Source of the DNA: Microlunatus phosphovorus NM-1
Lineage (GTDB): Bacteria > Actinomycetota > Actinomycetes > Propionibacteriales > Propionibacteriaceae
Assembly: GCF_000270245.1 (NCBI RefSeq)
Contig: NC_015635.1
Span: 2,728,001-2,792,000 of the forward strand
Length of the DNA stretch: 64,000 bases
Direction of reading: 5' to 3'
Shown here one piece after another: positions 1 through 64,000 of this stretch (the stretch's first letter is position 1; each line of letters begins with the position of its first letter). The position numbers were made by a program, and so were the translations under genes. The notes under the pieces are model-generated. The model was not told the origin of the DNA. It worked only from the letters and a program-made list of their open reading frames with translations, and made no database searches.

Positions 1-2261
1 TCGCGCAGATCACCAACGGCACTCACGGGACCACGATCACCGACCTCGGCCGGTGGACCAAGCAGGGCGCCACCGACTCGAATGGGGGAACCTGGATCAA
101 TCCGATCTCGGCAGCGATCGGCCAACGTCCCGACGGCAGCAAGGTCGCGGTCTTCGGCCTGACCGACGGCAAGCTCTACGTGACGACGACCACGCCACCG
201 CCGAACACAGGATCCAACGCCGTGACCCTGGTGGCGACCAGCCCGTCACTCGGCGGCGGCATCACGGCGATCACCCCGTTGCCACGGCTCGACGGCACCG
301 GGACGACCGACTACGCCACCGCCGTTCAGGGCGCCAACATCGGCGTTGGCACCGGCCTGTTCCTGACCGATCCCGGCGGCTCGGGGGCGACCCTGCTGCG
401 TCAGCCCATCGGTATCGACGCCAACAACAACGAGTTGTACGCGCTGCCCTGCTGGTGCGACTTCCAGACCTGGTTCCCCGGCTACAAGCAGGGCCGATTC
501 ACGATCCAGAACACCTTGTCCGAGCCGATCTCGGTGCAACTGCAGACCAGCGAGGACTCCGAGCAGGGCTGCTGGTTCGCCCCGGCCTGGCCCGAGACGT
601 TCGACCAGGACGCCTCGGCGGAGTTCCCGACCTCGTCCGCAGTCACGGTGGCGGCGGGACAGACCACCGGCCTCTACACGATGGGGGCCTACACCTCAGG
701 TCCGGATGCCGGCTGCTCGGGGGTGGCCGCCAGCACCGGTAGTCCCAGCGAGGACCCATCCGCCGCCTGGCGGGCGTACTTGGTGATCACCCCGGTCAAT
801 CGCCCGGCCGAGACCCGGATGGTGAACCTGCACCTCAATCCCGACGGCTGGACCGTCGACGTCAGCGACCAGCAGGGCGGCTCCCTGACGGTCACCCCGA
901 CCAACATCAACAGCACGCTGCAGGGCCAGGTGCCGATCTTCGGTGCCTGGCAGCTTGCGGTCAGTGATCCCGGCGCACCGACCGCCACAGGAACGGCACC
1001 GACGTTGACCGGATATCAGCTGACCCCGACCGGGACCGCCGCTGCTCCGACGGTCTACCGACTGGATGTCGGGCCCACCACCTGGACGGTGCCGGGCCTG
1101 TCGTCCTCGGGCGCCAACAAACGGGCGCAGGCGTTGCTGCCCCCGCTCCAGATCCAAGGTCGGACCGGCTCCACGGCTGCCTGGGTCAATGTCGGACAGC
1201 TGATTCCCCCTGGGGCTCTGAACGTCTCCGGTTCGACCCTCACTGTTCCTGGTGCCTCCTTCTACTGGGAGAACGTCCAGGGTGGACCGACGTACACCCA
1301 GTTCCAGGTCCTCACCGGCGGCGCCGACGGGCTGACCTCACCGACCGTAGATCTCACCACGCTGGCGTTCTGCTACACCGGCGTGAAGCCCGGTGGTCCC
1401 TGCCAGACCACGGTGCCGAGCATCACCGGACTCGGGTTCTCCGGCTCGTCGTCGAGCAGTCCGAAGGTCGTGGCCAACGGACTCGATCAGGCCCTGCTCA
1501 GCCCGACGCTCACGCCTCGAAGCGGCACGATCACCAGCAACGATGATGCGTACAACAAGATCTTCTACCGGCAGAGCAGCAGCACCGGCCCGTTGGTCAC
1601 CAACCTCTACCGGCAGGACGTGACCTGTTCGGACTGCTACAGCGGCTTCGTCGGGGTCCAGCCGTCGGCCGGTGCCTACCTGAACACCGGTGGCTCGTAC
1701 GGCGCCAAGCGCGGCCTGCGTGACGCCGGCACCCCGGCCGACTACGTCAGCACGACAGGATCCGGTTCGCAGAGCCCCACCATTGCTGGGATGATCAGGT
1801 TGTCGGGCACGAGCTCCAACACCATGACGATCACCGGCTACACCCTCGCCATCGGAGCGGCGACTTCGAGTGACCTGACCGACGGGTTCCAGCTGTCCGG
1901 CTGTGCCGGGGAGGGCAACAGCAGCGGCACCTGCACGATCGCGCCGACCAGCACCGCCAGAGCTGCGCTCTATGCGGTCGGCGGGCCGTACGTGAACACC
2001 GCGACCGACACCGGGCTGCGGATCGGGGCGTTGTTCAGCAACCAGGCCCAGAATGCCGTCGAAGACCTGCCGCTGACCTGGCAGAACACGGCACCCAAGC
2101 TGGACCAGCCGGCAGCGTTGACCGGGATCAACTCCAACTACCTGTGGAAGCTGCTGAGCGCCAAGGCCCTGCACACCGCCCACGGCGACACCTGGGTCAT
2201 CACCCACGGCACCCTGGTCAGCCAGACCATGTGTGTGAACAGCTCCTGCAACAGCAGCTAG
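1..2261 (+). CDS. Large probably secreted beta-rich protein, 5' truncated by window edge
   Basis: The reading frame is open from base 3, so the start lies before the window; 752 residues are visible. The GTG at 180 is an internal codon and not a likely start, because the upstream 59 codons read as the same kind of protein. Composition is rich in Thr, Ser, Gly, Pro and Asn with few Lys, as in exported actinobacterial beta-sandwich or propeller proteins. There are scattered Cys residues, including a CWC motif near base 450 and a C..C pair near 1625, that could form disulfides. No catalytic motif, sortase signal or C-terminal membrane anchor is visible; the protein ends in a Cys/Asn/Ser-rich tail. 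I do not recognise the family. It is convergent with the pyridoxal kinase gene. Confidence 0.75.
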   Translation, partial: AQITNGTHGTTITDLGRWTKQGATDSNGGTWINPISAAIGQRPDGSKVAVFGLTDGKLYVTTTTPPPNTGSNAVTLVATSPSLGGGITAITPLPRLDGTGTTDYATAVQGANIGVGTGLFLTDPGGSGATLLRQPIGIDANNNELYALPCWCDFQTWFPGYKQGRFTIQNTLSEPISVQLQTSEDSEQGCWFAPAWPETFDQDASAEFPTSSAVTVAAGQTTGLYTMGAYTSGPDAGCSGVAASTGSPSEDPSAAWRAYLVITPVNRPAETRMVNLHLNPDGWTVDVSDQQGGSLTVTPTNINSTLQGQVPIFGAWQLAVSDPGAPTATGTAPTLTGYQLTPTGTAAAPTVYRLDVGPTTWTVPGLSSSGANKRAQALLPPLQIQGRTGSTAAWVNVGQLIPPGALNVSGSTLTVPGASFYWENVQGGPTYTQFQVLTGGADGLTSPTVDLTTLAFCYTGVKPGGPCQTTVPSITGLGFSGSSSSSPKVVANGLDQALLSPTLTPRSGTITSNDDAYNKIFYRQSSSTGPLVTNLYRQDVTCSDCYSGFVGVQPSAGAYLNTGGSYGAKRGLRDAGTPADYVSTTGSGSQSPTIAGMIRLSGTSSNTMTITGYTLAIGAATSSDLTDGFQLSGCAGEGNSSGTCTIAPTSTARAALYAVGGPYVNTATDTGLRIGALFSNQAQNAVEDLPLTWQNTAPKLDQPAALTGINSNYLWKLLSAKALHTAHGDTWVITHGTLVSQTMCVNSSCNSS

Positions 2262-2311
2262 CGCGCTCGCACAGCAGCTAGCGGAAGGGGGCGGCTAGTG
2301 ATCGGAGACTT

Positions 2312-2350
2312 GGCTGCGGTGAGCCCGCCTGACGAGGGCTCACCGCAGCC
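2312..2350. terminator. Perfect 15-bp hairpin between convergent genes
   Basis: Bases 2312-2326 and 2336-2350 are exact reverse complements (15 bp) around a 9-base loop. The stem covers the last codons and stop codon of pdxY, which runs leftward, and lies about 50 bases past the end of the rightward gene. No T-run follows on either strand, so if it is a terminator it is of the U-tract-less type often seen in actinomycetes and would serve both genes. Confidence 0.7.
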
Positions 2351-3194
2351 GCGTGACCTCGAACGTGCGAGTGGGCGCGGCGATCTCGTCCTGCGCGGCG
2401 ACGAGCTGGAGCTCGGACTCGCCGGAGTCGACGGTTGCTTTGAGCACCCCGTAGACGGTGGCGGCTGTCTGGCCAATGGCCTCGGCGACCGAGTCCGTAC
2501 GCAGCAGGTGCGCCAGGAAAGTGGCCGTGGTCAGGTCGCCGGCGCCGGTGAAGGTCTGCGGCAGCAGCGGGGTGGTCACCGACCAGGCGCCCTCCCCCGT
2601 CACCGCGATCATGTCGATGGTGCCCTCCTGGGCGGCGTCGTGCACCACGGAGGTGACCAGCACGGTCTGCGGACCCATCGCCCGCGCCGCATCGGCGGCA
2701 GCCAGCACCTCCGGCACCGTGGAGGTGGATCGGCCGGTGAGGAACTCCAGCTCGAACTGGTTGGGGGTGATGAGCTGCGCGGCCGGCACCACAGCGTCCC
2801 GCATGAACTCCGGGATGCCCGGCCGGACATAGAAGTCGCGATCCACATCGCCCATCACCGGGTCGCAGCAATAGATCGCCCTCGGGTTGCGAGACCGCAC
2901 CAACGCGACCGCATCAAGGATCACCTTGCCGACGTCCTCGCCGCCCTGATAGCCCGACAGCACCGCGTCGACCCGATCCAGCGCCCCCCGCTCATCGATG
3001 CCGCGGATCACCTCGGCGACGTCGCCTGCCGCCAGCAACGGACCGCGCCAGCCCGGATAGCCGGTGTGGTTGGAGAAATGCACGGTGAGCACCGGATACA
3101 CTTCGACACCCAGCCGCATCAGCGGGAAGGTCGCGGCGCTGTTGCCGACGTGGCCATAGGCGACCGAGGACTGGATGGACAGGATCGTCGTCAC
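2340..3194 (-). CDS. pdxY: Pyridoxal kinase PdxY
   Basis: ATP-dependent phosphorylation of pyridoxal (vitamin B6 salvage) in the cytoplasm. The 284 residues match the normal PdxY length. Family signs are the N-terminal ILSIQSSVAYGHVGNSAA stretch, the HFSNHTGY region, the D-P-V-M-G-D motif (near residue 115), the ITPNQFELE motif, and the C-terminal F-T-G-A-G-D anion-hole motif containing the catalytic Asp. The ATG at 3194 starts directly at the conserved N-terminus. It stands alone: the neighbouring gene upstream is divergent and the one downstream is convergent, with a strong hairpin over its stop. Among the ribokinase-like B6 kinases PdxY fits better than PdxK, but the substrate is not proved by sequence. 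Confidence 0.93.
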   Translation of the reverse strand: MTTILSIQSSVAYGHVGNSAATFPLMRLGVEVYPVLTVHFSNHTGYPGWRGPLLAAGDVAEVIRGIDERGALDRVDAVLSGYQGGEDVGKVILDAVALVRSRNPRAIYCCDPVMGDVDRDFYVRPGIPEFMRDAVVPAAQLITPNQFELEFLTGRSTSTVPEVLAAADAARAMGPQTVLVTSVVHDAAQEGTIDMIAVTGEGAWSVTTPLLPQTFTGAGDLTTATFLAHLLRTDSVAEAIGQTAATVYGVLKATVDSGESELQLVAAQDEIAAPTRTFEVTRLR

Positions 3195-3224
3195 GGTGGG
3201 ATCTTAAAGGGTTCCTGTGGGTGG

Positions 3225-3254
3225 TTCCGCCCTGTTCGGCGGGCCCCCTAGAGT
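3225..3254 (+). promoter_or_regulatory. Putative leaderless promoter of the PGPGW protein gene
   Basis: A TAGAGT hexamer at 3249-3254 ends six bases before the ATG at 3261, the spacing expected when transcription begins at or next to the start codon. A weak -35 candidate, TTCCGC, lies at 3225-3230 with an 18-base spacer. No Shine-Dalgarno sequence precedes the ATG, which supports a leaderless message. Confidence 0.45.
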
Positions 3255-3260
3255 TGACCC

Positions 3261-3854
3261 ATGTCAGCCGGCGTCGAGGACAGCAGCGCTGTTGCGCACG
3301 ACCCCGCCGGCGCCACCGCCGCCGGTACGGCCGAGGCTGGCCCGGCGCCCACGGACAGGGAGGTGCCTACCGTCGACACGGCGGCCACCAACGGCGAGAA
3401 GCCTGGCGATGGCGTGAAACCCGGCAAGCACCACCACCACGTGCTCATCGAGCCGGATGAGGATCGCTGGGCGTGGCGTCGCCGGATCCGGCAGAACCCG
3501 GCCCGGCTGCGGGTCTATCGGATCGGCGTGGCGATCGCCGGTCTGCTGCTGATCTGTCTGGGCATCATCACCGGTCCGTTACCGGGTCCGGGCGGCATCC
3601 CGCTGGTCCTGCTGGGGTTGGCGACCTGGTCGAGCGAGTTCGAGTGGGCCTACCGGTTGCGGCTTCGCTTCAAGGCCGAGATCAAGAAGTACGGCGGCTG
3701 GCCCACCGGCAAGAAGGTCGCCTTCTGGGTTGCCTTCTCGGCGGTGTGCGGGAGCCTCGGATACGCCTATCTGCTTGCCCTGGGCATCCCGTTCTGGATG
3801 CCCGAGGTGGGAGCATCGCTGCTGGAGCATCTGCCCGGAGTCCAGGCTCGCTGA
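3261..3854 (+). CDS. TIGR02611/PGPGW-family small membrane protein
   Basis: A 197-residue protein of unknown function found across actinobacteria. The first 60 residues are a low-complexity acidic and Ala/Gly-rich tail, followed by four consecutive His. The conserved part starts near residue 75: RRRIRQNPARLRVYR, a first membrane helix, then the family hallmark PLPGPGG (near residue 112), a short hydrophobic stretch, an ATWSSEFEWAYR-like motif, and two more hydrophobic segments near the C-terminus. The ATG is preceded by a leaderless-type -10 box rather than a ribosome site. The His run could bind metal but could equally be chance in a disordered tail. The family has no assigned biochemical role. 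Confidence 0.85.
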   Translation: MSAGVEDSSAVAHDPAGATAAGTAEAGPAPTDREVPTVDTAATNGEKPGDGVKPGKHHHHVLIEPDEDRWAWRRRIRQNPARLRVYRIGVAIAGLLLICLGIITGPLPGPGGIPLVLLGLATWSSEFEWAYRLRLRFKAEIKKYGGWPTGKKVAFWVAFSAVCGSLGYAYLLALGIPFWMPEVGASLLEHLPGVQAR

Positions 3855-3928
3855 CGACCCCCTGTCCGCGGAGCAGCCGGGACCACTAGCCTGTCCGCAG
3901 ACCCGCTCAAGGAAGAAGGGGAACACAC

Positions 3929-4180
3929 ATGAACTCGAGTTCTCGTCCCGCCCTCCACGTCAACAGCAAGCTGCTCTCCTCTGGGGCGATCCTGCTGTGC
4001 GTCGGAGGTGTGGTGCTGATGGCAGGGGCAGCGTTGTCAGCGACAGCGTTGGCACAGGCAGCAAAGGACTGGATCAGCCAGCTGGAGGAGTCCCCGTCGG
4101 AGATGGCACAACGCCGCCTGCATCAGTTCAAGGTGGCGGCCGAGGCCGGCAGCAAGGCCTGGCGCGACCAGACCGACTGA
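3929..4180 (+). CDS. Small single-pass membrane protein, unknown function
   Basis: An 83-residue protein with a GGAAGAAGGGG ribosome site seven bases before the ATG. Residues about 17-42 form one hydrophobic helix (LLSSGAILLCVGGVVLMAG); the remaining C-terminal 40 residues are polar with a slight helical, amphipathic character and end in KAWRDQTD. That suggests one membrane anchor with a short cytoplasmic tail. It follows the PGPGW-family gene by 74 bases and may be cotranscribed. I do not recognise a family. Confidence 0.7.
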   Translation: MNSSSRPALHVNSKLLSSGAILLCVGGVVLMAGAALSATALAQAAKDWISQLEESPSEMAQRRLHQFKVAAEAGSKAWRDQTD

Positions 4181-4242
4181 CCCCCGTACGCGAGTTGGCC
4201 GGTCTGCCCGCCAATCCGACGCGAACGTGCTGGAATGAAATC

Positions 4243-5037
4243 ATGCGGGCCGATGAGTACTCGTACTTCGACGCCGAGTTCCTCGCCTTCGCCCACCGCG
4301 GCGGGGCGCACTACCAGCCGAACATCGGCCGCGAGAACAGCCTGTATGCCTTCGATCAGGCGGTGCAGCTCGGTTATCGCTATCTGGAGACCGACGTCCA
4401 CCTGACTCTCGACGGTGTGCTGGTCGCCTTCCATGACGAGCACCTCGATCGGGTCACCGACGCAGCCGGGCTGATCGCCGAACTGCCGTACGAAGTGGTC
4501 AGCCGCGCCCGGATCGGGGGCATCGATCCCATCCCGACCTTGGCCGAGCTGCTCGAGGCGTTCCCCGCGGCACGGTTCAACATCGACGCCAAGTCACCGC
4601 GTGCGATCGAGACGCTGGCTCGCACCATCGCCGACCACGATGCGTACGACCGGGTCTGTGTCAGCTCCTTCGGCATCCGTCGGCTCCATCAGCTTCGTCG
4701 GCTGATCGGGAAGCGGACAGCGTCGGCAGCGTCGTCGCTGGGCATCGCGGTCAACTGCTTCGTCCCATGGCTGACCGCCGTGCTCGACTCCCCCGCCCCG
4801 GTGCTGCAGATGCCGGTGGACCGGCGCGTGTTCGGCATCCGGCTGCAACTGTTGACCGACCGGCTGCTGCGTACCGCGCACCGACATGGCAAACAGGTGC
4901 ACATCTGGACCATCGATGACGAGCCCGAGCTCGAGCGGCTGATCGACGCCGGGGTGGATGGGATCTTCACCGACCGACCCGACACTCTCAAGTCCGTGCT
5001 GCAGGGTCGCGGCCGGTGGAGCGAGGCGACCTCATGA
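4243..5037 (+). CDS. Glycerophosphodiester phosphodiesterase family protein
   Basis: Hydrolyses glycerophosphodiesters to glycerol-3-phosphate and an alcohol. The 264 residues carry the GDPD signature set: His18-Arg19-Gly20 (HRG), Glu31-Asn32 (EN), Glu49-x-Asp51 and His64, plus the C-terminal VHIWTIDD and GVDGIFTDRPD motifs. No signal peptide is seen, so it should act in the cytoplasm. The open frame extends far upstream, but that extension runs over two other genes; the ATG at 4243 starts just before the domain. Its stop overlaps the next gene's start (ATGA), which suggests translational coupling with the MFS transporter. Confidence 0.88.
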   Translation: MRADEYSYFDAEFLAFAHRGGAHYQPNIGRENSLYAFDQAVQLGYRYLETDVHLTLDGVLVAFHDEHLDRVTDAAGLIAELPYEVVSRARIGGIDPIPTLAELLEAFPAARFNIDAKSPRAIETLARTIADHDAYDRVCVSSFGIRRLHQLRRLIGKRTASAASSLGIAVNCFVPWLTAVLDSPAPVLQMPVDRRVFGIRLQLLTDRLLRTAHRHGKQVHIWTIDDEPELERLIDAGVDGIFTDRPDTLKSVLQGRGRWSEATS

Positions 5038-6374
5038 GCATGCCCGCGGGACCGGAGGGTTTCATCGTCCCGCCGCCGGCCAAGCCCAGACGTGCAGTCA
5101 TCTCCTGGGCCCTGTGGGACTGGGGGTCGTCGGCCTACTCGACGATCGTGGTCACCTTCGTCTTCGCTCCCTATCTGGCCAACAGCGTCGGCGGACCTGA
5201 GGCGGCCTTCGGGCTCTCCGGTGCCACCTGGCTGGCCATCGCCACCACCGTGGCCGGGGTGCTGATCGCCGGGCTCGCCCCGGTCACCGGGCAGCGGGCC
5301 GATGCGGGAGGGCACCGGAGGCGCAATCTCGGGATCTACAGCGCACTCGTCATCGTGTCCACCCTCGGGCTGTACTTCGTCAAGGACGACGCCGCGTACC
5401 TCTGGCTCGGCTTGATCTTGATGGCCGCCGGCTCGGTGTTCATGGAGTTCGCGTACGTGTCCTACAACGCGATGCTGCATCAGGTGTCCACCCCGGCGAC
5501 GATCGGGCGGGTCTCCGGTCTCGGCTGGGGCAGCGGCTATCTGGGCGGCATCGTGGTGCTGCTGGCGGCGTTCGTGCTGTTCATCTCCCCCGAGGTCGGC
5601 CTGTTCGGGGTGACCTCCGAGGACGGGCTGCGCTATCGAGTGCTGGCGCTGATCGTCGCCATCTGGTTCACCATCTTCGCGATCCCGGTGCTGTTGACGG
5701 TGCCCGAGGTGCCGCCGACCGAGGTCGGCAAGGCCAGCTTCGTGGCGTCGTACAAGAAGCTGATCGCCGACGTACGGACGCTGTATCGCTCCGACCGGCA
5801 GGTGGTCTGGTTCCTGCTGGCCAGCGCGGTCTATCGCGACGGATTGGCAGCCGTGTTCAGCTTCGGCGCCGTGCTGGCGGTGTCGGTCTATGGACTCTCT
5901 GCTTCCGAGGTGGTGATGTTCGGCGTCGCGGCCAACGTCGTCGCCGCGGCCGGTGCCTTCAGCGGCGGTGTGCTGGAGGATCGGGTCGGGCCGAAACGGA
6001 TCATCCTGCTCTCGCTGACCGGTCTGGTGGTCTCGGCCACGGTATTGCTGTTCGCTTCCGGTCCGACGATGTTCTGGATCTTCGGTCTGGCGCTGTGCCT
6101 GTGGGTCGGGCCGGCCCAGGCCAGTTCACGGTCCTTCCTGGCGCGCCTCGCACGTCCGCAGCAGGAGGGCCAACTGTTCGGCCTGTACGCCACCACGGGT
6201 CGGGCGGTGTCCTTCCTCGCGCCGGGGCTCTTCGCCCTCTTCTCGGGTGTTTTCTCCTCGGATCGGATGGGTATCGTCGGGATAGCACTGGTGTTGCTCG
6301 TCGGCGCCGTGTGGCTTGGCTTCGTGCAACCGCCGTCCGATCGGCGAACCACAGATTCGGCGGAGGTTGCCTGA
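5034..6374 (+). CDS. MFS transporter, UMF1/ATG22-like family
   Basis: A 446-residue polytopic membrane protein with about 12 hydrophobic segments. The N-terminal WALWDWGSSAYSTIVVTFVF stretch is the hallmark of the UMF1 (ATG22-like) branch of the major facilitator superfamily. The substrate is unknown; the coupled phosphodiesterase gene hints at a breakdown product such as a glycerophosphodiester, but that is inference only. The start was set at the ATG of the ATGA overlap at 5034; a GTG 18 bases upstream is possible but would overlap more. The conserved loop between TM2 and TM3 reads PVTGQRADAGGHRRRN, as in other MFS proteins. Confidence 0.88.
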   Translation: MSMPAGPEGFIVPPPAKPRRAVISWALWDWGSSAYSTIVVTFVFAPYLANSVGGPEAAFGLSGATWLAIATTVAGVLIAGLAPVTGQRADAGGHRRRNLGIYSALVIVSTLGLYFVKDDAAYLWLGLILMAAGSVFMEFAYVSYNAMLHQVSTPATIGRVSGLGWGSGYLGGIVVLLAAFVLFISPEVGLFGVTSEDGLRYRVLALIVAIWFTIFAIPVLLTVPEVPPTEVGKASFVASYKKLIADVRTLYRSDRQVVWFLLASAVYRDGLAAVFSFGAVLAVSVYGLSASEVVMFGVAANVVAAAGAFSGGVLEDRVGPKRIILLSLTGLVVSATVLLFASGPTMFWIFGLALCLWVGPAQASSRSFLARLARPQQEGQLFGLYATTGRAVSFLAPGLFALFSGVFSSDRMGIVGIALVLLVGAVWLGFVQPPSDRRTTDSAEVA

Positions 6375-6382
6375 CGTAGGCT

Positions 6383-6408
6383 GGAACATTCCGCCTGCTT
6401 CGCGAGTT
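6383..6408 (+). promoter_or_regulatory. SigR-like promoter upstream of rbpA
   Basis: GGAAC at 6383-6387 and GTT at 6406-6408 are separated by exactly 18 bases, matching the GGAAT-N18-GTT pattern known for the thiol-stress sigma factor SigR of Streptomyces. Known biology: rbpA belongs to the SigR regulon in Streptomyces. The element sits 53 bases before the rbpA ATG. Confidence 0.5.
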
Positions 6409-6461
6409 GAGCCTGAAGTGGAAGGCCCGTCATCGGGTGGGCAAGCCGTCAGGAGGAAGAC

Positions 6462-6836
6462 ATGGCAGATCGTTCTTTGCGAGGCACCGGACTGGGTGCG
6501 AAGAGCTTCGAAGACGAGGCAGGTGTCGAGTTCGCGGCGCGACGCGAGGTCGGCTTCGACTGCCCGCGTCAGCATCACTTCAGTCTGACCTTCGCCGCTG
6601 AGGCCGAGGTGCCGGCCGTGTGGGAGTGCCCGCGCTGCGGCGCCGAGTCACTGCGCTCCGACGGTTACCGGGCCGAGGCCAAGGAAGAGAAGCCGGCCCG
6701 TACCCACTGGGACATGCTTCGTGAGCGGCGCAGCATCGCCGAGCTGGAGGATCTGCTGGCGGAGCGACTGGATCTGCTGCGGTCCGGCGAGCTCGGTCCG
6801 AACTACGCCGGAATGAACTCGCGCAAGAGCGCCTGA
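6462..6836 (+). CDS. rbpA: RNA polymerase-binding protein RbpA
   Basis: Actinobacterial transcription factor that binds the principal sigma factor and RNA polymerase and stabilises the open promoter complex. The 124 residues match the family. The order is an N-terminal tail (MADRSLRGTGLGAKSFE), a zinc-binding core with Cys34, His38/39, Cys56 and Cys59, a basic linker, and the C-terminal sigma-interacting helices (ARTHWDMLRERRSIAELEDL). A strong AGGAGGAAG ribosome site precedes the ATG. A SigR-type promoter lies upstream. Presence of RbpA by itself places the genome in the Actinobacteria. Confidence 0.97.
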   Translation: MADRSLRGTGLGAKSFEDEAGVEFAARREVGFDCPRQHHFSLTFAAEAEVPAVWECPRCGAESLRSDGYRAEAKEEKPARTHWDMLRERRSIAELEDLLAERLDLLRSGELGPNYAGMNSRKSA

Positions 6837-6910
6837 GCGGCTGGGCAGCGCCTGGGGCTTCGGGCGCACGAAGAAGGTGAGCGCCGGAGCGCTGAGCTGG
6901 CAGAGCGTCG

Positions 6911-7552
6911 TCAGGGCTCCGGCTGCTCCTCGATCTCACCGGCGATGATGACCGGCCCGGAGGACGGCGGCTGATTGCGACCGTCGTTGCTCCGGCGACC
7001 GCCCGGGTCGGCGCCGGAGGAGGCCGGGTCATTCGGCACCGTCTTCCCTTCGACAGATTCGCCCTCGATCACGGTCTCGCCTTGGATGATGGTGCCGTCC
7101 TGACGGATCAGCACAGTCGACAAGCCCAGCTTGTTCATCCGCCGGGCGATGAAGAAGGCCAGCACCTTGCGGGCCAGCGGACGAGTGAACGGCAGCAGGA
7201 ACAGCAGTCCGAAGACGTCGGTGATGAATCCGGGCATCACGAGCAGGACACCGCCGACCAACACCAACGCGGTATCGGCGAGTTCGCCGGTGGGCATCCG
7301 GCCACTGGCGAACGCGCTGTTCAGCGCGGTCCAGGCTCTGCTGCCCTCACGTCTGACCAGCCAAGCTCCGAGCATGGCCTCGCCCACCAGGATCGCCAGC
7401 GTCCACCACACGCCGATGACATGGCCGACCTGGACCAACAGATAGATCTCCGCGAAGGGCAGCGCGACCATGGCGGCCAGCACCAGCGGAAGGATCCATC
7501 CGCTCCGGCGACGCTGTGGGCCAGAGGGGGATGATGCCGACGGATAGGACAT
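6911..7552 (-). CDS. FxsA family membrane protein
   Basis: A 213-residue protein with the FxsA domain in its first ~140 residues: a TM helix with PFAEIYLLVQVGHVIG, a TLAILVGEAMLGAWLVRREG motif, and two further TM helices around VMPGFITDVFGLLFLLPFTR. The C-terminal ~70 residues are a polar, Pro/Gly/Glu-rich tail. In E. coli, FxsA over-production blocks F-plasmid exclusion of phage T7; its normal function is not known. The longer frame upstream is coding in another gene, and the ATG at 7552 sits two bases after the ppm1 stop, so it is the last gene of the lnt-ppm1-fxsA operon. Confidence 0.88.
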   Translation of the reverse strand: MSYPSASSPSGPQRRRSGWILPLVLAAMVALPFAEIYLLVQVGHVIGVWWTLAILVGEAMLGAWLVRREGSRAWTALNSAFASGRMPTGELADTALVLVGGVLLVMPGFITDVFGLLFLLPFTRPLARKVLAFFIARRMNKLGLSTVLIRQDGTIIQGETVIEGESVEGKTVPNDPASSGADPGGRRSNDGRNQPPSSGPVIIAGEIEEQPEP

Positions 7553-7554
7553 GA

Positions 7555-8355
7555 TCAGGGCAACTCGTGGTGATTCTTGCCGATTCGTGCCTTGTTCTTT
7601 CCGGGACGAGCATGGGCCGCCAGGTCGCGGAGCTGGCCGGAGCGGTGCTTCATGCCCCACCAGGTGGTGCGGAGCAGTGCCTCGGCGACGATCTTCTGAC
7701 TCATCTTGGACTGACCGTACTCCCGCTCGACAAAGGTGATCGGGACCTCGACCACCCGATAGCCAGCCTTCAACGAGCGCCAGGCCAGGTCGATCTGGAA
7801 GCAGTAGCCGGCCGAGGCGATCCGATCCAACTCGATGCCGCGCAGTGTGTCGGCACGAAACGCGTTGAAGCCTCCGGTCGCATCCTTGAGTGGAATGCCG
7901 AGCATCATCCGGGTCCACAGGCTGCCGCTCTTGGAGATCAGCTCCCGCGACTTCGGCCAGTTGACGATCTTGCCACCGGGAACCCAACGGGACCCCTTGA
8001 CCATGTCGGCGTCGCGCAGGGCGTCCAACAGCAACGGAAGCTGCTCGGGCTGATGCGAGCCGTCGGCATCGAGTTCGACGATCACCCCGTAACCACGCTC
8101 CAACCCCCAGGCGAAACCGGCCAGGTAGGCCGCCCCGAGGCCCTCCTTGCCCAGCCGGTGCAGGACCTGGATGTGATCGTCGGTCGCGGCGAGTTCGTCG
8201 GCCCGCCGCCCGGTGCCGTCCGGTGAGTTGTCGTCGGCGATCAGGATGTGCGCCTCCGGCACGGCGGCGCGTAGCCGCGAGGTGATCATGTCGATGTTCT
8301 CCCGCTCGTTGTAGGTCGGGATGACCACCAGGACACGACCGAGATCGTCACTCAT
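7555..8355 (-). CDS. ppm1: Polyprenol monophosphomannose synthase (Ppm1, GT2)
   Basis: Transfers mannose from GDP-mannose to polyprenol phosphate, giving the lipid-linked mannose used for protein O-mannosylation and lipoglycan synthesis. The 266-residue soluble GT2 fold shows VVIPTYNERENI at residues 9-20, the IADDNSPDGTG motif, an ELDADGSHQPE motif with the metal-binding DxD, a GSRWVPGG motif, and the acceptor-site REYGQSKMS. There are no C-terminal membrane helices. Its ATG overlaps the lnt stop by 4 bases. In Mycobacterium tuberculosis Ppm1 is fused to an Lnt domain; here the same pair is encoded by two overlapping genes, which supports the assignment. Confidence 0.93.
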   Translation of the reverse strand: MSDDLGRVLVVIPTYNERENIDMITSRLRAAVPEAHILIADDNSPDGTGRRADELAATDDHIQVLHRLGKEGLGAAYLAGFAWGLERGYGVIVELDADGSHQPEQLPLLLDALRDADMVKGSRWVPGGKIVNWPKSRELISKSGSLWTRMMLGIPLKDATGGFNAFRADTLRGIELDRIASAGYCFQIDLAWRSLKAGYRVVEVPITFVEREYGQSKMSQKIVAEALLRTTWWGMKHRSGQLRDLAAHARPGKNKARIGKNHHELP

Positions 8356-10070
8356 CTTCGTACTGCCTCCGGATCGACGACTGTCGGTGAGGGTTCATCC
8401 TGCCGTACCGGAATGCCTGCCTCCGGTAGGCGACCTGGGCGCGCCCGGGTGCTGAGACCAAGCCCGGTGACCGCACCTAGGAGACAGGCGAGTACGGCTG
8501 CCAGGGCCAGGCCGCGATCGATCCAGGGTGCGGCAATGACAGCTGGGGTGAGTCCGGTGCGCAGCGGCATCGGCACCACCATGGACGCAGCCGTGAACTC
8601 GTCGGTGCGGTGCACGATGGTGCCGTCGCGATCGATGAACCCCGACACGCTGTTGGTGGTTGCCACCGCGATCTCCCGCCGCGTCTCCATCGCCCGGGCA
8701 CGGGTGATGGCGAACTGCTGCTCGATCTGCCCGGTGCCGCCGTAGGTGGCGTTGTTGCTCTGCACGGTCAGCAGCTGCGCGCCATTGGTCACGGTCGAAT
8801 AGACCGTCGAGTCGTACGCGAGCTCGAAGCACATCACGTCGCCGATCTTGACCGTACGTCCGTCCAGCGGGACCGTCAGCACCCCGGGGGTCGTGCCAGG
8901 CACGGACTGTGGTCCGACCGCCTTCAGGACCGGCACCAGTGGCAGCAGCTGAGCACGGAACGGGATCCACTCGCCGAACGGCACCAGATTCTGCTTGTTG
9001 TAGCGGGCCAGCACCCCTGCCACCGGGTCCCACCACAGCGCAGAGGTCTGCCGCTCGTCGGGACCCGGCCCTTCCATCACTGCTCCGACCAGGATCGGGC
9101 GCCCGGCGATCATGGCCCCGGCCTGGACAGTCCGTTCGGTGACCGGATCTATCCGCGGGTCGATATCGGTGGAGTTCTCCGGCCACAGGATGAAGTCGGG
9201 CATGGGAGTCTGACCGAGTCTGGCCTTCACCATCAGGTTGATGGTTTCACTGAGGTGGTTGTTGGTCACCGATCGCATCCGGCCGAGAGCCTCGATCCCC
9301 TTGCCCGGCACGTTGCCCTGCACGATGCCCACCTGAAGGGTTCGGGATTCCTCGGGGCTTGGGGTGGGAGTCAGCGGGATGAAGGGCAGCGCAGTGCCGA
9401 GCAGCAGCAACACTGCGGCCGCCACGCCGTACGGCAGAAGTGTCCGGACAACGTGCCGCGGGCTCGATTGTCTTGGGCTCGAGCGGCGGTTGCGCAGGAT
9501 CGTGATGACGTACGCGATCAACTGGGCGAGCAACGCGACCAGGAAGGAGACACCGGCTACGCCGATCAGCGGCAGAAAGCCCGCCAATGGGGTGTCGACC
9601 ACAGTGTAGGCAAGGCGGACCCAGCCGAAGCCGCCGAACGGCATCCGGGAGTAGAGGAACTCGATCAGCGACCAGCACAGGGCGGCAGCCAGCGGCCACC
9701 ACCTCAAGGGTGAGGTCAGGTAGAGGGTGAGACCCAGCAGCCCGAAGAACAGCGCCTCGAACGCGATCAGGAGCACCGCAACCCAGATCCCGAGCACATG
9801 GATCCAGTTGATCGAGATGGCGAGCAGGCCTAGTCCGTAGAGGTAGCCGAGCGCGAAGGCGCGTCGGCGAGGCTTACTGGTGCTGCTGCTATCGATGCTG
9901 ATGGGTGTCGGGGTGGAGGTGCCGGCGCGGACCAGCAGCGTGAAGGCAGGCAGAGTGATGATCAGCAGCCACCAGAGCCCGTACGGTTCCCACGCCAGCC
10001 CCGTCAGTACGCCGGCAAGGAGAGCCAGTCCAGCGCGCAGCCAACGGCTGTGGCGATACGCGATGAACAC
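8352..10070 (-). CDS. lnt: Apolipoprotein N-acyltransferase Lnt
   Basis: Membrane enzyme adding the third acyl chain to the N-terminal Cys of lipoproteins. About seven N-terminal membrane helices (residues ~10-230) are followed by a nitrilase-type domain with the catalytic set: Glu in LWPENSTDID, Lys in YNKQNLVPFGEW, and Cys in IGDVMCFELAYD. A last TM helix lies near the C-terminus. The GTG at 10070 was chosen because it leads into the first helix; a TTG at 10133 would overlap the Nudix gene. It overlaps ppm1 by 4 bases. The C-terminal ~45 residues after the last helix are polar and variable. Confidence 0.92.
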   Translation of the reverse strand: MFIAYRHSRWLRAGLALLAGVLTGLAWEPYGLWWLLIITLPAFTLLVRAGTSTPTPISIDSSSTSKPRRRAFALGYLYGLGLLAISINWIHVLGIWVAVLLIAFEALFFGLLGLTLYLTSPLRWWPLAAALCWSLIEFLYSRMPFGGFGWVRLAYTVVDTPLAGFLPLIGVAGVSFLVALLAQLIAYVITILRNRRSSPRQSSPRHVVRTLLPYGVAAAVLLLLGTALPFIPLTPTPSPEESRTLQVGIVQGNVPGKGIEALGRMRSVTNNHLSETINLMVKARLGQTPMPDFILWPENSTDIDPRIDPVTERTVQAGAMIAGRPILVGAVMEGPGPDERQTSALWWDPVAGVLARYNKQNLVPFGEWIPFRAQLLPLVPVLKAVGPQSVPGTTPGVLTVPLDGRTVKIGDVMCFELAYDSTVYSTVTNGAQLLTVQSNNATYGGTGQIEQQFAITRARAMETRREIAVATTNSVSGFIDRDGTIVHRTDEFTAASMVVPMPLRTGLTPAVIAAPWIDRGLALAAVLACLLGAVTGLGLSTRARPGRLPEAGIPVRQDEPSPTVVDPEAVRR

Positions 10071-10114
10071 GCTGCGAGCGTACCGGCAATATCGAGCGTT
10101 TCCGGGCCATCGAG

Positions 10115-10573
10115 CTACCCCGTGGTCGTCCAACCATCGAGCACCAAGGGCTGACCTGCGTCGAGGGCGGTGAGCGCCTTCTGGACGTACGGGATGACGT
10201 CGGGCGGCAGCTGGCCGGGATCAGCCCACACCAGCTCGCTGCACTTGGTGGGCTCGCCGATGGCTGGATCGCCCGTCCAACTCGGCACGATGAAGAACAG
10301 GTCCAGATACTCGTGATCGGTGGACGACTCAGCCGCTCGGTGAACAACGACACCGAGTCGACACGCTGCCGGATCGACCGCGATCGTCAGTTCCTCGGCC
10401 AGTTCTCGCGTCAGCGCACTCGTGACGTCTTCGCCACCCTCGATACGACCGGCCGGCAGGCTGAGCTCACCGTCGTGATAGCCCGATCCGGCACGACGCA
10501 TCAGCAAGATACGCCCGCTCGCCTGCACAACGCCGTACACCGCCACAGCGGTGCGGAACCGATCAGCTGGCAC
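10115..10573 (-). CDS. Nudix hydrolase
   Basis: A 152-residue Nudix-fold protein that should hydrolyse a nucleoside diphosphate linked to another moiety. The Nudix box (G-x5-E-x7-RE-L-x-EE) is present as GRIEGGEDVTSALTRELAEE, but the usual Gly after EEx is Thr. The GTG at 10573 was chosen by length comparison with small family members such as ADP-ribose or NTP pyrophosphatases; frames from TTG at 10636 add 21 non-homologous-looking residues. The gap to lnt is about 45 bases, so it may be the operon's first gene. The IS630 element sits 94 bases upstream of the chosen start and may have altered its promoter. Confidence 0.85.
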   Translation of the reverse strand: MPADRFRTAVAVYGVVQASGRILLMRRAGSGYHDGELSLPAGRIEGGEDVTSALTRELAEELTIAVDPAACRLGVVVHRAAESSTDHEYLDLFFIVPSWTGDPAIGEPTKCSELVWADPGQLPPDVIPYVQKALTALDAGQPLVLDGWTTTG

Positions 10574-10666
10574 CGACGTACCGTAGCCGACGATCACGAG
10601 CCCGATCGATGATCCTCGATCCTCATGGGTCAGCAAGCTGAATGCCAGCTGGGTCGGCAGTGGCTA

Positions 10667-11819
10667 GTGGTGTGTCTTGTAAATAGGTTGCTGTTTGGTT
10701 GGTAGCATTCGGGTATGCCTCGCCCTCCCGCCCCAGCCCTGTCGATGACCGCAGCACAACGGGAGGTGCTGATCAGGATTGCCCGCTCATCGACGACCGC
10801 GCACCGGGAGGTGATGCGGGCCCAGGTGCTGCTCGACGCCGCCGACGGCATCGCGAACGCCGAGATCGCCCGACGGCATCGGGTCAGCATCCCCACCGTG
10901 CGGGCCTGGCGGGCCGCGTTCACCAGCGACGGCCTCACCGGCTGGGGCACGGTGAAGAAGGGCCGGGGTCGTAAACCGGTGATCAGTGAGGCCACGATCG
11001 CTGAGATCGTGGAGCTGACCACCCACACCACCCCGCCCGGGGCCACCCACTGGTCGTGCCGCACGATGGCGAAACGGGTCGGGGTCTCACCGGCCACAGT
11101 GCAGCGGGTCTGGTCCGAGCTCGGGTTGAAGCCGCACCTGGTCGAGACGTTCAAGGTCAGCAACGACCCGCGGTTCACCGAGAAACTGATCGACGTCGTG
11201 GGCTTGTACCTGGATCCGCCGGAGAAGGCGATCGTGCTGTGCATGGACGAGAAGTCGTCGGTGCAGGCATTGGACCGCACCCAGGCGTCGCTGCCGATCA
11301 AACCGGGCCGGGCCGCGACGATGACGCATGACTACAAGCGCAACGGCACCACCAACTTGTTCGCCGCCTTGGACGTGCTGACCGGCACCGTGATCGGCCG
11401 ATGCCTGCCCAGGCACCGGCACGAGGAGTTCTTGACCTTTCTCAAGACCATCGACGCCGAGGTCCCCCAAGGACTGCAGATCCACCTGATCCTGGACAAC
11501 TACTCCACCCACAAGCACGCCGACGTCAAGGCCTGGCTGAAACGCCACCAACGGTTCCACCTGCACGTCATCCCGACCTCATCATCATGGCTGAACCAGG
11601 TCGAACGCTGGTTCCGCGAGCTGACCGACAAGAACCTGCGCCGCGGCATCTTCGCCAGCGTCCCCGACCTGATCGCCAGCATCCAGGCCTACATCGACGC
11701 CAGCAACGCCGACCCCCAACCCTACAAATGGACCGCCACCGCCGAGTCCATCCTCGCCAAAGTCACCCGCGCCCGCACCACCCTCAACCAACAAGCAAGC
11801 TAAAACCGAGACACACCAC
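10667..11819 (+). mobile_element. IS630-family insertion sequence with TA target duplication
   Basis: The left end GTGGTGTGTCT (from 10667) and the right end AGACACACCAC (to 11819) are inverted repeats of at least 11 bp, each flanked by TA (10665-10666 and 11820-11821), the expected target duplication of the IS630/Tc1 family. The element is 1,153 bp with a single intact transposase gene. The insertion is intergenic, between the Nudix gene and the AICARFT-like gene, and the intact ends suggest a recent event. Confidence 0.88.
10715..11803 (+). CDS. IS630-family DDE transposase
   Basis: A 362-residue transposase. The N-terminal ~130 residues carry a homeodomain-like helix-turn-helix (GIANAEIARRHRVSIPTVRAW) followed by a second winged-helix region (TMAKRVGVSPATVQRVW). 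The catalytic triad is visible: Asp in CMDEKSS, Asp in LILDNYSTHK, and Glu in SWLNQVERWF. It is the only gene of the element and appears full length and undamaged, so it could be active. Confidence 0.93.
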   Translation: MPRPPAPALSMTAAQREVLIRIARSSTTAHREVMRAQVLLDAADGIANAEIARRHRVSIPTVRAWRAAFTSDGLTGWGTVKKGRGRKPVISEATIAEIVELTTHTTPPGATHWSCRTMAKRVGVSPATVQRVWSELGLKPHLVETFKVSNDPRFTEKLIDVVGLYLDPPEKAIVLCMDEKSSVQALDRTQASLPIKPGRAATMTHDYKRNGTTNLFAALDVLTGTVIGRCLPRHRHEEFLTFLKTIDAEVPQGLQIHLILDNYSTHKHADVKAWLKRHQRFHLHVIPTSSSWLNQVERWFRELTDKNLRRGIFASVPDLIASIQAYIDASNADPQPYKWTATAESILAKVTRARTTLNQQAS

Positions 11820-11938
11820 TAGTGACACCCCACTAAGGTGGACCTGCGACTGGCGTGGCCGGATGTGACCGGCGAGGAGCAACAGAGCGACATCGACCGC
11901 CTGGGTGTCCGTGAGGCTTGACCGACGGAGACATGCGA

Positions 11939-13072
11939 ATGCGCTACGGGATGAATCCACACCAGTCCGCCGAGATCGTCGCGGGTCCTGGGCCACGGAT
12001 CCTCAACGGGGAACCATCGATGATCAACTATCTGGATGCGCTCAATGCGTTCCAACTCGTATGCGAGGTCGACCAAGCGACCGGCAGACCTGCTGCCGCC
12101 TCTTTCAAACACGTGTCACCGGCGGGCGCCGCACTGGCTGGCCGGATCGATCCGGTCGCGGCCAGGACCTGGCGGATCGGATCGGTCGAAGAAGACACCC
12201 TGCTGTCCGCCTATGTGCGGGCCCGTGATGCCGATCCGAAATCTTCCTTCGGTGACGTCGCAGCCTTTTCCCGGCCGGTTGATCGCGTCACCGCAGAACT
12301 GTTGAGCACGGTGATCTGCGACGCCGTGATTGCGCCCGGCTACGAGCCGGGCACGATCGGGATTCTGGCTGCGAAGCGTGGCGGTCGGTTCCTGATGTTC
12401 GAGGCCGATCCCACCAGGTTGCCTCCTGCAGCGGAGCGACGAGATGTGCTTGGCGTGACGATCGAGCAGGACCGCGACACGGTGCCTGTGGAGACCGTGC
12501 TCCCTGACAGCGGCTGGCTCGCCGGAACGGCGAGGGAGGATGCGTTGCTGGGCCTCGTGACGGTGCGCTATACGCAATCGAACTCGGTCGCGTTCGTCCG
12601 CGATGGCATGGCGATCGGTGTCGGCGCTGGTCAGCAGAACCGGGTCGATTGCGTACGTCTGGCTGGGGTGAAGGCAAAGATCTGGTGGCTGCGCCGACAC
12701 CGGTTCGTCGATGGATTGCCGATGGTGGAGGAGATGAGTCGGCAGGATCGGCTGAACTGGCAGATCCGGTTTGCCGCTGCCGAGATGACCGTCGCACAAG
12801 TGCAGGAGTTCGAGGCTCTGTTCGGTGCGGAGGCCAGATCTGCATACGACGATCCGACATGGCGAAGCGATTGGGTATCGAAGTTGTCGGGGATCACGAT
12901 GACTTCTGACGGCTACCTTCCGTTCCGCGACAACGTCGAGCATGCCGCCGCATTCGGGGTCGAGACCATCGTGGAGCCGGGCGGCTCTGCGCGTACGAGC
13001 GAGATCGCCGCCAGCGCCGCAGCCCACGGCATCGACCACGTCGAGACCGGACTACGACTCTTCCACCACTGA
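11939..13072 (+). CDS. Stand-alone AICAR transformylase-domain protein (PurH C-terminal half)
   Basis: A 377-residue homologue of the formyltransferase half of PurH, which converts AICAR plus 10-formyl-THF to FAICAR in purine synthesis. It begins with RYGMNPHQ, as AICARFT domains do, and keeps the Lys57-His58 active-site pair (SFKHVSPAGAA), the YTQSNSV motif, and the GAGQQNRVDC motif. The N-terminal MGS-like IMP cyclohydrolase domain of full PurH is absent, and there is no room for it upstream. The ATG at 11939 has GGAG eight bases upstream; an ATG six bases earlier and a TTG at 11918 are alternatives. It lies between two insertion sequences. Whether it backs up a full PurH elsewhere cannot be seen here. 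Confidence 0.88.
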   Translation: MRYGMNPHQSAEIVAGPGPRILNGEPSMINYLDALNAFQLVCEVDQATGRPAAASFKHVSPAGAALAGRIDPVAARTWRIGSVEEDTLLSAYVRARDADPKSSFGDVAAFSRPVDRVTAELLSTVICDAVIAPGYEPGTIGILAAKRGGRFLMFEADPTRLPPAAERRDVLGVTIEQDRDTVPVETVLPDSGWLAGTAREDALLGLVTVRYTQSNSVAFVRDGMAIGVGAGQQNRVDCVRLAGVKAKIWWLRRHRFVDGLPMVEEMSRQDRLNWQIRFAAAEMTVAQVQEFEALFGAEARSAYDDPTWRSDWVSKLSGITMTSDGYLPFRDNVEHAAAFGVETIVEPGGSARTSEIAASAAAHGIDHVETGLRLFHH

Positions 13073-13232
13073 CTCAGCGCTCCACAGAGTCAGTCAGCTG
13101 ATCGCCCGATCGGTGACCTCTGGTCTGTATTGGTTACTGTGCCCGGATGATTCGAGTCGTTCGTTATGACCCGTCGTGGCCACGTCGGTTCGATGCGCTC
13201 ATGAACCGGCCTGGATCCGTCGGAGGGCGGTG

Positions 13233-14114
13233 TTAGGCCGCGACGGGGTTGTCGGTGCCGTGGGTTGAATCGTAGTGCGCTTGCTCGTATTCGACGGGTG
13301 GGACGTCTCCGATCGAGGAGTGCAGCCGGTCATGGTTGTACCAGTGCACCCAGGAGGCGGTGGCGATCTCCACGTCGCGCCAGTGCCGCCAGACCGGCTG
13401 CTCGTGGTCGATGACCTCGGTCTTGAACAGCCCGATCGTCGACTCCATCAACGCGTTGTCCAACGCGTCGCCGACGGTGCCGATCGAGCCGGCGATCCCG
13501 GCCTCCCGCAGCGCCTCGCTGAACGCCAGCGACGTGTACTGGCTGCCGGCGTCGCAGTGGTGCACGAGCCCGTCGCCGGTGAAGTCGAAGCTGGTCCGGC
13601 GGCGGGTGAACAGGGCCTGTTCCAACGCCGAGGTCACCAGCGGGGTCTCCTTGTGGGTGGTGACTCTCCAGCCGAGGATGCGGCGGGAGAACACGTCGGT
13701 GAGGAACGACACGTAGCAGAACCCGTGCGGGGTCCACACGTAGGTGAAGTCCGCGACCCACCATTGGTCGGGCCGGGTGGGCCAGTTCCAGCGCCGCTTC
13801 ACGTGATCGGGATGACGGGGTGCCTTGGCGTCTCGACGGGTCGTCACCGTCGACCGCTTCCCTCGTCTCACCCCGGTGATACCGGCGATCTTCATCAGCC
13901 GCTCGATCTGGTCCCGACCCAGCAGCAGGCCCTTGCGGCGGGCCGTCTTCCACAGCTTCCGACGGCCGTACAAGCCCCGGTTCTCCTTCCACAGTTGATA
14001 CAGCTGGTGGGCGGCGTAGGCGTCGGCCAGGTCGGCCTCGGTGGGCCCGAAGCCGCGGTCGCGGTAGGCGTAGTAAGTGCTCGGGGCGATCGAGATGTCG
14101 TGCTCGGACAGCAC
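13233..14114 (-). CDS. IS3 transposase OrfB (DDE catalytic subunit)
   Basis: A 293-residue catalytic part of the transposase with an rve integrase fold. The triad is visible as Asp in WWVADFTYVW, Asp in HHCDAGSQYTS, and Glu in NALMESTIGLFKTEVI. The open frame and homology run upstream of the GTG at 14114 (DYIETHRDRFGVEPIC at about 14160-14115), overlapping the end of orfA in the -1 frame. The working product is therefore probably an OrfAB fusion made by -1 ribosomal frameshifting. No obvious A-rich slippery heptamer is seen. The C-terminus (WHWYNHDRLHSSIG-like) is intact. Confidence 0.92.
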   Translation of the reverse strand: MLSEHDISIAPSTYYAYRDRGFGPTEADLADAYAAHQLYQLWKENRGLYGRRKLWKTARRKGLLLGRDQIERLMKIAGITGVRRGKRSTVTTRRDAKAPRHPDHVKRRWNWPTRPDQWWVADFTYVWTPHGFCYVSFLTDVFSRRILGWRVTTHKETPLVTSALEQALFTRRRTSFDFTGDGLVHHCDAGSQYTSLAFSEALREAGIAGSIGTVGDALDNALMESTIGLFKTEVIDHEQPVWRHWRDVEIATASWVHWYNHDRLHSSIGDVPPVEYEQAHYDSTHGTDNPVAA

Positions 14115-14167
14115 GGCACAGATCGGCTCGACCCCGAAGCGGTCACGATGGGTCTCGATGTAGTCGA

Positions 14168-14497
14168 CTACGACCCGAGTTTGCGGTCGAGCTCCGCCTG
14201 GGCGAAAAACGCTGAGGCGGTCTTCAAGATCTCGTTCGCCCGCCGCAGCTGCGCGTTCTCCCGCCGCAGCCGGGCCAGCTCCGCATCAGCAGGCTCGGCC
14301 GCCGCCGCGGGCAGCTTCCCGGCCTCGCCGAGATCGCGGCGGATCCAGTTCCGCAGCGTCTCAGCCTTGATGCCTAACAGCTCGCCCACCTCGACGCGGG
14401 CCTGTCGTTGGGAGACATCCCCAGCAGCGATCCGGTCGGCATACATCCGGACCGCCCGATCCTGGGTCTCTTGGTCGTACTTCTTCGGTGCAGGCAT
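14168..14497 (-). CDS. IS3 transposase OrfA (helix-turn-helix subunit)
   Basis: A 109-residue OrfA. The first ~60 residues form a helix-turn-helix that binds the element ends (RAVRMYADRI ... LLGIKAETLRNWIRR). Residues ~68-95 form a short leucine-zipper-like coil (ELARLRRENAQLRRANEILK) followed by TASAFFAQAELD, the usual end of OrfA in this family. It is the first gene of the IS3 element and its stop lies inside the start of the OrfB frame. Confidence 0.92.
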   Translation of the reverse strand: MPAPKKYDQETQDRAVRMYADRIAAGDVSQRQARVEVGELLGIKAETLRNWIRRDLGEAGKLPAAAAEPADAELARLRRENAQLRRANEILKTASAFFAQAELDRKLGS

Positions 14498-15056
14498 GAT
14501 CCCTTCCTTGGTAGATCATGCCCTCCACGAAATCCAGGCCGATTCACTCAAGAAGGAGTACGGCCAAGCCCTTGCCAGGGCTGGCGTCGAGGTCGTCGCC
14601 ATCGAACACGTCGGCAGCACCGCTGTGCCGGGGCTGGCTGCCAAGCCGGTCATCGACTGCGACATCGTGGTGGCAACTGACCAAGTCGTGCCGGCCTCCG
14701 AGGTGCTGATTGGGCTGGGCTTCCAGCCCCTGGGAGAGCTCGGCATCCCTCGGCGCTGGGCTTTCCAGGAACCTCCGCGGCTCGCCGGAACCAACACGTA
14801 TGTCATCGTGGATGGCTCGCTGTCGCTACGAAATCACATCCGGCTTCGAGACACGCTGAGGAACAATACCGAGCTGCGCGACCGCTACGGCGCGGTCAAG
14901 CTCGCCGTTGGCGCCGCTGCCGGCAGCATTGAGGAGTACGGCCGAGGCAAGAATGCGGTGATCCAAGAGATCCTGGCGACCGCAGGCCTGACCGAGTGCG
15001 AGCGCAGGGTCATCGACGCCGCCCAAATACCGCCCCGCGAAGATATGCCCCGATAG

Positions 15057-15503
15057 ACGGACTGTATCTGCTAGCTCACTCCCTTCCATACGACGCATCG
15101 GGGTATTCCTCACCGGGTTGAGAAATCTAGTGCGAAGCTCAAAGCGGACCGGAATCCACTGGCGTCTGCTCGAAATCACCGATGCCGGCGTAGCAGTCCC
15201 GAAGGCTCGGCCCGCTGATCCACGGGCTGCGGCCGGACGATAGCCGCCATCAGCTCCCCCAGCGGCGTACAAGCCCAAGGTGTCATTCGCAGTACTCCAG
15301 CGTGGGATTGCTACGTCACAAGTCCCATTTGTCACTTCTAGTCACACCCGTAACTCTGTCAACAATGAGCGAATCAAGCGGCTCGTGTCCCTGTGCTTCG
15401 TGGTTCGCCGAAAGAGAGAAGCCGTCCTCGAGAAGGAGCAACGACAGGTCAAACGGCAGGTTTCGGATGTAACTGCTCCTTTTCGATGGGGACGGCTCAG
15501 GCC
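15057..15503. other. Intergenic stretch without a convincing gene
   Basis: About 450 bases between the broken grpB-like gene and the DUF222/HNH gene. No ORF here has credible coding character. The part around 15310-15365 is visibly less GC-rich than the surroundings and holds three copies of GTCAC (15315, 15331, 15341). This may be an old recombination scar or decayed DNA, but nothing specific can be assigned. Confidence 0.5.
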
Positions 15504-15548
15504 TTGCGCTCGAACGTATGCCCGATTAGAATGGGAACATGTATTCGA
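15504..15548 (+). promoter_or_regulatory. Leaderless promoter with two SOS-box-like sites before the HNH gene
   Basis: A -35 TTGCGC (15504-15509), 17-base spacer, and -10 TAGAAT (15527-15532) end six bases before the ATG at 15539. The spacer starts with TCGAAC-N4-GCCCGA (15510-15525), matching 10 of 12 positions of the actinobacterial LexA box TCGAAC-N4-GTTCGA. A second site, GGGAAC-N4-ATTCGA (15533-15548), spans the start codon and matches 9 of 12. LexA control is an inference. Confidence 0.45.
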
Positions 15549-17002
15549 CCAGCGAGGAGCGGGTGGACAGTCATCCCCTGCACGCCGCGGTCGATACGGT
15601 CCGCACCTCGCTCGAGCATTTGATCAAGCTGATCGACGACGGCGCCCACACCGACCTGGGCGCGTTCGGTCTGGTCGACACCCTGCAGCAGTGGGAGACC
15701 CTGCGTAACACCATGCCCGTCATCGATCGGGCATTGATCCAGCACGGCACCGAACAAGGCCACCCCGGGGTGCTGTCGGAACGCACGATGGTCGGGGTGT
15801 TGAAGAACGGACTCCGTCTGTCGGCCGGGGAAGCGGTGCGGCGGGTCAAAGCTGCTGAACACCTCGCTGACCGGACCTCGATGGTCGGGGAACCCCTGCC
15901 GGCGATCCGGGAACACCTGTCGCAGGCACAGCGCGATGGTGCCGTGACACCCGAACAAGTGTCATTGATCGATCAGACGTTGCGGAAAGTCGCGCATTGC
16001 GACCCGGAGCGGATCACCATGGGAGAAGAACTGCTGGTCGAACAAGCCGGCAAGCTCGGGTTCAAGGACCTGACCCTGTTCGCGGCGAAACTCGCCGAGG
16101 CGATCGACCCTGACGGGATCCTGCCCTGCGACGAGAAAGCACAACACGACCGCCGGTATTTCCGGGTGCGGCAGCGCGGGGACGGGTGCTGGGCCGGCGA
16201 GTTCGTGCTCACCGGCAAGGCGGGGCAGAAACTCGCCACCCTCCTCAGCTCGTTGACCAAACCCCAAACCGGGAGCGTACGGCCCGACAACGCGGACGGC
16301 AGCCCCGGCAAGAAGCAGGTCTTGAAGGACGAGCGGACCGTTGGGCAACGCAAACACGACGCCTTCGAGGCCCTGCTCGATGCCCTACTCCGAGGCCAGG
16401 ACGTGCCCGCCTCGGGTGGCACCCCGGCGACGGTGTTGATCAACATCAGCTGGGAGGAGTTCTGCCGCGAGTTCGGTATGGGCAGCTACGCCGACGGTTC
16501 GCCGGTGTCGGCGCGGACGGCACGAGACTTGGCCGATCAAGCCGACATCGCCTGGTGCGTGAAGACCCCGAAAGGCGCGGTGCTGGACTTGTACCGGTCC
16601 CGGCGGATCGCCTCACTGGCACAAACGTTGGCGTTGTATGCCCGAGATTCTGGCTGCTCCTTCCCTGGCTGTGATGTCGCACCCCAATGGTGTGAACGGC
16701 ACCACGTGGTCGCTTGGCAAGACGGCGGCAACACCAATATCGGAAATCTCACGTTGGTATGTTCGTTTCATCATCACCACTTCGCGAAACACGGCTGGCG
16801 ATGCCAAATCAATGCTGACGGGCTCCCCGAATGGATCCCGCCGAAGTGGATGGATCCGTTGCAGCGGCCGATCCTCAACCACCGCATCACCATCAACAAC
16901 TGGGATCCCCAAGAACCTCTCAACCTCGACACCGCCGTCGTGGAGGATCCGGCAGCAGGCAAGAAGCCGCCAGGAACAAAACCAGCCGGACCGCCGGAAT
17001 GA
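15539..17002 (+). CDS. DUF222 / HNH endonuclease domain protein (13E12-type)
   Basis: A 487-residue member of the large actinobacterial DUF222-HNH family related to the mycobacterial 13E12 repeat proteins. DUF222 covers roughly residues 35-320. The HNH domain near residues 360-415 includes CSFPGCDVAPQWCERHHVVAW and the CSFHHHHFAKHGWR end, with Cys pairs and His residues for metal and catalysis. The C-terminal 60 residues are Pro/Lys-rich and variable. The start has no Shine-Dalgarno sequence but a -10 box at leaderless spacing. A hairpin follows the stop. Family members are often multicopy and of unknown function, and the gene sits at the edge of an IS-rich patch. Confidence 0.92.
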   Translation: MYSTSEERVDSHPLHAAVDTVRTSLEHLIKLIDDGAHTDLGAFGLVDTLQQWETLRNTMPVIDRALIQHGTEQGHPGVLSERTMVGVLKNGLRLSAGEAVRRVKAAEHLADRTSMVGEPLPAIREHLSQAQRDGAVTPEQVSLIDQTLRKVAHCDPERITMGEELLVEQAGKLGFKDLTLFAAKLAEAIDPDGILPCDEKAQHDRRYFRVRQRGDGCWAGEFVLTGKAGQKLATLLSSLTKPQTGSVRPDNADGSPGKKQVLKDERTVGQRKHDAFEALLDALLRGQDVPASGGTPATVLINISWEEFCREFGMGSYADGSPVSARTARDLADQADIAWCVKTPKGAVLDLYRSRRIASLAQTLALYARDSGCSFPGCDVAPQWCERHHVVAWQDGGNTNIGNLTLVCSFHHHHFAKHGWRCQINADGLPEWIPPKWMDPLQRPILNHRITINNWDPQEPLNLDTAVVEDPAAGKKPPGTKPAGPPE

Positions 17003-17029
17003 CGACCAGCATGGTGACCAATACAGCAA

Positions 17030-17055
17030 CCGCCGCAGGAACGACCCTGCGGCGG
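17030..17055 (+). terminator. Hairpin after the HNH gene
   Basis: CCGCCGCAGG (17030-17039) and CCTGCGGCGG (17046-17055) form a perfect 10-bp stem with a 6-base loop, 28 bases past the HNH stop. There is no T-run. Confidence 0.65.
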
Positions 17056-17384
17056 CATGCGGCCGTCCCAATCCGCCCTGTTCGAGGACTCGGTCCCGAA
17101 CGTGTCCGTCCGAGCGTGTCCCTCCGAGCGAGCCAGTGCTCAGGTAGCCGTGAGGGACCACATCCGGACCGGCCGGCGTTTCATCCCGGGACCCGCCCTG
17201 TCCGACACGCCATCTTCGGCTGCTTACGGGGGCCTGCTGCCGATGGCGATCTCTACCCATTGACACCCCGGCCGAGGAGTGGCCAGGACGTACGGCCCTA
17301 CTTACTCCGGCGACGCGCTGCCAGAGTCGGCTGCAACAGCTCACTTGGGGGCTACTCGGTCGTTCGTACCCACCGTGGTCTTAC
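17056..17384. other. Intergenic stretch, no gene recognised
   Basis: About 330 bases between the HNH terminator hairpin and the promoter region of the baeRF-type gene. Short open frames here overlap each other in several frames without a ribosome site or protein-like composition. A run of short GTCCG/CCGAGCG repeats occurs near 17105-17130. No RNA gene is evident. Confidence 0.5.
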
Positions 17385-17429
17385 TAGAGTGGATAGACCG
17401 TCCTCGGTGCCGAGGTGCAACTCGGCACC
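17385..17429 (+). promoter_or_regulatory. Promoter -10 and 5'-leader inverted repeat before the baeRF-type gene
   Basis: TAGAGT at 17385-17390 is a plausible -10 box. Downstream, GGTGCCGAG (17406-17414) and CTCGGCACC (17421-17429) are perfect 9-bp complements around a 6-base loop. They would fall in the 5' leader, about 36 bases before the ATG, as an RNA hairpin or a protein-binding site. Confidence 0.4.
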
Positions 17430-17465
17430 TGAGACTCCGAACCAGCAGAGGAGACATCCGCCGAC

Positions 17466-18605
17466 ATGGCCACGCAGTACCAGCTCCCGACCCTCGATGA
17501 CCTTGCCCGGCTGGCCGAGCCACATGAGCTTGCCATCACCATCTATGTGGCCACGTCCCCGTACGTGAGCGAGCGCACCACCAGTCAGGTCACGGCCAAG
17601 AGCTTGTTCGACTCCTGCATCACCAAGGTGCGTGAAGCCGGGGTACGGCATGCGGCCGAGACCGCACTGCGGCAGCAGTGGGAGTCGGTGATCAACGGTG
17701 AGTTGTGGTCACGGCTGTCGAACTCGCTGGCCATCTTCATCTCCGAGGACTCCGCAGAGGTCTACGTGCTGCCCAACGCACTGGAGAACCAGCAGCAGGT
17801 GGCGCGCTACTTCGATCTCGGACAGCTGGTCCGGGCGGTCACCTCACCGCAGCAGGCGTACGCCCTGACCTTGTCCTCGAACGGCTGGAATCTGTGGCAC
17901 GCGACCGCGACCACCCGGGCCACCGAACTCGAGCTCAACGGCGATCACCCCATCGACGCCGCGGACGCGAACAACCGGACCACCATCCGCGGCCCGAAGC
18001 CCGGTAACCGGCTCTCCGGCGATGCGGGACGCAAGACGCTGCTCGAGACCTACGCCAAGCGGGTCGCCGACGCCGTCGACCACGAGCTCTATCGGCTCGA
18101 TCCGCACTCGGAGGCGCCTCTGTTCCTGTTCGCCACCGACCCCCTGCTCGACCTCTACCACGCTGCAGACAAGCGCCGGCAGGTCGTGTCCGTGCCCGGG
18201 GCACCCGATGAGCTCAAGGACTTCCAGATCGACGAGGAGATCCGCGGCAAGCTGACCACGCTGAATGCCGAGCGGGTCAACGCACGGCTGGACAAGATCG
18301 GTAATGACCTGTCAGCCGGCTTGGTGTTGACCGATCTCGGCGACATCGGCCGGGCCGCGGTCACCGGAGCCGTCGACGTCTTCGTCTACGACTTCGTCGT
18401 CGACATCGTGGGACGCCTCGACAACACCACCGGTGAGGTGCGCTACGCCGACGAGGGAGCCGCAGACGCGTACGACGTCTTGTCCCGGATCGCCATGGCC
18501 GTGTTGGCCAGCGGCGGAGAGGTGATCGCCGTTCGCCGTGACGAGGTCAGCACCGGCATCTGGAACGGGACCGCCGTCGCCCACTTGCGCTATCCACTGG
18601 CCTGA
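17466..18605 (+). CDS. baeRF-type (bacterial eRF1-like) domain protein
   Basis: A 379-residue protein resembling the bacterial archaeo-eukaryotic release-factor (baeRF, family 11-like) group. Features are an N-terminal DLARLAEPHELAITIYVATSP strand-rich start, a central SLAIFISEDSAEVYVLP segment, an LVRAVTSPQQAYALTLS motif, an LFLFATDPLLDLYH motif, and a C-terminal eL30-like region (DVLSRIAMAVLASGGEVIAVRRDE). Known members are predicted ribosome-associated or stress-linked proteins without experimental function. An AGAGGAGAC ribosome site precedes the ATG. No membrane segments or signal peptide are seen. It has its own promoter and is convergent with the Lrp gene. Assignment is from pattern memory, so it is moderate. 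Confidence 0.75.
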   Translation: MATQYQLPTLDDLARLAEPHELAITIYVATSPYVSERTTSQVTAKSLFDSCITKVREAGVRHAAETALRQQWESVINGELWSRLSNSLAIFISEDSAEVYVLPNALENQQQVARYFDLGQLVRAVTSPQQAYALTLSSNGWNLWHATATTRATELELNGDHPIDAADANNRTTIRGPKPGNRLSGDAGRKTLLETYAKRVADAVDHELYRLDPHSEAPLFLFATDPLLDLYHAADKRRQVVSVPGAPDELKDFQIDEEIRGKLTTLNAERVNARLDKIGNDLSAGLVLTDLGDIGRAAVTGAVDVFVYDFVVDIVGRLDNTTGEVRYADEGAADAYDVLSRIAMAVLASGGEVIAVRRDEVSTGIWNGTAVAHLRYPLA

Positions 18606-18640
18606 TCGACGCGTCGAGAATCGTCCCGACCGGTCAAGGC

Positions 18641-19081
18641 TCAGGAGATCTCGGGACGGTTCTCGTACGCGGTCGACAGCACCGTGGTGGTGTGGGTCGA
18701 GCACTTCGCCTCGGCTCGGATCCTGGCCAGCAGCGCCTCCAGGTGGGCCATCGTCTCGACCTGCACCTTCAGCAGATAGCTCGGCTCGCCGGCCACCGAA
18801 TAGCAGGAGATGATCTCCTCGATCCCGGCCAGCCGCTCCGGTGCATCGTCGGCCTGGCTGGGGTCGAAGGGCTTGATCGCCACGAACGCTGTGACGAAGT
18901 GACCGAGCCTGGCGGAGTCCAGGACCGCCCGATAGCCCTTGATGACCCCTCGCTGTTCGAGCCGGCGTACCCGCTGCTGGGCAGCGGAGGTGGACAGCCC
19001 GGTCTCCTTGCCGATGTCGGTATAGGACATGCGGCCGTCGCGGGCAAGAAGCGAAAGAATGCGCCGGTCCAAGGCTTCCAT
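18641..19081 (-). CDS. Lrp/AsnC family transcriptional regulator
   Basis: A 146-residue feast/famine regulator. Residues 1-60 are the N-terminal winged helix-turn-helix (LDRRILSLLARDGRMSYTDI ... GLSTSAAQQRVRRLEQRGVI). Residues ~65-140 form the RAM ligand-binding domain (FVAIKPFD, CYSVAGEPSYLLKV). The ligand is probably an amino acid. Its start lies only 26 bases from the divergent exonuclease gene, so the two promoters must overlap or invade each other's coding sequence. It may regulate itself and the exonuclease gene, but no operator is obvious. Confidence 0.92.
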   Translation of the reverse strand: MEALDRRILSLLARDGRMSYTDIGKETGLSTSAAQQRVRRLEQRGVIKGYRAVLDSARLGHFVTAFVAIKPFDPSQADDAPERLAGIEEIISCYSVAGEPSYLLKVQVETMAHLEALLARIRAEAKCSTHTTTVLSTAYENRPEIS

Positions 19082-19107
19082 GGCCGTATCGTGCCAGGAT
19101 CCTTCCC

Positions 19108-20070
19108 GTGGGATCGCAAAGATTGCTGCTTTTGGATACGGCGTCGCTCTACTTCCGGGCGTTCTTCGGCGTGCCGGACTCGTTTCGGGCCCCGGATGGC
19201 ACCCCGGTCAACGCCGTACGGGGACTGCTGGACTTCATCGCTCGGCTGGTCGAGACCTACCGGCCGACGCATCTGGCGTGCTGCTGGGACAACGACTGGC
19301 GGCCGGCCTGGCGGGTCGAACTGATCCCCAGCTACAAGGCACACCGGGTCGCTGGAGCCGGCGATGCGGTCGTTGAGCAGATGGCCATCTCCGACAGCAC
19401 CGAAGGTGAGCAGGCGCCGGACGACCTCGCGGTGCAGGTGCCGGTGATCCGTGAGGTGCTCGCCGCCCTCGGACTGGCGGTGGTCGGGAAGAACGGCTAT
19501 GAGGCCGACGACGTGATCGGCACCCTCGCCGCCACCGCCATGATGCCGGTGGAGGTCGTGACCGGTGACCGCGACCTGTTCCAAGTGGTGGACGATACGC
19601 GCGCGGTCCGAGTGCTCTACATCGCCCGCGGCGTCGGCAAGCACGAGCGGGTCGACGATGCCTGGGTCAAGGCCAAGTACGGCATTCCGGCCGCGCACTA
19701 CGTGGACTTCGCCGTGCTCCGCGGCGATCCTTCCGACGGGCTGCCTGGCGTGGCGGGCATCGGTGAGAAGACCGCCGCCTCGTTGATCAACTCCTACGGC
19801 GGTCTGTCCGAGATCATCGCCGCCGCCAGTGAGCCGTCGACCAAGGTCAGCCCGAGCGTACGGTCCAAGCTCGGCAAGGCGATCGACTATCTGGCCGTGG
19901 CACCGACGGTGGTGGCCGTCGCCAGTGACCTGGAGCTGCCAGTCACCGTGGACGACCTCGCCCTGCCGACCGAACCGGCCAGCCCGGCTGCGTTCACGGC
20001 GCTGGTCGACCGGTACGGTCTCGGCGGCAGCGCGGAACGGGTCGTGAAGAGTCTTGCCGCCCAACGCTGA
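19108..20070 (+). CDS. 5'-3' exonuclease (FEN-like, Pol I N-terminal domain type)
   Basis: A 320-residue flap-endonuclease/5'-3' exonuclease lacking any polymerase domain. Metal-site acidic residues are seen in LLLLDTASLYFRAFFG, CCWDNDWRPAWR, NGYEADDVIG and VTGDRDLFQVV. The helical clamp contains YKAHR, and the H3TH DNA-binding motif reads GDPSDGLPGVAGIGEKTA. It should process 5' flaps or RNA primers alongside DNA polymerase I. The start is GTG with AGGA eight bases before it. Its last 17 bases overlap the pabBC frame, suggesting coupling. Stand-alone copies of this domain are common in actinobacteria. Confidence 0.92.
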   Translation: MGSQRLLLLDTASLYFRAFFGVPDSFRAPDGTPVNAVRGLLDFIARLVETYRPTHLACCWDNDWRPAWRVELIPSYKAHRVAGAGDAVVEQMAISDSTEGEQAPDDLAVQVPVIREVLAALGLAVVGKNGYEADDVIGTLAATAMMPVEVVTGDRDLFQVVDDTRAVRVLYIARGVGKHERVDDAWVKAKYGIPAAHYVDFAVLRGDPSDGLPGVAGIGEKTAASLINSYGGLSEIIAAASEPSTKVSPSVRSKLGKAIDYLAVAPTVVAVASDLELPVTVDDLALPTEPASPAAFTALVDRYGLGGSAERVVKSLAAQR

Positions 20071-22159
20071 TCTTGGCCGACTGCGGGACGCGCACACTGC
20101 GCCGTACGCGGTCGAGCTGCCGTCCTCGATCGGCTCAGCCTCAGCTGACCCGGCTTCGGTGATCCTGGCGTATGCCGCCTGGCACCCGATGGTGCTCTGG
20201 GGAACCTGGCTCGACAGCGAGGTGCTCATCGGAGTGGATCCGGTGGTCGAGCTGGGCGGTCTCGACGCCGACCAGTGCTGGGAGCCGCTCTCGGTCCTGC
20301 CAGGACCCCAGAGCGGTTCCCAGGGGATCGGTTCCGCGGGGAGCGGCTTCGAAGGGATCGGCGGCGGCTGGGTCACGGTGCTCGGCTACGATCCCGGCAC
20401 CTCGTGGCTGGCCTTCTATGACTCGTTGCTGCGCCGCCGCGCCGATGGGACGTGGGTCTTCGAGTCGCTCGGTCTGCCCGGTCGGGAGCAGGTAGCGGCC
20501 GCACACCTGGAGCAGGCCCGCGCCGCGGTCTGTGCCAAGACCTGGCTGCCCGGAGCCGGCGCTGGGATCGGGCCGCTCTCCCCCATCAACAAGCACGAGC
20601 AAGAACCTCGAGACCAGCACACTCGAGATCAGCAGGTTGCCCTGCATCATCTGGCCGGTGTGGAACGGGTGATCGGCCGGATCCGGGCCGGTGAGGTCTA
20701 CCAGCTCAACCTGTGCACCCGGCTGCGGGCCGAACTGCTCGAACCTCCGCTGGAGCTGTTCGTCCGCACCGCAGGCACGCTGCGACCAAGCTATGGCGCA
20801 CAGTTGCCGACCGGCTCGGACACCGCGGTCGTCAGCCTCAGCCCAGAGCGATTCTTGACCGTACGCGACGGATTGGTGACCACGTCACCGATCAAGGGCA
20901 CCACCAAGCGGACAGAGGATCCCGACGGCTCCCAGCTGCGATCATCGACCAAGGACGCCGCCGAGAACATCATGATCACCGACCTGATGCGCAATGACCT
21001 GTCCCGGGTCTGCGAGCCGGGCAGCGTGACCGTGACCGGGTTGCTGGAAGTAGAGCCCCACCCCGGTGTCTGGCATCTGGTGTCGACCGTGCAAGGCCGG
21101 CTCCCCCTTGGCGCCTCGGTGAGCCAGCTGCTGGCGGCGACATTCCCGCCCGGATCGGTCACCGGCGCCCCCAAATCCAGCGCCAGGGCGGCGATCGCGG
21201 CCGAGGAGCCGCATCCACGTGGGGCCTATACCGGGTCGGCCGGCCTGATCACCGCCGACGGCCGGGCAGAGCTGAGCGTGCTGATCCGGACATTCGAGGT
21301 CACCGGAAACCGAGTCGAGCTCGGGGTCGGTGGCGGGATCACCGTGGACAGCGTCCCGGTCCGCGAGTGGCAGGAGTGCCTGCACAAGGCCGAGCCGCTG
21401 GCTCGGGCCGCCGGCAGCAACCTCAGCGGCTGGCTGAGCGACCTGCCACCACCGATACCGATCGACCTTTCCGACGCGGGCGTCTTCGAGACGATCCTGG
21501 TGCAGCATGGCCGGCCGCTACGACTGGCCGACCATCTGGCTCGACTAGCTCGCTCGGTCCGAGAGCTCTACGGGGCTGCGCTGCCGGACGAGATCGGGAG
21601 CCAGGCTCTGCAGACGGCCGCCACCATGGGCGACAGCCCGCGAGCCGCTCTGCGAATCCGAGTGCAGTCACAACACACTCACCTCGACGTCGAGGTGAGC
21701 GCCCAGCCACTCGGGCCACGGCTACGGCGCAGTGAGTTGACCTTTGCCAACCGGTCCGCCGTCTCGTGGCGGCACAAATGGAGCCGACGTGACCAGCTGC
21801 AAGCAGCCGAGAGGCAGACAGCACCTGCGCTCCCCTACTTCCTCGACACGGACGGTCAGGTGGCGGAGACCAGCCGAGGAAACCTCTTCGTCCAGGGCGC
21901 TGACGGCAGGTGGCGTACTCCCCCGGCAAGCGATCACCTGCTGCCCGGCGTGACTCGCTGCGCCCTGCTCGATGCGCTGTCCGACCGCCGGGTCCCCTGC
22001 TTGATCTCGCCGATCAGCCGCGAGGATCTGGGGGCGGCAAGAGCTGTGGTGTGGACCAGCGGTCTGAGCGGAGTGGTGGCGGTCAGTGGGCTGGACGGTC
22101 GAGCACTGGCTTCCGCGAGCCCTGCCGAGACCTGGTCGCAGTGGCTCGGCTATGCCTGA
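20054..22159 (+). CDS. pabBC: PabB-PabC fusion: aminodeoxychorismate synthase component I / ADC lyase
   Basis: A 701-residue fusion for para-aminobenzoate synthesis in the folate pathway. Residues ~190-455 are the chorismate-binding domain, with GEVYQLNLCTRL, SLSPERFL, the PIKGTTKR motif carrying the PabB-specific Lys, and NIMITDLMRNDLSRVC and FPPGSVTGAPK. Residues ~475-700 are a class IV aminotransferase-fold domain (DAGVFETILVQHGRPLRLADH, HKWSRRDQLQAA with the PLP Lys, and ETSRGNLFV). The first ~190 residues are variable. The start is TTG within the exonuclease gene; a TTG at 20072 is an alternative. The glutaminase subunit PabA is not in the window. Confidence 0.93.
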   Translation: MPPNADLGRLRDAHTAPYAVELPSSIGSASADPASVILAYAAWHPMVLWGTWLDSEVLIGVDPVVELGGLDADQCWEPLSVLPGPQSGSQGIGSAGSGFEGIGGGWVTVLGYDPGTSWLAFYDSLLRRRADGTWVFESLGLPGREQVAAAHLEQARAAVCAKTWLPGAGAGIGPLSPINKHEQEPRDQHTRDQQVALHHLAGVERVIGRIRAGEVYQLNLCTRLRAELLEPPLELFVRTAGTLRPSYGAQLPTGSDTAVVSLSPERFLTVRDGLVTTSPIKGTTKRTEDPDGSQLRSSTKDAAENIMITDLMRNDLSRVCEPGSVTVTGLLEVEPHPGVWHLVSTVQGRLPLGASVSQLLAATFPPGSVTGAPKSSARAAIAAEEPHPRGAYTGSAGLITADGRAELSVLIRTFEVTGNRVELGVGGGITVDSVPVREWQECLHKAEPLARAAGSNLSGWLSDLPPPIPIDLSDAGVFETILVQHGRPLRLADHLARLARSVRELYGAALPDEIGSQALQTAATMGDSPRAALRIRVQSQHTHLDVEVSAQPLGPRLRRSELTFANRSAVSWRHKWSRRDQLQAAERQTAPALPYFLDTDGQVAETSRGNLFVQGADGRWRTPPASDHLLPGVTRCALLDALSDRRVPCLISPISREDLGAARAVVWTSGLSGVVAVSGLDGRALASASPAETWSQWLGYA

Positions 22160-22252
22160 CGACCTCCTGCCAACCCGGCCCGAGCTGAGCCGAAAAGCGC
22201 GCTGAACCGGAGCGGGCTGAGTCGGAATGGGGCTCCGCCGAAGCAGGGTTGG

Positions 22253-25200
22253 TCAGCGGCGCCCAGTGGTCGCCACGTCCCGACGATCGATCACCGAGCG
22301 TGCCGCGGTGAGGAAGCCGTCGGCGTACGGCTCCGGAAAGTCCCCGAGGTAGTAGACCCGGGTGAGCTGCCGCTCGGGTGCCAACGGGTCGCTGCCGAGC
22401 AGCCGATCGCACACCTCGGCAAGGTTGCTCAGGTCCTCCTGCAACACGTACGCGGCCCTTGCTGCGGGCGCATCGACGAGCAACTGCTCCGGGGTACGCC
22501 CCACCGAGACGATCGCGAACGGCTTGTCGGAGCGCAGATAGTCCGAGACCACCGCTGAGACATCGGAGATCATCGCGTCCGAGACGTTGAAGCAGTCCTC
22601 GATCGTCATGGCCTGCTCGGCAGCCTCGCCCCAGAGATGCTCACGCCCGGTTGCGGCCTTGTCCGCAGCCAACAGGCGACCGATCTCTTCGATCATCTCC
22701 GTGCAGTCGCGATAGCGGTAGTTGAACGGATGCGCCCGGAACACGACCCGGGCGCCTCGATCCAGCAGCGCCTGGACGATCTGGCGACCGATCGGCAACG
22801 AGAACACCCGACTGTCGGAGAACGGACCCTGCCACGTCGGGGCATACAGCACCGTCGGTGATGCCAGCTGGCCGATCGGCCCGGCGGCCGGAGTGATCAC
22901 CTCGACCTGCGGCCGGCCCACCACCCGGAACTTCTCCTGCGGGATGGTGACTCCGTGCCGGGCATAACGGTCGATCCCGGCTTGACCGGCGGCGAAGAGC
23001 AGATCGTAGATGGCGTGCACCGGGTTGAAGCAGGCAGGCTTCTCTGAATCACCATGGTTGAGCCACACGTGAGTGAGTTCTCTTCGCTCCACCAGGTGAC
23101 TGTTCCTGGCCGCGTTGTTGACATAGAACGCCGTGGTCAAAGTAGGAACCACGATCTCCTCGACGCTGCGCAGCGTGGGTCGGAAGATGATCGGCACCTT
23201 GACGCCGGCGGCGGCCGTCACGTCGGCGATTGCGCGCAACATCGGTACGGTGCGCGTCACGAAGATGTAGCGATGGCCGATCCGCTCGAAGTAGGGCAGC
23301 CACATGCCGACCTGGTACGCCGCGCCCACCGTGGAGGAGAAGTACACGACGAACTCCGGGCCGTACGCGCGCAACGCTGCCGGGAACCGTTCGTCGGCGT
23401 CGACGACGAGGCGGGCCCGACGCAGCGCTCGAGCGAGTCCGTCGGCAAACACCACAAGAGCGACCAGCGCGACCAAGCCTCCGAGGAGCGCAGGCAAACC
23501 GAACGCCGCGGCCAGCAGCGCCACCACCAGAGCCAGGCTGCCACACCAGGTCACGACGACGCGGGGGAATCGCTCGGCGACCTCCGCCTCCACCTCGGGG
23601 AAGTCGTGTACCTCCAGACCGATCCGACCCCAACAGCGGGAGATGAAGCTCTCCCCAACCAGTGCGATGGACAGCAGCAGTACCGTCACCGTCACCAGGG
23701 CCAAGTTGGCCGATCGGGTGTGTTCGACCACCAAGAGCAACATCAGCAGCACGGCCCGGGTGACCCCGAGCCGACCCAGCAACCGGCTCCAGCGCATCCG
23801 GTCCGCCAGGTCCCGCCGGGAGGCAGTGGCCCCCACCAGCAGCCCGAGCAGCCCGACCGTCACCGCGACCGCCACCGAACCGGCCGCGAGCGCGATCAGC
23901 AGCGCGAGCAGCGCCAACCCGGTGCCGGTGAGATTGAGCACGATCGACTCGAGAACACGACGATAGTCCGCGAGCCGGCTGCGCAGTCCCTGCCGTGTCT
24001 CTTCGTCTTCGTCGCCGGCGCCGCCGTCACCATCGGCTGGCTCCGGTTCAGCGACATCCCGGCCCTCTTCGTCATCCGCGTCCAGCCCGGCCGCTCGGTG
24101 GCTGGCCACGTCACGTACGGCGTCGACGAAGGCGTTGGCGTAGGTCTCGGCCGGGAAGTCACCGAGATAGTCGGATCGAATGGCATTGCGCTCGGCGGCC
24201 ATCGGGTCGGCGCCCAGCATCTGGTCCAGTGTCTCGTCCAGGTCGGCCAGATCGCGTCGCACCACGTAGGAGGCGCGCGACACCGGGTATTCAACGCGAA
24301 ACTCCGCCGGCTCGGACGGCACTGCGATCATCGCGAACGGCTTGCCGGAGAACAGATAGTCCGACACCACGCTGGACACATCGGTGACCATCGCGTCGGA
24401 GACGTTCATGCAGTCGAGGATCCCCAGGTCCTTCTCGGCCGCCTGGCCCCATCGATGGCCACGCCGGGTCCGGCTGGCATCGGCAGCCAGCAGATCCTGG
24501 ATCCGCCCGATCGTGGCGGCGTCAGCCGGGTCCTCGTAGCTGAACGGGTGCGGCCGGAAGATCACCGTGGCGCCCCGGGCCAGCAGCGCGGAGACGATCT
24601 GCTCACCCGACGGCAGGGAGTAGAGCATCGTCTCCTCGACGTGTCCCTTCCAGGTCGGCGCGTACAGCACCACCGGCGCGCTCACCTCGCTGATGGACCG
24701 CTCGACCCGCTGCACGTCCTCGGCCTGCGGCCGGCCGACCACCCGGAACTTCTCCATCGGGATATGTACGCCGTGGTCGCCGTAGCGACGCGTCGCCGCC
24801 GGCCCAGCGGCGAACACCTGGTCGTACATGGCGTGCGTGGGGTTGTAGGACGGTGGTTTGTCCGAGTCGCCGTGCCCCAGATAGACGTGCGTGAGATGGT
24901 GATAGCGGACGAAGGCCCCGTTGCCGGAAGAGGCGTTGACATAGAAGGCGGCCCGCAGCGACGGCACGATCATCGCGTCGAGGTCCGCGATCCGACGCGA
25001 CTCGATCACCGGCACGTCGGTCAGCTCGGCAAGCACCTCGGCCGGCACCCGGTCACGGGTGACGATGACGAATCGGCGACCGGCACGCTGCAGGTAAGGC
25101 AGCCACATGGTGATCTGGTACGACGCATCGTCGGGTCGGGAGGTGTAGACCACGAACTCGGGTGCGTACGCCGCCAGCGAGGCCGGGATGAGCTGCCGCT

Positions 25201-25804
25201 GCCGCCGGGAGGCCAGGATCCGGTTGCGACCGGTCAGCGCCAGGACGACCGCCGGGATCAATGCCAGCAGCGCGACCAGCAACCAGCCCCCCACCGCGAC
25301 CCCGAACAGGGCGAACACCAATCCCAGCAGGGTGGCCGCCAGGCTCGCGGCGACCGTCGGCACGGCGAGATCACGGACCGGCACGTCGTCGGGTACGCCG
25401 GGCAGATGAGCGACGAAGCGCACCCGGTGATTGGCGGCCCGCCGCAGCTGCGGCTCGCTGACGATCACCGCGATCAGCAACGCGGCCGCCAGGCCGGCGC
25501 TCACCCGCGCAGCACCCGAGGAAGATGCGGAAGCAACCGCAACGGCCATCCCAGCGACCAGCAGAGTCCTCGGCACCATGGCGAGCCCGAGCGGTCGCGA
25601 ACGACTGTCTGCGTCCTCTCGAAGCCGGCCAACGACCCGCAGCACGGCAGCCAGCAGGCCGATCAGCAGGAGCACCAGTCCAAGGGGCCGCGAGCCCAGT
25701 AACACCGACCCGGCGCCGAGCACGGCGGCAGCGGTGGCTGCGAGATCGACCACGAGATCGCGGACGATCAGTCGATACACATTGGTCTCGTTGGGGTCAG
25801 CCAT
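22253..25804 (-). CDS. Twin-domain CDP-glycerol/CDP-ribitol phosphotransferase family protein
   Basis: An 1,183-residue membrane-linked polymerase-like protein with two tandem copies of a module of membrane helices plus a TagF/TarL-type polyol-phosphate transferase domain (Glyphos_transf). Copy 1 spans helices ~15-190 and catalytic ~205-585; copy 2 spans helices ~640-790 and catalytic ~805-1175. Both catalytic copies show YGPEFVVYFS or AYAPEFVVY, LTHV(Y/W)LxHGDS(D/E)KP with the active-site His, EKFRVVGRPQ, VLYAPTW(K/Q)G, RPHPF/RAHPF, and TDVSSVVSDYL/SDVSAVVSDYL. An acidic linker at ~590-615 joins them. It probably adds ribitol- or glycerol-phosphate units to a wall polymer. The ATG is clear. 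It stands alone, convergent with pabBC. Confidence 0.9.
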   Translation of the reverse strand: MADPNETNVYRLIVRDLVVDLAATAAAVLGAGSVLLGSRPLGLVLLLIGLLAAVLRVVGRLREDADSRSRPLGLAMVPRTLLVAGMAVAVASASSSGAARVSAGLAAALLIAVIVSEPQLRRAANHRVRFVAHLPGVPDDVPVRDLAVPTVAASLAATLLGLVFALFGVAVGGWLLVALLALIPAVVLALTGRNRILASRRQRQLIPASLAAYAPEFVVYTSRPDDASYQITMWLPYLQRAGRRFVIVTRDRVPAEVLAELTDVPVIESRRIADLDAMIVPSLRAAFYVNASSGNGAFVRYHHLTHVYLGHGDSDKPPSYNPTHAMYDQVFAAGPAATRRYGDHGVHIPMEKFRVVGRPQAEDVQRVERSISEVSAPVVLYAPTWKGHVEETMLYSLPSGEQIVSALLARGATVIFRPHPFSYEDPADAATIGRIQDLLAADASRTRRGHRWGQAAEKDLGILDCMNVSDAMVTDVSSVVSDYLFSGKPFAMIAVPSEPAEFRVEYPVSRASYVVRRDLADLDETLDQMLGADPMAAERNAIRSDYLGDFPAETYANAFVDAVRDVASHRAAGLDADDEEGRDVAEPEPADGDGGAGDEDEETRQGLRSRLADYRRVLESIVLNLTGTGLALLALLIALAAGSVAVAVTVGLLGLLVGATASRRDLADRMRWSRLLGRLGVTRAVLLMLLLVVEHTRSANLALVTVTVLLLSIALVGESFISRCWGRIGLEVHDFPEVEAEVAERFPRVVVTWCGSLALVVALLAAAFGLPALLGGLVALVALVVFADGLARALRRARLVVDADERFPAALRAYGPEFVVYFSSTVGAAYQVGMWLPYFERIGHRYIFVTRTVPMLRAIADVTAAAGVKVPIIFRPTLRSVEEIVVPTLTTAFYVNNAARNSHLVERRELTHVWLNHGDSEKPACFNPVHAIYDLLFAAGQAGIDRYARHGVTIPQEKFRVVGRPQVEVITPAAGPIGQLASPTVLYAPTWQGPFSDSRVFSLPIGRQIVQALLDRGARVVFRAHPFNYRYRDCTEMIEEIGRLLAADKAATGREHLWGEAAEQAMTIEDCFNVSDAMISDVSAVVSDYLRSDKPFAIVSVGRTPEQLLVDAPAARAAYVLQEDLSNLAEVCDRLLGSDPLAPERQLTRVYYLGDFPEPYADGFLTAARSVIDRRDVATTGRR

Positions 25805-25965
25805 TGATCTGGGTGGATCCTCGCGGTCGGCGTCACTGGCCCAGGCGGGCGGGCACGAGTCTAGAGCTGGTTGGCAGACATGGCTTCAGAACAGGCCGAC
25901 GGTGGCCGGAGTATTCGTCTCCGGTTGATAGCGTGCCAGGACCCGTTTCGTGTACAGGAGTTCAG

Positions 25966-27048
25966 GTGAAAGTTGTCAGCGTGGTCGGCGCACGCCCTCA
26001 GTTCGTGAAGCTGGCTCCGATAGCCCATGCACTCCAGGCCGCGGGCCACGAGCACATGATCGTGCACACCGGTCAGCACTATGACCCGAACCTGTCCGAC
26101 GTGTTCTTCAGCGGGCTGGGCATCCCCGAGTCAAACATCCACCTCGGGATCGGGTCGGGAAGCCATGGCGTCCAGACCGGGGCGATGCTGACCGCTCTCG
26201 ACCCGGTGCTGGAGTCCGCCGACCCCGATTGGGTCCTTGTCTACGGTGACACCAACTCGACGATCGCCGCGACGCTTTCGGCGGTCAAGCAGCATTTGCC
26301 GGTGGCCCATCTGGAGGCCGGGCTGCGGTCCTTCAACCGGCGGATGCCCGAGGAGCACAACCGCGTCCTCACCGACCACGCCGCCGATCTGCTGCTGGCG
26401 CCATCGGACGTTGCCATGCGCCACCTCGCCGATGAGGGCCTGAGCGATCGGGCTCGGTTGGTCGGCGATGTCATGGTGGACGTGTGCCTGCAGATCCGTG
26501 ATGCGGTGCTGGCCAGCGAGCAGCCTGCATCCACCACCTCGCATCCGATCGGTGGGCCGTATCTGCTCGCCACCTTGCACCGTCCGGACAACACCGACGA
26601 CCCGGCACGGCTGGCAGCCCTGATCGAATCGCTGGCTGCGCTTCCCCTACCGGTGCTGCTGCTGGCCCATCCCCGACTGGTGACCCGAGCGACGGCGGCG
26701 GGGATCTCGCTCACGCAGGGGTCGATCACCCAGTCATCGCCGCTGCCGTATCGCGAGCTGGTCACCGCCGTGCTCGGCAGTGTCGGGGTCATCACCGATT
26801 CGGGCGGCCTGCAGAAGGAGGCATTCCTGCTCCGTCGCCCGTGTACCACGCTGCGCACCGAGACCGAGTGGGTGGAGACCGTCGAACTCGGCTGGAACGT
26901 GCTGCTGCCCGATCCACACCTGCTCGATCCGCAGAAGTGGATCCAGCTGCCGCAGCGCCGGTGCGTCGAGACCGAAGCAGCACCGTACGGCTCCGGGCAC
27001 GCGGCAGCAGCGGTCGTCGAATGCCTGGCGGGAGAGATCCGCCGCTGA
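25966..27048 (+). CDS. Non-hydrolysing UDP-GlcNAc-type 2-epimerase, WbpI-like
   Basis: A 360-residue NDP-HexNAc 2-epimerase. Catalytic residues fall in VYGDTNST (Asp), HLEAGLRSFNRRMPEE (two Glu) and LHRPDN (His), with the UDP site at ITDSGGLQKEA. The combination HTGQHYDPNLSDVFFSGLG, GIGSGSHGVQTG and AGLRSFNRRMPEE resembles the WbpI/WlbD branch, which epimerises UDP-2,3-diacetamido-glucuronate, more than E. coli-type WecB. That subgroup call is from memory and needs a tree. The start is GTG with CAGGAG five bases upstream; the frame extends 147 codons further, antisense to the previous gene, and was rejected. A TAGCGT -10 lies at about 25928. Confidence 0.88.
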   Translation: MKVVSVVGARPQFVKLAPIAHALQAAGHEHMIVHTGQHYDPNLSDVFFSGLGIPESNIHLGIGSGSHGVQTGAMLTALDPVLESADPDWVLVYGDTNSTIAATLSAVKQHLPVAHLEAGLRSFNRRMPEEHNRVLTDHAADLLLAPSDVAMRHLADEGLSDRARLVGDVMVDVCLQIRDAVLASEQPASTTSHPIGGPYLLATLHRPDNTDDPARLAALIESLAALPLPVLLLAHPRLVTRATAAGISLTQGSITQSSPLPYRELVTAVLGSVGVITDSGGLQKEAFLLRRPCTTLRTETEWVETVELGWNVLLPDPHLLDPQKWIQLPQRRCVETEAAPYGSGHAAAAVVECLAGEIRR

Positions 27049-27057
27049 GGCCCGGCG

Positions 27058-29718
27058 TCACGACTGCAGGAAGCCCCCCAACAACTCGGCACTACGGCGT
27101 CCGTCATGGGTCACTCGGACGAAGTCGTGGGCCTCTCGGCCGATCTCCCGTGCTCGGTCGCGGTCGTCGAGCAGTTGCTCGATCGCCGCTCGGACCCCGG
27201 TGGGTTCGGTATTGACCAGCGGCGGAGTCCCGCCCAGGGCCGTCAGCACCGTCGGTGTCAGATGGACAACGACCGGCTTGCCGGCCGCCATCGCCTCGCA
27301 GGCGAGGGTTCCGTACGAGCCGATCGCCACCTGGTCGACGACGATGTCAGCGGCCTGCACCTGGTCGCGCATCGTCGTCCACGGCACGCCCTCGACCAGG
27401 CGCAGTTCGATCACCCCTCGAGCGTCCATTTCCTCCAAGTCCGGCAGGAACAGGTCGGTGCCCTTCGTCCATCGTTTCGACGGAGCGTGCAGGACGACGG
27501 GTCGTTGTCGCTCGAACACGGGCACCTCGCAGCTCCAGGCGTCCACGTCGACGACCAACGGGATCCACGTCGCCTTGGGCACGTCGTCGAGGAGGTCCGG
27601 GGTCGTCACGAAGATCGGTAAGTCCACCTGGGCGACGATGTCGGCATTGTGCTGTACGGCGCGGATACGCGCCTCCAGCAGATCGTCCGAGGCGTTGTTG
27701 AAGTGGGAGTAGGGCAACCTCTCCAGGTGGCGCTTGGGGTCCCGGATCTCGGATCCGTGGCACAGCAGCGCTGTCTTGATGCCGGCCCGGGTCAGCGCCG
27801 GGAGGTCGCCGCTGATGTCCGTGCCGTTCAGCTGACCCAGGATCGGCAGAAACGCGTCGGAGATGAGATGCGTGTACCGCGACAAGACCCTGCGCGCGAG
27901 ATCGAGCTGGACCTCGAGATCTGTCAGACTCCGCGCCGACAGGTAGATGTCCGAGGGATAGCCGAACCCGGTTCCCGCGGTCCTGGTGATCACCTCGGCC
28001 GAGACCTGCTCGTTCCGCTCGGTCACCGCCTGAGCCAGGGCTGCGAGCTGGCCGGCATAGTTGCCCATCCCCATCCCGAGCTTGATCTTGGTGTTGCCCA
28101 TCCGACGCCACGGCACGTCCTCGCCGGTGACGGCATGTCGCTCGTGGCGGGTATTGAGCAGACGCGGCGGGTCCTTGACCTCGGTGACGTCCCAGTCGAG
28201 GTCGGTTCGCGGACGCGGATCCAGACCACTGACCTTCCGGTAGAGCTTCAGCAGTCCTTCCGCCTGGTGCTCCCACGACAGATCGACCAGCATCTCCTCG
28301 GTGATGCCTGTGCGCCTCGCCTCTCGATCGGCGAGCGCAGCCCGAACGGCGGTGGCGAACGACTCAGGCTGACCGGCCTCGAAGACACTGCCGATCCCGT
28401 GCTCTCGTACGTAGGCGCTGAGGGTCTTGACGTCGCTGACCACCACGGGGAGCCCGGCATGGATGTACTCGGCGAGCTTGGTCGGCAGGGACAGCTCGTA
28501 GTTGATCGTCTTCGCCGAGCAGATGATGCCTAGATCGGCGGACGAAAGATAGTCCGCCACGTCCTGCGGATCCACATAGGGAACCGCATGAACTCGGTCG
28601 GCGACCTGGACTCGATCCGCACGACGCAACAGCTTGGTCAGGGCCGGATTGTTCAGGTTGGCCACGATCACAAGGTGGACCTCGGGCAGCAGCGGCAAGG
28701 CATCGATCGCCGTGTCGAGCCCGCGCTGGGCCTGGATGTAGCCGGAGTAGACCAACAGCGGGGTCTCCGCCGGCAGGTCTGCAGCGGTGCGGACCGAGAC
28801 TGCGGAATCCCGGCCGATCGCCTCGCGGACCGGGGTGTTCCGGACGACCAGGGGCCGAGTGGCCAACTGATGATCACGCTGGATGATCTCGGCGATCTCG
28901 GGCGAGACGGTGACGACCGCGTCGGCTCGGTGGATGTACTCGCGCTCGAGTTCCGGATAGGCGCTGGCCATCCTCGGGGTCGGCCAATCGACACCGGCGA
29001 CGTACTCGTGCGCGTCGTAGATCCAGCTCACCGGATGTCCTCGGCGACGCAGCCGAGCGGCGGCGATCGCACCGGTGTTGAGCATGGTGATGTCGTTGAC
29101 GTGGATCACATCAGGTCGGAACCGTTCGATGTACGGCCCGAAAGCCAGGTCGAGGTCGAGGAGGTTCGGCTGGTCGTGCCGCCAGTCACCGACAGGCGCG
29201 GCCGGATCCGGTCGGCGGGCGAGATCCCAGGCGGCAGCGTCTTCTTTCGCCCGATGTGAAAGCCGGTCGAGGTACGAGACGCCGCGCAGTCCGAAGCGCG
29301 CCGCCGACGCCAGCGGCGTGCCGCGCTGCCCCAGCAGACTGATCTGTTCCGAGCGCAATCGCTGCCGCGACTCGAAGGTCGCCTCCCAGGCCTCGCGGCC
29401 CTTGCTCATCGACGAGCCCGGCTGCAGCAGGCGGGTGCCCGTCTTGCGGCGGGCGTTCTCGGCGCGTGCCAGGTCATTCCCGACCGGGACTCGGATCACC
29501 TGCACCGCGCCGATGCGTGAGCGCTGCACCTTGCCCGTGGGTGAGCGGCCGATCAGGCAGACTTCCCAGCCATCGCGGGCGGCCGACAGCGCGACCTTCT
29601 GGACTCGGGAGTCTCCGGTGATGGCGTTCGCAACGATGACGGCCAGCCGGGGAGGACGTGAAGGCACGAGAGCATTCCCAACGATCTGCGGATAAGACGG
29701 AGTGGTGCGGCGTGACAT
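27058..29718 (-). CDS. Two-module glycosyltransferase (GT4-like plus second GT-B-like module)
   Basis: An 886-residue protein. The N-terminal ~530 residues form a GT4-type GT-B transferase: RLAVIVANAITGDSRVQKVA, FRPDVIHVNDI, YDAHEYVAG, the LLVYSGYIQAQRG hinge, and LPTKLAEYIHAGLPVVVSD with the nucleotide-sugar site. Residues ~560-886 form a second module: LGMGMGNYAGQLAALAQAV, LLCHGSEIRDPKRH, VTTPDLLDDVPKATWIP, VVLHAPSKRWTKGTD, IVVDQVAIGSYG. This second module is clearly paralogous to the C-terminal half of the protein at 31131-32855. No signal or TM helices were seen. It is the last gene of a tight leftward operon, four bases after the coiled-coil gene. Donor and acceptor sugars are unknown. 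Confidence 0.85.
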   Translation of the reverse strand: MSRRTTPSYPQIVGNALVPSRPPRLAVIVANAITGDSRVQKVALSAARDGWEVCLIGRSPTGKVQRSRIGAVQVIRVPVGNDLARAENARRKTGTRLLQPGSSMSKGREAWEATFESRQRLRSEQISLLGQRGTPLASAARFGLRGVSYLDRLSHRAKEDAAAWDLARRPDPAAPVGDWRHDQPNLLDLDLAFGPYIERFRPDVIHVNDITMLNTGAIAAARLRRRGHPVSWIYDAHEYVAGVDWPTPRMASAYPELEREYIHRADAVVTVSPEIAEIIQRDHQLATRPLVVRNTPVREAIGRDSAVSVRTAADLPAETPLLVYSGYIQAQRGLDTAIDALPLLPEVHLVIVANLNNPALTKLLRRADRVQVADRVHAVPYVDPQDVADYLSSADLGIICSAKTINYELSLPTKLAEYIHAGLPVVVSDVKTLSAYVREHGIGSVFEAGQPESFATAVRAALADREARRTGITEEMLVDLSWEHQAEGLLKLYRKVSGLDPRPRTDLDWDVTEVKDPPRLLNTRHERHAVTGEDVPWRRMGNTKIKLGMGMGNYAGQLAALAQAVTERNEQVSAEVITRTAGTGFGYPSDIYLSARSLTDLEVQLDLARRVLSRYTHLISDAFLPILGQLNGTDISGDLPALTRAGIKTALLCHGSEIRDPKRHLERLPYSHFNNASDDLLEARIRAVQHNADIVAQVDLPIFVTTPDLLDDVPKATWIPLVVDVDAWSCEVPVFERQRPVVLHAPSKRWTKGTDLFLPDLEEMDARGVIELRLVEGVPWTTMRDQVQAADIVVDQVAIGSYGTLACEAMAAGKPVVVHLTPTVLTALGGTPPLVNTEPTGVRAAIEQLLDDRDRAREIGREAHDFVRVTHDGRRSAELLGGFLQS

Positions 29719-29722
29719 CGCG

Positions 29723-30472
29723 CTAGCTGCTTCGCCGGGGAACCAGTCGACGGACCTTACCCGCGCCGCGAGCCAGACGCGAGGCCAGCCGGTAGGTGGT
29801 GGACGACTCCACGTTGCCCAGCCGCTTCCTCAAAGCGTTCCGCTCCGTCTTGAGCGCATTCCGCTCGGCCTTGACCGTAGCGATTTCTTCCAGTAGCTGT
29901 TCGGACTCCCCGCGAGCCCGCTCGGCTGCTCGCTGACGGTCCTGTGCCTCCCCGAGCTCGGCCAATAGCTCGCGTTCGCGGGCTCGCTGGCCGAGGTTTT
30001 CCAGCACGCTCTCGGCGAGGAACCGGGCCAGCACGCCTCGCTGCTCACCGTCGGGACCTGGCGCCGGCTCGAGCTCGCGCGCCAGGTACGGCTGCGGCAG
30101 CAACAGTTCGTCGCTGCGACGGGCTACCACAGCCACGGTCGGCTGGCGCATCCCCGATGCGATCACCGCCTCGATGATCTGCAGCCTGGAACTCAGCAGG
30201 GCATGGACAACCCGGCCAATCGGCAACCGGGCGGCCTCGGTCGGCACGAGAAGCACCACGGTCGTGCCTTCCGGAAGATCGGCGGGCACAACGTCTGCAA
30301 ACCGTCCGCCAGCGGAGGCGCTCAGGAGCAGCAAGTCGCCCGCAGCCGGCTCGACCTCCGCGCCGGCGGGGTGCAGCCGAATGCCCGGCGTCTGGGTCAG
30401 TGGCAGCGCATACCCTCGCTGGTGCACGGTGCCGTCGCCGACGTGGTGCAGGATGAGCTCTCTGATCAGCAT
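29723..30472 (-). CDS. Coiled-coil protein of the glycopolymer operon, unknown function
   Basis: A 249-residue protein with no recognised family. Residues 1-130 look like a small alpha/beta domain (LLLLSASAGGRF, VVLLVPTEAARLPIGRVV, TVAVVARRSDELLLPQPY), rather like the tail end of a Rossmann or methyltransferase-type fold. Residues ~140-215 form a long charged coiled coil (RARERELLAELGEAQDRQRA ... ERNALKTERNALRKRL). The end is basic (SRLARGAGKVRRLVPRR), which could bind membrane lipids. The start is the ATG in a TGATG overlap with the methyltransferase gene. A methyltransferase followed by a coiled coil recalls the chain-length ruler WbdD, but that is speculation. Confidence 0.8.
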   Translation of the reverse strand: MLIRELILHHVGDGTVHQRGYALPLTQTPGIRLHPAGAEVEPAAGDLLLLSASAGGRFADVVPADLPEGTTVVLLVPTEAARLPIGRVVHALLSSRLQIIEAVIASGMRQPTVAVVARRSDELLLPQPYLARELEPAPGPDGEQRGVLARFLAESVLENLGQRARERELLAELGEAQDRQRAAERARGESEQLLEEIATVKAERNALKTERNALRKRLGNVESSTTYRLASRLARGAGKVRRLVPRRSS

Positions 30473-31134
30473 CAAGACGTCCTATCGAAGACGTGGAAAC
30501 CGGCGCCGTTGTTGCGGAAGGCATAGGCGACGAACCCGCGGTGGACGAAGCCGTCCGACGTGAGCAGGTCGAGATAGCGCTGACGTGCCCGGCTCACCTG
30601 GTAGTCACCCCACTGACGGTCGGCCACCAAGTCGTGGTCCGCGAGGATCAGGCGCCCACGCGAACGAACCAGCATCCCCAAGTTGCGTACGGATGCGGCC
30701 CAGATGTGGTCCTCCATGATGTGGAAGAGCACATCAACGCTGATCACCACGTCGTACAAGTAGCCGGGCGTCCACTCATCGAGCCGACTCAGGCGGTAGC
30801 GGTCGCGACCGTCCGCCCGTGCCCGACCGACACACGTCGCCAGTGCCTGCTCCGAGGTGTCGATGCCGTCGACCTGATGCCCGAACGAGGCGAGAGTTCG
30901 AGTGAGCCAACCCGTGCCGCACCCGGCATCAAGGATGCGCACCGGTGCCGCGGGTCGAGCGAAGGTGCCGATGAGATCGATCAGCCGTCCGACGCGCAGC
31001 GAGTTCAGCATCGCGTTCGCGGTATCGTCATACGCGATGTCCCCGCCGGCGTAGCCGTGCTCGAGCCGTCGGTGCCGCTCGTTCCAGAAGGCGATCGACT
31101 GGTCGATCCCCAGCGAACTCGCCGAGTTGCTCAT
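30472..31134 (-). CDS. Class I SAM-dependent methyltransferase
   Basis: A 220-residue small-molecule or sugar methyltransferase. SAM motif I is ILDAGCGTGWLTRTLA near residue 70. The acidic residue after beta-2 is in VDGIDTSEQAL, and later motifs are YDVVISVDVLFHIMED and LVRSRGRLILADHD. No membrane segment is present. It lies in the middle of the glycosyltransferase operon, overlapping the upstream gene by 4 bases and the downstream coiled-coil gene by 1 base, so sugar or polymer-end O-methylation is a reasonable guess. Confidence 0.88.
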   Translation of the reverse strand: MSNSASSLGIDQSIAFWNERHRRLEHGYAGGDIAYDDTANAMLNSLRVGRLIDLIGTFARPAAPVRILDAGCGTGWLTRTLASFGHQVDGIDTSEQALATCVGRARADGRDRYRLSRLDEWTPGYLYDVVISVDVLFHIMEDHIWAASVRNLGMLVRSRGRLILADHDLVADRQWGDYQVSRARQRYLDLLTSDGFVHRGFVAYAFRNNGAGFHVFDRTS

Positions 31135-32855
31135 CCTCCGAAGGCCTCCGTCAGCACGCGGGCGGACATCCTTCCGTCGTGGTGGGTGCGAGCAAACTCA
31201 GTGCCGCACGCCGCCAGCCGACTATAGTGCTCCCGATTCTCGACCACGGACACCATGATGTCCTCGAGCGTGGCCGGAGTCGCCTCCACGATCGGTGACC
31301 GAGGCTTCATCCGGCGTCTCACGCCCTCCGGCAGGTGTGCCACCACCAACCGGCCCGCGGCCATCGCTTGCCCGGCCAGCACGCCAGGGTTGCCCATCAC
31401 CACCTGGTCGACGAGGACGTCCACCTCGGCGACCATCGACGGGATCATCATCGAGGGCAGATCATGTAGCCGCCGGTAGCGGATGAGCTTGCGCCTATGG
31501 AGGTCGCGCAACACCGGATCGATGCACTCCGAGCCTTTGAGGGCAGAATTGGACGGCGCGTGGGCGACCACAGGTCGCGACTCGGTGAGCGCTGGTCTGG
31601 TCGGAGCGAACGAGGCAGGACCGACCACCCCCGGCAGCCACACGGCATTCGGCACATGGTCCACCAGATCCGGTGTGGACACCAGGATCGGGCCGTCGAA
31701 GTCCATGAAGGCCTCATGCACTCGCTCGGTGACTTGCTCGAGTTGCGCAGTGAGGTCCTCGTTCTCCCTACGGTAGAACGGCGACCACGGGGTCAGCCGC
31801 AGGTGATGCGCCGGTCGGCGGACCTCGGACCCGTGGAAGAGCAGCGCCACGCGCCGCCCGGTTGCCCGCAGCGCCTCGACGTCCTCTCGCCCGCGGCGGG
31901 GATCCCAGGCACTCACCGACTCGCTTGCGTCGGCGACGGCGAGCAGAGGCCGCATCGCCTCGATCAGCACGTCGGTGGAGTCGGCGAGCAGCTCAACGGC
32001 CAAGCTGACCCGAGTGGCCGGATCCGCCCACTGCACGGCTGTCAGTGGCAGATCCGCCTGGAAGGCCAACCGCGAGCTGGCTGGCGCCACGTGAACGTTG
32101 CGCGCCGTCCAGCCGGAAGCGTGCTCGCGGACCGATCTGGCCCACTCATACCCTTGACCGGCGTAGTTGGCCGGCCCTATCACGAGCCGGCGCTCAGCCG
32201 TCGCCGGGACGCGACGGCGGGTTCCGGCCAGGGAAGCGACCGCCTTCGCGCCGCGGCGGCTCATCGAACCCGTGCGGACGTCGAGGTCACCGCGCTCGTC
32301 GCGATCGCCCAGGGCCAGCCATGGCTCGCCCACGGCCGGCGTACGGCCGCTCACCGTCACCGTCGAGACCGCGCTGGCGGCTGGCCCAAGCCCGGCATCG
32401 GCCACGCTGAGTGAGACGTCGAACGGTGGTGGGTGCAGCACCCGGTCCGGGGTCTCCCCACGTTCGAGCAGCCGTGCGACCCGGATGGCCGAGTCCAGCG
32501 AGTTGGTCGCGATCAGGTCGTCGTGCACGTTCAGCGCCTGCCACGCCGCCAACTGGGTCATCCGGTCGACGGCGGCCAGCACCACCGGTCCTGGTGCCTC
32601 GGCCAGGCGGGCCAGCAGCATCTCCGCGATCTGCTCCACGTGCCGCCGGGCAACGGTAGCCAGGCTTCCGGCAGGCACCTTCTCGGCCGGAACGAGTGCG
32701 ATGTGTTCGTCGTCCGGTGCCACCACCACTGTCAATGCCAACGTGTGCTGAGCAGGGGCGGCATGTATCCGAGCCACCGTGCCTGCGTCCGGGAGGGACG
32801 AGGACAGGTGCAGCAGCCACACCCGATCGGCGGGTCTCGATGGGACGTCGGTCAT
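31131..32855 (-). CDS. Glycosyltransferase-like protein, paralogue of the 886-residue protein's C-terminal module
   Basis: A 574-residue protein. Residues ~220-574 align with the second module of the protein at 27058-29718: RLVIGPANYAGQGYEWARSV, ALLFHGSEVRRPAHHL, ILVSTPDLVDHVPNAVWLPG, VVAHAPSNSALKGSE, DVLVDQVVMGNPGVLAGQAM and ARTHHDGRMSARVL. The N-terminal ~215 residues are unrelated to the GT4 domain of that protein and show a DEHIALVPAEKVPAG-type Ala/Val-rich alpha/beta region. A GT-B-like fold is inferred; activity is unproven. It overlaps both neighbours by 4 bases in the leftward operon. Confidence 0.78.
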   Translation of the reverse strand: MTDVPSRPADRVWLLHLSSSLPDAGTVARIHAAPAQHTLALTVVVAPDDEHIALVPAEKVPAGSLATVARRHVEQIAEMLLARLAEAPGPVVLAAVDRMTQLAAWQALNVHDDLIATNSLDSAIRVARLLERGETPDRVLHPPPFDVSLSVADAGLGPAASAVSTVTVSGRTPAVGEPWLALGDRDERGDLDVRTGSMSRRGAKAVASLAGTRRRVPATAERRLVIGPANYAGQGYEWARSVREHASGWTARNVHVAPASSRLAFQADLPLTAVQWADPATRVSLAVELLADSTDVLIEAMRPLLAVADASESVSAWDPRRGREDVEALRATGRRVALLFHGSEVRRPAHHLRLTPWSPFYRRENEDLTAQLEQVTERVHEAFMDFDGPILVSTPDLVDHVPNAVWLPGVVGPASFAPTRPALTESRPVVAHAPSNSALKGSECIDPVLRDLHRRKLIRYRRLHDLPSMMIPSMVAEVDVLVDQVVMGNPGVLAGQAMAAGRLVVAHLPEGVRRRMKPRSPIVEATPATLEDIMVSVVENREHYSRLAACGTEFARTHHDGRMSARVLTEAFGG

Positions 32856-34174
32856 GGCCTCAACGCCGCGAAGACGTCGGCAAGGGCGGGACGTAGGTGC
32901 GCCTCACGACTGCGTCGCGCGCCGTACTCGGCCGCCGCCGCGAAGTGCCGTTCGCCCTGAGCCATGTCATCGAGGGCCTCGAGCATGGCGGCGGACAGCG
33001 CGCGCTCGGAATAGTCGCGGGCATCGTGCCAGCGCGGGTAGCCGTCCAGAATGCGCCGAGCATCATGCTGGGCATCCAGCATGGAGACGATCGGCAGCCC
33101 GGTCGCGACGTATTCGTAGACCTTTCCTGACGTCACCATGGCCGATCCTTCCTTCAAGAAGACCAGCACGTCGGCCTCCGCGTACACCTGTGTGATCTGG
33201 TGCTTGGGGGTGCGACCAGTCAGTATCAGGCCATCACGGGCGTACTCATCGGCAATGGCGGTCTGCTCGGCCGTCAGGTGGCCACCGTGGCCGAACGAAC
33301 CGACCACCCGGAGCTCGGCGTCGGAGAGCTCAGCCGAGCGATGTCGAGCGATGCGCCAGGCCTCGGCCAGCAGCCGCAGTGGAAATGTCGAACTCACGGT
33401 GCCCACGTAGGTGTACACCAGGCGAGAGCCTGGCCGACGGTCGCGGTGGATCTGGTCGATATCCAGAAACCGCGGATCCCAACCGTTCTCCACGACCGCG
33501 ATCCGGTCGGCGTACTGCGGAAACCGCTCGCGATGCCACTGTGCGATCGGCTCGTTCACGAACCACATCCGTAGTGCGCGGGAGAGGGCGAACTCAAGCC
33601 AAGGCAGGGTCTGGTCAGCCAACGGAGCGGGCTCGCCGGTATAGACGTTGAGCAGCCAGCTATCCCGATCATCGAGCACGAACGGGATGCCGTAGTCGAC
33701 GCTCAGCCGTAGCGGCACGGTGTAGTCGACGTAGGGGTTTCCGGTCGCGATCACCAGGTCGATGGGGTCCACCTCGTGGATCCGGGCGGCCGCTGCCTCG
33801 GCACGGGGCTGCCAAGTCGAGTAGACCAGTTCAGGGAACGACTGAGTCTGGTCGTCGCGAACTCTGGCAGCCCACCGCTTCGGCCTTCGGATGCGCGCGT
33901 TCGGCCACCGATTCAGCAGGGGGTCGCGCTCCAGCGGGTCCATGGCCACCCGGACCACCCGCACACTGTCGGCCACGTCGTCCAGCAGGGTGCGGTCACC
34001 GCCGATGATGAGATCGAAGGTGTCCAGGTCGGCTGTCAACACCGTCACTCTGTGGCCGGCCCGGACGAGCTCCGCCACCGTTGCCAGCGGTCGATAGACC
34101 CCGGGACCCTGGTGTGGTGCGAAGGCCCACGCCACGTACAGCACATGCCGCGGCTCGTGGAACCGCTGATCCAT
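32852..34174 (-). CDS. Glycosyltransferase, GT4-like
   Basis: A 440-residue GT-B glycosyltransferase. The N-terminal domain starts VLYVAWAFAPHQGPGVYRPL and has VTVLTADLDTFD and DLVIATGNPYVDYTVPLRL. The C-terminal domain has the hinge RLVYTYVGTVSSTFPLRLL, LILTGRTPKHQITQVYAEAD and the donor-site VTSGKVYEYVATGLPIVSM. The open frame continues 180 codons upstream across the acyltransferase gene, but the ATG at 34174 has GAGAGGG seven bases before it and begins the fold, so it was chosen. The gap to the acyltransferase gene is 38 bases. Acceptor and donor are unknown. Confidence 0.87.
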   Translation of the reverse strand: MDQRFHEPRHVLYVAWAFAPHQGPGVYRPLATVAELVRAGHRVTVLTADLDTFDLIIGGDRTLLDDVADSVRVVRVAMDPLERDPLLNRWPNARIRRPKRWAARVRDDQTQSFPELVYSTWQPRAEAAAARIHEVDPIDLVIATGNPYVDYTVPLRLSVDYGIPFVLDDRDSWLLNVYTGEPAPLADQTLPWLEFALSRALRMWFVNEPIAQWHRERFPQYADRIAVVENGWDPRFLDIDQIHRDRRPGSRLVYTYVGTVSSTFPLRLLAEAWRIARHRSAELSDAELRVVGSFGHGGHLTAEQTAIADEYARDGLILTGRTPKHQITQVYAEADVLVFLKEGSAMVTSGKVYEYVATGLPIVSMLDAQHDARRILDGYPRWHDARDYSERALSAAMLEALDDMAQGERHFAAAAEYGARRSREAHLRPALADVFAALRP

Positions 34175-34212
34175 CGATGCCCTCTCGCCGTGGAACCCGC
34201 CAAGTTGTGTTC

Positions 34213-35367
34213 TCAAACTAACCGTCGCACCAGCGGGATCTGCCGAAGCAGGATAGCAAGTACGAAACTGACGACCAGCACCAATCCGAGACGCCCGAGC
34301 AGTTCGACGACACTGCCCGCGGCCGGGGTTCCACCGACGAACGGAAGGTCGTAGGAGACCGTGAGGACGGCAAGATGGAGCGCGAACACCCCAAGCGTGA
34401 CCTGGCCCAGAAGTTGCCCGAGCTCGGCCGGACGACCGCGGACAGTCCAGCCCAGCGCCCGACCCCGCCGCAACACCGCCTGACCCACGAGGAACACCAA
34501 CGCCGCGTAGAGCTGGACTCCGAGCGAGTAGTAGCCGCCGAACAACCCGCTGAACCACCAGGGCACATCCGGACGCCGGAACATCCACACGATTGCTGCC
34601 GTGATCGCCACGCAGGCCAGCACGGCGATCACCACCGCGATCCGGTGCAACACGATTCCCCGTAGTCCCCAGCCCAGCAGATAGACGCCGACGTAGGGGA
34701 GCCACCAGGTCCACGGAGACTCGATCCAGACGACCGGCGCGTCACGAATGGTGACGGTGAGCGGGCTGAGGGCGGACATGGAGACCGCGATCGCCGCTCC
34801 GATCAGCACCGCTCGACGGCTGGACCGAGCGATCCAAGCCACCAACACCGGTGTCACCACAGCCAGACCGAGCACGATCCAGAAGAAGTACAAGGCGGTG
34901 AACAGCTGGCCGCGCAAGGTGAGTCTGACCGCCGATTGCCAGGGCACCTCGTGGCCTAGATAGAGCACCCGGAAACCCCAATAGAAGAGGTGCCAGAACA
35001 CGATCGCAGGCACCAGCCGCAACGCACGTCGGCGCAAGAAGTCGCCGTCACCGCGATAGCGTGAGGGCGCCAGGAGCAGCGCACCGCTGAGCATCACGAA
35101 GATCGGCACCGTGAAGTTGAAGCCGCGGTTCAACAGGATGGCCAACATGCCGACCGTCGTCGACCGTGCGTCGGGCCGGATCGCCGTGGCACCCGTCACG
35201 TGGATGGTCACCACACCACAGATGGCGAACACACGCATCCAGGAGACCCAATCGATCCGTCCTGACTCAATGGCGATCGAGAAGAAGCGGCGCGCCGTCG
35301 GCCGGGCTGCCGGCTGCGGCGCTGGCTCGTCGGTTCCGGAGCCGTAGGTCTCGGGGTCGTCACTCAT
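34213..35367 (-). CDS. Acyltransferase family 3 membrane protein
   Basis: A 384-residue, roughly ten-helix integral membrane protein of the AT3 (OafA/WecH-like) type that O-acetylates or otherwise acylates surface sugars. The motif WVSWMRVFAICGVVTIHVTG near residue 40 contains the conserved R and catalytic H of AT3 helix 1, followed by NRGFNFTVPIFVMLSGALLL and RRRALRLVPAIVFW. The N-terminal ~35 residues are a polar cytoplasmic tail. The ATG at 35367 precedes the tail; a long upstream frame overlaps the divergent GT2 gene and was rejected. It is probably the first gene of the leftward glycosyltransferase operon. Confidence 0.88.
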   Translation of the reverse strand: MSDDPETYGSGTDEPAPQPAARPTARRFFSIAIESGRIDWVSWMRVFAICGVVTIHVTGATAIRPDARSTTVGMLAILLNRGFNFTVPIFVMLSGALLLAPSRYRGDGDFLRRRALRLVPAIVFWHLFYWGFRVLYLGHEVPWQSAVRLTLRGQLFTALYFFWIVLGLAVVTPVLVAWIARSSRRAVLIGAAIAVSMSALSPLTVTIRDAPVVWIESPWTWWLPYVGVYLLGWGLRGIVLHRIAVVIAVLACVAITAAIVWMFRRPDVPWWFSGLFGGYYSLGVQLYAALVFLVGQAVLRRGRALGWTVRGRPAELGQLLGQVTLGVFALHLAVLTVSYDLPFVGGTPAAGSVVELLGRLGLVLVVSFVLAILLRQIPLVRRLV

Positions 35368-35463
35368 CGAGGCACATGCTAATGGCCGACATCCGAACGA
35401 AGGCCGTGCAACTAGACTGCCCAAGGCACGGGGGACACCGACACCGGCGACGAGGGGGCGTGG

Positions 35464-36396
35464 ATGTACGAGGGCCTGCGGGTCGCAGTTGTCGTACCAG
35501 CCTTCCGGGAACGCGAGCACATCGCTCACGTCATCACCACCATGCCCGCCACCGTCGACCACATCGTGGTGGTGGACGATGCGAGTCCGGACGACACTTT
35601 CGAGGTGGCCGTGGCGGTGAATGACGCACGCACCGAAGTGCTGCGGCACGAGCGCAACAAAGGGGTCGGCGGCTCCATCGTCACCGGTCACCGACGGGCT
35701 CTCGAGCTAGGTGCCGACATCTGCGTGGTGATGGCCGGTGATGGCCAGATGGACCCCGAGCAACTCCCCCGGCTGCTGACACCGCTGGCGGAGCAGGGAT
35801 ACGCCTTCGCGAAGGCCAACCGCTTCTACTCCGCGACAAGCTACACCGGCATGCCGACCCACCGTGTCGTGGGCAATCTGGTGTTGACGTTCCTCACCAA
35901 GGCCGCCTCTGGCTACTGGAATCTGGTGGACCCGCAGAACGGCTATACGGCGATCACTCGGGACTGCCTGGAGCGACTCCCGTTGGACCGGCTGGCCGAG
36001 CGCTACGAGTTCGAGAACGACCAGCTGATCTGGCTGAACATCCTCGACGCGCGCGCGATCGACGTCCCCATTCCGGCCCGTTACGGCCGCGAGGTGTCCA
36101 GCATCAAACTGCACGCCGTCGTACCTCGGCTCCTGCTCCTGCTCTTCCGTGGCTTCTGGCGCAGGGTTTGGCACAAATACGTTCTCTGGTCGTTCTCTCC
36201 CGTCGCGTTGATGTTGTTCGCCGGCAGCCTGCTCGTGCTGCTCGGCACCGTGGTCGGCGTCTGGGCGATGCTGGCCAGCGTGGGACCGTCCGAGGCGAGC
36301 ACCGGCACGTGGCTGTTGGCGGTCGCACCGACGCTGGTGGGCATCCAGCTGCTGGTGCAGTCGCTCGTGCTGGATATCCAGGCGACCCCGAAGTGA
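35464..36396 (+). CDS. GT2 polyprenyl-phosphate sugar transferase with C-terminal membrane helices
   Basis: A 310-residue DPM1/GtrB-like enzyme predicted to load a sugar onto polyprenol phosphate on the cytoplasmic side. The GT2 domain has VAVVVPAFREREHI, VVVDDASPDDTF and VMAGDGQMDPEQLP in place of the usual DADLQ. Two membrane helices occupy ~235-305. Its GTGA end overlaps the GtrA-like gene, and this pairing is typical of GtrA/GtrB-type systems in which the lipid-linked sugar is then flipped outward. The ATG at 35464 follows GAGGGGG. Confidence 0.88.
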   Translation: MYEGLRVAVVVPAFREREHIAHVITTMPATVDHIVVVDDASPDDTFEVAVAVNDARTEVLRHERNKGVGGSIVTGHRRALELGADICVVMAGDGQMDPEQLPRLLTPLAEQGYAFAKANRFYSATSYTGMPTHRVVGNLVLTFLTKAASGYWNLVDPQNGYTAITRDCLERLPLDRLAERYEFENDQLIWLNILDARAIDVPIPARYGREVSSIKLHAVVPRLLLLLFRGFWRRVWHKYVLWSFSPVALMLFAGSLLVLLGTVVGVWAMLASVGPSEASTGTWLLAVAPTLVGIQLLVQSLVLDIQATPK

Positions 36397-36959
36397 GCCG
36401 CCTCGGTGTTGTCCGCGCCCATCGCCAACTGCTCGCCTTTCTGATCGTCGGTCTGGCGAGTGCCGCGATCGACGCCGGGGTGTTCCTACTGCTGAATCGG
36501 CTGGGAGTGCCTCCCGCGCCCGCGTCGGCGGCGAGCTTCTGTGCGGCCTTCGCCGTCAACTACCGAGGCAACCGCGACCTCGTCTTCAGCGCCGGGCGAA
36601 TCCCCGGGGCGCTGCGCCGCTACGTCATGCTGGTGATCGGCAATCTGGGCGTGAGCGCCGGTGGGGTCGCTGGGCTCGTCGTCATCGGTGCCCCGCCGGT
36701 CGTCGCCAAGCTGAGCACCATGGTCCTCGTCGCGGCGATCAACTTCCTGCTGCTCCGTCGGTGGGTCTTTGCGACTCGATCGCCGGATCGTGCGCGGAGC
36801 TTCCCTGGGCACTCGGCGCGGCAAGCTCCCGATCAGCCCGGAGAGCAGGCTGCTGCCCCTTCTGCGGTTCCCCCGCCGGGTGAGGCTGCGGTCGCCCAGC
36901 TTCCGGATCATCGGGTGAGTCCGGTTGCCGAGCCACCCTCGACGCGAGACTGGACATGA
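36393..36959 (+). CDS. GtrA-like membrane protein (putative lipid-linked sugar flippase)
   Basis: A 188-residue protein with four TM helices in residues ~15-130. The GtrA signature is FLIVGLASAAIDAGVFLLLN and FAVNYRGNRDLVFS ... INFLLLRRWVF. GtrA proteins are proposed to flip polyprenyl-phosphate sugars made by the partner GT2, encoded immediately upstream with a 4-base overlap. The start is the GTG inside the previous gene's stop. The last ~60 residues are Pro/Ala/Gln-rich and lie antisense to the end of the next gene over 221 bases, so the tail may have been added late by loss of an original stop. Confidence 0.86.
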   Translation: MSRLGVVRAHRQLLAFLIVGLASAAIDAGVFLLLNRLGVPPAPASAASFCAAFAVNYRGNRDLVFSAGRIPGALRRYVMLVIGNLGVSAGGVAGLVVIGAPPVVAKLSTMVLVAAINFLLLRRWVFATRSPDRARSFPGHSARQAPDQPGEQAAAPSAVPPPGEAAVAQLPDHRVSPVAEPPSTRDWT

Positions 36960-38073
36960 GCAGCGCGACCGAGACGGCGTAGCAGACCAGGCCCGGCATC
37001 GCGTAGCGGAACGCGGTCGGTGTGCCGTTGGTGATTCCGTAGAGCGCGGTGCCGGCGACCGCACCGATGAGCAAGTGGGTCTCGGCCCGCCGCCAGAAGA
37101 CCACGCTGGACACGATGCTCAGCGTGATCAGCACGAGCAGCGCGCGATCCGACTGGGCAAAGAACACCAAGTCGGTACGTAGGATCTTCCAGGCCAACCT
37201 CGGTGTGCCGAGCAGCGCCTCGGTCAGGTTGTCCGCACCGGTCTTGGCCTTGAACTGGTCCAGCTGGGAGAACGTGGGGAACAACCTGGTCTGCAGCACC
37301 TGGGTGGCCAACGCGGTGATGGCGACCGAAAGCGCCGGCACCGCCCACCTGTTGCTGCGGCGCCGCAGGAGCAGTGCCGCCAGCCAGGCGACGACGAGCG
37401 AACCGGCCACGATGAACGTGGCCTGGCGGGTGAACGCCGAGATGACGGTCAGCACAACCATCCAGGCAACAGGTCCCGACCCTGGACGCCGCACGTACCG
37501 CCACGCAGCGACCAGGGTCAACGCCCCCCAGAGCGCCGACAGCGACTCGGTCAGCATCGCCGAGCCGTAGAACATGATCTGCGAACTGCACATGATCAGC
37601 ACGACCGAACTGATCCCAGCCACGGGACCGTAACGGCGGGAGAGCGCCCACGCCAGGACCGCCATCACAGCAGCGAGCGCCAGACCCGGAACGACGACCA
37701 GCCCATCGATCCCCCAGAGCTTCACGAAGGGAACGGAGAGCGCAGGCAATACCACGCGCGGCTGCACCAGGCCCCAACCAAACAGCAACGAGACACCCGG
37801 CGACGCCCAGCCCGACTGGGCACTGAGTTCTGCCACCTGGCGCGCGGCCTCGCTCTGGCTTTCTCCACCGAACCACAACGCCATGGCGGCGTAGTACCGC
37901 GAGTCCGGTGCGAACAGCGGCTTCACCGCGACGGTCGAAACGTACGTCACGACGAAGGTGACGGCCACAACCACCCCCGCCAGGACCGTTTCCTTCGACG
38001 AGTGCGGGCGAGTCGGCTGCTCCTGCACCTGCGCCCCCGGCGAGACGTCGACCTCAGGCGGGACTCGGAACAT
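36739..38073 (-). CDS. Polytopic membrane protein, probable GT-C glycosyltransferase
   Basis: A 444-residue protein with about 10 TM helices between residues 30 and 375. An Asp-rich first loop (VKPLFAPDSRYYAAMALWFGG) resembles the acidic first extracytoplasmic loop of GT-C enzymes such as ArnT or mannosyltransferases. A lipid-linked sugar donor, perhaps that of the neighbouring GtrB/GtrA-like pair, is a reasonable guess. The last ~55 residues are a Pro/Gln/Ala-rich tail antisense to the end of the GtrA-like gene. The ATG at 38073 has AGGAG just upstream; an alternative start at 38118 lacks one. Confidence 0.8.
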   Translation of the reverse strand: MFRVPPEVDVSPGAQVQEQPTRPHSSKETVLAGVVVAVTFVVTYVSTVAVKPLFAPDSRYYAAMALWFGGESQSEAARQVAELSAQSGWASPGVSLLFGWGLVQPRVVLPALSVPFVKLWGIDGLVVVPGLALAAVMAVLAWALSRRYGPVAGISSVVLIMCSSQIMFYGSAMLTESLSALWGALTLVAAWRYVRRPGSGPVAWMVVLTVISAFTRQATFIVAGSLVVAWLAALLLRRRSNRWAVPALSVAITALATQVLQTRLFPTFSQLDQFKAKTGADNLTEALLGTPRLAWKILRTDLVFFAQSDRALLVLITLSIVSSVVFWRRAETHLLIGAVAGTALYGITNGTPTAFRYAMPGLVCYAVSVALLMSSLASRVARQPDSPDDPEAGRPQPHPAGEPQKGQQPALRADRELAAPSAQGSSAHDPAIESQRPTDGAAGS

Positions 38074-38184
38074 CGATCTCCTCGCGGGACGCTGGGCACG
38101 CAGCCTGGCTAGGAGCACAGGTCCAGCGTTGCTGGTGTGAGGCTAGCCTGCTGCAAGGTGACGAACACAGCACACCATCGTGCC

Positions 38185-38212
38185 TTGCCGACGGCACTCC
38201 GAATAGTAGGGT
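38185..38212 (+). promoter_or_regulatory. Putative promoter of the aminosugar operon
   Basis: TTGCCG (38185-38190) and TAGGGT (38207-38212) are separated by 16 bases and would start transcription about 45 bases before the aminotransferase ATG. This is the only good candidate before the four-gene operon at 38266-43379. Confidence 0.4.
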
Positions 38213-38265
38213 GACCGCCGTAGTCAGCCCCAGACCTTGCCCGGATGCCCGTAGGAGAAGCCTGC

Positions 38266-39390
38266 ATGACCGTACCCACCCCCATCCCGGCCGCGAAGCC
38301 GGTCATCGATGAGACCGATATCGAAGCAGCCGTTCGGGTGCTGCGCTCCGGCATGGTGGTGCAGGGCCCCGAGGTGAAGGCCTTCGAGGACGAGTTCGCG
38401 CCGGTCGCGAACGCGGCGCACTGCGTCGCGGTCAACTCCGGCACCTCGGCGCTGCATCTCGCGTTGCTGGCACTCGGCATCGGCCCGGGTGATGAGGTGA
38501 TCGTGCCGTCGTTCACCTTCGCGGCCACCGCCAACGCGGTCCGCCTGGTCGGCGCCGATCCGGTCTTCGTCGACATCCAGCGGGACACCTTCAACATCGA
38601 TCCGGCTGCGGTCGAGGCGGCGATCGGCCCGCGTACGGCCGCGATCATGCCGGTGCACCTCTACGGCCTTCCTGCGGACTTGCCCCGACTGACCGCCATC
38701 GCCGAACAGCACGGTCTCGCCATCGTCGAAGACGCGGCGCAGGCGCACGGCGCGGCGATCGACGGCCGTCAGGTCGGTGCCTGGGGGCAGGCCGGCTGCT
38801 TCAGCTTCTACCCCACCAAGAACATGCATTCGCTCGAGGGCGGCATGGTCAGCACCAACGATGCCGAGTTCGCCCGCCAGGTCCGGCTGCTGCGCAATCA
38901 GGGCATGGAGCAGCGCTATGCCAACGAGATCGTCGGCACCAACACCCGGTTGACCGATGTCGCCGCGGCCATCGGCCGGACTCAGCTCAGCAGGCTGCAC
39001 GGCTGGACCGAGCAGCGTCGCAGCAATGCCGCGGCCCTCGACGCCGGTCTGTCCGGTATCACCGGGGTCACCGTCCCACCGGTGCCGGACGGCCTGCGCC
39101 ACGTCTATCACCAGTACACGATCCGAGTCGTCGAGCGCGATGCGGTGTCGGCCAAGCTCGCCGCGCTCGGCATCGGGAACGCGGTCTACTACCCCACGCC
39201 GGTCCACCGGCTGCGCCCGTTCCTGGTCGACGGGGCCGCTGACCCGCGCTGGCAGTTGCCGGAGACCGAACGGGCCGCCGCCGAGGCGCTGTCCTTGCCG
39301 GTGCATCCTGCGCTGAGCGACAGCGACATCCAGCGGATCATCGACGGCGTGGCCGTCGTGGAAGCCTCGGCGGTAGCGAGCGCCTCGTGA
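38266..39390 (+). CDS. DegT/DnrJ/EryC1/StrS sugar aminotransferase, WbpE-like
   Basis: A 374-residue PLP enzyme that aminates a keto-sugar nucleotide. Family signs are VNSGTSALHLALLALGIGPG, IVPSFTFAATANAVRLVGA, the VEDAAQAHGA motif with the PLP-stacking residues, and the Schiff-base Lys in CFSFYPTKNMHSLEGG. The C-terminus reads YYPTPVHRLRPF. The start was set at the ATG at 38266 behind AGGAGAAG; an ATG seven codons earlier lacks a site. Its stop overlaps the Gfo/Idh/MocA gene (GTGA). With that neighbour, the sugar dehydrogenase and the LbetaH acetyltransferase, it fits WbpE, which makes the 3-amino group of UDP-2-acetamido-3-amino-glucuronate. Confidence 0.9.
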   Translation: MTVPTPIPAAKPVIDETDIEAAVRVLRSGMVVQGPEVKAFEDEFAPVANAAHCVAVNSGTSALHLALLALGIGPGDEVIVPSFTFAATANAVRLVGADPVFVDIQRDTFNIDPAAVEAAIGPRTAAIMPVHLYGLPADLPRLTAIAEQHGLAIVEDAAQAHGAAIDGRQVGAWGQAGCFSFYPTKNMHSLEGGMVSTNDAEFARQVRLLRNQGMEQRYANEIVGTNTRLTDVAAAIGRTQLSRLHGWTEQRRSNAAALDAGLSGITGVTVPPVPDGLRHVYHQYTIRVVERDAVSAKLAALGIGNAVYYPTPVHRLRPFLVDGAADPRWQLPETERAAAEALSLPVHPALSDSDIQRIIDGVAVVEASAVASAS

Positions 39391-40382
39391 GCAGAGCAGT
39401 TCTGCGGGCAGGCATGATCGGGCTTGGCTCGATGGGTCGCAATCACGCGCGGGTGCTCGGGCAGCTTCCCGGCGTCGAGCTGGTCGGGATCGCCGATCCG
39501 ATGCTGGAGGGCCGTACCACCTCCACCGCCCCCATCGTCGGGACCGTCGACGAGCTGATAGAGCTCGGCCTGGACTATGCCGTGGTCGCCTGCCCCACCG
39601 GACTGCACGAGGAGGTCGGCCTGCAGCTCGCCGACGCGGGTGTCTGTGCCCTGATCGAGAAGCCTCTGGCGCACTCCGACGAGGCGGCTCGCCGGCTGGC
39701 CGAGGCGTTTGCCACCAAGGGACTGATCGCCGGCGTCGGCCACATCGAGCGTTACAACCCGGCGCTACGCAACCTCAAGGCCCGGCTGGCCGCCGGCGAT
39801 CTGGGCGAGGTCTATCAAGTCATCACCCGGCGCCAGGGACCCTTCCCCGCGCGGATCGCCGATGTCGGTGTGGTGAAGGACCTGGCCACCCATGACATCG
39901 ACCTCACCGGCTGGGTGACCCAGCAGGACTACGTGTCGGTGGCCGCCCAGACCTCGCGCCGCAGCGGTCGGGCGCATGAGGATCTGGTCGCCGTGGTGGC
40001 CGAGCTGTCCGACGGCACCCCGGTCAACCACCTGGTCAACTGGCTGACCCCGTTCAAGGAGCGGCAGACCGTGGTGACCGGCGAACGGGGCGCGTTCGTC
40101 GCCGACACCTTGACCGCCGATCTGACCTTCTACGCGAACGGGGCGGTGAGCAGCGAATGGGAGGCGGTGCGCAACTTCCGGGGAGTCGCCGAGGGCGACA
40201 TGACCAGGTATGCCATCTCCCGCCGTGAGCCCCTGATGGTCGAACACGAGCACTTCCGCGACGCGTTGCTGGGTCTCAGCGACGACATCGTGACCTTGGC
40301 GGAGGGGCTGCGTACGGTGGAGATCTCGACTGCGATCTTGGCGGCGGCCGACCAGGGCGTGACGATCTCCATCAAACGCTGA
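39387..40382 (+). CDS. Gfo/Idh/MocA oxidoreductase, WbpB-like
   Basis: A 331-residue NAD(P)-dependent sugar oxidoreductase. The Rossmann motif is GMIGLGSMGRNHARVL at the N-terminus, the typical EKPLAHS motif is near residue 92, and GVGHIERYNPALRNLKARL follows. Its role is inferred from operon position: directly downstream of the aminotransferase (4-base overlap), as wbpB sits with wbpE, where it oxidises C3 of UDP-N-acetylglucosaminuronate before transamination. The start is GTG within the overlap. The next gene follows after 7 bases. Confidence 0.88.
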   Translation: MSRAVLRAGMIGLGSMGRNHARVLGQLPGVELVGIADPMLEGRTTSTAPIVGTVDELIELGLDYAVVACPTGLHEEVGLQLADAGVCALIEKPLAHSDEAARRLAEAFATKGLIAGVGHIERYNPALRNLKARLAAGDLGEVYQVITRRQGPFPARIADVGVVKDLATHDIDLTGWVTQQDYVSVAAQTSRRSGRAHEDLVAVVAELSDGTPVNHLVNWLTPFKERQTVVTGERGAFVADTLTADLTFYANGAVSSEWEAVRNFRGVAEGDMTRYAISRREPLMVEHEHFRDALLGLSDDIVTLAEGLRTVEISTAILAAADQGVTISIKR

Positions 40383-40389
40383 CCCGGCC

Positions 40390-42096
40390 GTGACAGTAGA
40401 CAGCGCGGTCTCCCCGACCGTTCCCGACGCCACTGATGCCGCAGGCGTCCCAGACGTCTCGGTGATCATCCCCGTCTACAACACCCTCCCCTACCTTCGC
40501 CCGTGTGTGCAGTCGGTGCTGACCCAGAGCATCGGGGCCGACCGCCTGGAGATCATTGCGGTGGACGACGGTTCCACCGATGGGAGCGGCGAGCTCCTGG
40601 ACGAGTTCGCGGCCTCGCATCCTGGAACGCTGCGGGTGATCCACCAAGAGGACAACTCAGGCGGACCGGCCGCGCCGTGCAATCGTGGCCTGGAGTGCGC
40701 CACCGGACGGTGGGTCTTCTTCCTCGGCGCCGACGACTACCTGTCGCCGACCGCGTTGGAGCGGCTGGTGAGCCGGGGGGACGAATGGCAGTCCGACGTG
40801 ATCTTCGGCACGATGCAGGGTGAGAACGGCCGATTCGTGGATCAACGCATCTACCGCCGGACTGCCAAGGACGTCGACCTCGGCGGCTCGGCGCTGTGCT
40901 ACTCGTTGTCCAACACCAAGCTCTTCCGTCGCGCGCTGCTGGAGCAGCACCAGATCCGGTACGCGCTCGATCTCCGGGTCGGCAGCGATCAGCCGTTCAC
41001 GGTCGAGGCCCTCGCTCAGGCGTCGCGGATCTCGGTGCTGACCGACCAGGTGTACTACTACGCGGTGAAGCGTGACGACGCGACCAACATCACCTACTCC
41101 ACGCCGTGGCACACCCGGCTGGCCGATGTCACCGCGATCATCGAGCACATCGCAGCCGTGCTGCCGCCAGGCCCCGTCCGCGATGCCATCTTGACCCGCC
41201 ATTTCACGATGGAGCTGGGCAAGCTGGTGCGACTGGATCTTCCGGGTCTTCCGGCGGCGGACCAGCGCCAGCTCAGCTCCGGGATCCAGCAGCTGGTCAC
41301 GCAGTTCTGGACGCCGGGGCTGCAGCAGCGGATGGGGGTTCTCGCCCGTCTTCGCATCGAACTGGTCGCCTCCGATCAGCTCGACCTGCTGCAGCGGGTG
41401 CTCGACTACCACGCGGCCTGCGCCGACCGGGGTGACTCGCCACCGCTGGTGCTCCGCGCCGGAACGGCCTACGTCTGGTATCCGGGGTTCGACCAGCCGA
41501 CGACGGACCCAAGCTGGTATCAACTGCACTCGGAGAATCTGAGCAAGCGACTCCGAACAGCAGCCCAGGTGTCCCGAGCCGCATTCTCGGGGCACTCCCT
41601 ACGCCTCGAAGGACGGCTCGGGGTCACCGCCGACAGCGGCCCCTTCGCTCGTCTCGTGCTGCGGCCGACACCACCTGGCGCCAAGCCGGCGCCGGTTCGC
41701 CGCCTGCTCGACGCAGGGTTCACCGATCCCACCGCTGAGACCACCGCCGGCTGGTCGTCGCTGGAGCTCAGCACCGAACGGGCCGGTGACCGCGCAAGTT
41801 TCCGCACCGTCCTCGATCTCTCCGCGGTGCTGAAGTCACTCGGGGACAGCGCACAGGACCACTCGGTCGAGGTCCAGCTCCTGGTCGGCCAGCATCGCTA
41901 CGACGTGCCGGCGATCGCGGAGATCGCCGGCGATCTGACCTCCGAGGCAGTGATCGGCCCGATCCATCGGTCGACCGCGGCCCGGCTCCACTCCGTTGGC
42001 TCGCTGGACCCGCTGATCCTCACCGTGTGTCGACGGCCGGTGTCTCGAGCCGTCAAAGCTGTGGTACGTCGAGCTCTCTCGAAAGGAACGAAGTGA
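40390..42096 (+). CDS. GT2 glycosyltransferase with long C-terminal extension
   Basis: A 568-residue protein. Residues ~20-230 are a GT-A GT2 domain with VSVIIPVYNTLPYLRPCVQSV, IAVDDGSTDGSGELLDEFA, PAAPCNRGLECATGRWVFFL and the metal-site GADDYLSP. Residues ~230-350 are helical. The last ~200 residues are beta-rich with RLEGRLGV and RTVLDLSAVL motifs that recall the accessory beta domain found in GT2-TagF fusion proteins such as the neighbour at 43997-47776. The start is GTG. Its stop overlaps the dehydrogenase ATG (TGATG). It probably adds a sugar to the polymer unit. Confidence 0.86.
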   Translation: MTVDSAVSPTVPDATDAAGVPDVSVIIPVYNTLPYLRPCVQSVLTQSIGADRLEIIAVDDGSTDGSGELLDEFAASHPGTLRVIHQEDNSGGPAAPCNRGLECATGRWVFFLGADDYLSPTALERLVSRGDEWQSDVIFGTMQGENGRFVDQRIYRRTAKDVDLGGSALCYSLSNTKLFRRALLEQHQIRYALDLRVGSDQPFTVEALAQASRISVLTDQVYYYAVKRDDATNITYSTPWHTRLADVTAIIEHIAAVLPPGPVRDAILTRHFTMELGKLVRLDLPGLPAADQRQLSSGIQQLVTQFWTPGLQQRMGVLARLRIELVASDQLDLLQRVLDYHAACADRGDSPPLVLRAGTAYVWYPGFDQPTTDPSWYQLHSENLSKRLRTAAQVSRAAFSGHSLRLEGRLGVTADSGPFARLVLRPTPPGAKPAPVRRLLDAGFTDPTAETTAGWSSLELSTERAGDRASFRTVLDLSAVLKSLGDSAQDHSVEVQLLVGQHRYDVPAIAEIAGDLTSEAVIGPIHRSTAARLHSVGSLDPLILTVCRRPVSRAVKAVVRRALSKGTK

Positions 42097-43379
42097 TGCA
42101 GATCTGCGTCGTGGCGCTGGGCAAGATCGGGCTCCCGCTGGCCGTCCAGTTCGCCCGGAAGGGCCACCGGGTCTACGGCGCCGACGTCGACGCGCGGACT
42201 GTGGACGTGGTCAACCAAGGCGTGCCGCCGTTCCCGAACGAGGCGGGCCTGGAGGAAGCCCTGGCGGAGGTGGTGACCGCGGGACTCCTGACGGCCACGA
42301 CGGACACCACGGCGGCGGTCGCCGACAGCGATGCCGTGGTCGTCGTCGTACCCCTGTTCGTGGACTCCGAGGCGGTGCCGGACTTCGGCTGGATGGACGC
42401 GGCCACACGTGCCATCGGCGCCGGGCTGCGACCGGGCACCCTGGTCAGCTATGAGACCACCCTGCCGGTCGGCACCACGCGAACCCGCTGGGCCCCGATG
42501 CTGGCCGAGACGTCCGGGCTGACGCCCGGGGAGGACTTCCACCTCGCCTTCAGCCCGGAGCGGGTGCTGACCGGGCGGGTCTTCGCCGATCTGCGCAAAT
42601 ACCCCAAGTTGGTCGGCGGCATCGACGAGGGCTCCGGGTGGCACGCCGAGGAGTTCTATCGGGCCGTGCTGGACTTCGACGAACGTGACGATCTCCCTCA
42701 GCCCAACGGCGTGTGGAACCTCGGGTCCGCCGAGGCTGCAGAGATGGCCAAGCTCGCCGAGACGACCTATCGCGATGTGAACATCGGGCTGGCCAATCAG
42801 TTCGCCCGGTACGCCGACACTGTCGGCGTCGACGTGCTGAAGGTCATCGAGGCCTGCAACTCCCAGCCCTACAGTCACATCCATCGCCCGGGAATCGCCG
42901 TCGGCGGCCACTGCATCCCGATCTATCCGCAGATCTACCTCTGGAACGATCCGGCGGCCACCGTCGTCCGGGCCGCTCGCGAGGCGAACACCGGGATGCC
43001 CCACTACGCCGTGGACCTGCTGGCCGCGGCACGCGGCGACCTGACCGATCTCTCGGTGCTGGTGCTGGGTGCGGCCTACCGCGGCGGCGTCAAGGAGGCT
43101 GCGTTCTCCGGGGTGTTCCCGATCGTGGCGGAGCTGCAGCGGCGCGGTGCCCGCTCCTATGTCAGCGACCCGCTCTACACACCCGAGGAACTCGAGGCGC
43201 TCGGGCTTCCCGCCCACCGCGGCGAGCCGGTCGAAGCTGCCGTCATCCAGGCCGACCACCGCGAGTACGCCACCTTGTCCCCGGAGGATCTGCCGGGGGT
43301 CACGGTGCTGGTCGACGGCCGTCGGGTCACCGATCCGCTGCGCTGGCAAGGGAAGACCAGGCTGGTCATCGGCGGCTGA
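42096..43379 (+). CDS. UDP-sugar 6-dehydrogenase (UDP-GlcNAc/ManNAc type, WbpA/WecC-like)
   Basis: A 427-residue NAD-dependent enzyme that oxidises C6 of a UDP-sugar to a uronate. Motifs are VVALGKIGLPLAVQFARKGH with the nucleotide fold, SYETTLPVGTTR, LAFSPERVLTGR, the central-helix LAETTYRDVNIGLANQF and the catalytic Cys in GIAVGGHCIPIYP. The FSPERVLTG form is typical of the UDP-HexNAc dehydrogenases rather than UDP-glucose dehydrogenase. The start is the ATG overlapping the GT2 stop. Together with the aminotransferase, oxidoreductase, acetyltransferase and 2-epimerase it completes a WbpA-like pathway. Confidence 0.9.
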   Translation: MQICVVALGKIGLPLAVQFARKGHRVYGADVDARTVDVVNQGVPPFPNEAGLEEALAEVVTAGLLTATTDTTAAVADSDAVVVVVPLFVDSEAVPDFGWMDAATRAIGAGLRPGTLVSYETTLPVGTTRTRWAPMLAETSGLTPGEDFHLAFSPERVLTGRVFADLRKYPKLVGGIDEGSGWHAEEFYRAVLDFDERDDLPQPNGVWNLGSAEAAEMAKLAETTYRDVNIGLANQFARYADTVGVDVLKVIEACNSQPYSHIHRPGIAVGGHCIPIYPQIYLWNDPAATVVRAAREANTGMPHYAVDLLAAARGDLTDLSVLVLGAAYRGGVKEAAFSGVFPIVAELQRRGARSYVSDPLYTPEELEALGLPAHRGEPVEAAVIQADHREYATLSPEDLPGVTVLVDGRRVTDPLRWQGKTRLVIGG

Positions 43380-43397
43380 CCTTCGGGTGCGACAACT

Positions 43398-44000
43398 CTA
43401 GGCCTCGACGAGTTCGACGTCCCCCTCAGCGGTGCGCCGCTCGCGATAGTGGTCCCCGGTCTTCGGGCAGACCCACTCATCGCCTTCGGCGACCAGTCGA
43501 AGACCGGCTTTGCCGACCCAGCCGATCCGACGCGCCGGCACCCCGACCACGAGGGCGAAGTCCGGCACGTCCTTGGTGACGACCGCGCCGGCCGCCACCA
43601 TCGCCCAGCGACCGATCCGCACCGGCGCCACGCAGACACTACGGGCGCCGAGCGCGGCGCCGGTTTCGACCACGACCCCGACCGCCTCCCAGTCCGCGCC
43701 GCCCTTGCGGCGGCCGTCCGGCTCGATCGCACGGGGATACTCGTCGTTGGTCAAGACCACCGCCGGACCGACGAACACCCCGTCGGCGAGCTGCGCCGGC
43801 TCGTAGACCAAGGCGTAGTTCTGCACCTTCACATTGCTGCCGAGCCGGACGCCGGTGCCGATGTAGGCCCCACGACCGATGATGCAGCCCGCCCCGAGCT
43901 CGGCGTCCTCCCGGATCTGGGCGAGCTCCCACACCGTCGTGCCGTCGCCCAGCCGGGCCGAATCGGCCACCTGGGCGCTGTCCTTGACTACCGCGCTCAT
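43398..44000 (-). CDS. Left-handed beta-helix acetyltransferase, WbpD-like
   Basis: A 200-residue hexapeptide-repeat acyltransferase. Coils run through ARLGDGTTVWELAQIREDAE, GCIIGRGAYIGTGVRLGSNV and VFVGPAVVLTNDEYPRA; a loop RRKGGADWEAVGVVVETGA precedes the second half. The C-terminus has a small ECP-like tail (EWVCPKTGDHYRE). The NDEYPRA motif with the early WELAQI is characteristic of the WbpD/WlbB group that acetylates the 3-amino group of UDP-2-acetamido-3-amino-2,3-dideoxy-glucuronate. It overlaps the large GT2-TagF gene by 4 bases and is convergent with the dehydrogenase gene. Confidence 0.9.
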   Translation of the reverse strand: MSAVVKDSAQVADSARLGDGTTVWELAQIREDAELGAGCIIGRGAYIGTGVRLGSNVKVQNYALVYEPAQLADGVFVGPAVVLTNDEYPRAIEPDGRRKGGADWEAVGVVVETGAALGARSVCVAPVRIGRWAMVAAGAVVTKDVPDFALVVGVPARRIGWVGKAGLRLVAEGDEWVCPKTGDHYRERRTAEGDVELVEA

Positions 44001-47000
44001 CTGCGTCCTCCCTGGTCGAAGAAGGCGTCGACGACCCGGGCGGTCGCTCGGCCATCGTTCAATGAGTTGAATCTCGTGTTGCAGTCCCGGCGAGCCTCGG
44101 CGAACTCCGCCGAGACGGCTTCGAGTTCGCGCACCGCCGCGATCACCTCGTCGGTGGTCTGCAGCATCGGCCCCGGAGCGGTGGGTGCGAAGTCGAACAA
44201 GGCGGTGCGCGAGGCGAGGTAGTCCTCCAGATCGGGGACGAAGAAGAGCATCGGCTTGTCCGTGATCAGCCAGTCGAACCGGAGCGACGAGTAGTCGAGG
44301 ATGGCGGCGTCCGCGGCGATCGTGAGGTCGTTGATCTCTGGATATCGGGTGACATCGATGATCCTCGCCGAGTGTCGCGACTGCGGCGAACTGTCCCGCA
44401 GGTTGTAGTTGTGGCCCCGCAACAAGACCACGTAGTCGTCTCCGAGCGCGGCGCTGAGCCGGTCGAGGTCGAGCTCATCGAACAACCGGGCGGCCCAGGC
44501 GCCGGTCGCATCGGACTCTCGCCAGGTCGGCGCGTAGAGCAGCACGGTCTTGTCCGCCGGCACTGCGAGGCGCTGCAGCACCCGCTCCCGGGTGCCTGCG
44601 GCCGGAGCCACCAGCGCGTCGTCGCGGGGATATCCGGTGACGAGCACCTCACCGGCGTACCGATACTCACGGCGGTAGATCTCCTCGCAGAAGTCCGCCG
44701 GGACCACGATCGAGGTCCATGCCTCGTTGCGTCGTCGACACTCGAACTCGATCAGTTGCTCGGTGAAGTCCTTGGTGCGCCAGAAGGAGATGCCCATCGA
44801 CTTGAACGGATAGCCGTGGAAGGTCTGCAGGAACCGCTGGTAGTCGCGCCGGTCGAAGAACCGGTCGAAGTCGATGTTGTTGCACAGATAGCGGGATCGG
44901 CCGATCGCCTCGTACCAGGCCCGGCTGCCGATGATCACCGGCCGCGCGCCGGCCGGGAGCTCGACGGAGTAATCGGAGACCCCCCAGACGAGTTCCAGTG
45001 GCGTCTCTCGTCGCCACAGCTCCTGGTGGATCGCCAGCTGGCTGTCGGTGGCGAACTCTCCCCGATAGCACTGAAAGAGCACCTGGTCGGCCGGCTCGAA
45101 AGTGGTCTGCCGATACCACTGGCCGAGCCGTCGCTGGCTGACCCGACCTCGCTCCTCGACGGCCAGCGGGGGCCGCACCGTGAGCACCAGGCGGGTGCTG
45201 CGCGTGCGACGAGCCACTGTCAGATGGTGCGAGCTGGTCAGCTGGTCGTCCGGCAGGTCGAGCAGCAGATCGTCGCCGGCGCGGACCCAGATCTCGTGAC
45301 CAGGCCCGAGCCGGTCGCCAACCTCCCGGGCGTCGCCGTGCAGCTCGTCGTCGATCACGGCCTCGTCGGCCCCCGGATTCTCCGTGATCAAGGCGCCCGA
45401 CCTGCCCGGCCGGGCATCCGGGTTCTCGGAGTCGTCGACCTCGTCGTGCTGCGGCTCGCCGAAGGTGACTGTCGGGAGCGCACTCTGCGCCGCGCGACGT
45501 CCGGGAATCGCGATGCCATAGACGCCGCTGACCAGTGGTCGAGGCTCGGCTGCGTTCCAATAGTGAATCCGAGTGGGGAAAGTCAGCCGCCAGCGCTGCG
45601 GACCGAGCGGCTCGACCGTGCCCGCTCGGACGGTGGCGGCGTCGCCGCGGAGTTCGGCTTGCCGCAGCGCGGCCGCATTCAAGCCGGCGGTCTGCACCTC
45701 CAGCGACAGTCGGTCGGCGTCCAGGTGGACTGCGGTCGCCTGGACGCTCCGGCCGGGTCGGGCTGCCTGCACGAGTCCGCGCGGCGTCCGCTGCCAGAGC
45801 AGCCGGCCTCGGCGGTCGGCGACCGTCCGTCCGGTCACCGCCTCGACCGGCCACATCACTCGATGCTGTTCCCCGGATTCGGTGACGACACGCAGTTCCC
45901 AGGAACCCTTTCCCGCCGGCGGCGTGAGGCGGAAGCCGTACTGACCGGCAGCATCCCGCTGCAGCGGCGTGGTCACGCAGACGCTGCGGTTCTCCTTCTC
46001 CAGGAGCACGGCACGCGTCGGCGGGCTGGGCAGCGGTTGCAGCACGGACAGCGACCCGACGAGTTCGCCGGTCTGGGTGACCTCGAGTCGGTTGGCGCGG
46101 ATCGGCCCGTGCTGGACCGTGAGCACGAACCCGTCGCTGCTGTCGAGCAGCGGGACGACGCGGGTGTCGTCGAGCGGGCTGATGGTCGGTGACGACGGCA
46201 TCCGGTCGCCGATGCCGGTGCGGACCAGCTGAAGGACCGGACCCTCCCGGACCACCCCGTCGGCCTCGATCCGGACCCGTAGCTGCCAGCGCGAGGGACC
46301 GGCGGTCACGATCCTCGACACCGGCACCGTGAGGACGAAGCCACCTTGGTCATACCGGTGGTTCGGCTGGTTCGCCCAGGCCGTGGCTGCGGGTGTCTCG
46401 CGCCGGCGGTGGGTCAGTTCGAGTTCTCCGGAGCCGTCCAGGCGGCGGAGCACGAAGCGCAGGTCCGGCTTCAGCTCGGTGAGATCGACACCGCCGATGA
46501 AGGCCCAGCCGTCGATCTGGAGCGAGCGGTCGGCCTGCCAGTGAATGCCGCGCACCACCGCCTGGTACGCCGACTGGTGGTCGCTGTACTCATACATCTC
46601 CGGTCGCAGCGCGAGATCGCGGCCGAAATCGAGATCGGCGAAGATCCGCCCGCCGACCACCGTCGAGGCGGCCTGCATGCTGTTGAGTCGGGTGAACTCC
46701 AGCAGTCGGTCCACCTCGTCCCAGCGACCGGCTGCCACCAGTGCCACCGAGATCTTGCGACTGGGCCGGGCATGTCGCAGCGCCGCATCGTCGAAGTGGG
46801 CCAAGAAGGCGGCAGCCGCCCGCTGCAGCACCGCTCGGTAGTCGTCGTCGGCGGCCAGAGCGTAGGGGATGAAGACGGGGAGGTCGGTGTCGGCGACCCG
46901 GCCCAGCCAGGCTGCCCGGACCTCGGAGGACGCCTCGCGCATCACCACGTCCAGGGCTTGCTGCTTGACTCTGAGCCGGTCTTCGAGATTGGAGGCCAGA

Positions 47001-47776
47001 TGCTTCTGCTGGCCGATCGAGGTCGCGTTCTCCCGGATCCGCCAGTTGTAGGTGAAGGTCGTCAGCACGTCGAAGGCGTGGGCCCGCAGATACGCGGTGA
47101 CCATCGGCACGTGGTCCTCGTAGGCTGTGCCTTCCTCGAACGGGCCGATCTTGGTGCGCCAGAACTCGGTTCGGAACATCCGGTTGCAGGCGATGACGTC
47201 CTGCATCGCGTCGGGGAACTGGTCGATGGTGACTCGGAGCCGTTCGACCTGGTGCACGTTCTTGGTCCAGGACGGGACCGACCGGTGACCGTGCCGCATC
47301 CGTCGGACGGCGCCGATCGCGAAGTCGGAACCGGTGCGGGACAGTGTCCGCACCATCTGTTGGTACGCGTCCGGAGGCACCGTGTCGTCGGCGTCCAGGA
47401 AGGTGAGATATGGCGCGCGGGCGGCGGTGATGCCCGCGTTGCGGGCCGCCCCCAGCCCGGCGTTCGCCTGCCGGACGATCACGATCCGCCGGTCGCGGGC
47501 CGCGTACTCGGCCATGATCGCGGCCGAGCCGTCAGTGGAGCCGTCGTCGACCAGGATGATCTGCATTCGTTGCAGCGTCTGCGCCAGCACGCTGTCGAGG
47601 CACTCGCCCAGATAGTCCTCGACGTTGTATACGGGTACGACGACGCTCAGCACCGGCTCGGTGCGGGGCAGTATCCGACCCAGCGGGCTGTCGCGGATCA
47701 CACGCACCAGTGGACCCGGCAGCCAGGCGCTGAAGCGCTGGAACGCGCGGCGGACTCTCTTCCGCGTGCTAGCCAC
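43997..47776 (-). CDS. GT2 glycosyltransferase fused to CDP-glycerol/ribitol phosphotransferase (TagF/TarL-like)
   Basis: A 1,259-residue bifunctional polymerase. Residues ~40-260 are GT2 (SVVVPVYNVEDYLGECLDSV, ILVDDGSTDGSAAIMAEYA, GLGAARNAGITAARAPYLTFL with DADD). Residues ~260-880 are helical and beta-rich accessory regions. Residues ~890-1255 are the polyol-phosphate transferase domain with VVIPADFCEEIYR-like, EVLVTGYPRDDALV, VLLYAPTWRES, LLRGHNYNLRD, ADAAILDYSSLRFDWLITDKP and LFDFAPTAPGPML. The start is GTG (VAST...). It overlaps the WbpD-like gene. It should add both a sugar and polyol-phosphate units to a wall polymer, with CDP-ribitol the likely donor given the Bcs1-like gene nearby. 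Confidence 0.9.
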   Translation of the reverse strand: MASTRKRVRRAFQRFSAWLPGPLVRVIRDSPLGRILPRTEPVLSVVVPVYNVEDYLGECLDSVLAQTLQRMQIILVDDGSTDGSAAIMAEYAARDRRIVIVRQANAGLGAARNAGITAARAPYLTFLDADDTVPPDAYQQMVRTLSRTGSDFAIGAVRRMRHGHRSVPSWTKNVHQVERLRVTIDQFPDAMQDVIACNRMFRTEFWRTKIGPFEEGTAYEDHVPMVTAYLRAHAFDVLTTFTYNWRIRENATSIGQQKHLASNLEDRLRVKQQALDVVMREASSEVRAAWLGRVADTDLPVFIPYALAADDDYRAVLQRAAAAFLAHFDDAALRHARPSRKISVALVAAGRWDEVDRLLEFTRLNSMQAASTVVGGRIFADLDFGRDLALRPEMYEYSDHQSAYQAVVRGIHWQADRSLQIDGWAFIGGVDLTELKPDLRFVLRRLDGSGELELTHRRRETPAATAWANQPNHRYDQGGFVLTVPVSRIVTAGPSRWQLRVRIEADGVVREGPVLQLVRTGIGDRMPSSPTISPLDDTRVVPLLDSSDGFVLTVQHGPIRANRLEVTQTGELVGSLSVLQPLPSPPTRAVLLEKENRSVCVTTPLQRDAAGQYGFRLTPPAGKGSWELRVVTESGEQHRVMWPVEAVTGRTVADRRGRLLWQRTPRGLVQAARPGRSVQATAVHLDADRLSLEVQTAGLNAAALRQAELRGDAATVRAGTVEPLGPQRWRLTFPTRIHYWNAAEPRPLVSGVYGIAIPGRRAAQSALPTVTFGEPQHDEVDDSENPDARPGRSGALITENPGADEAVIDDELHGDAREVGDRLGPGHEIWVRAGDDLLLDLPDDQLTSSHHLTVARRTRSTRLVLTVRPPLAVEERGRVSQRRLGQWYRQTTFEPADQVLFQCYRGEFATDSQLAIHQELWRRETPLELVWGVSDYSVELPAGARPVIIGSRAWYEAIGRSRYLCNNIDFDRFFDRRDYQRFLQTFHGYPFKSMGISFWRTKDFTEQLIEFECRRRNEAWTSIVVPADFCEEIYRREYRYAGEVLVTGYPRDDALVAPAAGTRERVLQRLAVPADKTVLLYAPTWRESDATGAWAARLFDELDLDRLSAALGDDYVVLLRGHNYNLRDSSPQSRHSARIIDVTRYPEINDLTIAADAAILDYSSLRFDWLITDKPMLFFVPDLEDYLASRTALFDFAPTAPGPMLQTTDEVIAAVRELEAVSAEFAEARRDCNTRFNSLNDGRATARVVDAFFDQGGRR

Positions 47777-47908
47777 TGCCGCTGCCTACCTCCTGTGCCC
47801 AGCGCTGGTCGATGAGCCCGCCACAGTGTATAGACCCCCGGTGCCGAAACAGCTTGAGGAGCGGCGACGCGCCCGAGGCTCATGAACCCTGCCGCATCGG
47901 TCGCGTCG

Positions 47909-47914
47909 TAGTCT
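47909..47914 (+). promoter_or_regulatory. Leaderless-type -10 box
   Basis: TAGTCT at 47909-47914 ends six bases before the GTG at 47921. No Shine-Dalgarno sequence and no clear -35 are visible. Confidence 0.35.
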
Positions 47915-47920
47915 GCGAAT

Positions 47921-48703
47921 GTGTACTACATCGAGCTTCTCGCCGAGGCGCACCGGCGGCTGTCCCCGGCCACCTACCTCGAGATCGGGGTACGCGACGG
48001 TCGCAGCCTCGCGCTGGCTCGCACCCGGTCGGTAGCTATCGATCCGGACTTCGCCATCAAGGCCGAACTGAACTGCGACGTCACGCTCTTCCGCACGACC
48101 AGCGACGAGTACTTCGCCCGGCCGGATCCGCTGGCGCCCACCGATGGGCGACCGTTCGAGCTCGCCTTCATCGACGGCCTGCACCTGTTCGAATACGTGC
48201 TGCGCGACTTCATCAACGCCGAACGCCATGCCAGTCCCCGAGGCGTGATCTTCTTCGACGACATCCTCCCGCGCACCGTGGACGAGGCTGCCCGCCGCAA
48301 GCACACCCTTGCCTGGACCGGAGATGTCTATCCGATCGTCGAGGTGCTCACGCGTTACCGCCCTGACCTGACGGTGCTCCCCATCGACGTCCGGCCCACT
48401 GGTCTGCTGTTGGTCACCGGGCTCGATCCGACCAGCACGACGCTGCTGGAGCACTACGACGAGATCGTCGCCGAGTACGTGCATCCCGATCCGCAGCCGG
48501 TTCCGGACCAGCTGCTGGATCGGTTGGCAACCGTCGACCCCGATCGGGTCCTGGCGTCGAGCCTGTGGGAGATCCTGGCCGGCGCGAGCCCCGAGGACGG
48601 GCCGGCCGAGGTACGCAGCCGGCTTGCGGCGGCCTTGGGCTCCGAGCTCGGCGCGGCCTGGGGCTTGCGGCCGGCGGCAGCGGCGGCTACCGCCGGCGGG
48701 TGA
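47921..48703 (+). CDS. Class I SAM methyltransferase (Methyltransf_24-like)
   Basis: A 260-residue protein. Residues 15-40 carry a compact SAM site (TYLEIGVRDGRSLALA) and a following acidic residue in VAIDPDF. FELAFIDGLHLFEYVLRDFI and GVIFFDDILPR are typical of the Methyltransf_24 group found in polysaccharide loci. The C-terminal ~90 residues are Ala/Pro-rich and less conserved. The GTG start has a -10 box at leaderless spacing. It is divergent from the GT2-TagF gene, and its end overlaps by 17 bases the end of the convergent gene. Its acceptor is unknown. Confidence 0.85.
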   Translation: MYYIELLAEAHRRLSPATYLEIGVRDGRSLALARTRSVAIDPDFAIKAELNCDVTLFRTTSDEYFARPDPLAPTDGRPFELAFIDGLHLFEYVLRDFINAERHASPRGVIFFDDILPRTVDEAARRKHTLAWTGDVYPIVEVLTRYRPDLTVLPIDVRPTGLLLVTGLDPTSTTLLEHYDEIVAEYVHPDPQPVPDQLLDRLATVDPDRVLASSLWEILAGASPEDGPAEVRSRLAAALGSELGAAWGLRPAAAAATAGG

Positions 48704-50261
48704 GTCGGCGATAGCCGGCTCTGGCGATCTCCAACCGGGCGACCCGGCCGACCGCGGGCTCCAGGAACGCCGGCATCCGGCGACGAAGGCGCGCCGCCCA
48801 GTGCCGGGTATCGATCTGAGCCGTGGCGGACCGGCTCGAGGAGGGCCCTGCCGCCGGGGCCGGTCTCTTCTTCTTCGGCTGCTTCAGCACCGACATCTGG
48901 CCGGTGTGGGCGATTCGCAGCCGGAGCCCGGTCGCGGCTGGTGGGGCAGCGTCGAAGGCGGTCGACAGGCCACGGTTTCCCTGCAGACCGGACAGCCAGC
49001 ACTCGATTGCCGATCCCGCGGGATCGGCAATCAGCACTGCCGGCAACGAGAAGCCATCCTGCAGCACCCGGCCCGGCACGCGGGTGGGCTGATCGACATG
49101 CAACTCGGTCGCGCTCAATCGCAGGCGGGTGCCCTGGACGGTCTCCTCGAGCTGTGCATCGTCAACCCGGAAGCGACGAAACAGTGAGTGCCGGGTGGCG
49201 TCGACGTCCAGCACCAGACCCGCTGAATCCTTTCCACCGACCCGTCCGGCTGAATCCTTCCCACCGACCCGCCCGGCTGAATCCTTCCCACCAACCCGCC
49301 CCGCTGGTTCCTTCCCACCGACCCGCCCCGGGGCTATTCGCTTGCAGGCCAGGAGTCGACCGCCCAGCACGGCCCCGCCCGGTGACGGTGCGTCGAGTCG
49401 CGCCCTGATGCTTCGCTGGCGGTCATCCACCGCCGAGAGCCAGATCTCCCAGAGACCACGATCCAGCCACTCCCCCGCGGCGGCTGTCGCCGGATCGAGC
49501 CCGGCCGCGGCGGCGAAGGTTCCGTTGGGTGAGACTTCTCCGCTGGTCGGCAGCCAGAACTGCTGGCCGCTCGAAGGCTGGCAGATCTCGACCGTCACCT
49601 CCGTCGCCCTGAAGTCCGCCGGTAGTGAACCGGACACCTCGAAGGCCAGCGCTCCTGCCGACCAGGTGCCGGTGACCGAGTCGATGGCCGGTCGAGGCGA
49701 CGAGTCGGTGGCAGCATCCACGGGCTGGAGCACGGCGAGGCATGGATAGCTCGCCACTACCGCCGTCGGACCCTCACCACTGGTTGCCTCCATCAGACAC
49801 AGCCTCGTGTCTGCAGCTGCGAGGTTCAGACCATCGGCCGCTATCCCGTCGTGCCGGAAGCTGCAGCCGTATTGCGGCCCGCGGACGGTGTAGGTGCGCC
49901 CGGCCACCGCACCGGCATCGTGCCGCTCACCGGCGGCGACCAGCGACTCCAAGGCACGAGGCGGCAGCAGCAGGGGCGCCTCGATGGTCGGCAGCACCAG
50001 CACCCAACGGGTCTCGACTCTCGCCCGAGCCTCCTGGACGCCGGCGGCCAGCCCTTCGGCATCCGCGGCCACAGCGACCGTGACGTTGGGTCGACGTGTC
50101 GCCAGCGCCTCCAGTCGCGGTCTGATCGTGCTCGACTCGACCACCACGTACGTCACACCGAAATCGTCATAGGGCAGCGACTGCGCATCGATCGAGCGGA
50201 TCAATGCCGACAGCGACTCGGTCACGGCGACTGGGACGATGACCGTCAGGCGGGGTGACAT
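48687..50261 (-). CDS. GT2-like N-terminal domain protein with internal 9-residue repeats
   Basis: A 524-residue protein. Residues 1-170 have a GT2-like beginning (RLTVIVPVAVTESLSALIRS, VTYVVVESSTIRPRLEAL), but the usual metal-binding DxD after VLVLPTIEAP is not evident, so catalytic activity is doubtful. Residues ~180-300 and ~370-470 are beta-rich accessory domains like those in the neighbouring GT2 fusions. Between them (~310-350) are four GRVGGKDSA repeats encoded by a 27-bp tandem repeat. The end is basic. The start was set at the ATG at 50261 seven codons inside the longest frame, because it begins the fold. It follows the GT61 gene by about 30 bases. Confidence 0.75.
   Translation of the reverse strand: MSPRLTVIVPVAVTESLSALIRSIDAQSLPYDDFGVTYVVVESSTIRPRLEALATRRPNVTVAVAADAEGLAAGVQEARARVETRWVLVLPTIEAPLLLPPRALESLVAAGERHDAGAVAGRTYTVRGPQYGCSFRHDGIAADGLNLAAADTRLCLMEATSGEGPTAVVASYPCLAVLQPVDAATDSSPRPAIDSVTGTWSAGALAFEVSGSLPADFRATEVTVEICQPSSGQQFWLPTSGEVSPNGTFAAAAGLDPATAAAGEWLDRGLWEIWLSAVDDRQRSIRARLDAPSPGGAVLGGRLLACKRIAPGRVGGKEPAGRVGGKDSAGRVGGKDSAGRVGGKDSAGLVLDVDATRHSLFRRFRVDDAQLEETVQGTRLRLSATELHVDQPTRVPGRVLQDGFSLPAVLIADPAGSAIECWLSGLQGNRGLSTAFDAAPPAATGLRLRIAHTGQMSVLKQPKKKRPAPAAGPSSSRSATAQIDTRHWAARLRRRMPAFLEPAVGRVARLEIARAGYRRLTRRR
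49222..49329. repeat. Four tandem copies of a 27-bp repeat
   Basis: Units start at 49222, 49249, 49276 and 49303. The first three begin gctgaatcc and differ from each other by one to three bases; the fourth is more diverged at its start (gctggttcc). They are in frame with the GT2-like gene and encode a flexible Gly/Lys/Asp linker. Copy number could vary between strains. Confidence 0.9.
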
Positions 50262-50293
50262 GACCACATGCTCGCATCCCATCCGGGCGGAAC

Positions 50294-52066
50294 TCAGTAG
50301 CCGTCCAGCCAGCGTCGTAGCCGGTCGCCGTCCCGGGCCAGATCGACTGTGAAACCGGCGGAGAAGGCCGACCCGCTCCAGCCGACGGCCGGCTGCTTCT
50401 CATCGGCATCACACCAGATCACCTCGAGCCGGTGACCCAGCACCGAGGCGATCATGTACTCGTTGCGGGCGGTATAGGACTCCGAGGACAAGATGAGCAG
50501 GTCCCGCGGACCCTGGCACAGCGCTGAGGTGAACATCGCGCTGCCGGCCAGACCCGCGATCCGCTGCGCATGGTGGAACATCGCTACCTGCTCGGGCAGG
50601 TCGTGATCCTCTGGGAATACCACGGTGTAGCCGTGCTCCCGGGCGAGATCTTCGACTTCGGCGATGTTGTGGCAGACCCGTTTGTAGCTCGGTCGGCGGC
50701 TGCAGAAGATCCGGTCCGGACGGTCCCGGTCGCCGGTTTGGGCGAGCAGACTGTCGTGGACCCGCGCCCAGGTCTCGGCGATGCGAGCGTCCATGAAGTC
50801 GGGGTTCGACAGCATCGGGGTGGCCGCGAGAAGGGTGTCGGCTCGCACCGGTCCACGGACGGCGACTACCTGGTCGACCCCCGCCGCGGCGAAGATCGCC
50901 TGCTGGAAGGGTGAGATCGTCTGCTGCTCGCCCCGCAGCAGGATCAGGCCCTGGACCTCTGGGTACGCCTGCTGGGCGGCGGGAAGTGCCCAGAGCCTGG
51001 AAAGCTGCTCGGTCATGGTGTGGCCGAAGTGATCTGGCCACTCCGAGTCCAGATAGAAGTAGGCGCCGGGCAGCGGTCGGACCTCGGCTCGTGCGGCCGC
51101 GCCCTTGAGCCGGGCGAAATCCTGGGCCACCTCCTGGAGGAAGCGGTTCTGCAGCCGCGGCCCGTAGTAGTGCCGATAGGTGTCGGGCAGCAGCACCCCA
51201 CCTGACACCGCGACCTGGTGGGGATAGCAGGACACCGAGCGGTACGCCCGCAGCGCCATCGGCGGATTGTCGAACACCGGCCGAAAGCGTTTGTCGTAGT
51301 CGTGCAGGTTGACCTCGAGGGTGGCCGCCGAGGTCAACGGCGCCGCCGGAAGCGTCGTGATCACCGTGCCCAACTCGGGTCGAGCCTGCAGGATCGTGCC
51401 GATCTGGCGCTCTCGGGTCTTCGGCAGCGCCTCGGTCCGCTTGCCCAGGACCAGGGTCGCACCGTCCAACTGCACCGACCGCAGCGCGGCTGCCAACTGG
51501 AGGTCGTCCTGCGCCTGCCGACCAACGGGCTTCTCCTCAGGCCGGGGCACGTCCAGCAGACCGGCGACGTAGCACCACAGTCCCTGCGTACGGTCGGTGT
51601 CGGTGCCTGCGGTCAAGGCATCCGCCACCAGATAGCGTCCCCCGGATCGCACGTGCCAGAAGCAGCGTCGCCACCGGGTCACCTGCTCGGCACCAGCGCC
51701 CGTCAGATCGACCAGCACGTCGAACGGACCGGCCGCGGTCAGCTGGGTGTGCGACTCCTCCAGGGACTGCTCCGACATCAGCACTGTGACTCCCAGGTCG
51801 GGCCACGACTCGGCCAGCAGCGACGCCAGCTCAAGGCCCCCGGGCTCGGTCACCACCGCACAGCGGCGCGCCTTGGTGTCTCGTAGGCATCTGTCCAGTT
51901 GTCGCAACATCGGCAGTGGCGGGATCTGCTCCTGACCCGGGCGGCCTTTCGCGACAGCCGTCAGGGTCGGCGGCCGGTGAGCCGCAGGCTTGGCCGGTGG
52001 CTCCGGCGCGCCGCGCAGCAGCCGTCCGGCCACTCGACGCAACCGTCTCAGCCCACGACGTATCAC
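50294..52066 (-). CDS. GT61 family glycosyltransferase with N-terminal Rossmann-like extension
   Basis: A 590-residue protein. Residues ~300-560 are a GT61 (DUF563) domain: ALYFYLDSEWPDHFGHTMTE-like opening, VQGLILLRGEQQT, RIFCSRRPSYKRVCHN, YTVVFPEDHDLPEQVAMFHH and IAGLAGSAMFTSALCQ with the conserved G-x-G-A/S-A pattern. Residues ~60-190 look like a degenerate nucleotide- or SAM-binding fold (RCAVVTEPGGLELASLLAE, GPFDVLVDLTGAGAEQVTRW). The basic N-terminus (MIRRGLRRLRRVAGRLLRG) may sit on the membrane. The start is GTG. It is divergent from the CDP-ribitol synthase gene across 99 bases. Confidence 0.85.
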   Translation of the reverse strand: MIRRGLRRLRRVAGRLLRGAPEPPAKPAAHRPPTLTAVAKGRPGQEQIPPLPMLRQLDRCLRDTKARRCAVVTEPGGLELASLLAESWPDLGVTVLMSEQSLEESHTQLTAAGPFDVLVDLTGAGAEQVTRWRRCFWHVRSGGRYLVADALTAGTDTDRTQGLWCYVAGLLDVPRPEEKPVGRQAQDDLQLAAALRSVQLDGATLVLGKRTEALPKTRERQIGTILQARPELGTVITTLPAAPLTSAATLEVNLHDYDKRFRPVFDNPPMALRAYRSVSCYPHQVAVSGGVLLPDTYRHYYGPRLQNRFLQEVAQDFARLKGAAARAEVRPLPGAYFYLDSEWPDHFGHTMTEQLSRLWALPAAQQAYPEVQGLILLRGEQQTISPFQQAIFAAAGVDQVVAVRGPVRADTLLAATPMLSNPDFMDARIAETWARVHDSLLAQTGDRDRPDRIFCSRRPSYKRVCHNIAEVEDLAREHGYTVVFPEDHDLPEQVAMFHHAQRIAGLAGSAMFTSALCQGPRDLLILSSESYTARNEYMIASVLGHRLEVIWCDADEKQPAVGWSGSAFSAGFTVDLARDGDRLRRWLDGY

Positions 52067-52109
52067 CGCTGCAGGCTATGCGATGGGTCGGCTTCGGTGC
52101 GACACCGCC

Positions 52110-52158
52110 GCCTGCGACACCGCCGCAACAGCCGTCTGCCCATGTCGCAGGCTAGAGT
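52110..52158 (+). promoter_or_regulatory. Inverted repeat and -10 box in the divergent GT61 / CDP-ribitol region
   Basis: GCCTGCGACA (52110-52119) and TGTCGCAGGC (52143-52152) form a perfect 10-bp inverted repeat with a 23-base gap, directly followed by TAGAGT (52153-52158), a -10 box seven bases before the GTG of the rightward gene. A 14-bp direct repeat TGCGACACCGCCGC occurs at 52098 and 52113. The arrangement suggests an operator for the divergent pair. Confidence 0.4.
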
Positions 52159-52165
52159 CGCCGGG

Positions 52166-53602
52166 GTGAGTCGCCTGCGTAATGTCGCTGTCATCCTCGC
52201 CGGCGGGACCGGCACCCGAGTTGGCCTCAGCATCCCCAAGCAGCTGATCAAGATCGCCGGAAAGCCGATCATCGAGCACACGATCGCCGCGATGCAGGCG
52301 TCGCCGCTGATCGACGAGATCGTGGTGATGATGACCCCGGGCTATCTCGACGAAGTCCGGGCGATCGTCAAGAAGGGCGGCTACGGAAAGGTGGGCCAGA
52401 TCCTCGAGGGGGCCGACTGGCCGAACGCCACCCGGAACGACACCACCGCGCTGGCGTTGCAGGCGCTCGGGGAGGTGGACTGCAACGTGCTGCTGCACGA
52501 TGCCGTCCGACCGCTGGTCTCACAGACGATCATCACCGCGAACGTCGAGGCGCTGCAGACCTACCAGGCCGTCGACACCGCGATCCCCTCGGCGGACACG
52601 GTGATCCAGGTGGATGCCGTGCCGGCCGCTGGCGAGGACCCGCGGATGACCGATGTGCTTCCTCGGCACCTGCTCCGCCGCGGACAGACCCCGCAGTCGT
52701 TTCGTCTCTCGACCATCCGGGCTGCGTACGCGAAGGCCACCGAGGACCCCGACTTCACCGCCACCGACGACTGCACGGTCGTGCTGCGCTATCTGCCGGA
52801 CGTGCCGATCGCGGTCGTGTCCGGTCACGAGCGGAACATGAAAGTGACCGAGCCGATCGACGTGTACATCGCCGACAAGCTCTTCCAGCTCACCTCGGCC
52901 GATCATCCGGCGCCGCTCAGCGAGGAGGAGTATCACGCGCGGCTGGACGGCAAGACCTTCGTCGTCTTCGGCGGCTCGTACGGCATCGGCGGCGACATCG
53001 CCGATCTGGCCAAGACGTACGGGGCAACGGTCAAGACCTTCTCCCGATCCTCCACCAACACCCATGTGCAGCGACGTGAGGATGTCGTCGCCGCGTGCCG
53101 GCAGGTGCTGGCCGAGACCGGACGGGTCGACTTCGTCGTCAACACCGCCGGTGTGCTCCCGCGTGGTGAGCTCGCCGAGTCCACCGAGGAGACGATCTAC
53201 GCCGCCACCGAGGTCAACTATCTGGCTCCGATCTTCATCGCCCAGGAGTTCTATCCGCACCTGGCCGAGACCAAAGGGTCGCTGCTGCTGTTCACCTCGT
53301 CCTCCTACACCCGTGGCCGTTCCGGCTACTCCCTCTACTCCTCGGCGAAGGCCGCGGTGGTCAACCTGACCCAGGCGCTGGCCGACGAGTGGGCCGGCTC
53401 CGGGGTGCGGGTCAACTGCGTCAACCCGGAGCGGACCGGCACCCCGATGCGGACCAAGGCCTTCGGCGACGAGCCGCCGGGCACGCTGCTGTCGTCGCCG
53501 GAGGTGGCCAAGCAGTCGCTGGACGTGCTGCTGTCCGGTCAGACCGGCCACATCATCGACATCCGACGCGAAGACGGGCCGGCCGCGCTGGCGAACGGGT
53601 GA
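52166..53602 (+). CDS. Bifunctional cytidylyltransferase / SDR, Bcs1-like CDP-ribitol synthase
   Basis: A 478-residue fusion. The N-terminal ~240 residues are an IspD/TarI-type cytidylyltransferase (VILAGGTGTRVGLSIPKQL, VLLHDAVRPLV, RGQTPQSFRL, TEPIDVYIAD). The C-terminal ~230 residues are an SDR reductase (VFGGSYGIGGDIADLAK, VVNTAGVLPRGELAE, and the YSLYSSAK catalytic Tyr-x3-Lys). This order and length match Haemophilus Bcs1, which reduces ribulose-5-phosphate and makes CDP-ribitol. It would supply ribitol-phosphate to the two big transferases in this locus. The GTG at 52166 has a leaderless-type -10; an in-frame ATG at 52142 is an alternative. Confidence 0.88.
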   Translation: MSRLRNVAVILAGGTGTRVGLSIPKQLIKIAGKPIIEHTIAAMQASPLIDEIVVMMTPGYLDEVRAIVKKGGYGKVGQILEGADWPNATRNDTTALALQALGEVDCNVLLHDAVRPLVSQTIITANVEALQTYQAVDTAIPSADTVIQVDAVPAAGEDPRMTDVLPRHLLRRGQTPQSFRLSTIRAAYAKATEDPDFTATDDCTVVLRYLPDVPIAVVSGHERNMKVTEPIDVYIADKLFQLTSADHPAPLSEEEYHARLDGKTFVVFGGSYGIGGDIADLAKTYGATVKTFSRSSTNTHVQRREDVVAACRQVLAETGRVDFVVNTAGVLPRGELAESTEETIYAATEVNYLAPIFIAQEFYPHLAETKGSLLLFTSSSYTRGRSGYSLYSSAKAAVVNLTQALADEWAGSGVRVNCVNPERTGTPMRTKAFGDEPPGTLLSSPEVAKQSLDVLLSGQTGHIIDIRREDGPAALANG

Positions 53603-53628
53603 CGGCGTCGCCGATGCTCGGCGCGGTC

Positions 53629-53649
53629 GGCTGACCTCCGCTGTCAGCC
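53629..53649. terminator. Small hairpin between convergent genes
   Basis: GGCTGAC (53629-53635) and GTCAGCC (53643-53649) pair perfectly around a 7-base loop, between the stops of the CDP-ribitol synthase gene and the first secreted phosphatase gene. There is no T-run, and the stem is short. Confidence 0.45.
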
Positions 53650-53668
53650 TCACTCCGCCCGTTCGGGA

Positions 53669-55105
53669 TCAGATCGTGATGTCGGCGTACACCAGGTTGT
53701 GGTCCGAGGCGCGGGTGGCATCGGGATTCTTCATCAGGTTCACCCAGCGATCCGCGCTGCCCCTGCCGCCCTTCACCATCACCACGTCCAGGTGGGAGCC
53801 CAGTCCGCTGGAGTGCTTCGTCAGCCTCGTCTTGAACTCGTTGACCGTCGTGTACGCGACATTGGTGCGACTCGCCGACGCCTTGGTGTCGTAGAAGCCT
53901 CCGGCGACCAACGCGTCGTGGCCGGAATAGCCCGACCGGTCGTTCTGCCAGGTGTTGATGTCAGCCCCCAGAACCACCGGGTAGTTCTTGGTGTTGACCT
54001 TGTTCACCAAGGTCACGATCGACCTCGCCTGGTTGCCCCGGAGCTGGTCGTACCTCGCACCGGTCTTCTTGTTGGAGCTGTGCCGCTCGTCCAAGTGCGC
54101 CGAGACTGCCCAGAACTGCTGTCCGGTGGAACGGTCCTGCAGCAAAGCGTAGTTGCCCCGCCGCCGCTTGCTCTCGCTGTCGCCCGACAGGATCGGCAGC
54201 GCGAAGGAGCAGGACGAGTGGTAGCTGTCCTTGCCGGTGTACTCCGGGCAGTCACTGAGCAGCTTGAAGCGCTTGTTGTCATAGAGGATCCGGGTGCCCT
54301 GAGTGCCCGACGGCAGGTTCCAGTTCACGTACGACGTTGTGCGCACCATCGTGTAGTCGTACTTCGAGCCGCCCTGCTTCTTGAGCTGGTCGACCAAAGT
54401 GGTGGTCTGCCGGCCGACGTTCCCGATCGGTGCGTTCACGCCGTCCGCACGCCCGGGTGAGGTCTCCTGCAGCAGCACCACACCGGCACCGGTGCTGAGG
54501 ATGTCCGTGGCGACATCGTCGACCCGATTGAGCCAACTGCGCGAGCCCTTGCCCAGCTGCGCGGTGAGGAGGTTGAAGGTCGCCACCCGCACTCCGGTGC
54601 CCTTGCTGGTGGTGCTGCTGGCGTTGCTGCTCTTGGCGGACTTGCTCCCGGCGACGGGTTCCTTGGGCATCACGATCTGCAGCTTCGGATAGGCCTTGGT
54701 GTAGGTCTTCTTGCCCACCTTGTTGACCGCGGTGAAGCGGTAGTAGAGGTAGTTGGCCGAGCCGAGCGGCGCGCCGGCGCTCTTCGCCTGAGCCGCAGAC
54801 ATCGTCCACGACCGCGACTTGGCCGAGATCTTGAATTTCCTTGCGTGCCGGCCCGACTTCGGCAGCGAGGACTTGGCGGACTTGCTGAAGGAGCTCAGCG
54901 CGGTCTCCAGCACGAAGTAGTCGGTCCTCTTTCCGGCACTCTTCCAACGGAAGGTCACCGTCCCCGGGCCTGCCCCGGGGGTCGCTGTGACTTTGGTGAC
55001 GGCCGACGGTTTCTTGCTGGCGGCTTCCGCGACCGACGGGTTGGACAGCAGCCCCGCGACGAGCAGGAGAGCAGCAGACAGCGCGACAAGACGGAGGAAA
55101 CGCAT
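53669..55105 (-). CDS. Secreted endonuclease/exonuclease/phosphatase family protein, copy 1
   Basis: A 478-residue exported protein. A signal peptide (FLRLVALSAALLLVAGLLSN, cleavage after AEA) is followed by a fibronectin-like beta domain (~residues 35-145, GTVTFRWKSAGKRTDYFVLE) and a DNase I-like EEP domain (~175-478). The catalytic pattern is ATFNLLTAQ (Asn), VVLLQETSPG (Glu), AVSAHLDERHSS, GADINTWQND (Asp/Asn) and the final ASDHNLVYADI (Asp-His). The substrate may be DNA or a phosphodiester such as a teichoic acid. The ATG at 55105 follows GAGGAGTTTC. Copy 1 has its own promoter and is 40-60% identical by eye to the next two copies. Confidence 0.88.
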   Translation of the reverse strand: MRFLRLVALSAALLLVAGLLSNPSVAEAASKKPSAVTKVTATPGAGPGTVTFRWKSAGKRTDYFVLETALSSFSKSAKSSLPKSGRHARKFKISAKSRSWTMSAAQAKSAGAPLGSANYLYYRFTAVNKVGKKTYTKAYPKLQIVMPKEPVAGSKSAKSSNASSTTSKGTGVRVATFNLLTAQLGKGSRSWLNRVDDVATDILSTGAGVVLLQETSPGRADGVNAPIGNVGRQTTTLVDQLKKQGGSKYDYTMVRTTSYVNWNLPSGTQGTRILYDNKRFKLLSDCPEYTGKDSYHSSCSFALPILSGDSESKRRRGNYALLQDRSTGQQFWAVSAHLDERHSSNKKTGARYDQLRGNQARSIVTLVNKVNTKNYPVVLGADINTWQNDRSGYSGHDALVAGGFYDTKASASRTNVAYTTVNEFKTRLTKHSSGLGSHLDVVMVKGGRGSADRWVNLMKNPDATRASDHNLVYADITI

Positions 55106-55189
55106 GAAACTCCTCGTGGTGGGGAAACTCGCGGCCGAAGCCGCTGTACGTCGATTTCCCCGAGGTGCGCATGCGCACAACGAGTCGGA

Positions 55190-55229
55190 ACACTAGCCGA
55201 CTCGCCAATCCAGTGCCAAATGTTACGAA
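55190..55229 (-). promoter_or_regulatory. Conserved promoter of phosphatase copy 1
   Basis: Read on the minus strand: upstream element TTCGTAACA (55229-55221), -35 TTGGCA (55219-55214), 18-base spacer, and -10 TAGTGT (55195-55190). The same element, spacings and flanking pattern occur upstream of copy 3 at 58239-58200. Start of transcription would be about 80 bases before the ATG. Confidence 0.6.
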
Positions 55230-55265
55230 CCAGAGACGAGTTCGTCCTGCAGACCTCCTACGAGG

Positions 55266-56666
55266 TCAGAGCTTGATATCGGCGTACACCAGGTTGTGGT
55301 CCGAAGGCCGACGGGAGTCGGGGTTCTTCAGCTTGTTCACCCAGCGATCGGCTCCGCCTTTGCCGCCCTTCACCATCACCACGTCCAGGTGCGACCCGAC
55401 ACCGTGGCTGTTCGGCTTCAGGGTCCGATCGAAGCGGTTGGAGGTCGTGTACGCGGGATTGACCCGGATCCGTGCGGCCGCGGTGTCGTAGAAGCCGCCG
55501 GCGATCATGGCAGCGTGGCCCGCGTACCCGGCTTTGTCGTTCTGCCAGGTGTTGGTGTCGGCGCCGAAGACCACCGGATACTTCTTCTTGTTCACCTTCG
55601 TCACCAGCCGCAGCACCGCCCTGGCCTGCTGGCCCCGCAGCGCGTTGTATCTGGCCGCGGCGGTCTTGTTGGAGCTGTGCCGCTCGTCGAAATGCGCCGA
55701 CACCGCCCAGAACTTCTTTCCGGTCGCCCGGCTCTTCAGCAAGGCATAGCCGCCCCGACGACGCTTGTTCTCGCCGTCGGTGGACAGCATCGGCAGCTTG
55801 AACGAACAGGAGGCGTTGTAGGTCTTCTTGCCGGTCTTCTCCGGGCACGAGCTGACCAGCTTGTAGCGCTTGTTGTCATACAGCACCCGCCCACCCTGAG
55901 TGCCCCGCGGCAGGCCGGTCTTCACGTACAAGGTGGTGCGTGCCATCCGGTAGTCATGCTTCTTGCCGCCACGCTTCGCCAGGTGAGCGAGCAGCGTCGT
56001 GGTCTGCCGGCCGACCTTCGCGGTGGAGCCGCCCTTGCCGTCGGCACGACCAGGTGAGACCTCCTGCAACAGCACGACCCCGGCCTTGCTGCTGAGGATC
56101 TCCTTGGCCACGTCGTCCACCCGATGCAGCCAGTTGCGCTTGTCCTTGGTGGCCTTGACCGTCCGTACGTTGTACGTCGCGACCCGGATCTTGGTGCCCT
56201 TCTTGCGCGATGTCCCCACTGCCTGCGGCAGCACCGCCTGCAGGTGTGGATAGGCCTTGACGACATTCTTCTTGCCCACCCGGTTGACCGCGAAGAGGCG
56301 GTAGTAGAGATGGTTGGCCGAGCCCAGGGGCGCGCCGGCCCTGCTGGCCTGGCCCCGCGACATCGTCCACGAACGCACCTTCGCGGAGAGCTTGAACGTC
56401 CTGGCCTGGCGACCCGACGTGGGGAGCTTCGACTTGGGCGACTTGCTGAACGACGTCAGCCCGGTCTCCAGCAGGAAGTAGTCGGTGTTCTTGCCCGCAC
56501 TCTTCCAGCGGAAGACCACCGTCCCTGGAGTCGAGCCCGGTCTGGCGGTGAGGCTGGTGATCGCCGAAGGTGTTCTGTTCGCCGCCGACGCTGGCGGCGG
56601 GGTGGACAGCAGGCCGATCGCAAACAATGGCCCGATGCTCAAGGCGATCAGACGACGGCAACGCAT
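55266..56666 (-). CDS. Secreted endonuclease/exonuclease/phosphatase family protein, copy 2
   Basis: A 466-residue paralogue of copies 1 and 3 with the same build: signal peptide ending in ASA near residue 28, fibronectin-like domain (~30-140), and EEP domain (~165-466) with ATYNVRTVK, VVLLQEVSPGRAD, AVSAHFDERHSSN, FGADTNTWQND and PSDHNLVYADI. The catalytic GADIN of the sisters is GADTN here, a mild change. It is strongly basic (many Lys/Arg), which could help it bind a polyanion. GAGGAGTCCC precedes the ATG. Only 53 bases separate it from copy 3, with no promoter of the shared type, so the two are probably cotranscribed. Confidence 0.88.
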   Translation of the reverse strand: MRCRRLIALSIGPLFAIGLLSTPPPASAANRTPSAITSLTARPGSTPGTVVFRWKSAGKNTDYFLLETGLTSFSKSPKSKLPTSGRQARTFKLSAKVRSWTMSRGQASRAGAPLGSANHLYYRLFAVNRVGKKNVVKAYPHLQAVLPQAVGTSRKKGTKIRVATYNVRTVKATKDKRNWLHRVDDVAKEILSSKAGVVLLQEVSPGRADGKGGSTAKVGRQTTTLLAHLAKRGGKKHDYRMARTTLYVKTGLPRGTQGGRVLYDNKRYKLVSSCPEKTGKKTYNASCSFKLPMLSTDGENKRRRGGYALLKSRATGKKFWAVSAHFDERHSSNKTAAARYNALRGQQARAVLRLVTKVNKKKYPVVFGADTNTWQNDKAGYAGHAAMIAGGFYDTAAARIRVNPAYTTSNRFDRTLKPNSHGVGSHLDVVMVKGGKGGADRWVNKLKNPDSRRPSDHNLVYADIKL

Positions 56667-56719
56667 GGGACTCCTCTATCGGTGTGCTGCGATCGATACC
56701 GGATCGCAACGGCACCAGC

Positions 56720-58123
56720 TCAGATCGTGATGTCGGCGTAGACCAGGTTGTGATCGGACGGGCGATCCGGATCGGGATTCTGCATCAGGTTCACCCAGCG
56801 ATCGGCGCCGCCCTTGCCGCCCTTCACCATCACCACGTCCAGGTGTGAACCGAAGCCGCTGGAGTTCGGCTTCAGCGTCGTCGCGAAGCCGTTGGATGTC
56901 GTGTACTCGGGATTGATGCGAGTAGCTGCGGCCAACGCATCGGCGAAACCGCCGGCGATCATCGCGTCGTGCCCGGAATAGCCCGACTTGTCGCTCTGCC
57001 AGGTGTTGATGTCGGCGCCGAAGATCACCGGGTAACCCGCGGTGTTGACCTTGTTGATCAGCGCCAGCAACGACCTGGCCTGAGCACCGCGCAGCGCGTC
57101 GTACTTGGGTCCGGTGGTCTTGCTGGTGCTGTGCCGCTCGTCGAAATGCGCCGACACTGCCCAGAACTTCTGTCCGGTGGAACGGTTCTGCAGCAGGGCG
57201 TAGCCGCCGCGGCGACGCTTCTTCTCACCGTCCGATGACAGAATCGGCAGCTTGAACGAGCAGGAGGCGTTGTAGGTCTTCTTGCCGGTCTTCTCCGGGC
57301 ACGAGCTGAGCAGCTTGTAGCGCTTGTTGTCGTAGAGAATCCGGCCACCCTGCGTGCCTCGGGGAAGCCCCGACTTCAGGTACGAGGTGGTGCGTACCAT
57401 CCGGTAGTCGTAGCTCTTGCCCCCCTGCTTCTTCAGGTGGTCGACCAAGGTCGTGGTCTGCCGACCGACCTTCGCGGTGGAGCCGCCCTTGCCGTCGGCC
57501 CGGCCGGGCGAGATCTCCTGCAGCAGCACGACGCCTGCACGGGTGCTCAGGATGTCCGCCGCCACATCGTCGACCCGCTTCAGCCAGTTCCGCTTGTCCT
57601 TGGTGGCCTTGACCGTCCGTACGTTGAAGGTCGCGACCCGCATGTCGGTGCCCTTGCCGCTCGCGCCGGCGGGGAGTCCTGAGGGCATCACTGCCTGCAG
57701 CTTCGAATAGGCCGTGGTGTAGGTCTTCGAGCCGTCCACGTTGACGGCGAAGAAGCGGTAGTAGAGGTAGTTCGCCGAGCCCAAGGGCGCGCCTGCGGTG
57801 GCGGCGTCCGCTTTCGACATGGTCCACGATCGGACCTTGGCCGAGATCTTGAACGTCGCGGCATGGCGACCCGACCTCGGCAGCGACGAGCTGCTCGACT
57901 TGCTGAATGCCGTCAAACCGGTTTCGACCAGGAAGTAGTCGGTGTTCTTGCCCGCGCTTTGCCACTCGAAGACCACGGTGCCCGGGCTCGATCCCGGGCC
58001 GGCGGTGACGTCGGTGACGGCCGATGGCGCGGTGCTCGCCGCCTCCGCCACCGGCGGGGCGGACAACAGACCCACCGCAAGCAAAGGACCAGCGGACAGG
58101 GCGACGAGACGGCGACAACGCAT
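56720..58123 (-). CDS. Secreted endonuclease/exonuclease/phosphatase family protein, copy 3
   Basis: A 467-residue paralogue and first gene of the copy 3-copy 2 unit. The signal peptide reads LVALSAGPLLAVGLLSAPPV, the fibronectin-like domain is at ~32-140, and the EEP domain at ~165-467 has ATFNVRTVK, VVLLQEISPGRADG, AVSAHFDERHST, FGADINTWQSD and PSDHNLVYADI, all catalytic residues present. Its EEP domain is closest to copy 2 (long shared runs around the central RRRGGYAL region), suggesting copies 2 and 3 split last. The ATG at 58123 was chosen for its GAGGAGTCTC site; upstream frame codons are not signal-like. Confidence 0.88.
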   Translation of the reverse strand: MRCRRLVALSAGPLLAVGLLSAPPVAEAASTAPSAVTDVTAGPGSSPGTVVFEWQSAGKNTDYFLVETGLTAFSKSSSSSLPRSGRHAATFKISAKVRSWTMSKADAATAGAPLGSANYLYYRFFAVNVDGSKTYTTAYSKLQAVMPSGLPAGASGKGTDMRVATFNVRTVKATKDKRNWLKRVDDVAADILSTRAGVVLLQEISPGRADGKGGSTAKVGRQTTTLVDHLKKQGGKSYDYRMVRTTSYLKSGLPRGTQGGRILYDNKRYKLLSSCPEKTGKKTYNASCSFKLPILSSDGEKKRRRGGYALLQNRSTGQKFWAVSAHFDERHSTSKTTGPKYDALRGAQARSLLALINKVNTAGYPVIFGADINTWQSDKSGYSGHDAMIAGGFADALAAATRINPEYTTSNGFATTLKPNSSGFGSHLDVVMVKGGKGGADRWVNLMQNPDPDRPSDHNLVYADITI

Positions 58124-58199
58124 GAGACTCCTCCATCGGACCGCGGTCACGTCGCGGTCAAGCGGTTCTCCGAGATGTGCGGGAGCACGATGAGGCCGC

Positions 58200-58239
58200 A
58201 CACTAGTCGACCCGCCGATCGAGATACAACTGTTACGAA
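58200..58239 (-). promoter_or_regulatory. Conserved promoter of phosphatase copies 3 and 2
   Basis: Minus strand: TTCGTAACA (58239-58231), -35 TTGTAT (58229-58224), 18-base spacer, and -10 TAGTGT (58205-58200). It has identical geometry to the promoter at 55190-55229. A short inverted repeat CTCAGG/CCTGAG lies just upstream (58254-58270). Confidence 0.6.
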
Positions 58240-58375
58240 TGTGTTAGGTGATACTCAGGTTGAGCCTGAGTTGAGACTTTGCCGCAATCTACGCGGATGA
58301 TCCGACCCCGAACGTCGTGACCTGAGCGTCAGAATTCTCTGCCTGCACTGCAACCTCGGCTACCGGCCGGCGCGT

Positions 58376-59989
58376 ATGTTGGACGTCACCATCCCGTCCC
58401 CACCAGACCGACCCTCTCCTGCACCGGAAGGATGGATCCGCACGATGGCCGCTCAATCGGCCCTCGGAACACACCTCGCGCGCTGGTGGTTCACGATGGG
58501 GCTCGTCGGGGTGTTCCTGCTGGCGTTCGGCGTCAGGCTCGGCGCCGTGGTGCGCGGAGCGGGTCTGCACGGGCTTGGCAACTACGACGATGGCGTTCAC
58601 TTCGCCGCCGCTCTCGGCTTGGTCAACGGGCTGTTGCCGTACCGAGACTTCTTGCTGCTGCACCCACCCGGTGTGGCCATCGTGCTGGCTACCTTTGCAG
58701 CCCTCTCCTGGCTGATCGGCGAACCCGACGCGGTTGCTGTGGCTCGGCTTTCCTGGATGCTGCTGGGCGGTGTCAACGCCGTGTTGTGCGGGCTGGTCCT
58801 CCGTCCGGTCAACCGGATCGCCGGGCTGGTCGCCGCGCTGTGCTACGCGCTCGCGCTCGGCGCCGTCTATGTCGAGCACACGATGCTGCTGGAGGCACCC
58901 GCGACCACGGTGCTGCTGGCCGCGCTGGTCGTCACCCGGCTGCTGGGCGGAGGCGACGGCATCCGCGTCCAGCACTACGTCGTCGCCGGGCTGCTGCTCG
59001 GCTTTTCCCCGCTGCTGAAGATGTGGGGGATCGTCCCATTGCTGGTCGTCGTGGTCACGATCTGGCTACGGCGCGGGCGACGTCCTGGGCTGATCACGCT
59101 CGGCACGGCCGCGGCCACCTGCGCGGCGGTCTGTCTGCCGTTCTTCGTGGCGGCGCCGGCCCAGATGTGGCAGATGGTCGTCGTGGCTCAGCTCGGACGC
59201 CGGCGCGTGCGAGAGTCACCCGCCGAACGACTGACCGATGTGCTGGGGCTCCGGGGCTGGGCACCGGACCGCACCCAGTGGAGTGGCCTGCTGGCCGTCG
59301 TGGTGGTGCTGTTGACGGTGTGCGTGGTGCTGTGCCTCGTGCGAGCCGAGCTCCGGGTGATCGCAGCCTTGCTCCTCACCCACGGGGCGCTCGCCATGAC
59401 AACGCCGATGTGGTTCCTCCACTACGCCGGCCTGACGGCCGCTCCGATCGCCTTGGCAGTTGGGGGCGCGCTGACGGTCCGGCTGGGCTGGTGTGGACAG
59501 CTTCAGCGTCGATCCGCTGCCCGATTCCTGTCGGCAGCGCTGATCGGGCTTGCCATGGTCAGCATGCTTGCCTTGGCCTACCCGCTGCGTGAACACACGC
59601 TGGGCGGCAAGAAGTTCCCGGCCGCCGAACTCGCACCGACGGCCGGCCAGCTGGCCGGCTGCGTGGCCACCGACTGGCCGATGGCGCTGCTCCAACTGAA
59701 CCTGCTGCAGCGTCAGATCGACCGTGACTGTCGTTTCGTGGTCGACCTCGGTGGCTACAGCTACTACCTCACCGACAGCGCGTACCACGACCAGATGCGA
59801 CGCAAGAACGAGGACTGGCAGGTGCTCGCGCTGGCCTACTACCGTTCCGCCGACGCGGTGCTCCCGGTGCGGTTCTCGGTCAAGAGCGGCTTCAGCGAGG
59901 AGACGGCACGGACGGTCAAGAGTTGGCCGGTGATCGTCAAGGCCGGCAGGTACGCGATCCGCCAGCCCCTGCCGCAGGGACTCCGCTAG
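58376..59989 (+). CDS. Polytopic membrane protein, GT-C (PMT-like) glycosyltransferase
   Basis: A 537-residue membrane protein with about 11 helices. The first loop has GLGNYDDGVHFAAALGLVNG, the Asp-Asp pair typical of the PMT/ArnT first extracytoplasmic loop, followed by LLPYRDFLLLHPPGVAIVLA, a motif seen in the actinobacterial glycosyltransferase family 39-like group. The C-terminal ~120 residues are a soluble extracytoplasmic part with two Cys (GCVATDW, DRDCRFVV). It probably moves a sugar from a polyprenyl-phosphate donor, for example a product of Ppm1 or the GT2 at 35464. The ATG at 58376 lacks a clear ribosome site; an ATG at 58445 is possible. Confidence 0.82.
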   Translation: MLDVTIPSPPDRPSPAPEGWIRTMAAQSALGTHLARWWFTMGLVGVFLLAFGVRLGAVVRGAGLHGLGNYDDGVHFAAALGLVNGLLPYRDFLLLHPPGVAIVLATFAALSWLIGEPDAVAVARLSWMLLGGVNAVLCGLVLRPVNRIAGLVAALCYALALGAVYVEHTMLLEAPATTVLLAALVVTRLLGGGDGIRVQHYVVAGLLLGFSPLLKMWGIVPLLVVVVTIWLRRGRRPGLITLGTAAATCAAVCLPFFVAAPAQMWQMVVVAQLGRRRVRESPAERLTDVLGLRGWAPDRTQWSGLLAVVVVLLTVCVVLCLVRAELRVIAALLLTHGALAMTTPMWFLHYAGLTAAPIALAVGGALTVRLGWCGQLQRRSAARFLSAALIGLAMVSMLALAYPLREHTLGGKKFPAAELAPTAGQLAGCVATDWPMALLQLNLLQRQIDRDCRFVVDLGGYSYYLTDSAYHDQMRRKNEDWQVLALAYYRSADAVLPVRFSVKSGFSEETARTVKSWPVIVKAGRYAIRQPLPQGLR

Positions 59990-60006
59990 CGCAGGCTCTC
60001 GCTCGT

Positions 60007-61089
60007 CTAGCTCATGGTCGCGCCGAAGGCGAGCCCGAGCAGATAGGTGGCCGCTGCTGCCCCGTAGCCGATGCACAACTGGCGCAGCGCACGCTTTCCC
60101 GGCGAGGCACCGGACAGTACGCCGACGATCGCGCCGGTGCTCAGCAGCGCGAGGCCGACCAGCACTGCCGCGATCACGATCGCGACCAGACCCGAGGCAC
60201 CCAGCAGGTACGGCAGCACCGGGATCAAGGCACCGGAGGCGAAGAAGCAGAAGCTCGACAGCGCCGCGCCCCACGCATTCCCGACGGCTTCGTGCGGGTC
60301 GAGGCCTCCGGCCGCAGGCGAGTCCGCATCCAGCTCGAGAGTCCTCAGCACCTGGTTGGCATGGGCTTCGGCCTGCTCGGCATTCATCCCCCTGGCCCGG
60401 TACACGAGCGCGAGTTCGTTGGCCTGCAGATCGAGATGTGGCAGGGCCTTCTGCGCTGCGGCGTCGGGCCGGGTCGACTGCAACAGCTCCCGCTGGGAGC
60501 GGACCGAGACGTACTCGCCGGCACCCATCGACAACGCACCCGCAAGCAGTCCCGCTACGCCGGCGAAGAGCACGGTCTGGTTCGACACCCCAGTGGCGCC
60601 GATGCCCAGCACGAGCGCCAGATTGGACACCAGTCCGTCGTTGGCGCCGAACACCGCGGCCCGGAAGGATCCCGACAGCTGCTCGCGGCCACGGGCGGCG
60701 AGTCCGCGCAGCACCTCGCCGTGGATCCGTTCGTCGGCCGCCATCTGCTCGGTGGCGTCCGCATCGTCGACGTAAGGGCTGCGGCCCTCGGCGCGCTGCA
60801 TCAAGGCGAGCACGAACACGGTGCCGAAGTGGCCGGCGAGAAAGACCATCAGCCTGGTCCACAGGCTGGCCCGGGGTGCCGGTTCGGCCGCTGCACCCAG
60901 TAAGGCAAGCCAGTGCGCCTCATGCCGTTTCTCGGCGTCGGCCAAACCGAAGAGGATCTGCTGCTCGGCTCCGTGCTTGCGTTCGCCCAAGGCCCGATAG
61001 ACGGCCGCCTCGGCTCGCTCGTCGGCCAGATACTGCCGCCAGCGACGGATCTGCCGCCGAGTCGGCGGTGTGGCCTGGGGAGCGTTCAC
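60007..61089 (-). CDS. Ferritin-like/rubrerythrin domain fused to VIT1/CCC1 transporter (MbfA-like)
   Basis: A 360-residue protein. Residues ~10-140 form a ferritin-like helical domain with metal-site Glu/His in LADERAEAAVYRAL, LADAEKRHEAHW and MAADERIHGEVL. Residues ~145-355 form a five-helix VIT1/CCC1 transporter (RAAVFGANDGLVSNLALVLG, SMGAGEYVSVRSQREL, then DPHEAVGNAWGAALSSFCFF). Such erythrin-VIT1 proteins export iron or manganese. A metal-limiting or oxidative-stress role is likely. Its start overlaps the sulfotransferase stop by 4 bases; the functional link is unclear. Confidence 0.88.
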   Translation of the reverse strand: MNAPQATPPTRRQIRRWRQYLADERAEAAVYRALGERKHGAEQQILFGLADAEKRHEAHWLALLGAAAEPAPRASLWTRLMVFLAGHFGTVFVLALMQRAEGRSPYVDDADATEQMAADERIHGEVLRGLAARGREQLSGSFRAAVFGANDGLVSNLALVLGIGATGVSNQTVLFAGVAGLLAGALSMGAGEYVSVRSQRELLQSTRPDAAAQKALPHLDLQANELALVYRARGMNAEQAEAHANQVLRTLELDADSPAAGGLDPHEAVGNAWGAALSSFCFFASGALIPVLPYLLGASGLVAIVIAAVLVGLALLSTGAIVGVLSGASPGKRALRQLCIGYGAAAATYLLGLAFGATMS

Positions 61090-62150
61090 CCCTTGGTCAG
61101 CCTGCCCTTCGCCGCCGACAGCACGCCACCCACCTTGCGTCGGATCCGCCTGCTCAAACGGCGCTCGGCGATGGCCTCCTGCACCTCACGACGACCTTCT
61201 CGGCGCCCCCGCTTGAGAGCGAGTCGAGCCCGGGTCGCCGTATGGTCCTGCGCGATGGCGGCGGCATCGCTGTAGAGCTGCTCGTAGCCGGCCGAGATCT
61301 CGTCGAACACTGCCGCGCTGTCGGAGGTCGGGACGGCTGCCTCGGCGTTGGCCTCCAGAGCAGCCCACGTCTGCTCGGCGAGGTCGACCAGGGCCGGCGG
61401 AAGATCCCGATCACCCCAGTCCTGCCCATGGCGGCGCAGACTCGGCTCGATGAAGGCGTCGATCTCGGCTGCGGCGGCCGGGGTCAGCAAGGATGCCGGC
61501 AAGGACAACCCGTCGAAGACGTGCCCGATCGACGACCTCCAGTCGGCGAGCAGACCGGCGTAGCTCACGAAGACCCGCGCCTGTGACCGGGTTTCGCGTT
61601 CGAGGGTGAGGTTCTGATTGATCCAGCCGCACAGGTTCCTGATGTCGAACTGCCGCTCGGACAGGGCCGGTCGCCGAGCGCCATAGTAGGTCGAGCGGCT
61701 GCCGACCACCTCGCTCGGGTGCCGGATCATGGTCACGTAGCCGATCGACACCCCGAGCTCCTGTGCCGTCTCCGACCACAGGGACGGTGCCCACGCCGCA
61801 CGCGGATCCTTGACCATCACCAGATCGTTGCCGCTGAACTGCTCGCTCAGCCAGCTACGCAGGCTGGTGCGTGCCTTCTCGTCCAAAGCCTTGGCCACCA
61901 GGTGCGCAGCATTGGGCTGCCCGTCCGTCAACTCGATCCCGGCTCGCTTGGTCAACCGGTTGTGGAACTTCACCGGCCACCAGGACTCGTAGAAGCCACG
62001 CGGATTCGACGCGTTCGCCTTCAGCACGGGCAGGGGCACGTGGAAGCCCAAACGGGCGAAGACCCCGGCGATCGTGCTGGTCCCGCTTCGGCCAGCGCCG
62101 GTGACCAGGATCAATCGCTTCGTACTGGTGTTGCTCGTCGCCGCAGACAT
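61086..62150 (-). CDS. Sulfotransferase family protein
   Basis: A 354-residue PAPS-type sulfotransferase-like protein. The P-loop-like PSB site is LILVTGAGRSGTSTIAGVFA near residue 15, and the 3'-phosphate site is YVTMIRHPSEVVGSRSTYYG near residue 145. LVMVKDPRAAW lies between. The C-terminal ~90 residues are helical and basic (ARLALKRGRREGRREVQEA). The ATG at 62150 has AAGGG five bases upstream; the TTG at 62162 was rejected. It probably sulfates a surface sugar or lipid. The SulP-type transporter gene just upstream could supply sulfate, which fits the context. Confidence 0.82.
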   Translation of the reverse strand: MSAATSNTSTKRLILVTGAGRSGTSTIAGVFARLGFHVPLPVLKANASNPRGFYESWWPVKFHNRLTKRAGIELTDGQPNAAHLVAKALDEKARTSLRSWLSEQFSGNDLVMVKDPRAAWAPSLWSETAQELGVSIGYVTMIRHPSEVVGSRSTYYGARRPALSERQFDIRNLCGWINQNLTLERETRSQARVFVSYAGLLADWRSSIGHVFDGLSLPASLLTPAAAAEIDAFIEPSLRRHGQDWGDRDLPPALVDLAEQTWAALEANAEAAVPTSDSAAVFDEISAGYEQLYSDAAAIAQDHTATRARLALKRGRREGRREVQEAIAERRLSRRIRRKVGGVLSAAKGRLTKG

Positions 62151-62184
62151 GGAGCCCTTCAACGTGGCCGGACGGAGGACACGA

Positions 62185-63903
62185 TCAAACTAGCCCATTG
62201 CCGACCTGAGGCCGGCTACTGGGCGGCCCGTGTCGAGCGGCACGATGGACATGCACGCGGGCGTGCTCGACAGCGGCCGGAAGGTCGTCGTACAGATGCT
62301 TCTCGTGCGCCAGCGCCTCAAGTGCCCCCGTGCGGCTCACCAACGTCAGGTGCTGCGGACGGACACCCTTCAGCAGCACCGTGATGCCCCGCCGTTCCAA
62401 CGTCCGTACCACGTCGCCGATCACCCGAGCTCCGGTGGCGTCCATGATCTGGATCTGGGACAGTCGCAGGATCACCACCTCGACGTGATCGATGGCGAGC
62501 ACGCGGTCGAGCAGCCGTTCGGCCACCCCGAAGAACAGCGCCCCGTCCAGTCGGAAGACGGCGATCCGTGCGTCCGCGGGGTCGGCGGGTCCGGCGATCT
62601 CCTCGCGGTGAACGCCGCTGGATCGAGCCAGCGTCCGGAGCGCGAAGAGGGCAGCGACGCCGATGCCGATGCCGACCGCCACGATCAGGTCGAACGAGAC
62701 CGTGATCACGGCGGTGAGCACGAAGGTCGCAGCCCCGGATCGGCTGGAGGACAGCACGCTGCGGACCGCTTCGCCGGGCACCATCCGGGTGGCAGTCACC
62801 ATCAGCACGCCCGCGAGCGCGGACAACGGGATCTGCGAGACCACCCCCGTGCCGACATAGACCACGGCCAGCAACACCAAGCCGTGCGTGACGGCCGCCA
62901 GCCTGCTGCGGCCGCCGGACTTCAGGTTGACCGCGGTCCGAGCGATCGCACCAGTGGCCGGCATGCCACCGAAGAGCCCGGCAGCGACCGAGGCCAGTCC
63001 CTGGCCGACCAGCTCACGGTCGGCGTCGTACGGGCCGGTGTCGGAGATCGAGGCGGCGACCCGCGCCGACAGCAGCGACTCGATCGCCGCGAGGGCGGCC
63101 ACCGTCAGGGCCGCACCCGACAGGTTCATGACCAGCACTGGATCCACCGGTGGCATCGACGGTGCCGGCAAGGAGTCCGGAAGCGTGCCGATTCGCGCGA
63201 TCGGGGCATGCACCAGCGTGGCGGCCACCGTGACGATGACGATGGCGATCATCGAGCCGGGCAGCTTCGGATGCAGTCGCGGTGCACCGACCATGATCAG
63301 GGCAATCAGCAACACCGCGCCGATGGTCCAGAACACCTCCGGCGTCGAAGCCTGTCCGATCGACTTGATCGCCGCCACCACGGCGTTCTCGCCATGTGGA
63401 GACGGCACACCGACCGCGGCAGGCACCTGCTGCAGAAAGATGATCACAGCGATGCCAAGGGTGAAGCCCTCGATCACCGGCCAGGGAATGTAGCTGACCG
63501 TGCGACCGAGTTTGAGCACTCCGAGGAGCAGGACGAGTATCCCGGCCATGATCGACACCAAGGCGATCGCACCGGCTCCGTGAGTGGCGACGATCGGTCC
63601 GAGGACGACCACCATCGCTCCGGTCGGACCCGAGACCTGAATGTGGGAACCGCCGAAGACCGCGGCCACGATGCCGGCCACAACGGCCGTGACCAGGCCG
63701 GCCTCGGCGCCGGCACCGCTGCTGATCCCGAAGGCCAGCGCGAGCGGCAGTGCAACGATTCCGACGGTGACGCCGGCGAGCAGATCACCACGCCAGGTGT
63801 GCGGCAGGCGGCGATAGTCGCGCCGTCCGGGCAACAGCGGCATCAGATAGGACCGAACGCTCGCCACCGCGTTCGCTGGTCTCATCGCGTTCACCACGTT
63901 CAC
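62185..63903 (-). CDS. SulP/SLC26 family anion transporter with STAS domain
   Basis: A 572-residue transporter. About 12 to 14 TM segments (residues ~40-430) include WRGDLLAGVTVGIVALPLALAFG, GGSHIQVSGPTGAMVVVLGP and a SulP-typical GMPATGAIARTAVNLKSGGRSR. Residues ~455-545 are a STAS domain (IAVFRLDGALFFGVAERLLD, VVILRLSQIQIMDATGARVI). The substrate could be sulfate, bicarbonate or another anion. The start is GTG at 63903, overlapping the preceding gene's TGA by 4 bases, so the two are coupled. Confidence 0.9.
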   Translation of the reverse strand: MNVVNAMRPANAVASVRSYLMPLLPGRRDYRRLPHTWRGDLLAGVTVGIVALPLALAFGISSGAGAEAGLVTAVVAGIVAAVFGGSHIQVSGPTGAMVVVLGPIVATHGAGAIALVSIMAGILVLLLGVLKLGRTVSYIPWPVIEGFTLGIAVIIFLQQVPAAVGVPSPHGENAVVAAIKSIGQASTPEVFWTIGAVLLIALIMVGAPRLHPKLPGSMIAIVIVTVAATLVHAPIARIGTLPDSLPAPSMPPVDPVLVMNLSGAALTVAALAAIESLLSARVAASISDTGPYDADRELVGQGLASVAAGLFGGMPATGAIARTAVNLKSGGRSRLAAVTHGLVLLAVVYVGTGVVSQIPLSALAGVLMVTATRMVPGEAVRSVLSSSRSGAATFVLTAVITVSFDLIVAVGIGIGVAALFALRTLARSSGVHREEIAGPADPADARIAVFRLDGALFFGVAERLLDRVLAIDHVEVVILRLSQIQIMDATGARVIGDVVRTLERRGITVLLKGVRPQHLTLVSRTGALEALAHEKHLYDDLPAAVEHARVHVHRAARHGPPSSRPQVGNGLV

Positions 63904-64000
63904 CGGCGAGCTCCGGCTGCGGTGGTCGGAAGCGCTTCGGCCAGCGCCAGTTGGGCGGTATTGGTCACCAAGATCTGACCGAGCAACTCCCGCGCAGTGA
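63900..64000 (-). CDS. C-terminal end of an upstream gene, cut by window edge
   Basis: The minus-strand frame ending at TGA (63900-63902) is open to the window edge and reads TARELLGQILVTNTAQLALA and onward to AGARR, about 32 residues. The 4-base overlap with the SulP start (GTGA) supports a real, cotranscribed gene. Too little is visible to name it. Confidence 0.5.
   Translation of the reverse strand, partial: TARELLGQILVTNTAQLALAEALPTTAAGARR

Follow-up and report, generated by a model that had tools for sequence, protein, structure and literature searches.

The 64,000-nucleotide stretch of Microlunatus phosphovorus NM-1 analysed here (the window) likely carries a utr-type locus as in Streptomyces griseus, which would direct a teichuronic-acid-like polymer on ribitol teichoic acid by a predicted diacetamido-uronic acid pathway. 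The gene content and order, the clade, the diagnostic residues and the co-occurrence on which this reading is built were observed directly. A sequence-only reading of the window had placed five enzymes of a route from UDP-GlcNAc here, and this is confirmed by the open reading frames, the Pfam and NCBIfam profiles and the third-position GC (0.74 to 0.89): all five ORFs are present where they had been noted. The features are as follows, and are referred to below by their first coordinate.

22253..25804, minus strand: CDP-glycerol/ribitol phosphotransferase-like protein, 1183 aa (PF04464, 78.5 bits)
25966..27048, plus strand: predicted WbpI/UtrH-type UDP-GlcNAc(3NAc)A 2-epimerase, 360 aa (PF02350, 272 bits)
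27058..29718, minus strand: GT4 glycosyltransferase, 886 aa, candidate chain-extending enzyme (PF00534, 89 bits)
32852..34714, minus strand: GT4 glycosyltransferase, candidate for the UtrF/UtrG role (PF13692, 35.6 bits)
34213..35691, minus strand: acyltransferase-3 protein, candidate for an O-acetylation step, start uncertain (PF01757, 96 bits)
35464..36396, plus strand: family-2 glycosyltransferase, 310 aa (PF00535, 64 bits)
38245..39390, start possibly 38266, plus strand: DegT-family 3-aminotransferase, UtrA/WbpE-like (PF01041, 421 bits)
39387..40382, plus strand: Gfo/Idh/MocA oxidoreductase, UtrB-like, predicted C3 oxidation (PF01408, 63 bits; PF22725, 59 bits)
40390..42096, plus strand: UtrC/TarS-like family-2 glycosyltransferase, 568 aa (PF00535, 112 bits; PF22181, the TarS linker domain, 39.6 bits against a cut-off of 27)
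42096..43379, plus strand: UDP-sugar C6 dehydrogenase, UtrD-like (TIGR03026, 286 bits, cut-off 189.8)
43398..44000, minus strand: hexapeptide 3-N-acetyltransferase, UtrJ/WlbB/WbpD-like (PF00132)
43997..47776, minus strand: fused family-2 glycosyltransferase and TagF/TarF-type polyol-phosphate transferase, 1259 aa (PF00535, 135 bits; PF04464, 268 bits)
50294..52066, minus strand: GT61 glycosyltransferase (PF04577, 70 bits)
52166..53602, plus strand: fused TarI-TarJ-like protein, predicted CDP-ribitol synthesis (PF01128, PF00106)

According to the profile searches, all five enzyme kinds are located at one locus. Four of the pathway genes are contiguous with one glycosyltransferase gene (40390) from 38.2 to 44.0 kb, and the epimerase gene lies about 12 kb away with several other genes between. 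The genes in 38245-43379 are arranged as aminotransferase, oxidoreductase, TarS-like glycosyltransferase and dehydrogenase, which is the order utrA-B-C-D. The TarS-like gene between the oxidoreductase and the dehydrogenase was absent from the sequence-only reading. Asp200 of its product is invariant in the 13 aligned rows and would be the equivalent of S. griseus Asp181. The lysine in SFYPTKNM of the aminotransferase, the EKP motif of the oxidoreductase and the GGHC cysteine of the dehydrogenase are all present, and we take these residues to be catalytic.

Ribitol teichoic acid genes (TarIJ-like and TagF-type) adjoin the module in the window. The fused 43997 protein gives 168 bits with the TarF model and 82 bits with the TarL model, neither reaching the cut-off. 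A 57% relative of the 22253 protein adjoins the epimerase gene in the same-genus genome G059 (L108), relatives of the 27058 protein (up to 49%) are found in utr-like regions, and 33-36% relatives of the 32852 protein are close to the module in other regions. The true start of 32852 is probably internal; the codon-bias filter retained a shorter overlapping ORF in its place. The epimerase gene starts with GTG within a longer open frame beginning at 25525, and the TarIJ-like ORF has an open frame from 51899, with its first domain starting near 52184. Methyltransferase genes also surround the locus.

By sequence, the 25966 epimerase is in the WbpI branch and not in that of WecB. The closest solved enzyme is 8sxv, the UDP-GlcNAc(3NAc)A 2-epimerase of T. 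thermophilus, with 326 bits. The next matches are 4neq (234 bits) and 1f6d (122 bits), which we take to be the UDP-GlcNAc enzymes of M. jannaschii and E. coli, respectively. In a tree of 109 rows, the epimerase is located within a set of 89 rows (99/98) with the T. thermophilus, Pseudomonas and Deinococcus references, and E. coli WecB and 18 other family epimerases fall outside this set. One long-branched row with Arg307 (L041) is positioned just outside. Thus the WbpI-like character given to the epimerase by the sequence-only reading is borne out by the tree.

According to the available text of PMC10622841, three residues set UDP-GlcNAc(3NAc)A epimerases apart from UDP-GlcNAc epimerases: Trp307 for a conserved Arg, Tyr96 for His/Gln, and Ala18 for Leu/Met. 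The equivalents of Trp307, Tyr96 and Gln14 are present in the 25966 epimerase, and the equivalent of Ala18 is Leu. The residues were read in the window and in 31 of the 33 other genomes with this epimerase. The Trp307 equivalent is found in all 33 actinobacterial rows, in all 53 rows L138-L190 (nearly all from other phyla; L183, Thermoleophilaceae, is also Actinomycetota) and in the three references. Arg occupies the position in all 20 WecB-like rows, which represent 19 proteins (L109, labelled actinobacterial, is a WecB-like paralogue identical to WL048). The tree and the split at residue 307 give the same two sets. Tyr96 is present in 33/33 actinobacterial rows, 49/53 rows L138-L190 and 3/3 references, and also in one of the 20 WecB-like rows. 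At position 18, all 33 actinobacterial rows, the window included, have Leu, the residue typical of UDP-GlcNAc enzymes; Ala18 is found in the three references but only in 39 of the 53 rows L138-L190, and is therefore not strict within the WbpI branch.

This Leu would suit a plain ManNAcA route, in which WecB and WecC form UDP-ManNAcA, and the aminotransferase, oxidoreductase and acetyltransferase would belong to the synthesis of an unrelated 3-amino sugar. The NCBIfam model also names the epimerase wecB (242 bits against a cut-off of 210). In the case of the dehydrogenase, the UDP-ManNAc dehydrogenase models are the best after the general NDP-sugar dehydrogenase model, with 237 and 184 bits under cut-offs of 750 and 459 (TviB, 110), and the closest solved relative is 4r16, presumably the P. 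horikoshii UDP-ManNAc dehydrogenase. However, the name wecB is likewise carried by a Pseudomonas enzyme within a five-gene wbp-type cluster, the equivalents of Trp307 and Tyr96 and the tree put the epimerase with WbpI, and the dehydrogenase branch is separate from WecC, as described below. The epimerase also co-occurs with the acetyltransferase and oxidoreductase genes. The plain WecB/WecC reading was rejected on the tree, the residues and the co-occurrence, and we regard it as highly improbable.

The co-occurrence was counted in 197 Propionibacteriaceae genomes, of which 34, the window's own included, carry the epimerase at 60% identity at least. Below 60% there is a gap down to 45%, followed by classes near 38% and 33%. 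Apart from the window's genome and G077, whose gene is in two pieces, the list was restricted to matches reaching 60% identity. Both the acetyltransferase and the oxidoreductase are present in 33 of the 34 genomes with the epimerase versus 26 of the 163 without it, kinship between genomes being ignored in this count and in those for the other classes. The sole exception is G131, a fragmented assembly in which the match is close to the end of a contig. Acetyltransferase matches below about 145 bits (13 of 76 genomes) were counted as absent, and one row at 45% identity (G126) was kept; if it is removed, 32 of the 34 have both genes. In the case of the oxidoreductase, all 67 rows were counted, weak matches included. 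Since 3 to 16 candidates were scored per genome, the absences are soft.

The epimerase and acetyltransferase genes are on the same contig in 29 of the 33 genomes, within 30 kb in 27 and 0.2 and 1.5 Mb apart in the other two. The acetyltransferase and oxidoreductase genes occur together in 59 genomes, on the same contig in 57 and there always within 30 kb. For the 38% class of epimerases no such link to the acetyltransferase is seen (12/29, p = 0.28), and for the 33% class the link is weak (19/38, p = 0.011). The presence of the pathway genes in the window is not put down to chance: for the epimerase and the acetyltransferase there are specific solved enzymes as matches (326 and 141 bits), and across genomes the genes occur together.

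The acetyltransferase likewise came through the check proposed in the sequence-only reading, whether it would group with unrelated hexapeptide enzymes: its closest solved enzyme is 3mqg, which we take to be Bordetella WlbB, with 141 bits, and the next gives 89 bits. As the reference for pairwise BLASTP, we used a Pseudomonas plasmid cluster (P. frederiksbergensis) with five wbp-type genes in a row. The identities are 46% for the epimerase, 41% for the acetyltransferase (WbpD position), 39% for the aminotransferase (WbpE position) and 31% for the dehydrogenase. The solved relatives of the aminotransferase are 2oga (presumably DesV), 7b0d, QdtB and WbpE, with 304, 303, 262 and 259 bits, respectively. 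The oxidoreductase shows no meaningful BLASTP match to the P. frederiksbergensis enzyme in the WbpB position (E = 0.03). No specific solved relative of it was found; an inositol dehydrogenase gives 69 bits, and 3q2k, which we take to be WlbA, 48 bits.

The dehydrogenase is equally far from WbpA (31%) and WecC (31%). In its tree (supported by SH-aLRT only, and with long branches flagged), the 29 actinobacterial rows are together on a branch of their own, separate from WbpA and WecC. The 42096 dehydrogenase is located in a set of 13 rows; the set also includes utr-like genomes and a single Microbacteriaceae row, and no UtrC was found in the stretch of the latter. The orthology of the dehydrogenase and oxidoreductase with WbpA and WbpB was rejected from the E value of 0.03 and the separate actinobacterial branch. 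The names WbpA and WbpB hold for the predicted reactions of these two enzymes, not for their lineage. The WbpA/B/E/D/I-type pathway of the sequence-only reading is supported for the epimerase, acetyltransferase and aminotransferase, which have specific matches, and for the other two in the kind of reaction. The same applies to its predicted product, UDP-GlcNAc(3NAc)A or UDP-ManNAc(3NAc)A: solved relatives, tree, residues and co-occurrence point to it through the first three enzymes, and the oxidoreductase and dehydrogenase are consistent with it in reaction kind.

In the archaeal route, UDP-GlcNAc is oxidized at C3 first and at C6 late. A reversed order of this type may apply here, with the oxidoreductase acting on UDP-GlcNAc, followed by transamination, acetylation and late C6 oxidation; the same product is possible. 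The best curated family of the oxidoreductase is the archaeal UDP-GlcNAc 3-dehydrogenase (NF040723, 190 bits), among the loci fetched by the epimerase (best 80 of 589 matches) its nearest non-actinobacterial relatives are from Chloroflexota (38-40%) and archaea (31-32%), and the WbpB match is missing, all of which favour the reversed order. On the other hand, the NF040723 score is below the cut-off of 450, the model library may be without WbpB/WlbA, and a P. aeruginosa-like route is proposed for S. griseus in the available part of the report (PMC13274773). We consider the reversed order a real possibility, short of an even chance.

A UtrC-like match at 1e-40 is found class-wide in 59 of 394 genomes, the window's own included. 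We read 20 regions: 17 regions of 16 genomes with the best UtrC matches, and three regions of two same-genus genomes. All four module genes are present in 11 of the 20, each on a single strand, eight in the window's order and three with the dehydrogenase before UtrC. In eight regions a UtrC relative is accompanied by part of the module or by none of it (some stretches are short), and one (L109) has sugar-nucleotide genes without UtrC. As 8 of the 19 regions that carry a UtrC relative show no full module, such a relative alone does not imply the module. Genes 72-79% identical to the 42096 dehydrogenase adjoin UtrC-like genes in 13 of the 20 regions. TarIJ-like relatives (51-68%) are found in seven, four of which have the full module.

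Among the 27 actinobacterial loci found by the epimerase (best 80 of 589 matches), three have the full module. All three are from Streptomyces and follow the window's order, and TarIJ, epimerase and acetyltransferase genes are located alongside. The Glycomyces locus L117 of the same search has UtrC and the dehydrogenase, and no UtrC was found in the other 23, some of which are on short contigs. In S. halstedii (L112), TarIJ, acetyltransferase, epimerase and, on the other strand, the module are located within 21 kb. In the same-genus genome G059, some 1.5 Mb separate the module from the genes for UtrC and the epimerase, and the epimerase near the module is WecB-like (37%). Beyond Streptomyces, UtrC-type occurrences are in the window's genus (Propionibacteriaceae), in two same-order genomes of another family and in Glycomyces.

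The 25966 epimerase belongs to a set of 12 rows (100/98) with Streptomyces, Glycomyces, Nocardioides, Actinocrinis and others, and the Cutibacterium and Tessaracoccus epimerases of its own family are outside this set. UtrC adjoins the epimerase in 10 of the 12 rows, the window included, versus none of the 21 other actinobacterial rows, and the two without UtrC (L114 and L131) are short contigs. As five of the ten UtrC-bearing rows had been fetched via UtrC or for the window's genus, the fair count is that among the epimerase-found loci, 4/6 in the set versus 0/21 outside (best 80 of 589 matches). Within the family, the UtrC-like match at 1e-60 is found in 3 of 197 genomes, all of the window's genus. 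This distribution and the grouping of the 12 rows suggest that the UtrC-type version was probably transferred from lineage to lineage in one block, and that the rest of the family probably uses the sugar otherwise.

This bears on a further explanation, that the same sugar is made for a wall polysaccharide like that of Cutibacterium, not on ribitol phosphate, and that the UtrC-like enzyme has another job. In the accessible text of PMC6598116, ManNAc3NAcA is described with Gal, Glc and GalNAc in the wall and biofilm-matrix polysaccharide of C. acnes, and family genomes often have relatives of the enzymes but no UtrC, the UtrC-like match at 1e-60 being limited to the three genomes given above. 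This explanation is unlikely, since UtrC with its TarS linker domain is inside the module, TagF and TarIJ are alongside, and the epimerase is in the 12-row set with Streptomyces, to which Cutibacterium and Tessaracoccus do not belong.

On the utr-type reading, the catalytic steps, the linkage and the polymer itself are all predicted from the genes. UDP-GlcNAc would be converted to UDP-GlcNAc(3NAc)A by C6 oxidation, C3 oxidation, C3 transamination and 3-N-acetylation, and the dedicated 2-epimerase (25966) would convert a part of it to UDP-ManNAc(3NAc)A. The TarS-like 40390 glycosyltransferase may start the chain by transferring GlcNAc3NAcA onto the ribitol phosphate of wall teichoic acid, the CDP-ribitol and polymerizing enzymes for which are presumably encoded alongside. 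Other glycosyltransferases of the locus would then extend a teichuronic-acid-like chain containing ManNAc3NAcA.

With this locus, a type of wall glycopolymer described only recently would be present in one more actinobacterial family, and the gene assignment can be put to the test. Such epimerases carry the plain name wecB in public records and under the NCBIfam model; Trp307, the co-occurrence and the UtrC neighbourhood are marks by which epimerases for diacetamido-uronic acids can be distinguished from plain WecB. As a more speculative and rather doubtful proposal, teichuronic-on-teichoic hybrids could be widespread among Actinomycetota other than Streptomyces, with epimerase and dehydrogenase lineages of their own and with C3 oxidized before C6 in the archaeal manner; if so, umbrella-type toxins would have a candidate receptor in each of these hybrid polymers.

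The sequence-only reading regarded the sugar beside ribitol-phosphate as notable for an actinomycete, a view overtaken by the S. griseus report of 2025 (PMC13274773) and by the earlier finding of ManNAc3NAcA in C. acnes (PMC6598116), as far as their available text goes. Because the sugar and the ribitol-phosphate attachment are already in print, little is added as new actinobacterial chemistry. According to the accessible part of PMC13274773, the S. griseus chain consists of GalNAc and ManNAc3NAcA, joined via GlcNAc3NAcA to ribitol-phosphate teichoic acid. The structure is based on NMR, diffusion, size and dephosphorylation, and the direct link was unresolved in whole-molecule NMR. In S. antibioticus, a chain of GlcNAc3NAcA alone is present on ribitol-phosphate teichoic acid, and utrE, utrF and utrH are described as absent. 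utrC was deleted in both species, and utrG in S. antibioticus. The same text assigns utrA as aminotransferase, utrB as oxidase, utrC as TarS-like, utrD as dehydrogenase, utrH as 2-epimerase and utrJ as N-acetyltransferase; the assignments of the sugar-nucleotide enzymes in S. griseus are predictions from structure modelling.

The literature searched yielded no wall-polymer analysis of Microlunatus phosphovorus; PMC6113628, which came up in it, deals in its accessible text with Kribbella. The window resembles the utrA-J TUA-WTA locus of S. griseus and S. antibioticus (PMC13274773, available part) in the A-B-C-D order and in the N-acetyltransferase, TarIJ and TagF genes nearby, and that of S. 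griseus also in the nearby 2-epimerase. It differs in the genus and in the large GT4, GT61, GT2-TagF fusion and methyltransferase genes around the module. A UtrE-like 4-epimerase was not found among the 20 ORFs scanned from 22253 to 53602; since S. antibioticus is also described as without utrE, UtrE does not define all utr-type loci. With the Wbp pathway of P. aeruginosa and the Wlb pathway of B. pertussis, the window shares the five predicted activities, with the epimerase and acetyltransferase clearly of the same family and the aminotransferase of the WbpE kind. Unlike in those pathways, the oxidoreductase is not WbpB-like, the dehydrogenase has its own branch, the epimerase has Leu18 and not Ala18, and the predicted product is a wall polymer and not an O-antigen. 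With Cutibacterium of the same family (g14), the epimerase, acetyltransferase and oxidoreductase are shared at 59-66% identity, whereas the UtrC-like gene is in the window and has no match in g14 at 1e-60. The locus is a new example of the known utr-type system, and not a new kind.

The window epimerase (25966-27048, plus strand), a predicted WbpI/UtrH-type UDP-GlcNAc(3NAc)A 2-epimerase, has relatives on plasmids, and 25 of the 30 listed, out of 36 in total, are annotated as wecB. Both of the plasmid relatives that were read, from P. frederiksbergensis and D. radiophilus, carry Trp307 (T. thermophilus epimerase numbering), the position at which WecB-like proteins carry Arg. The P. frederiksbergensis gene is located inside a full five-gene cluster, and four of the five enzyme kinds of the wbp-type pathway are seen in the 21 kb read for D. 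radiophilus. The name wecB may mask the pathway on further plasmids.

In the same-genus genome G059 (regions L108 and L109), a WecB-like epimerase is close to the sugar-nucleotide genes, and about 1.5 Mb separates the latter from the counterpart of the window epimerase and the gene of the UtrC-like (TarS-like) glycosyltransferase. Thus, the pathway of G059 may be divided between two loci.

Two further epimerase genes appear irregular, one in the genome of NM-1 itself (G000, region L002) and one in a genome of the same family (G077).

G000:C1:4741306-4741995, second epimerase, WecB-like, Arg at the 307 position
G077:C8:21445-22492, epimerase in two separate pieces by sequence match

The former has an open frame of 248 aa, the family match is confined to the C-terminal two thirds, and the N-terminal part was not found within the 3.7 kb read; the gene is possibly truncated. 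The two separate matches of the latter suggest that the gene is disrupted or that the assembly is at fault there.

Elsewhere in the window, in the segment 53669-58201, two adjoining ORFs of similar size show weak matches to the endonuclease/exonuclease/phosphatase fold (31 and 32 bits), and the three ORFs of this segment, the third included, are perhaps a tandem family.

56720-58201, third ORF, similar to those two in size and composition
17466-18605, bacterial archaeo-eukaryotic release factor group protein (baeRF families 11, 8 and 3)

In the window epimerase, Leu16 corresponds to Ala18 of the T. thermophilus epimerase, and Leu is present at this place in all 33 actinobacterial epimerases read. 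The published account of the T. thermophilus enzyme (PMC10622841) does not explain this uniform Leu, as it ties the flipped Tyr96 to Ala at position 18.
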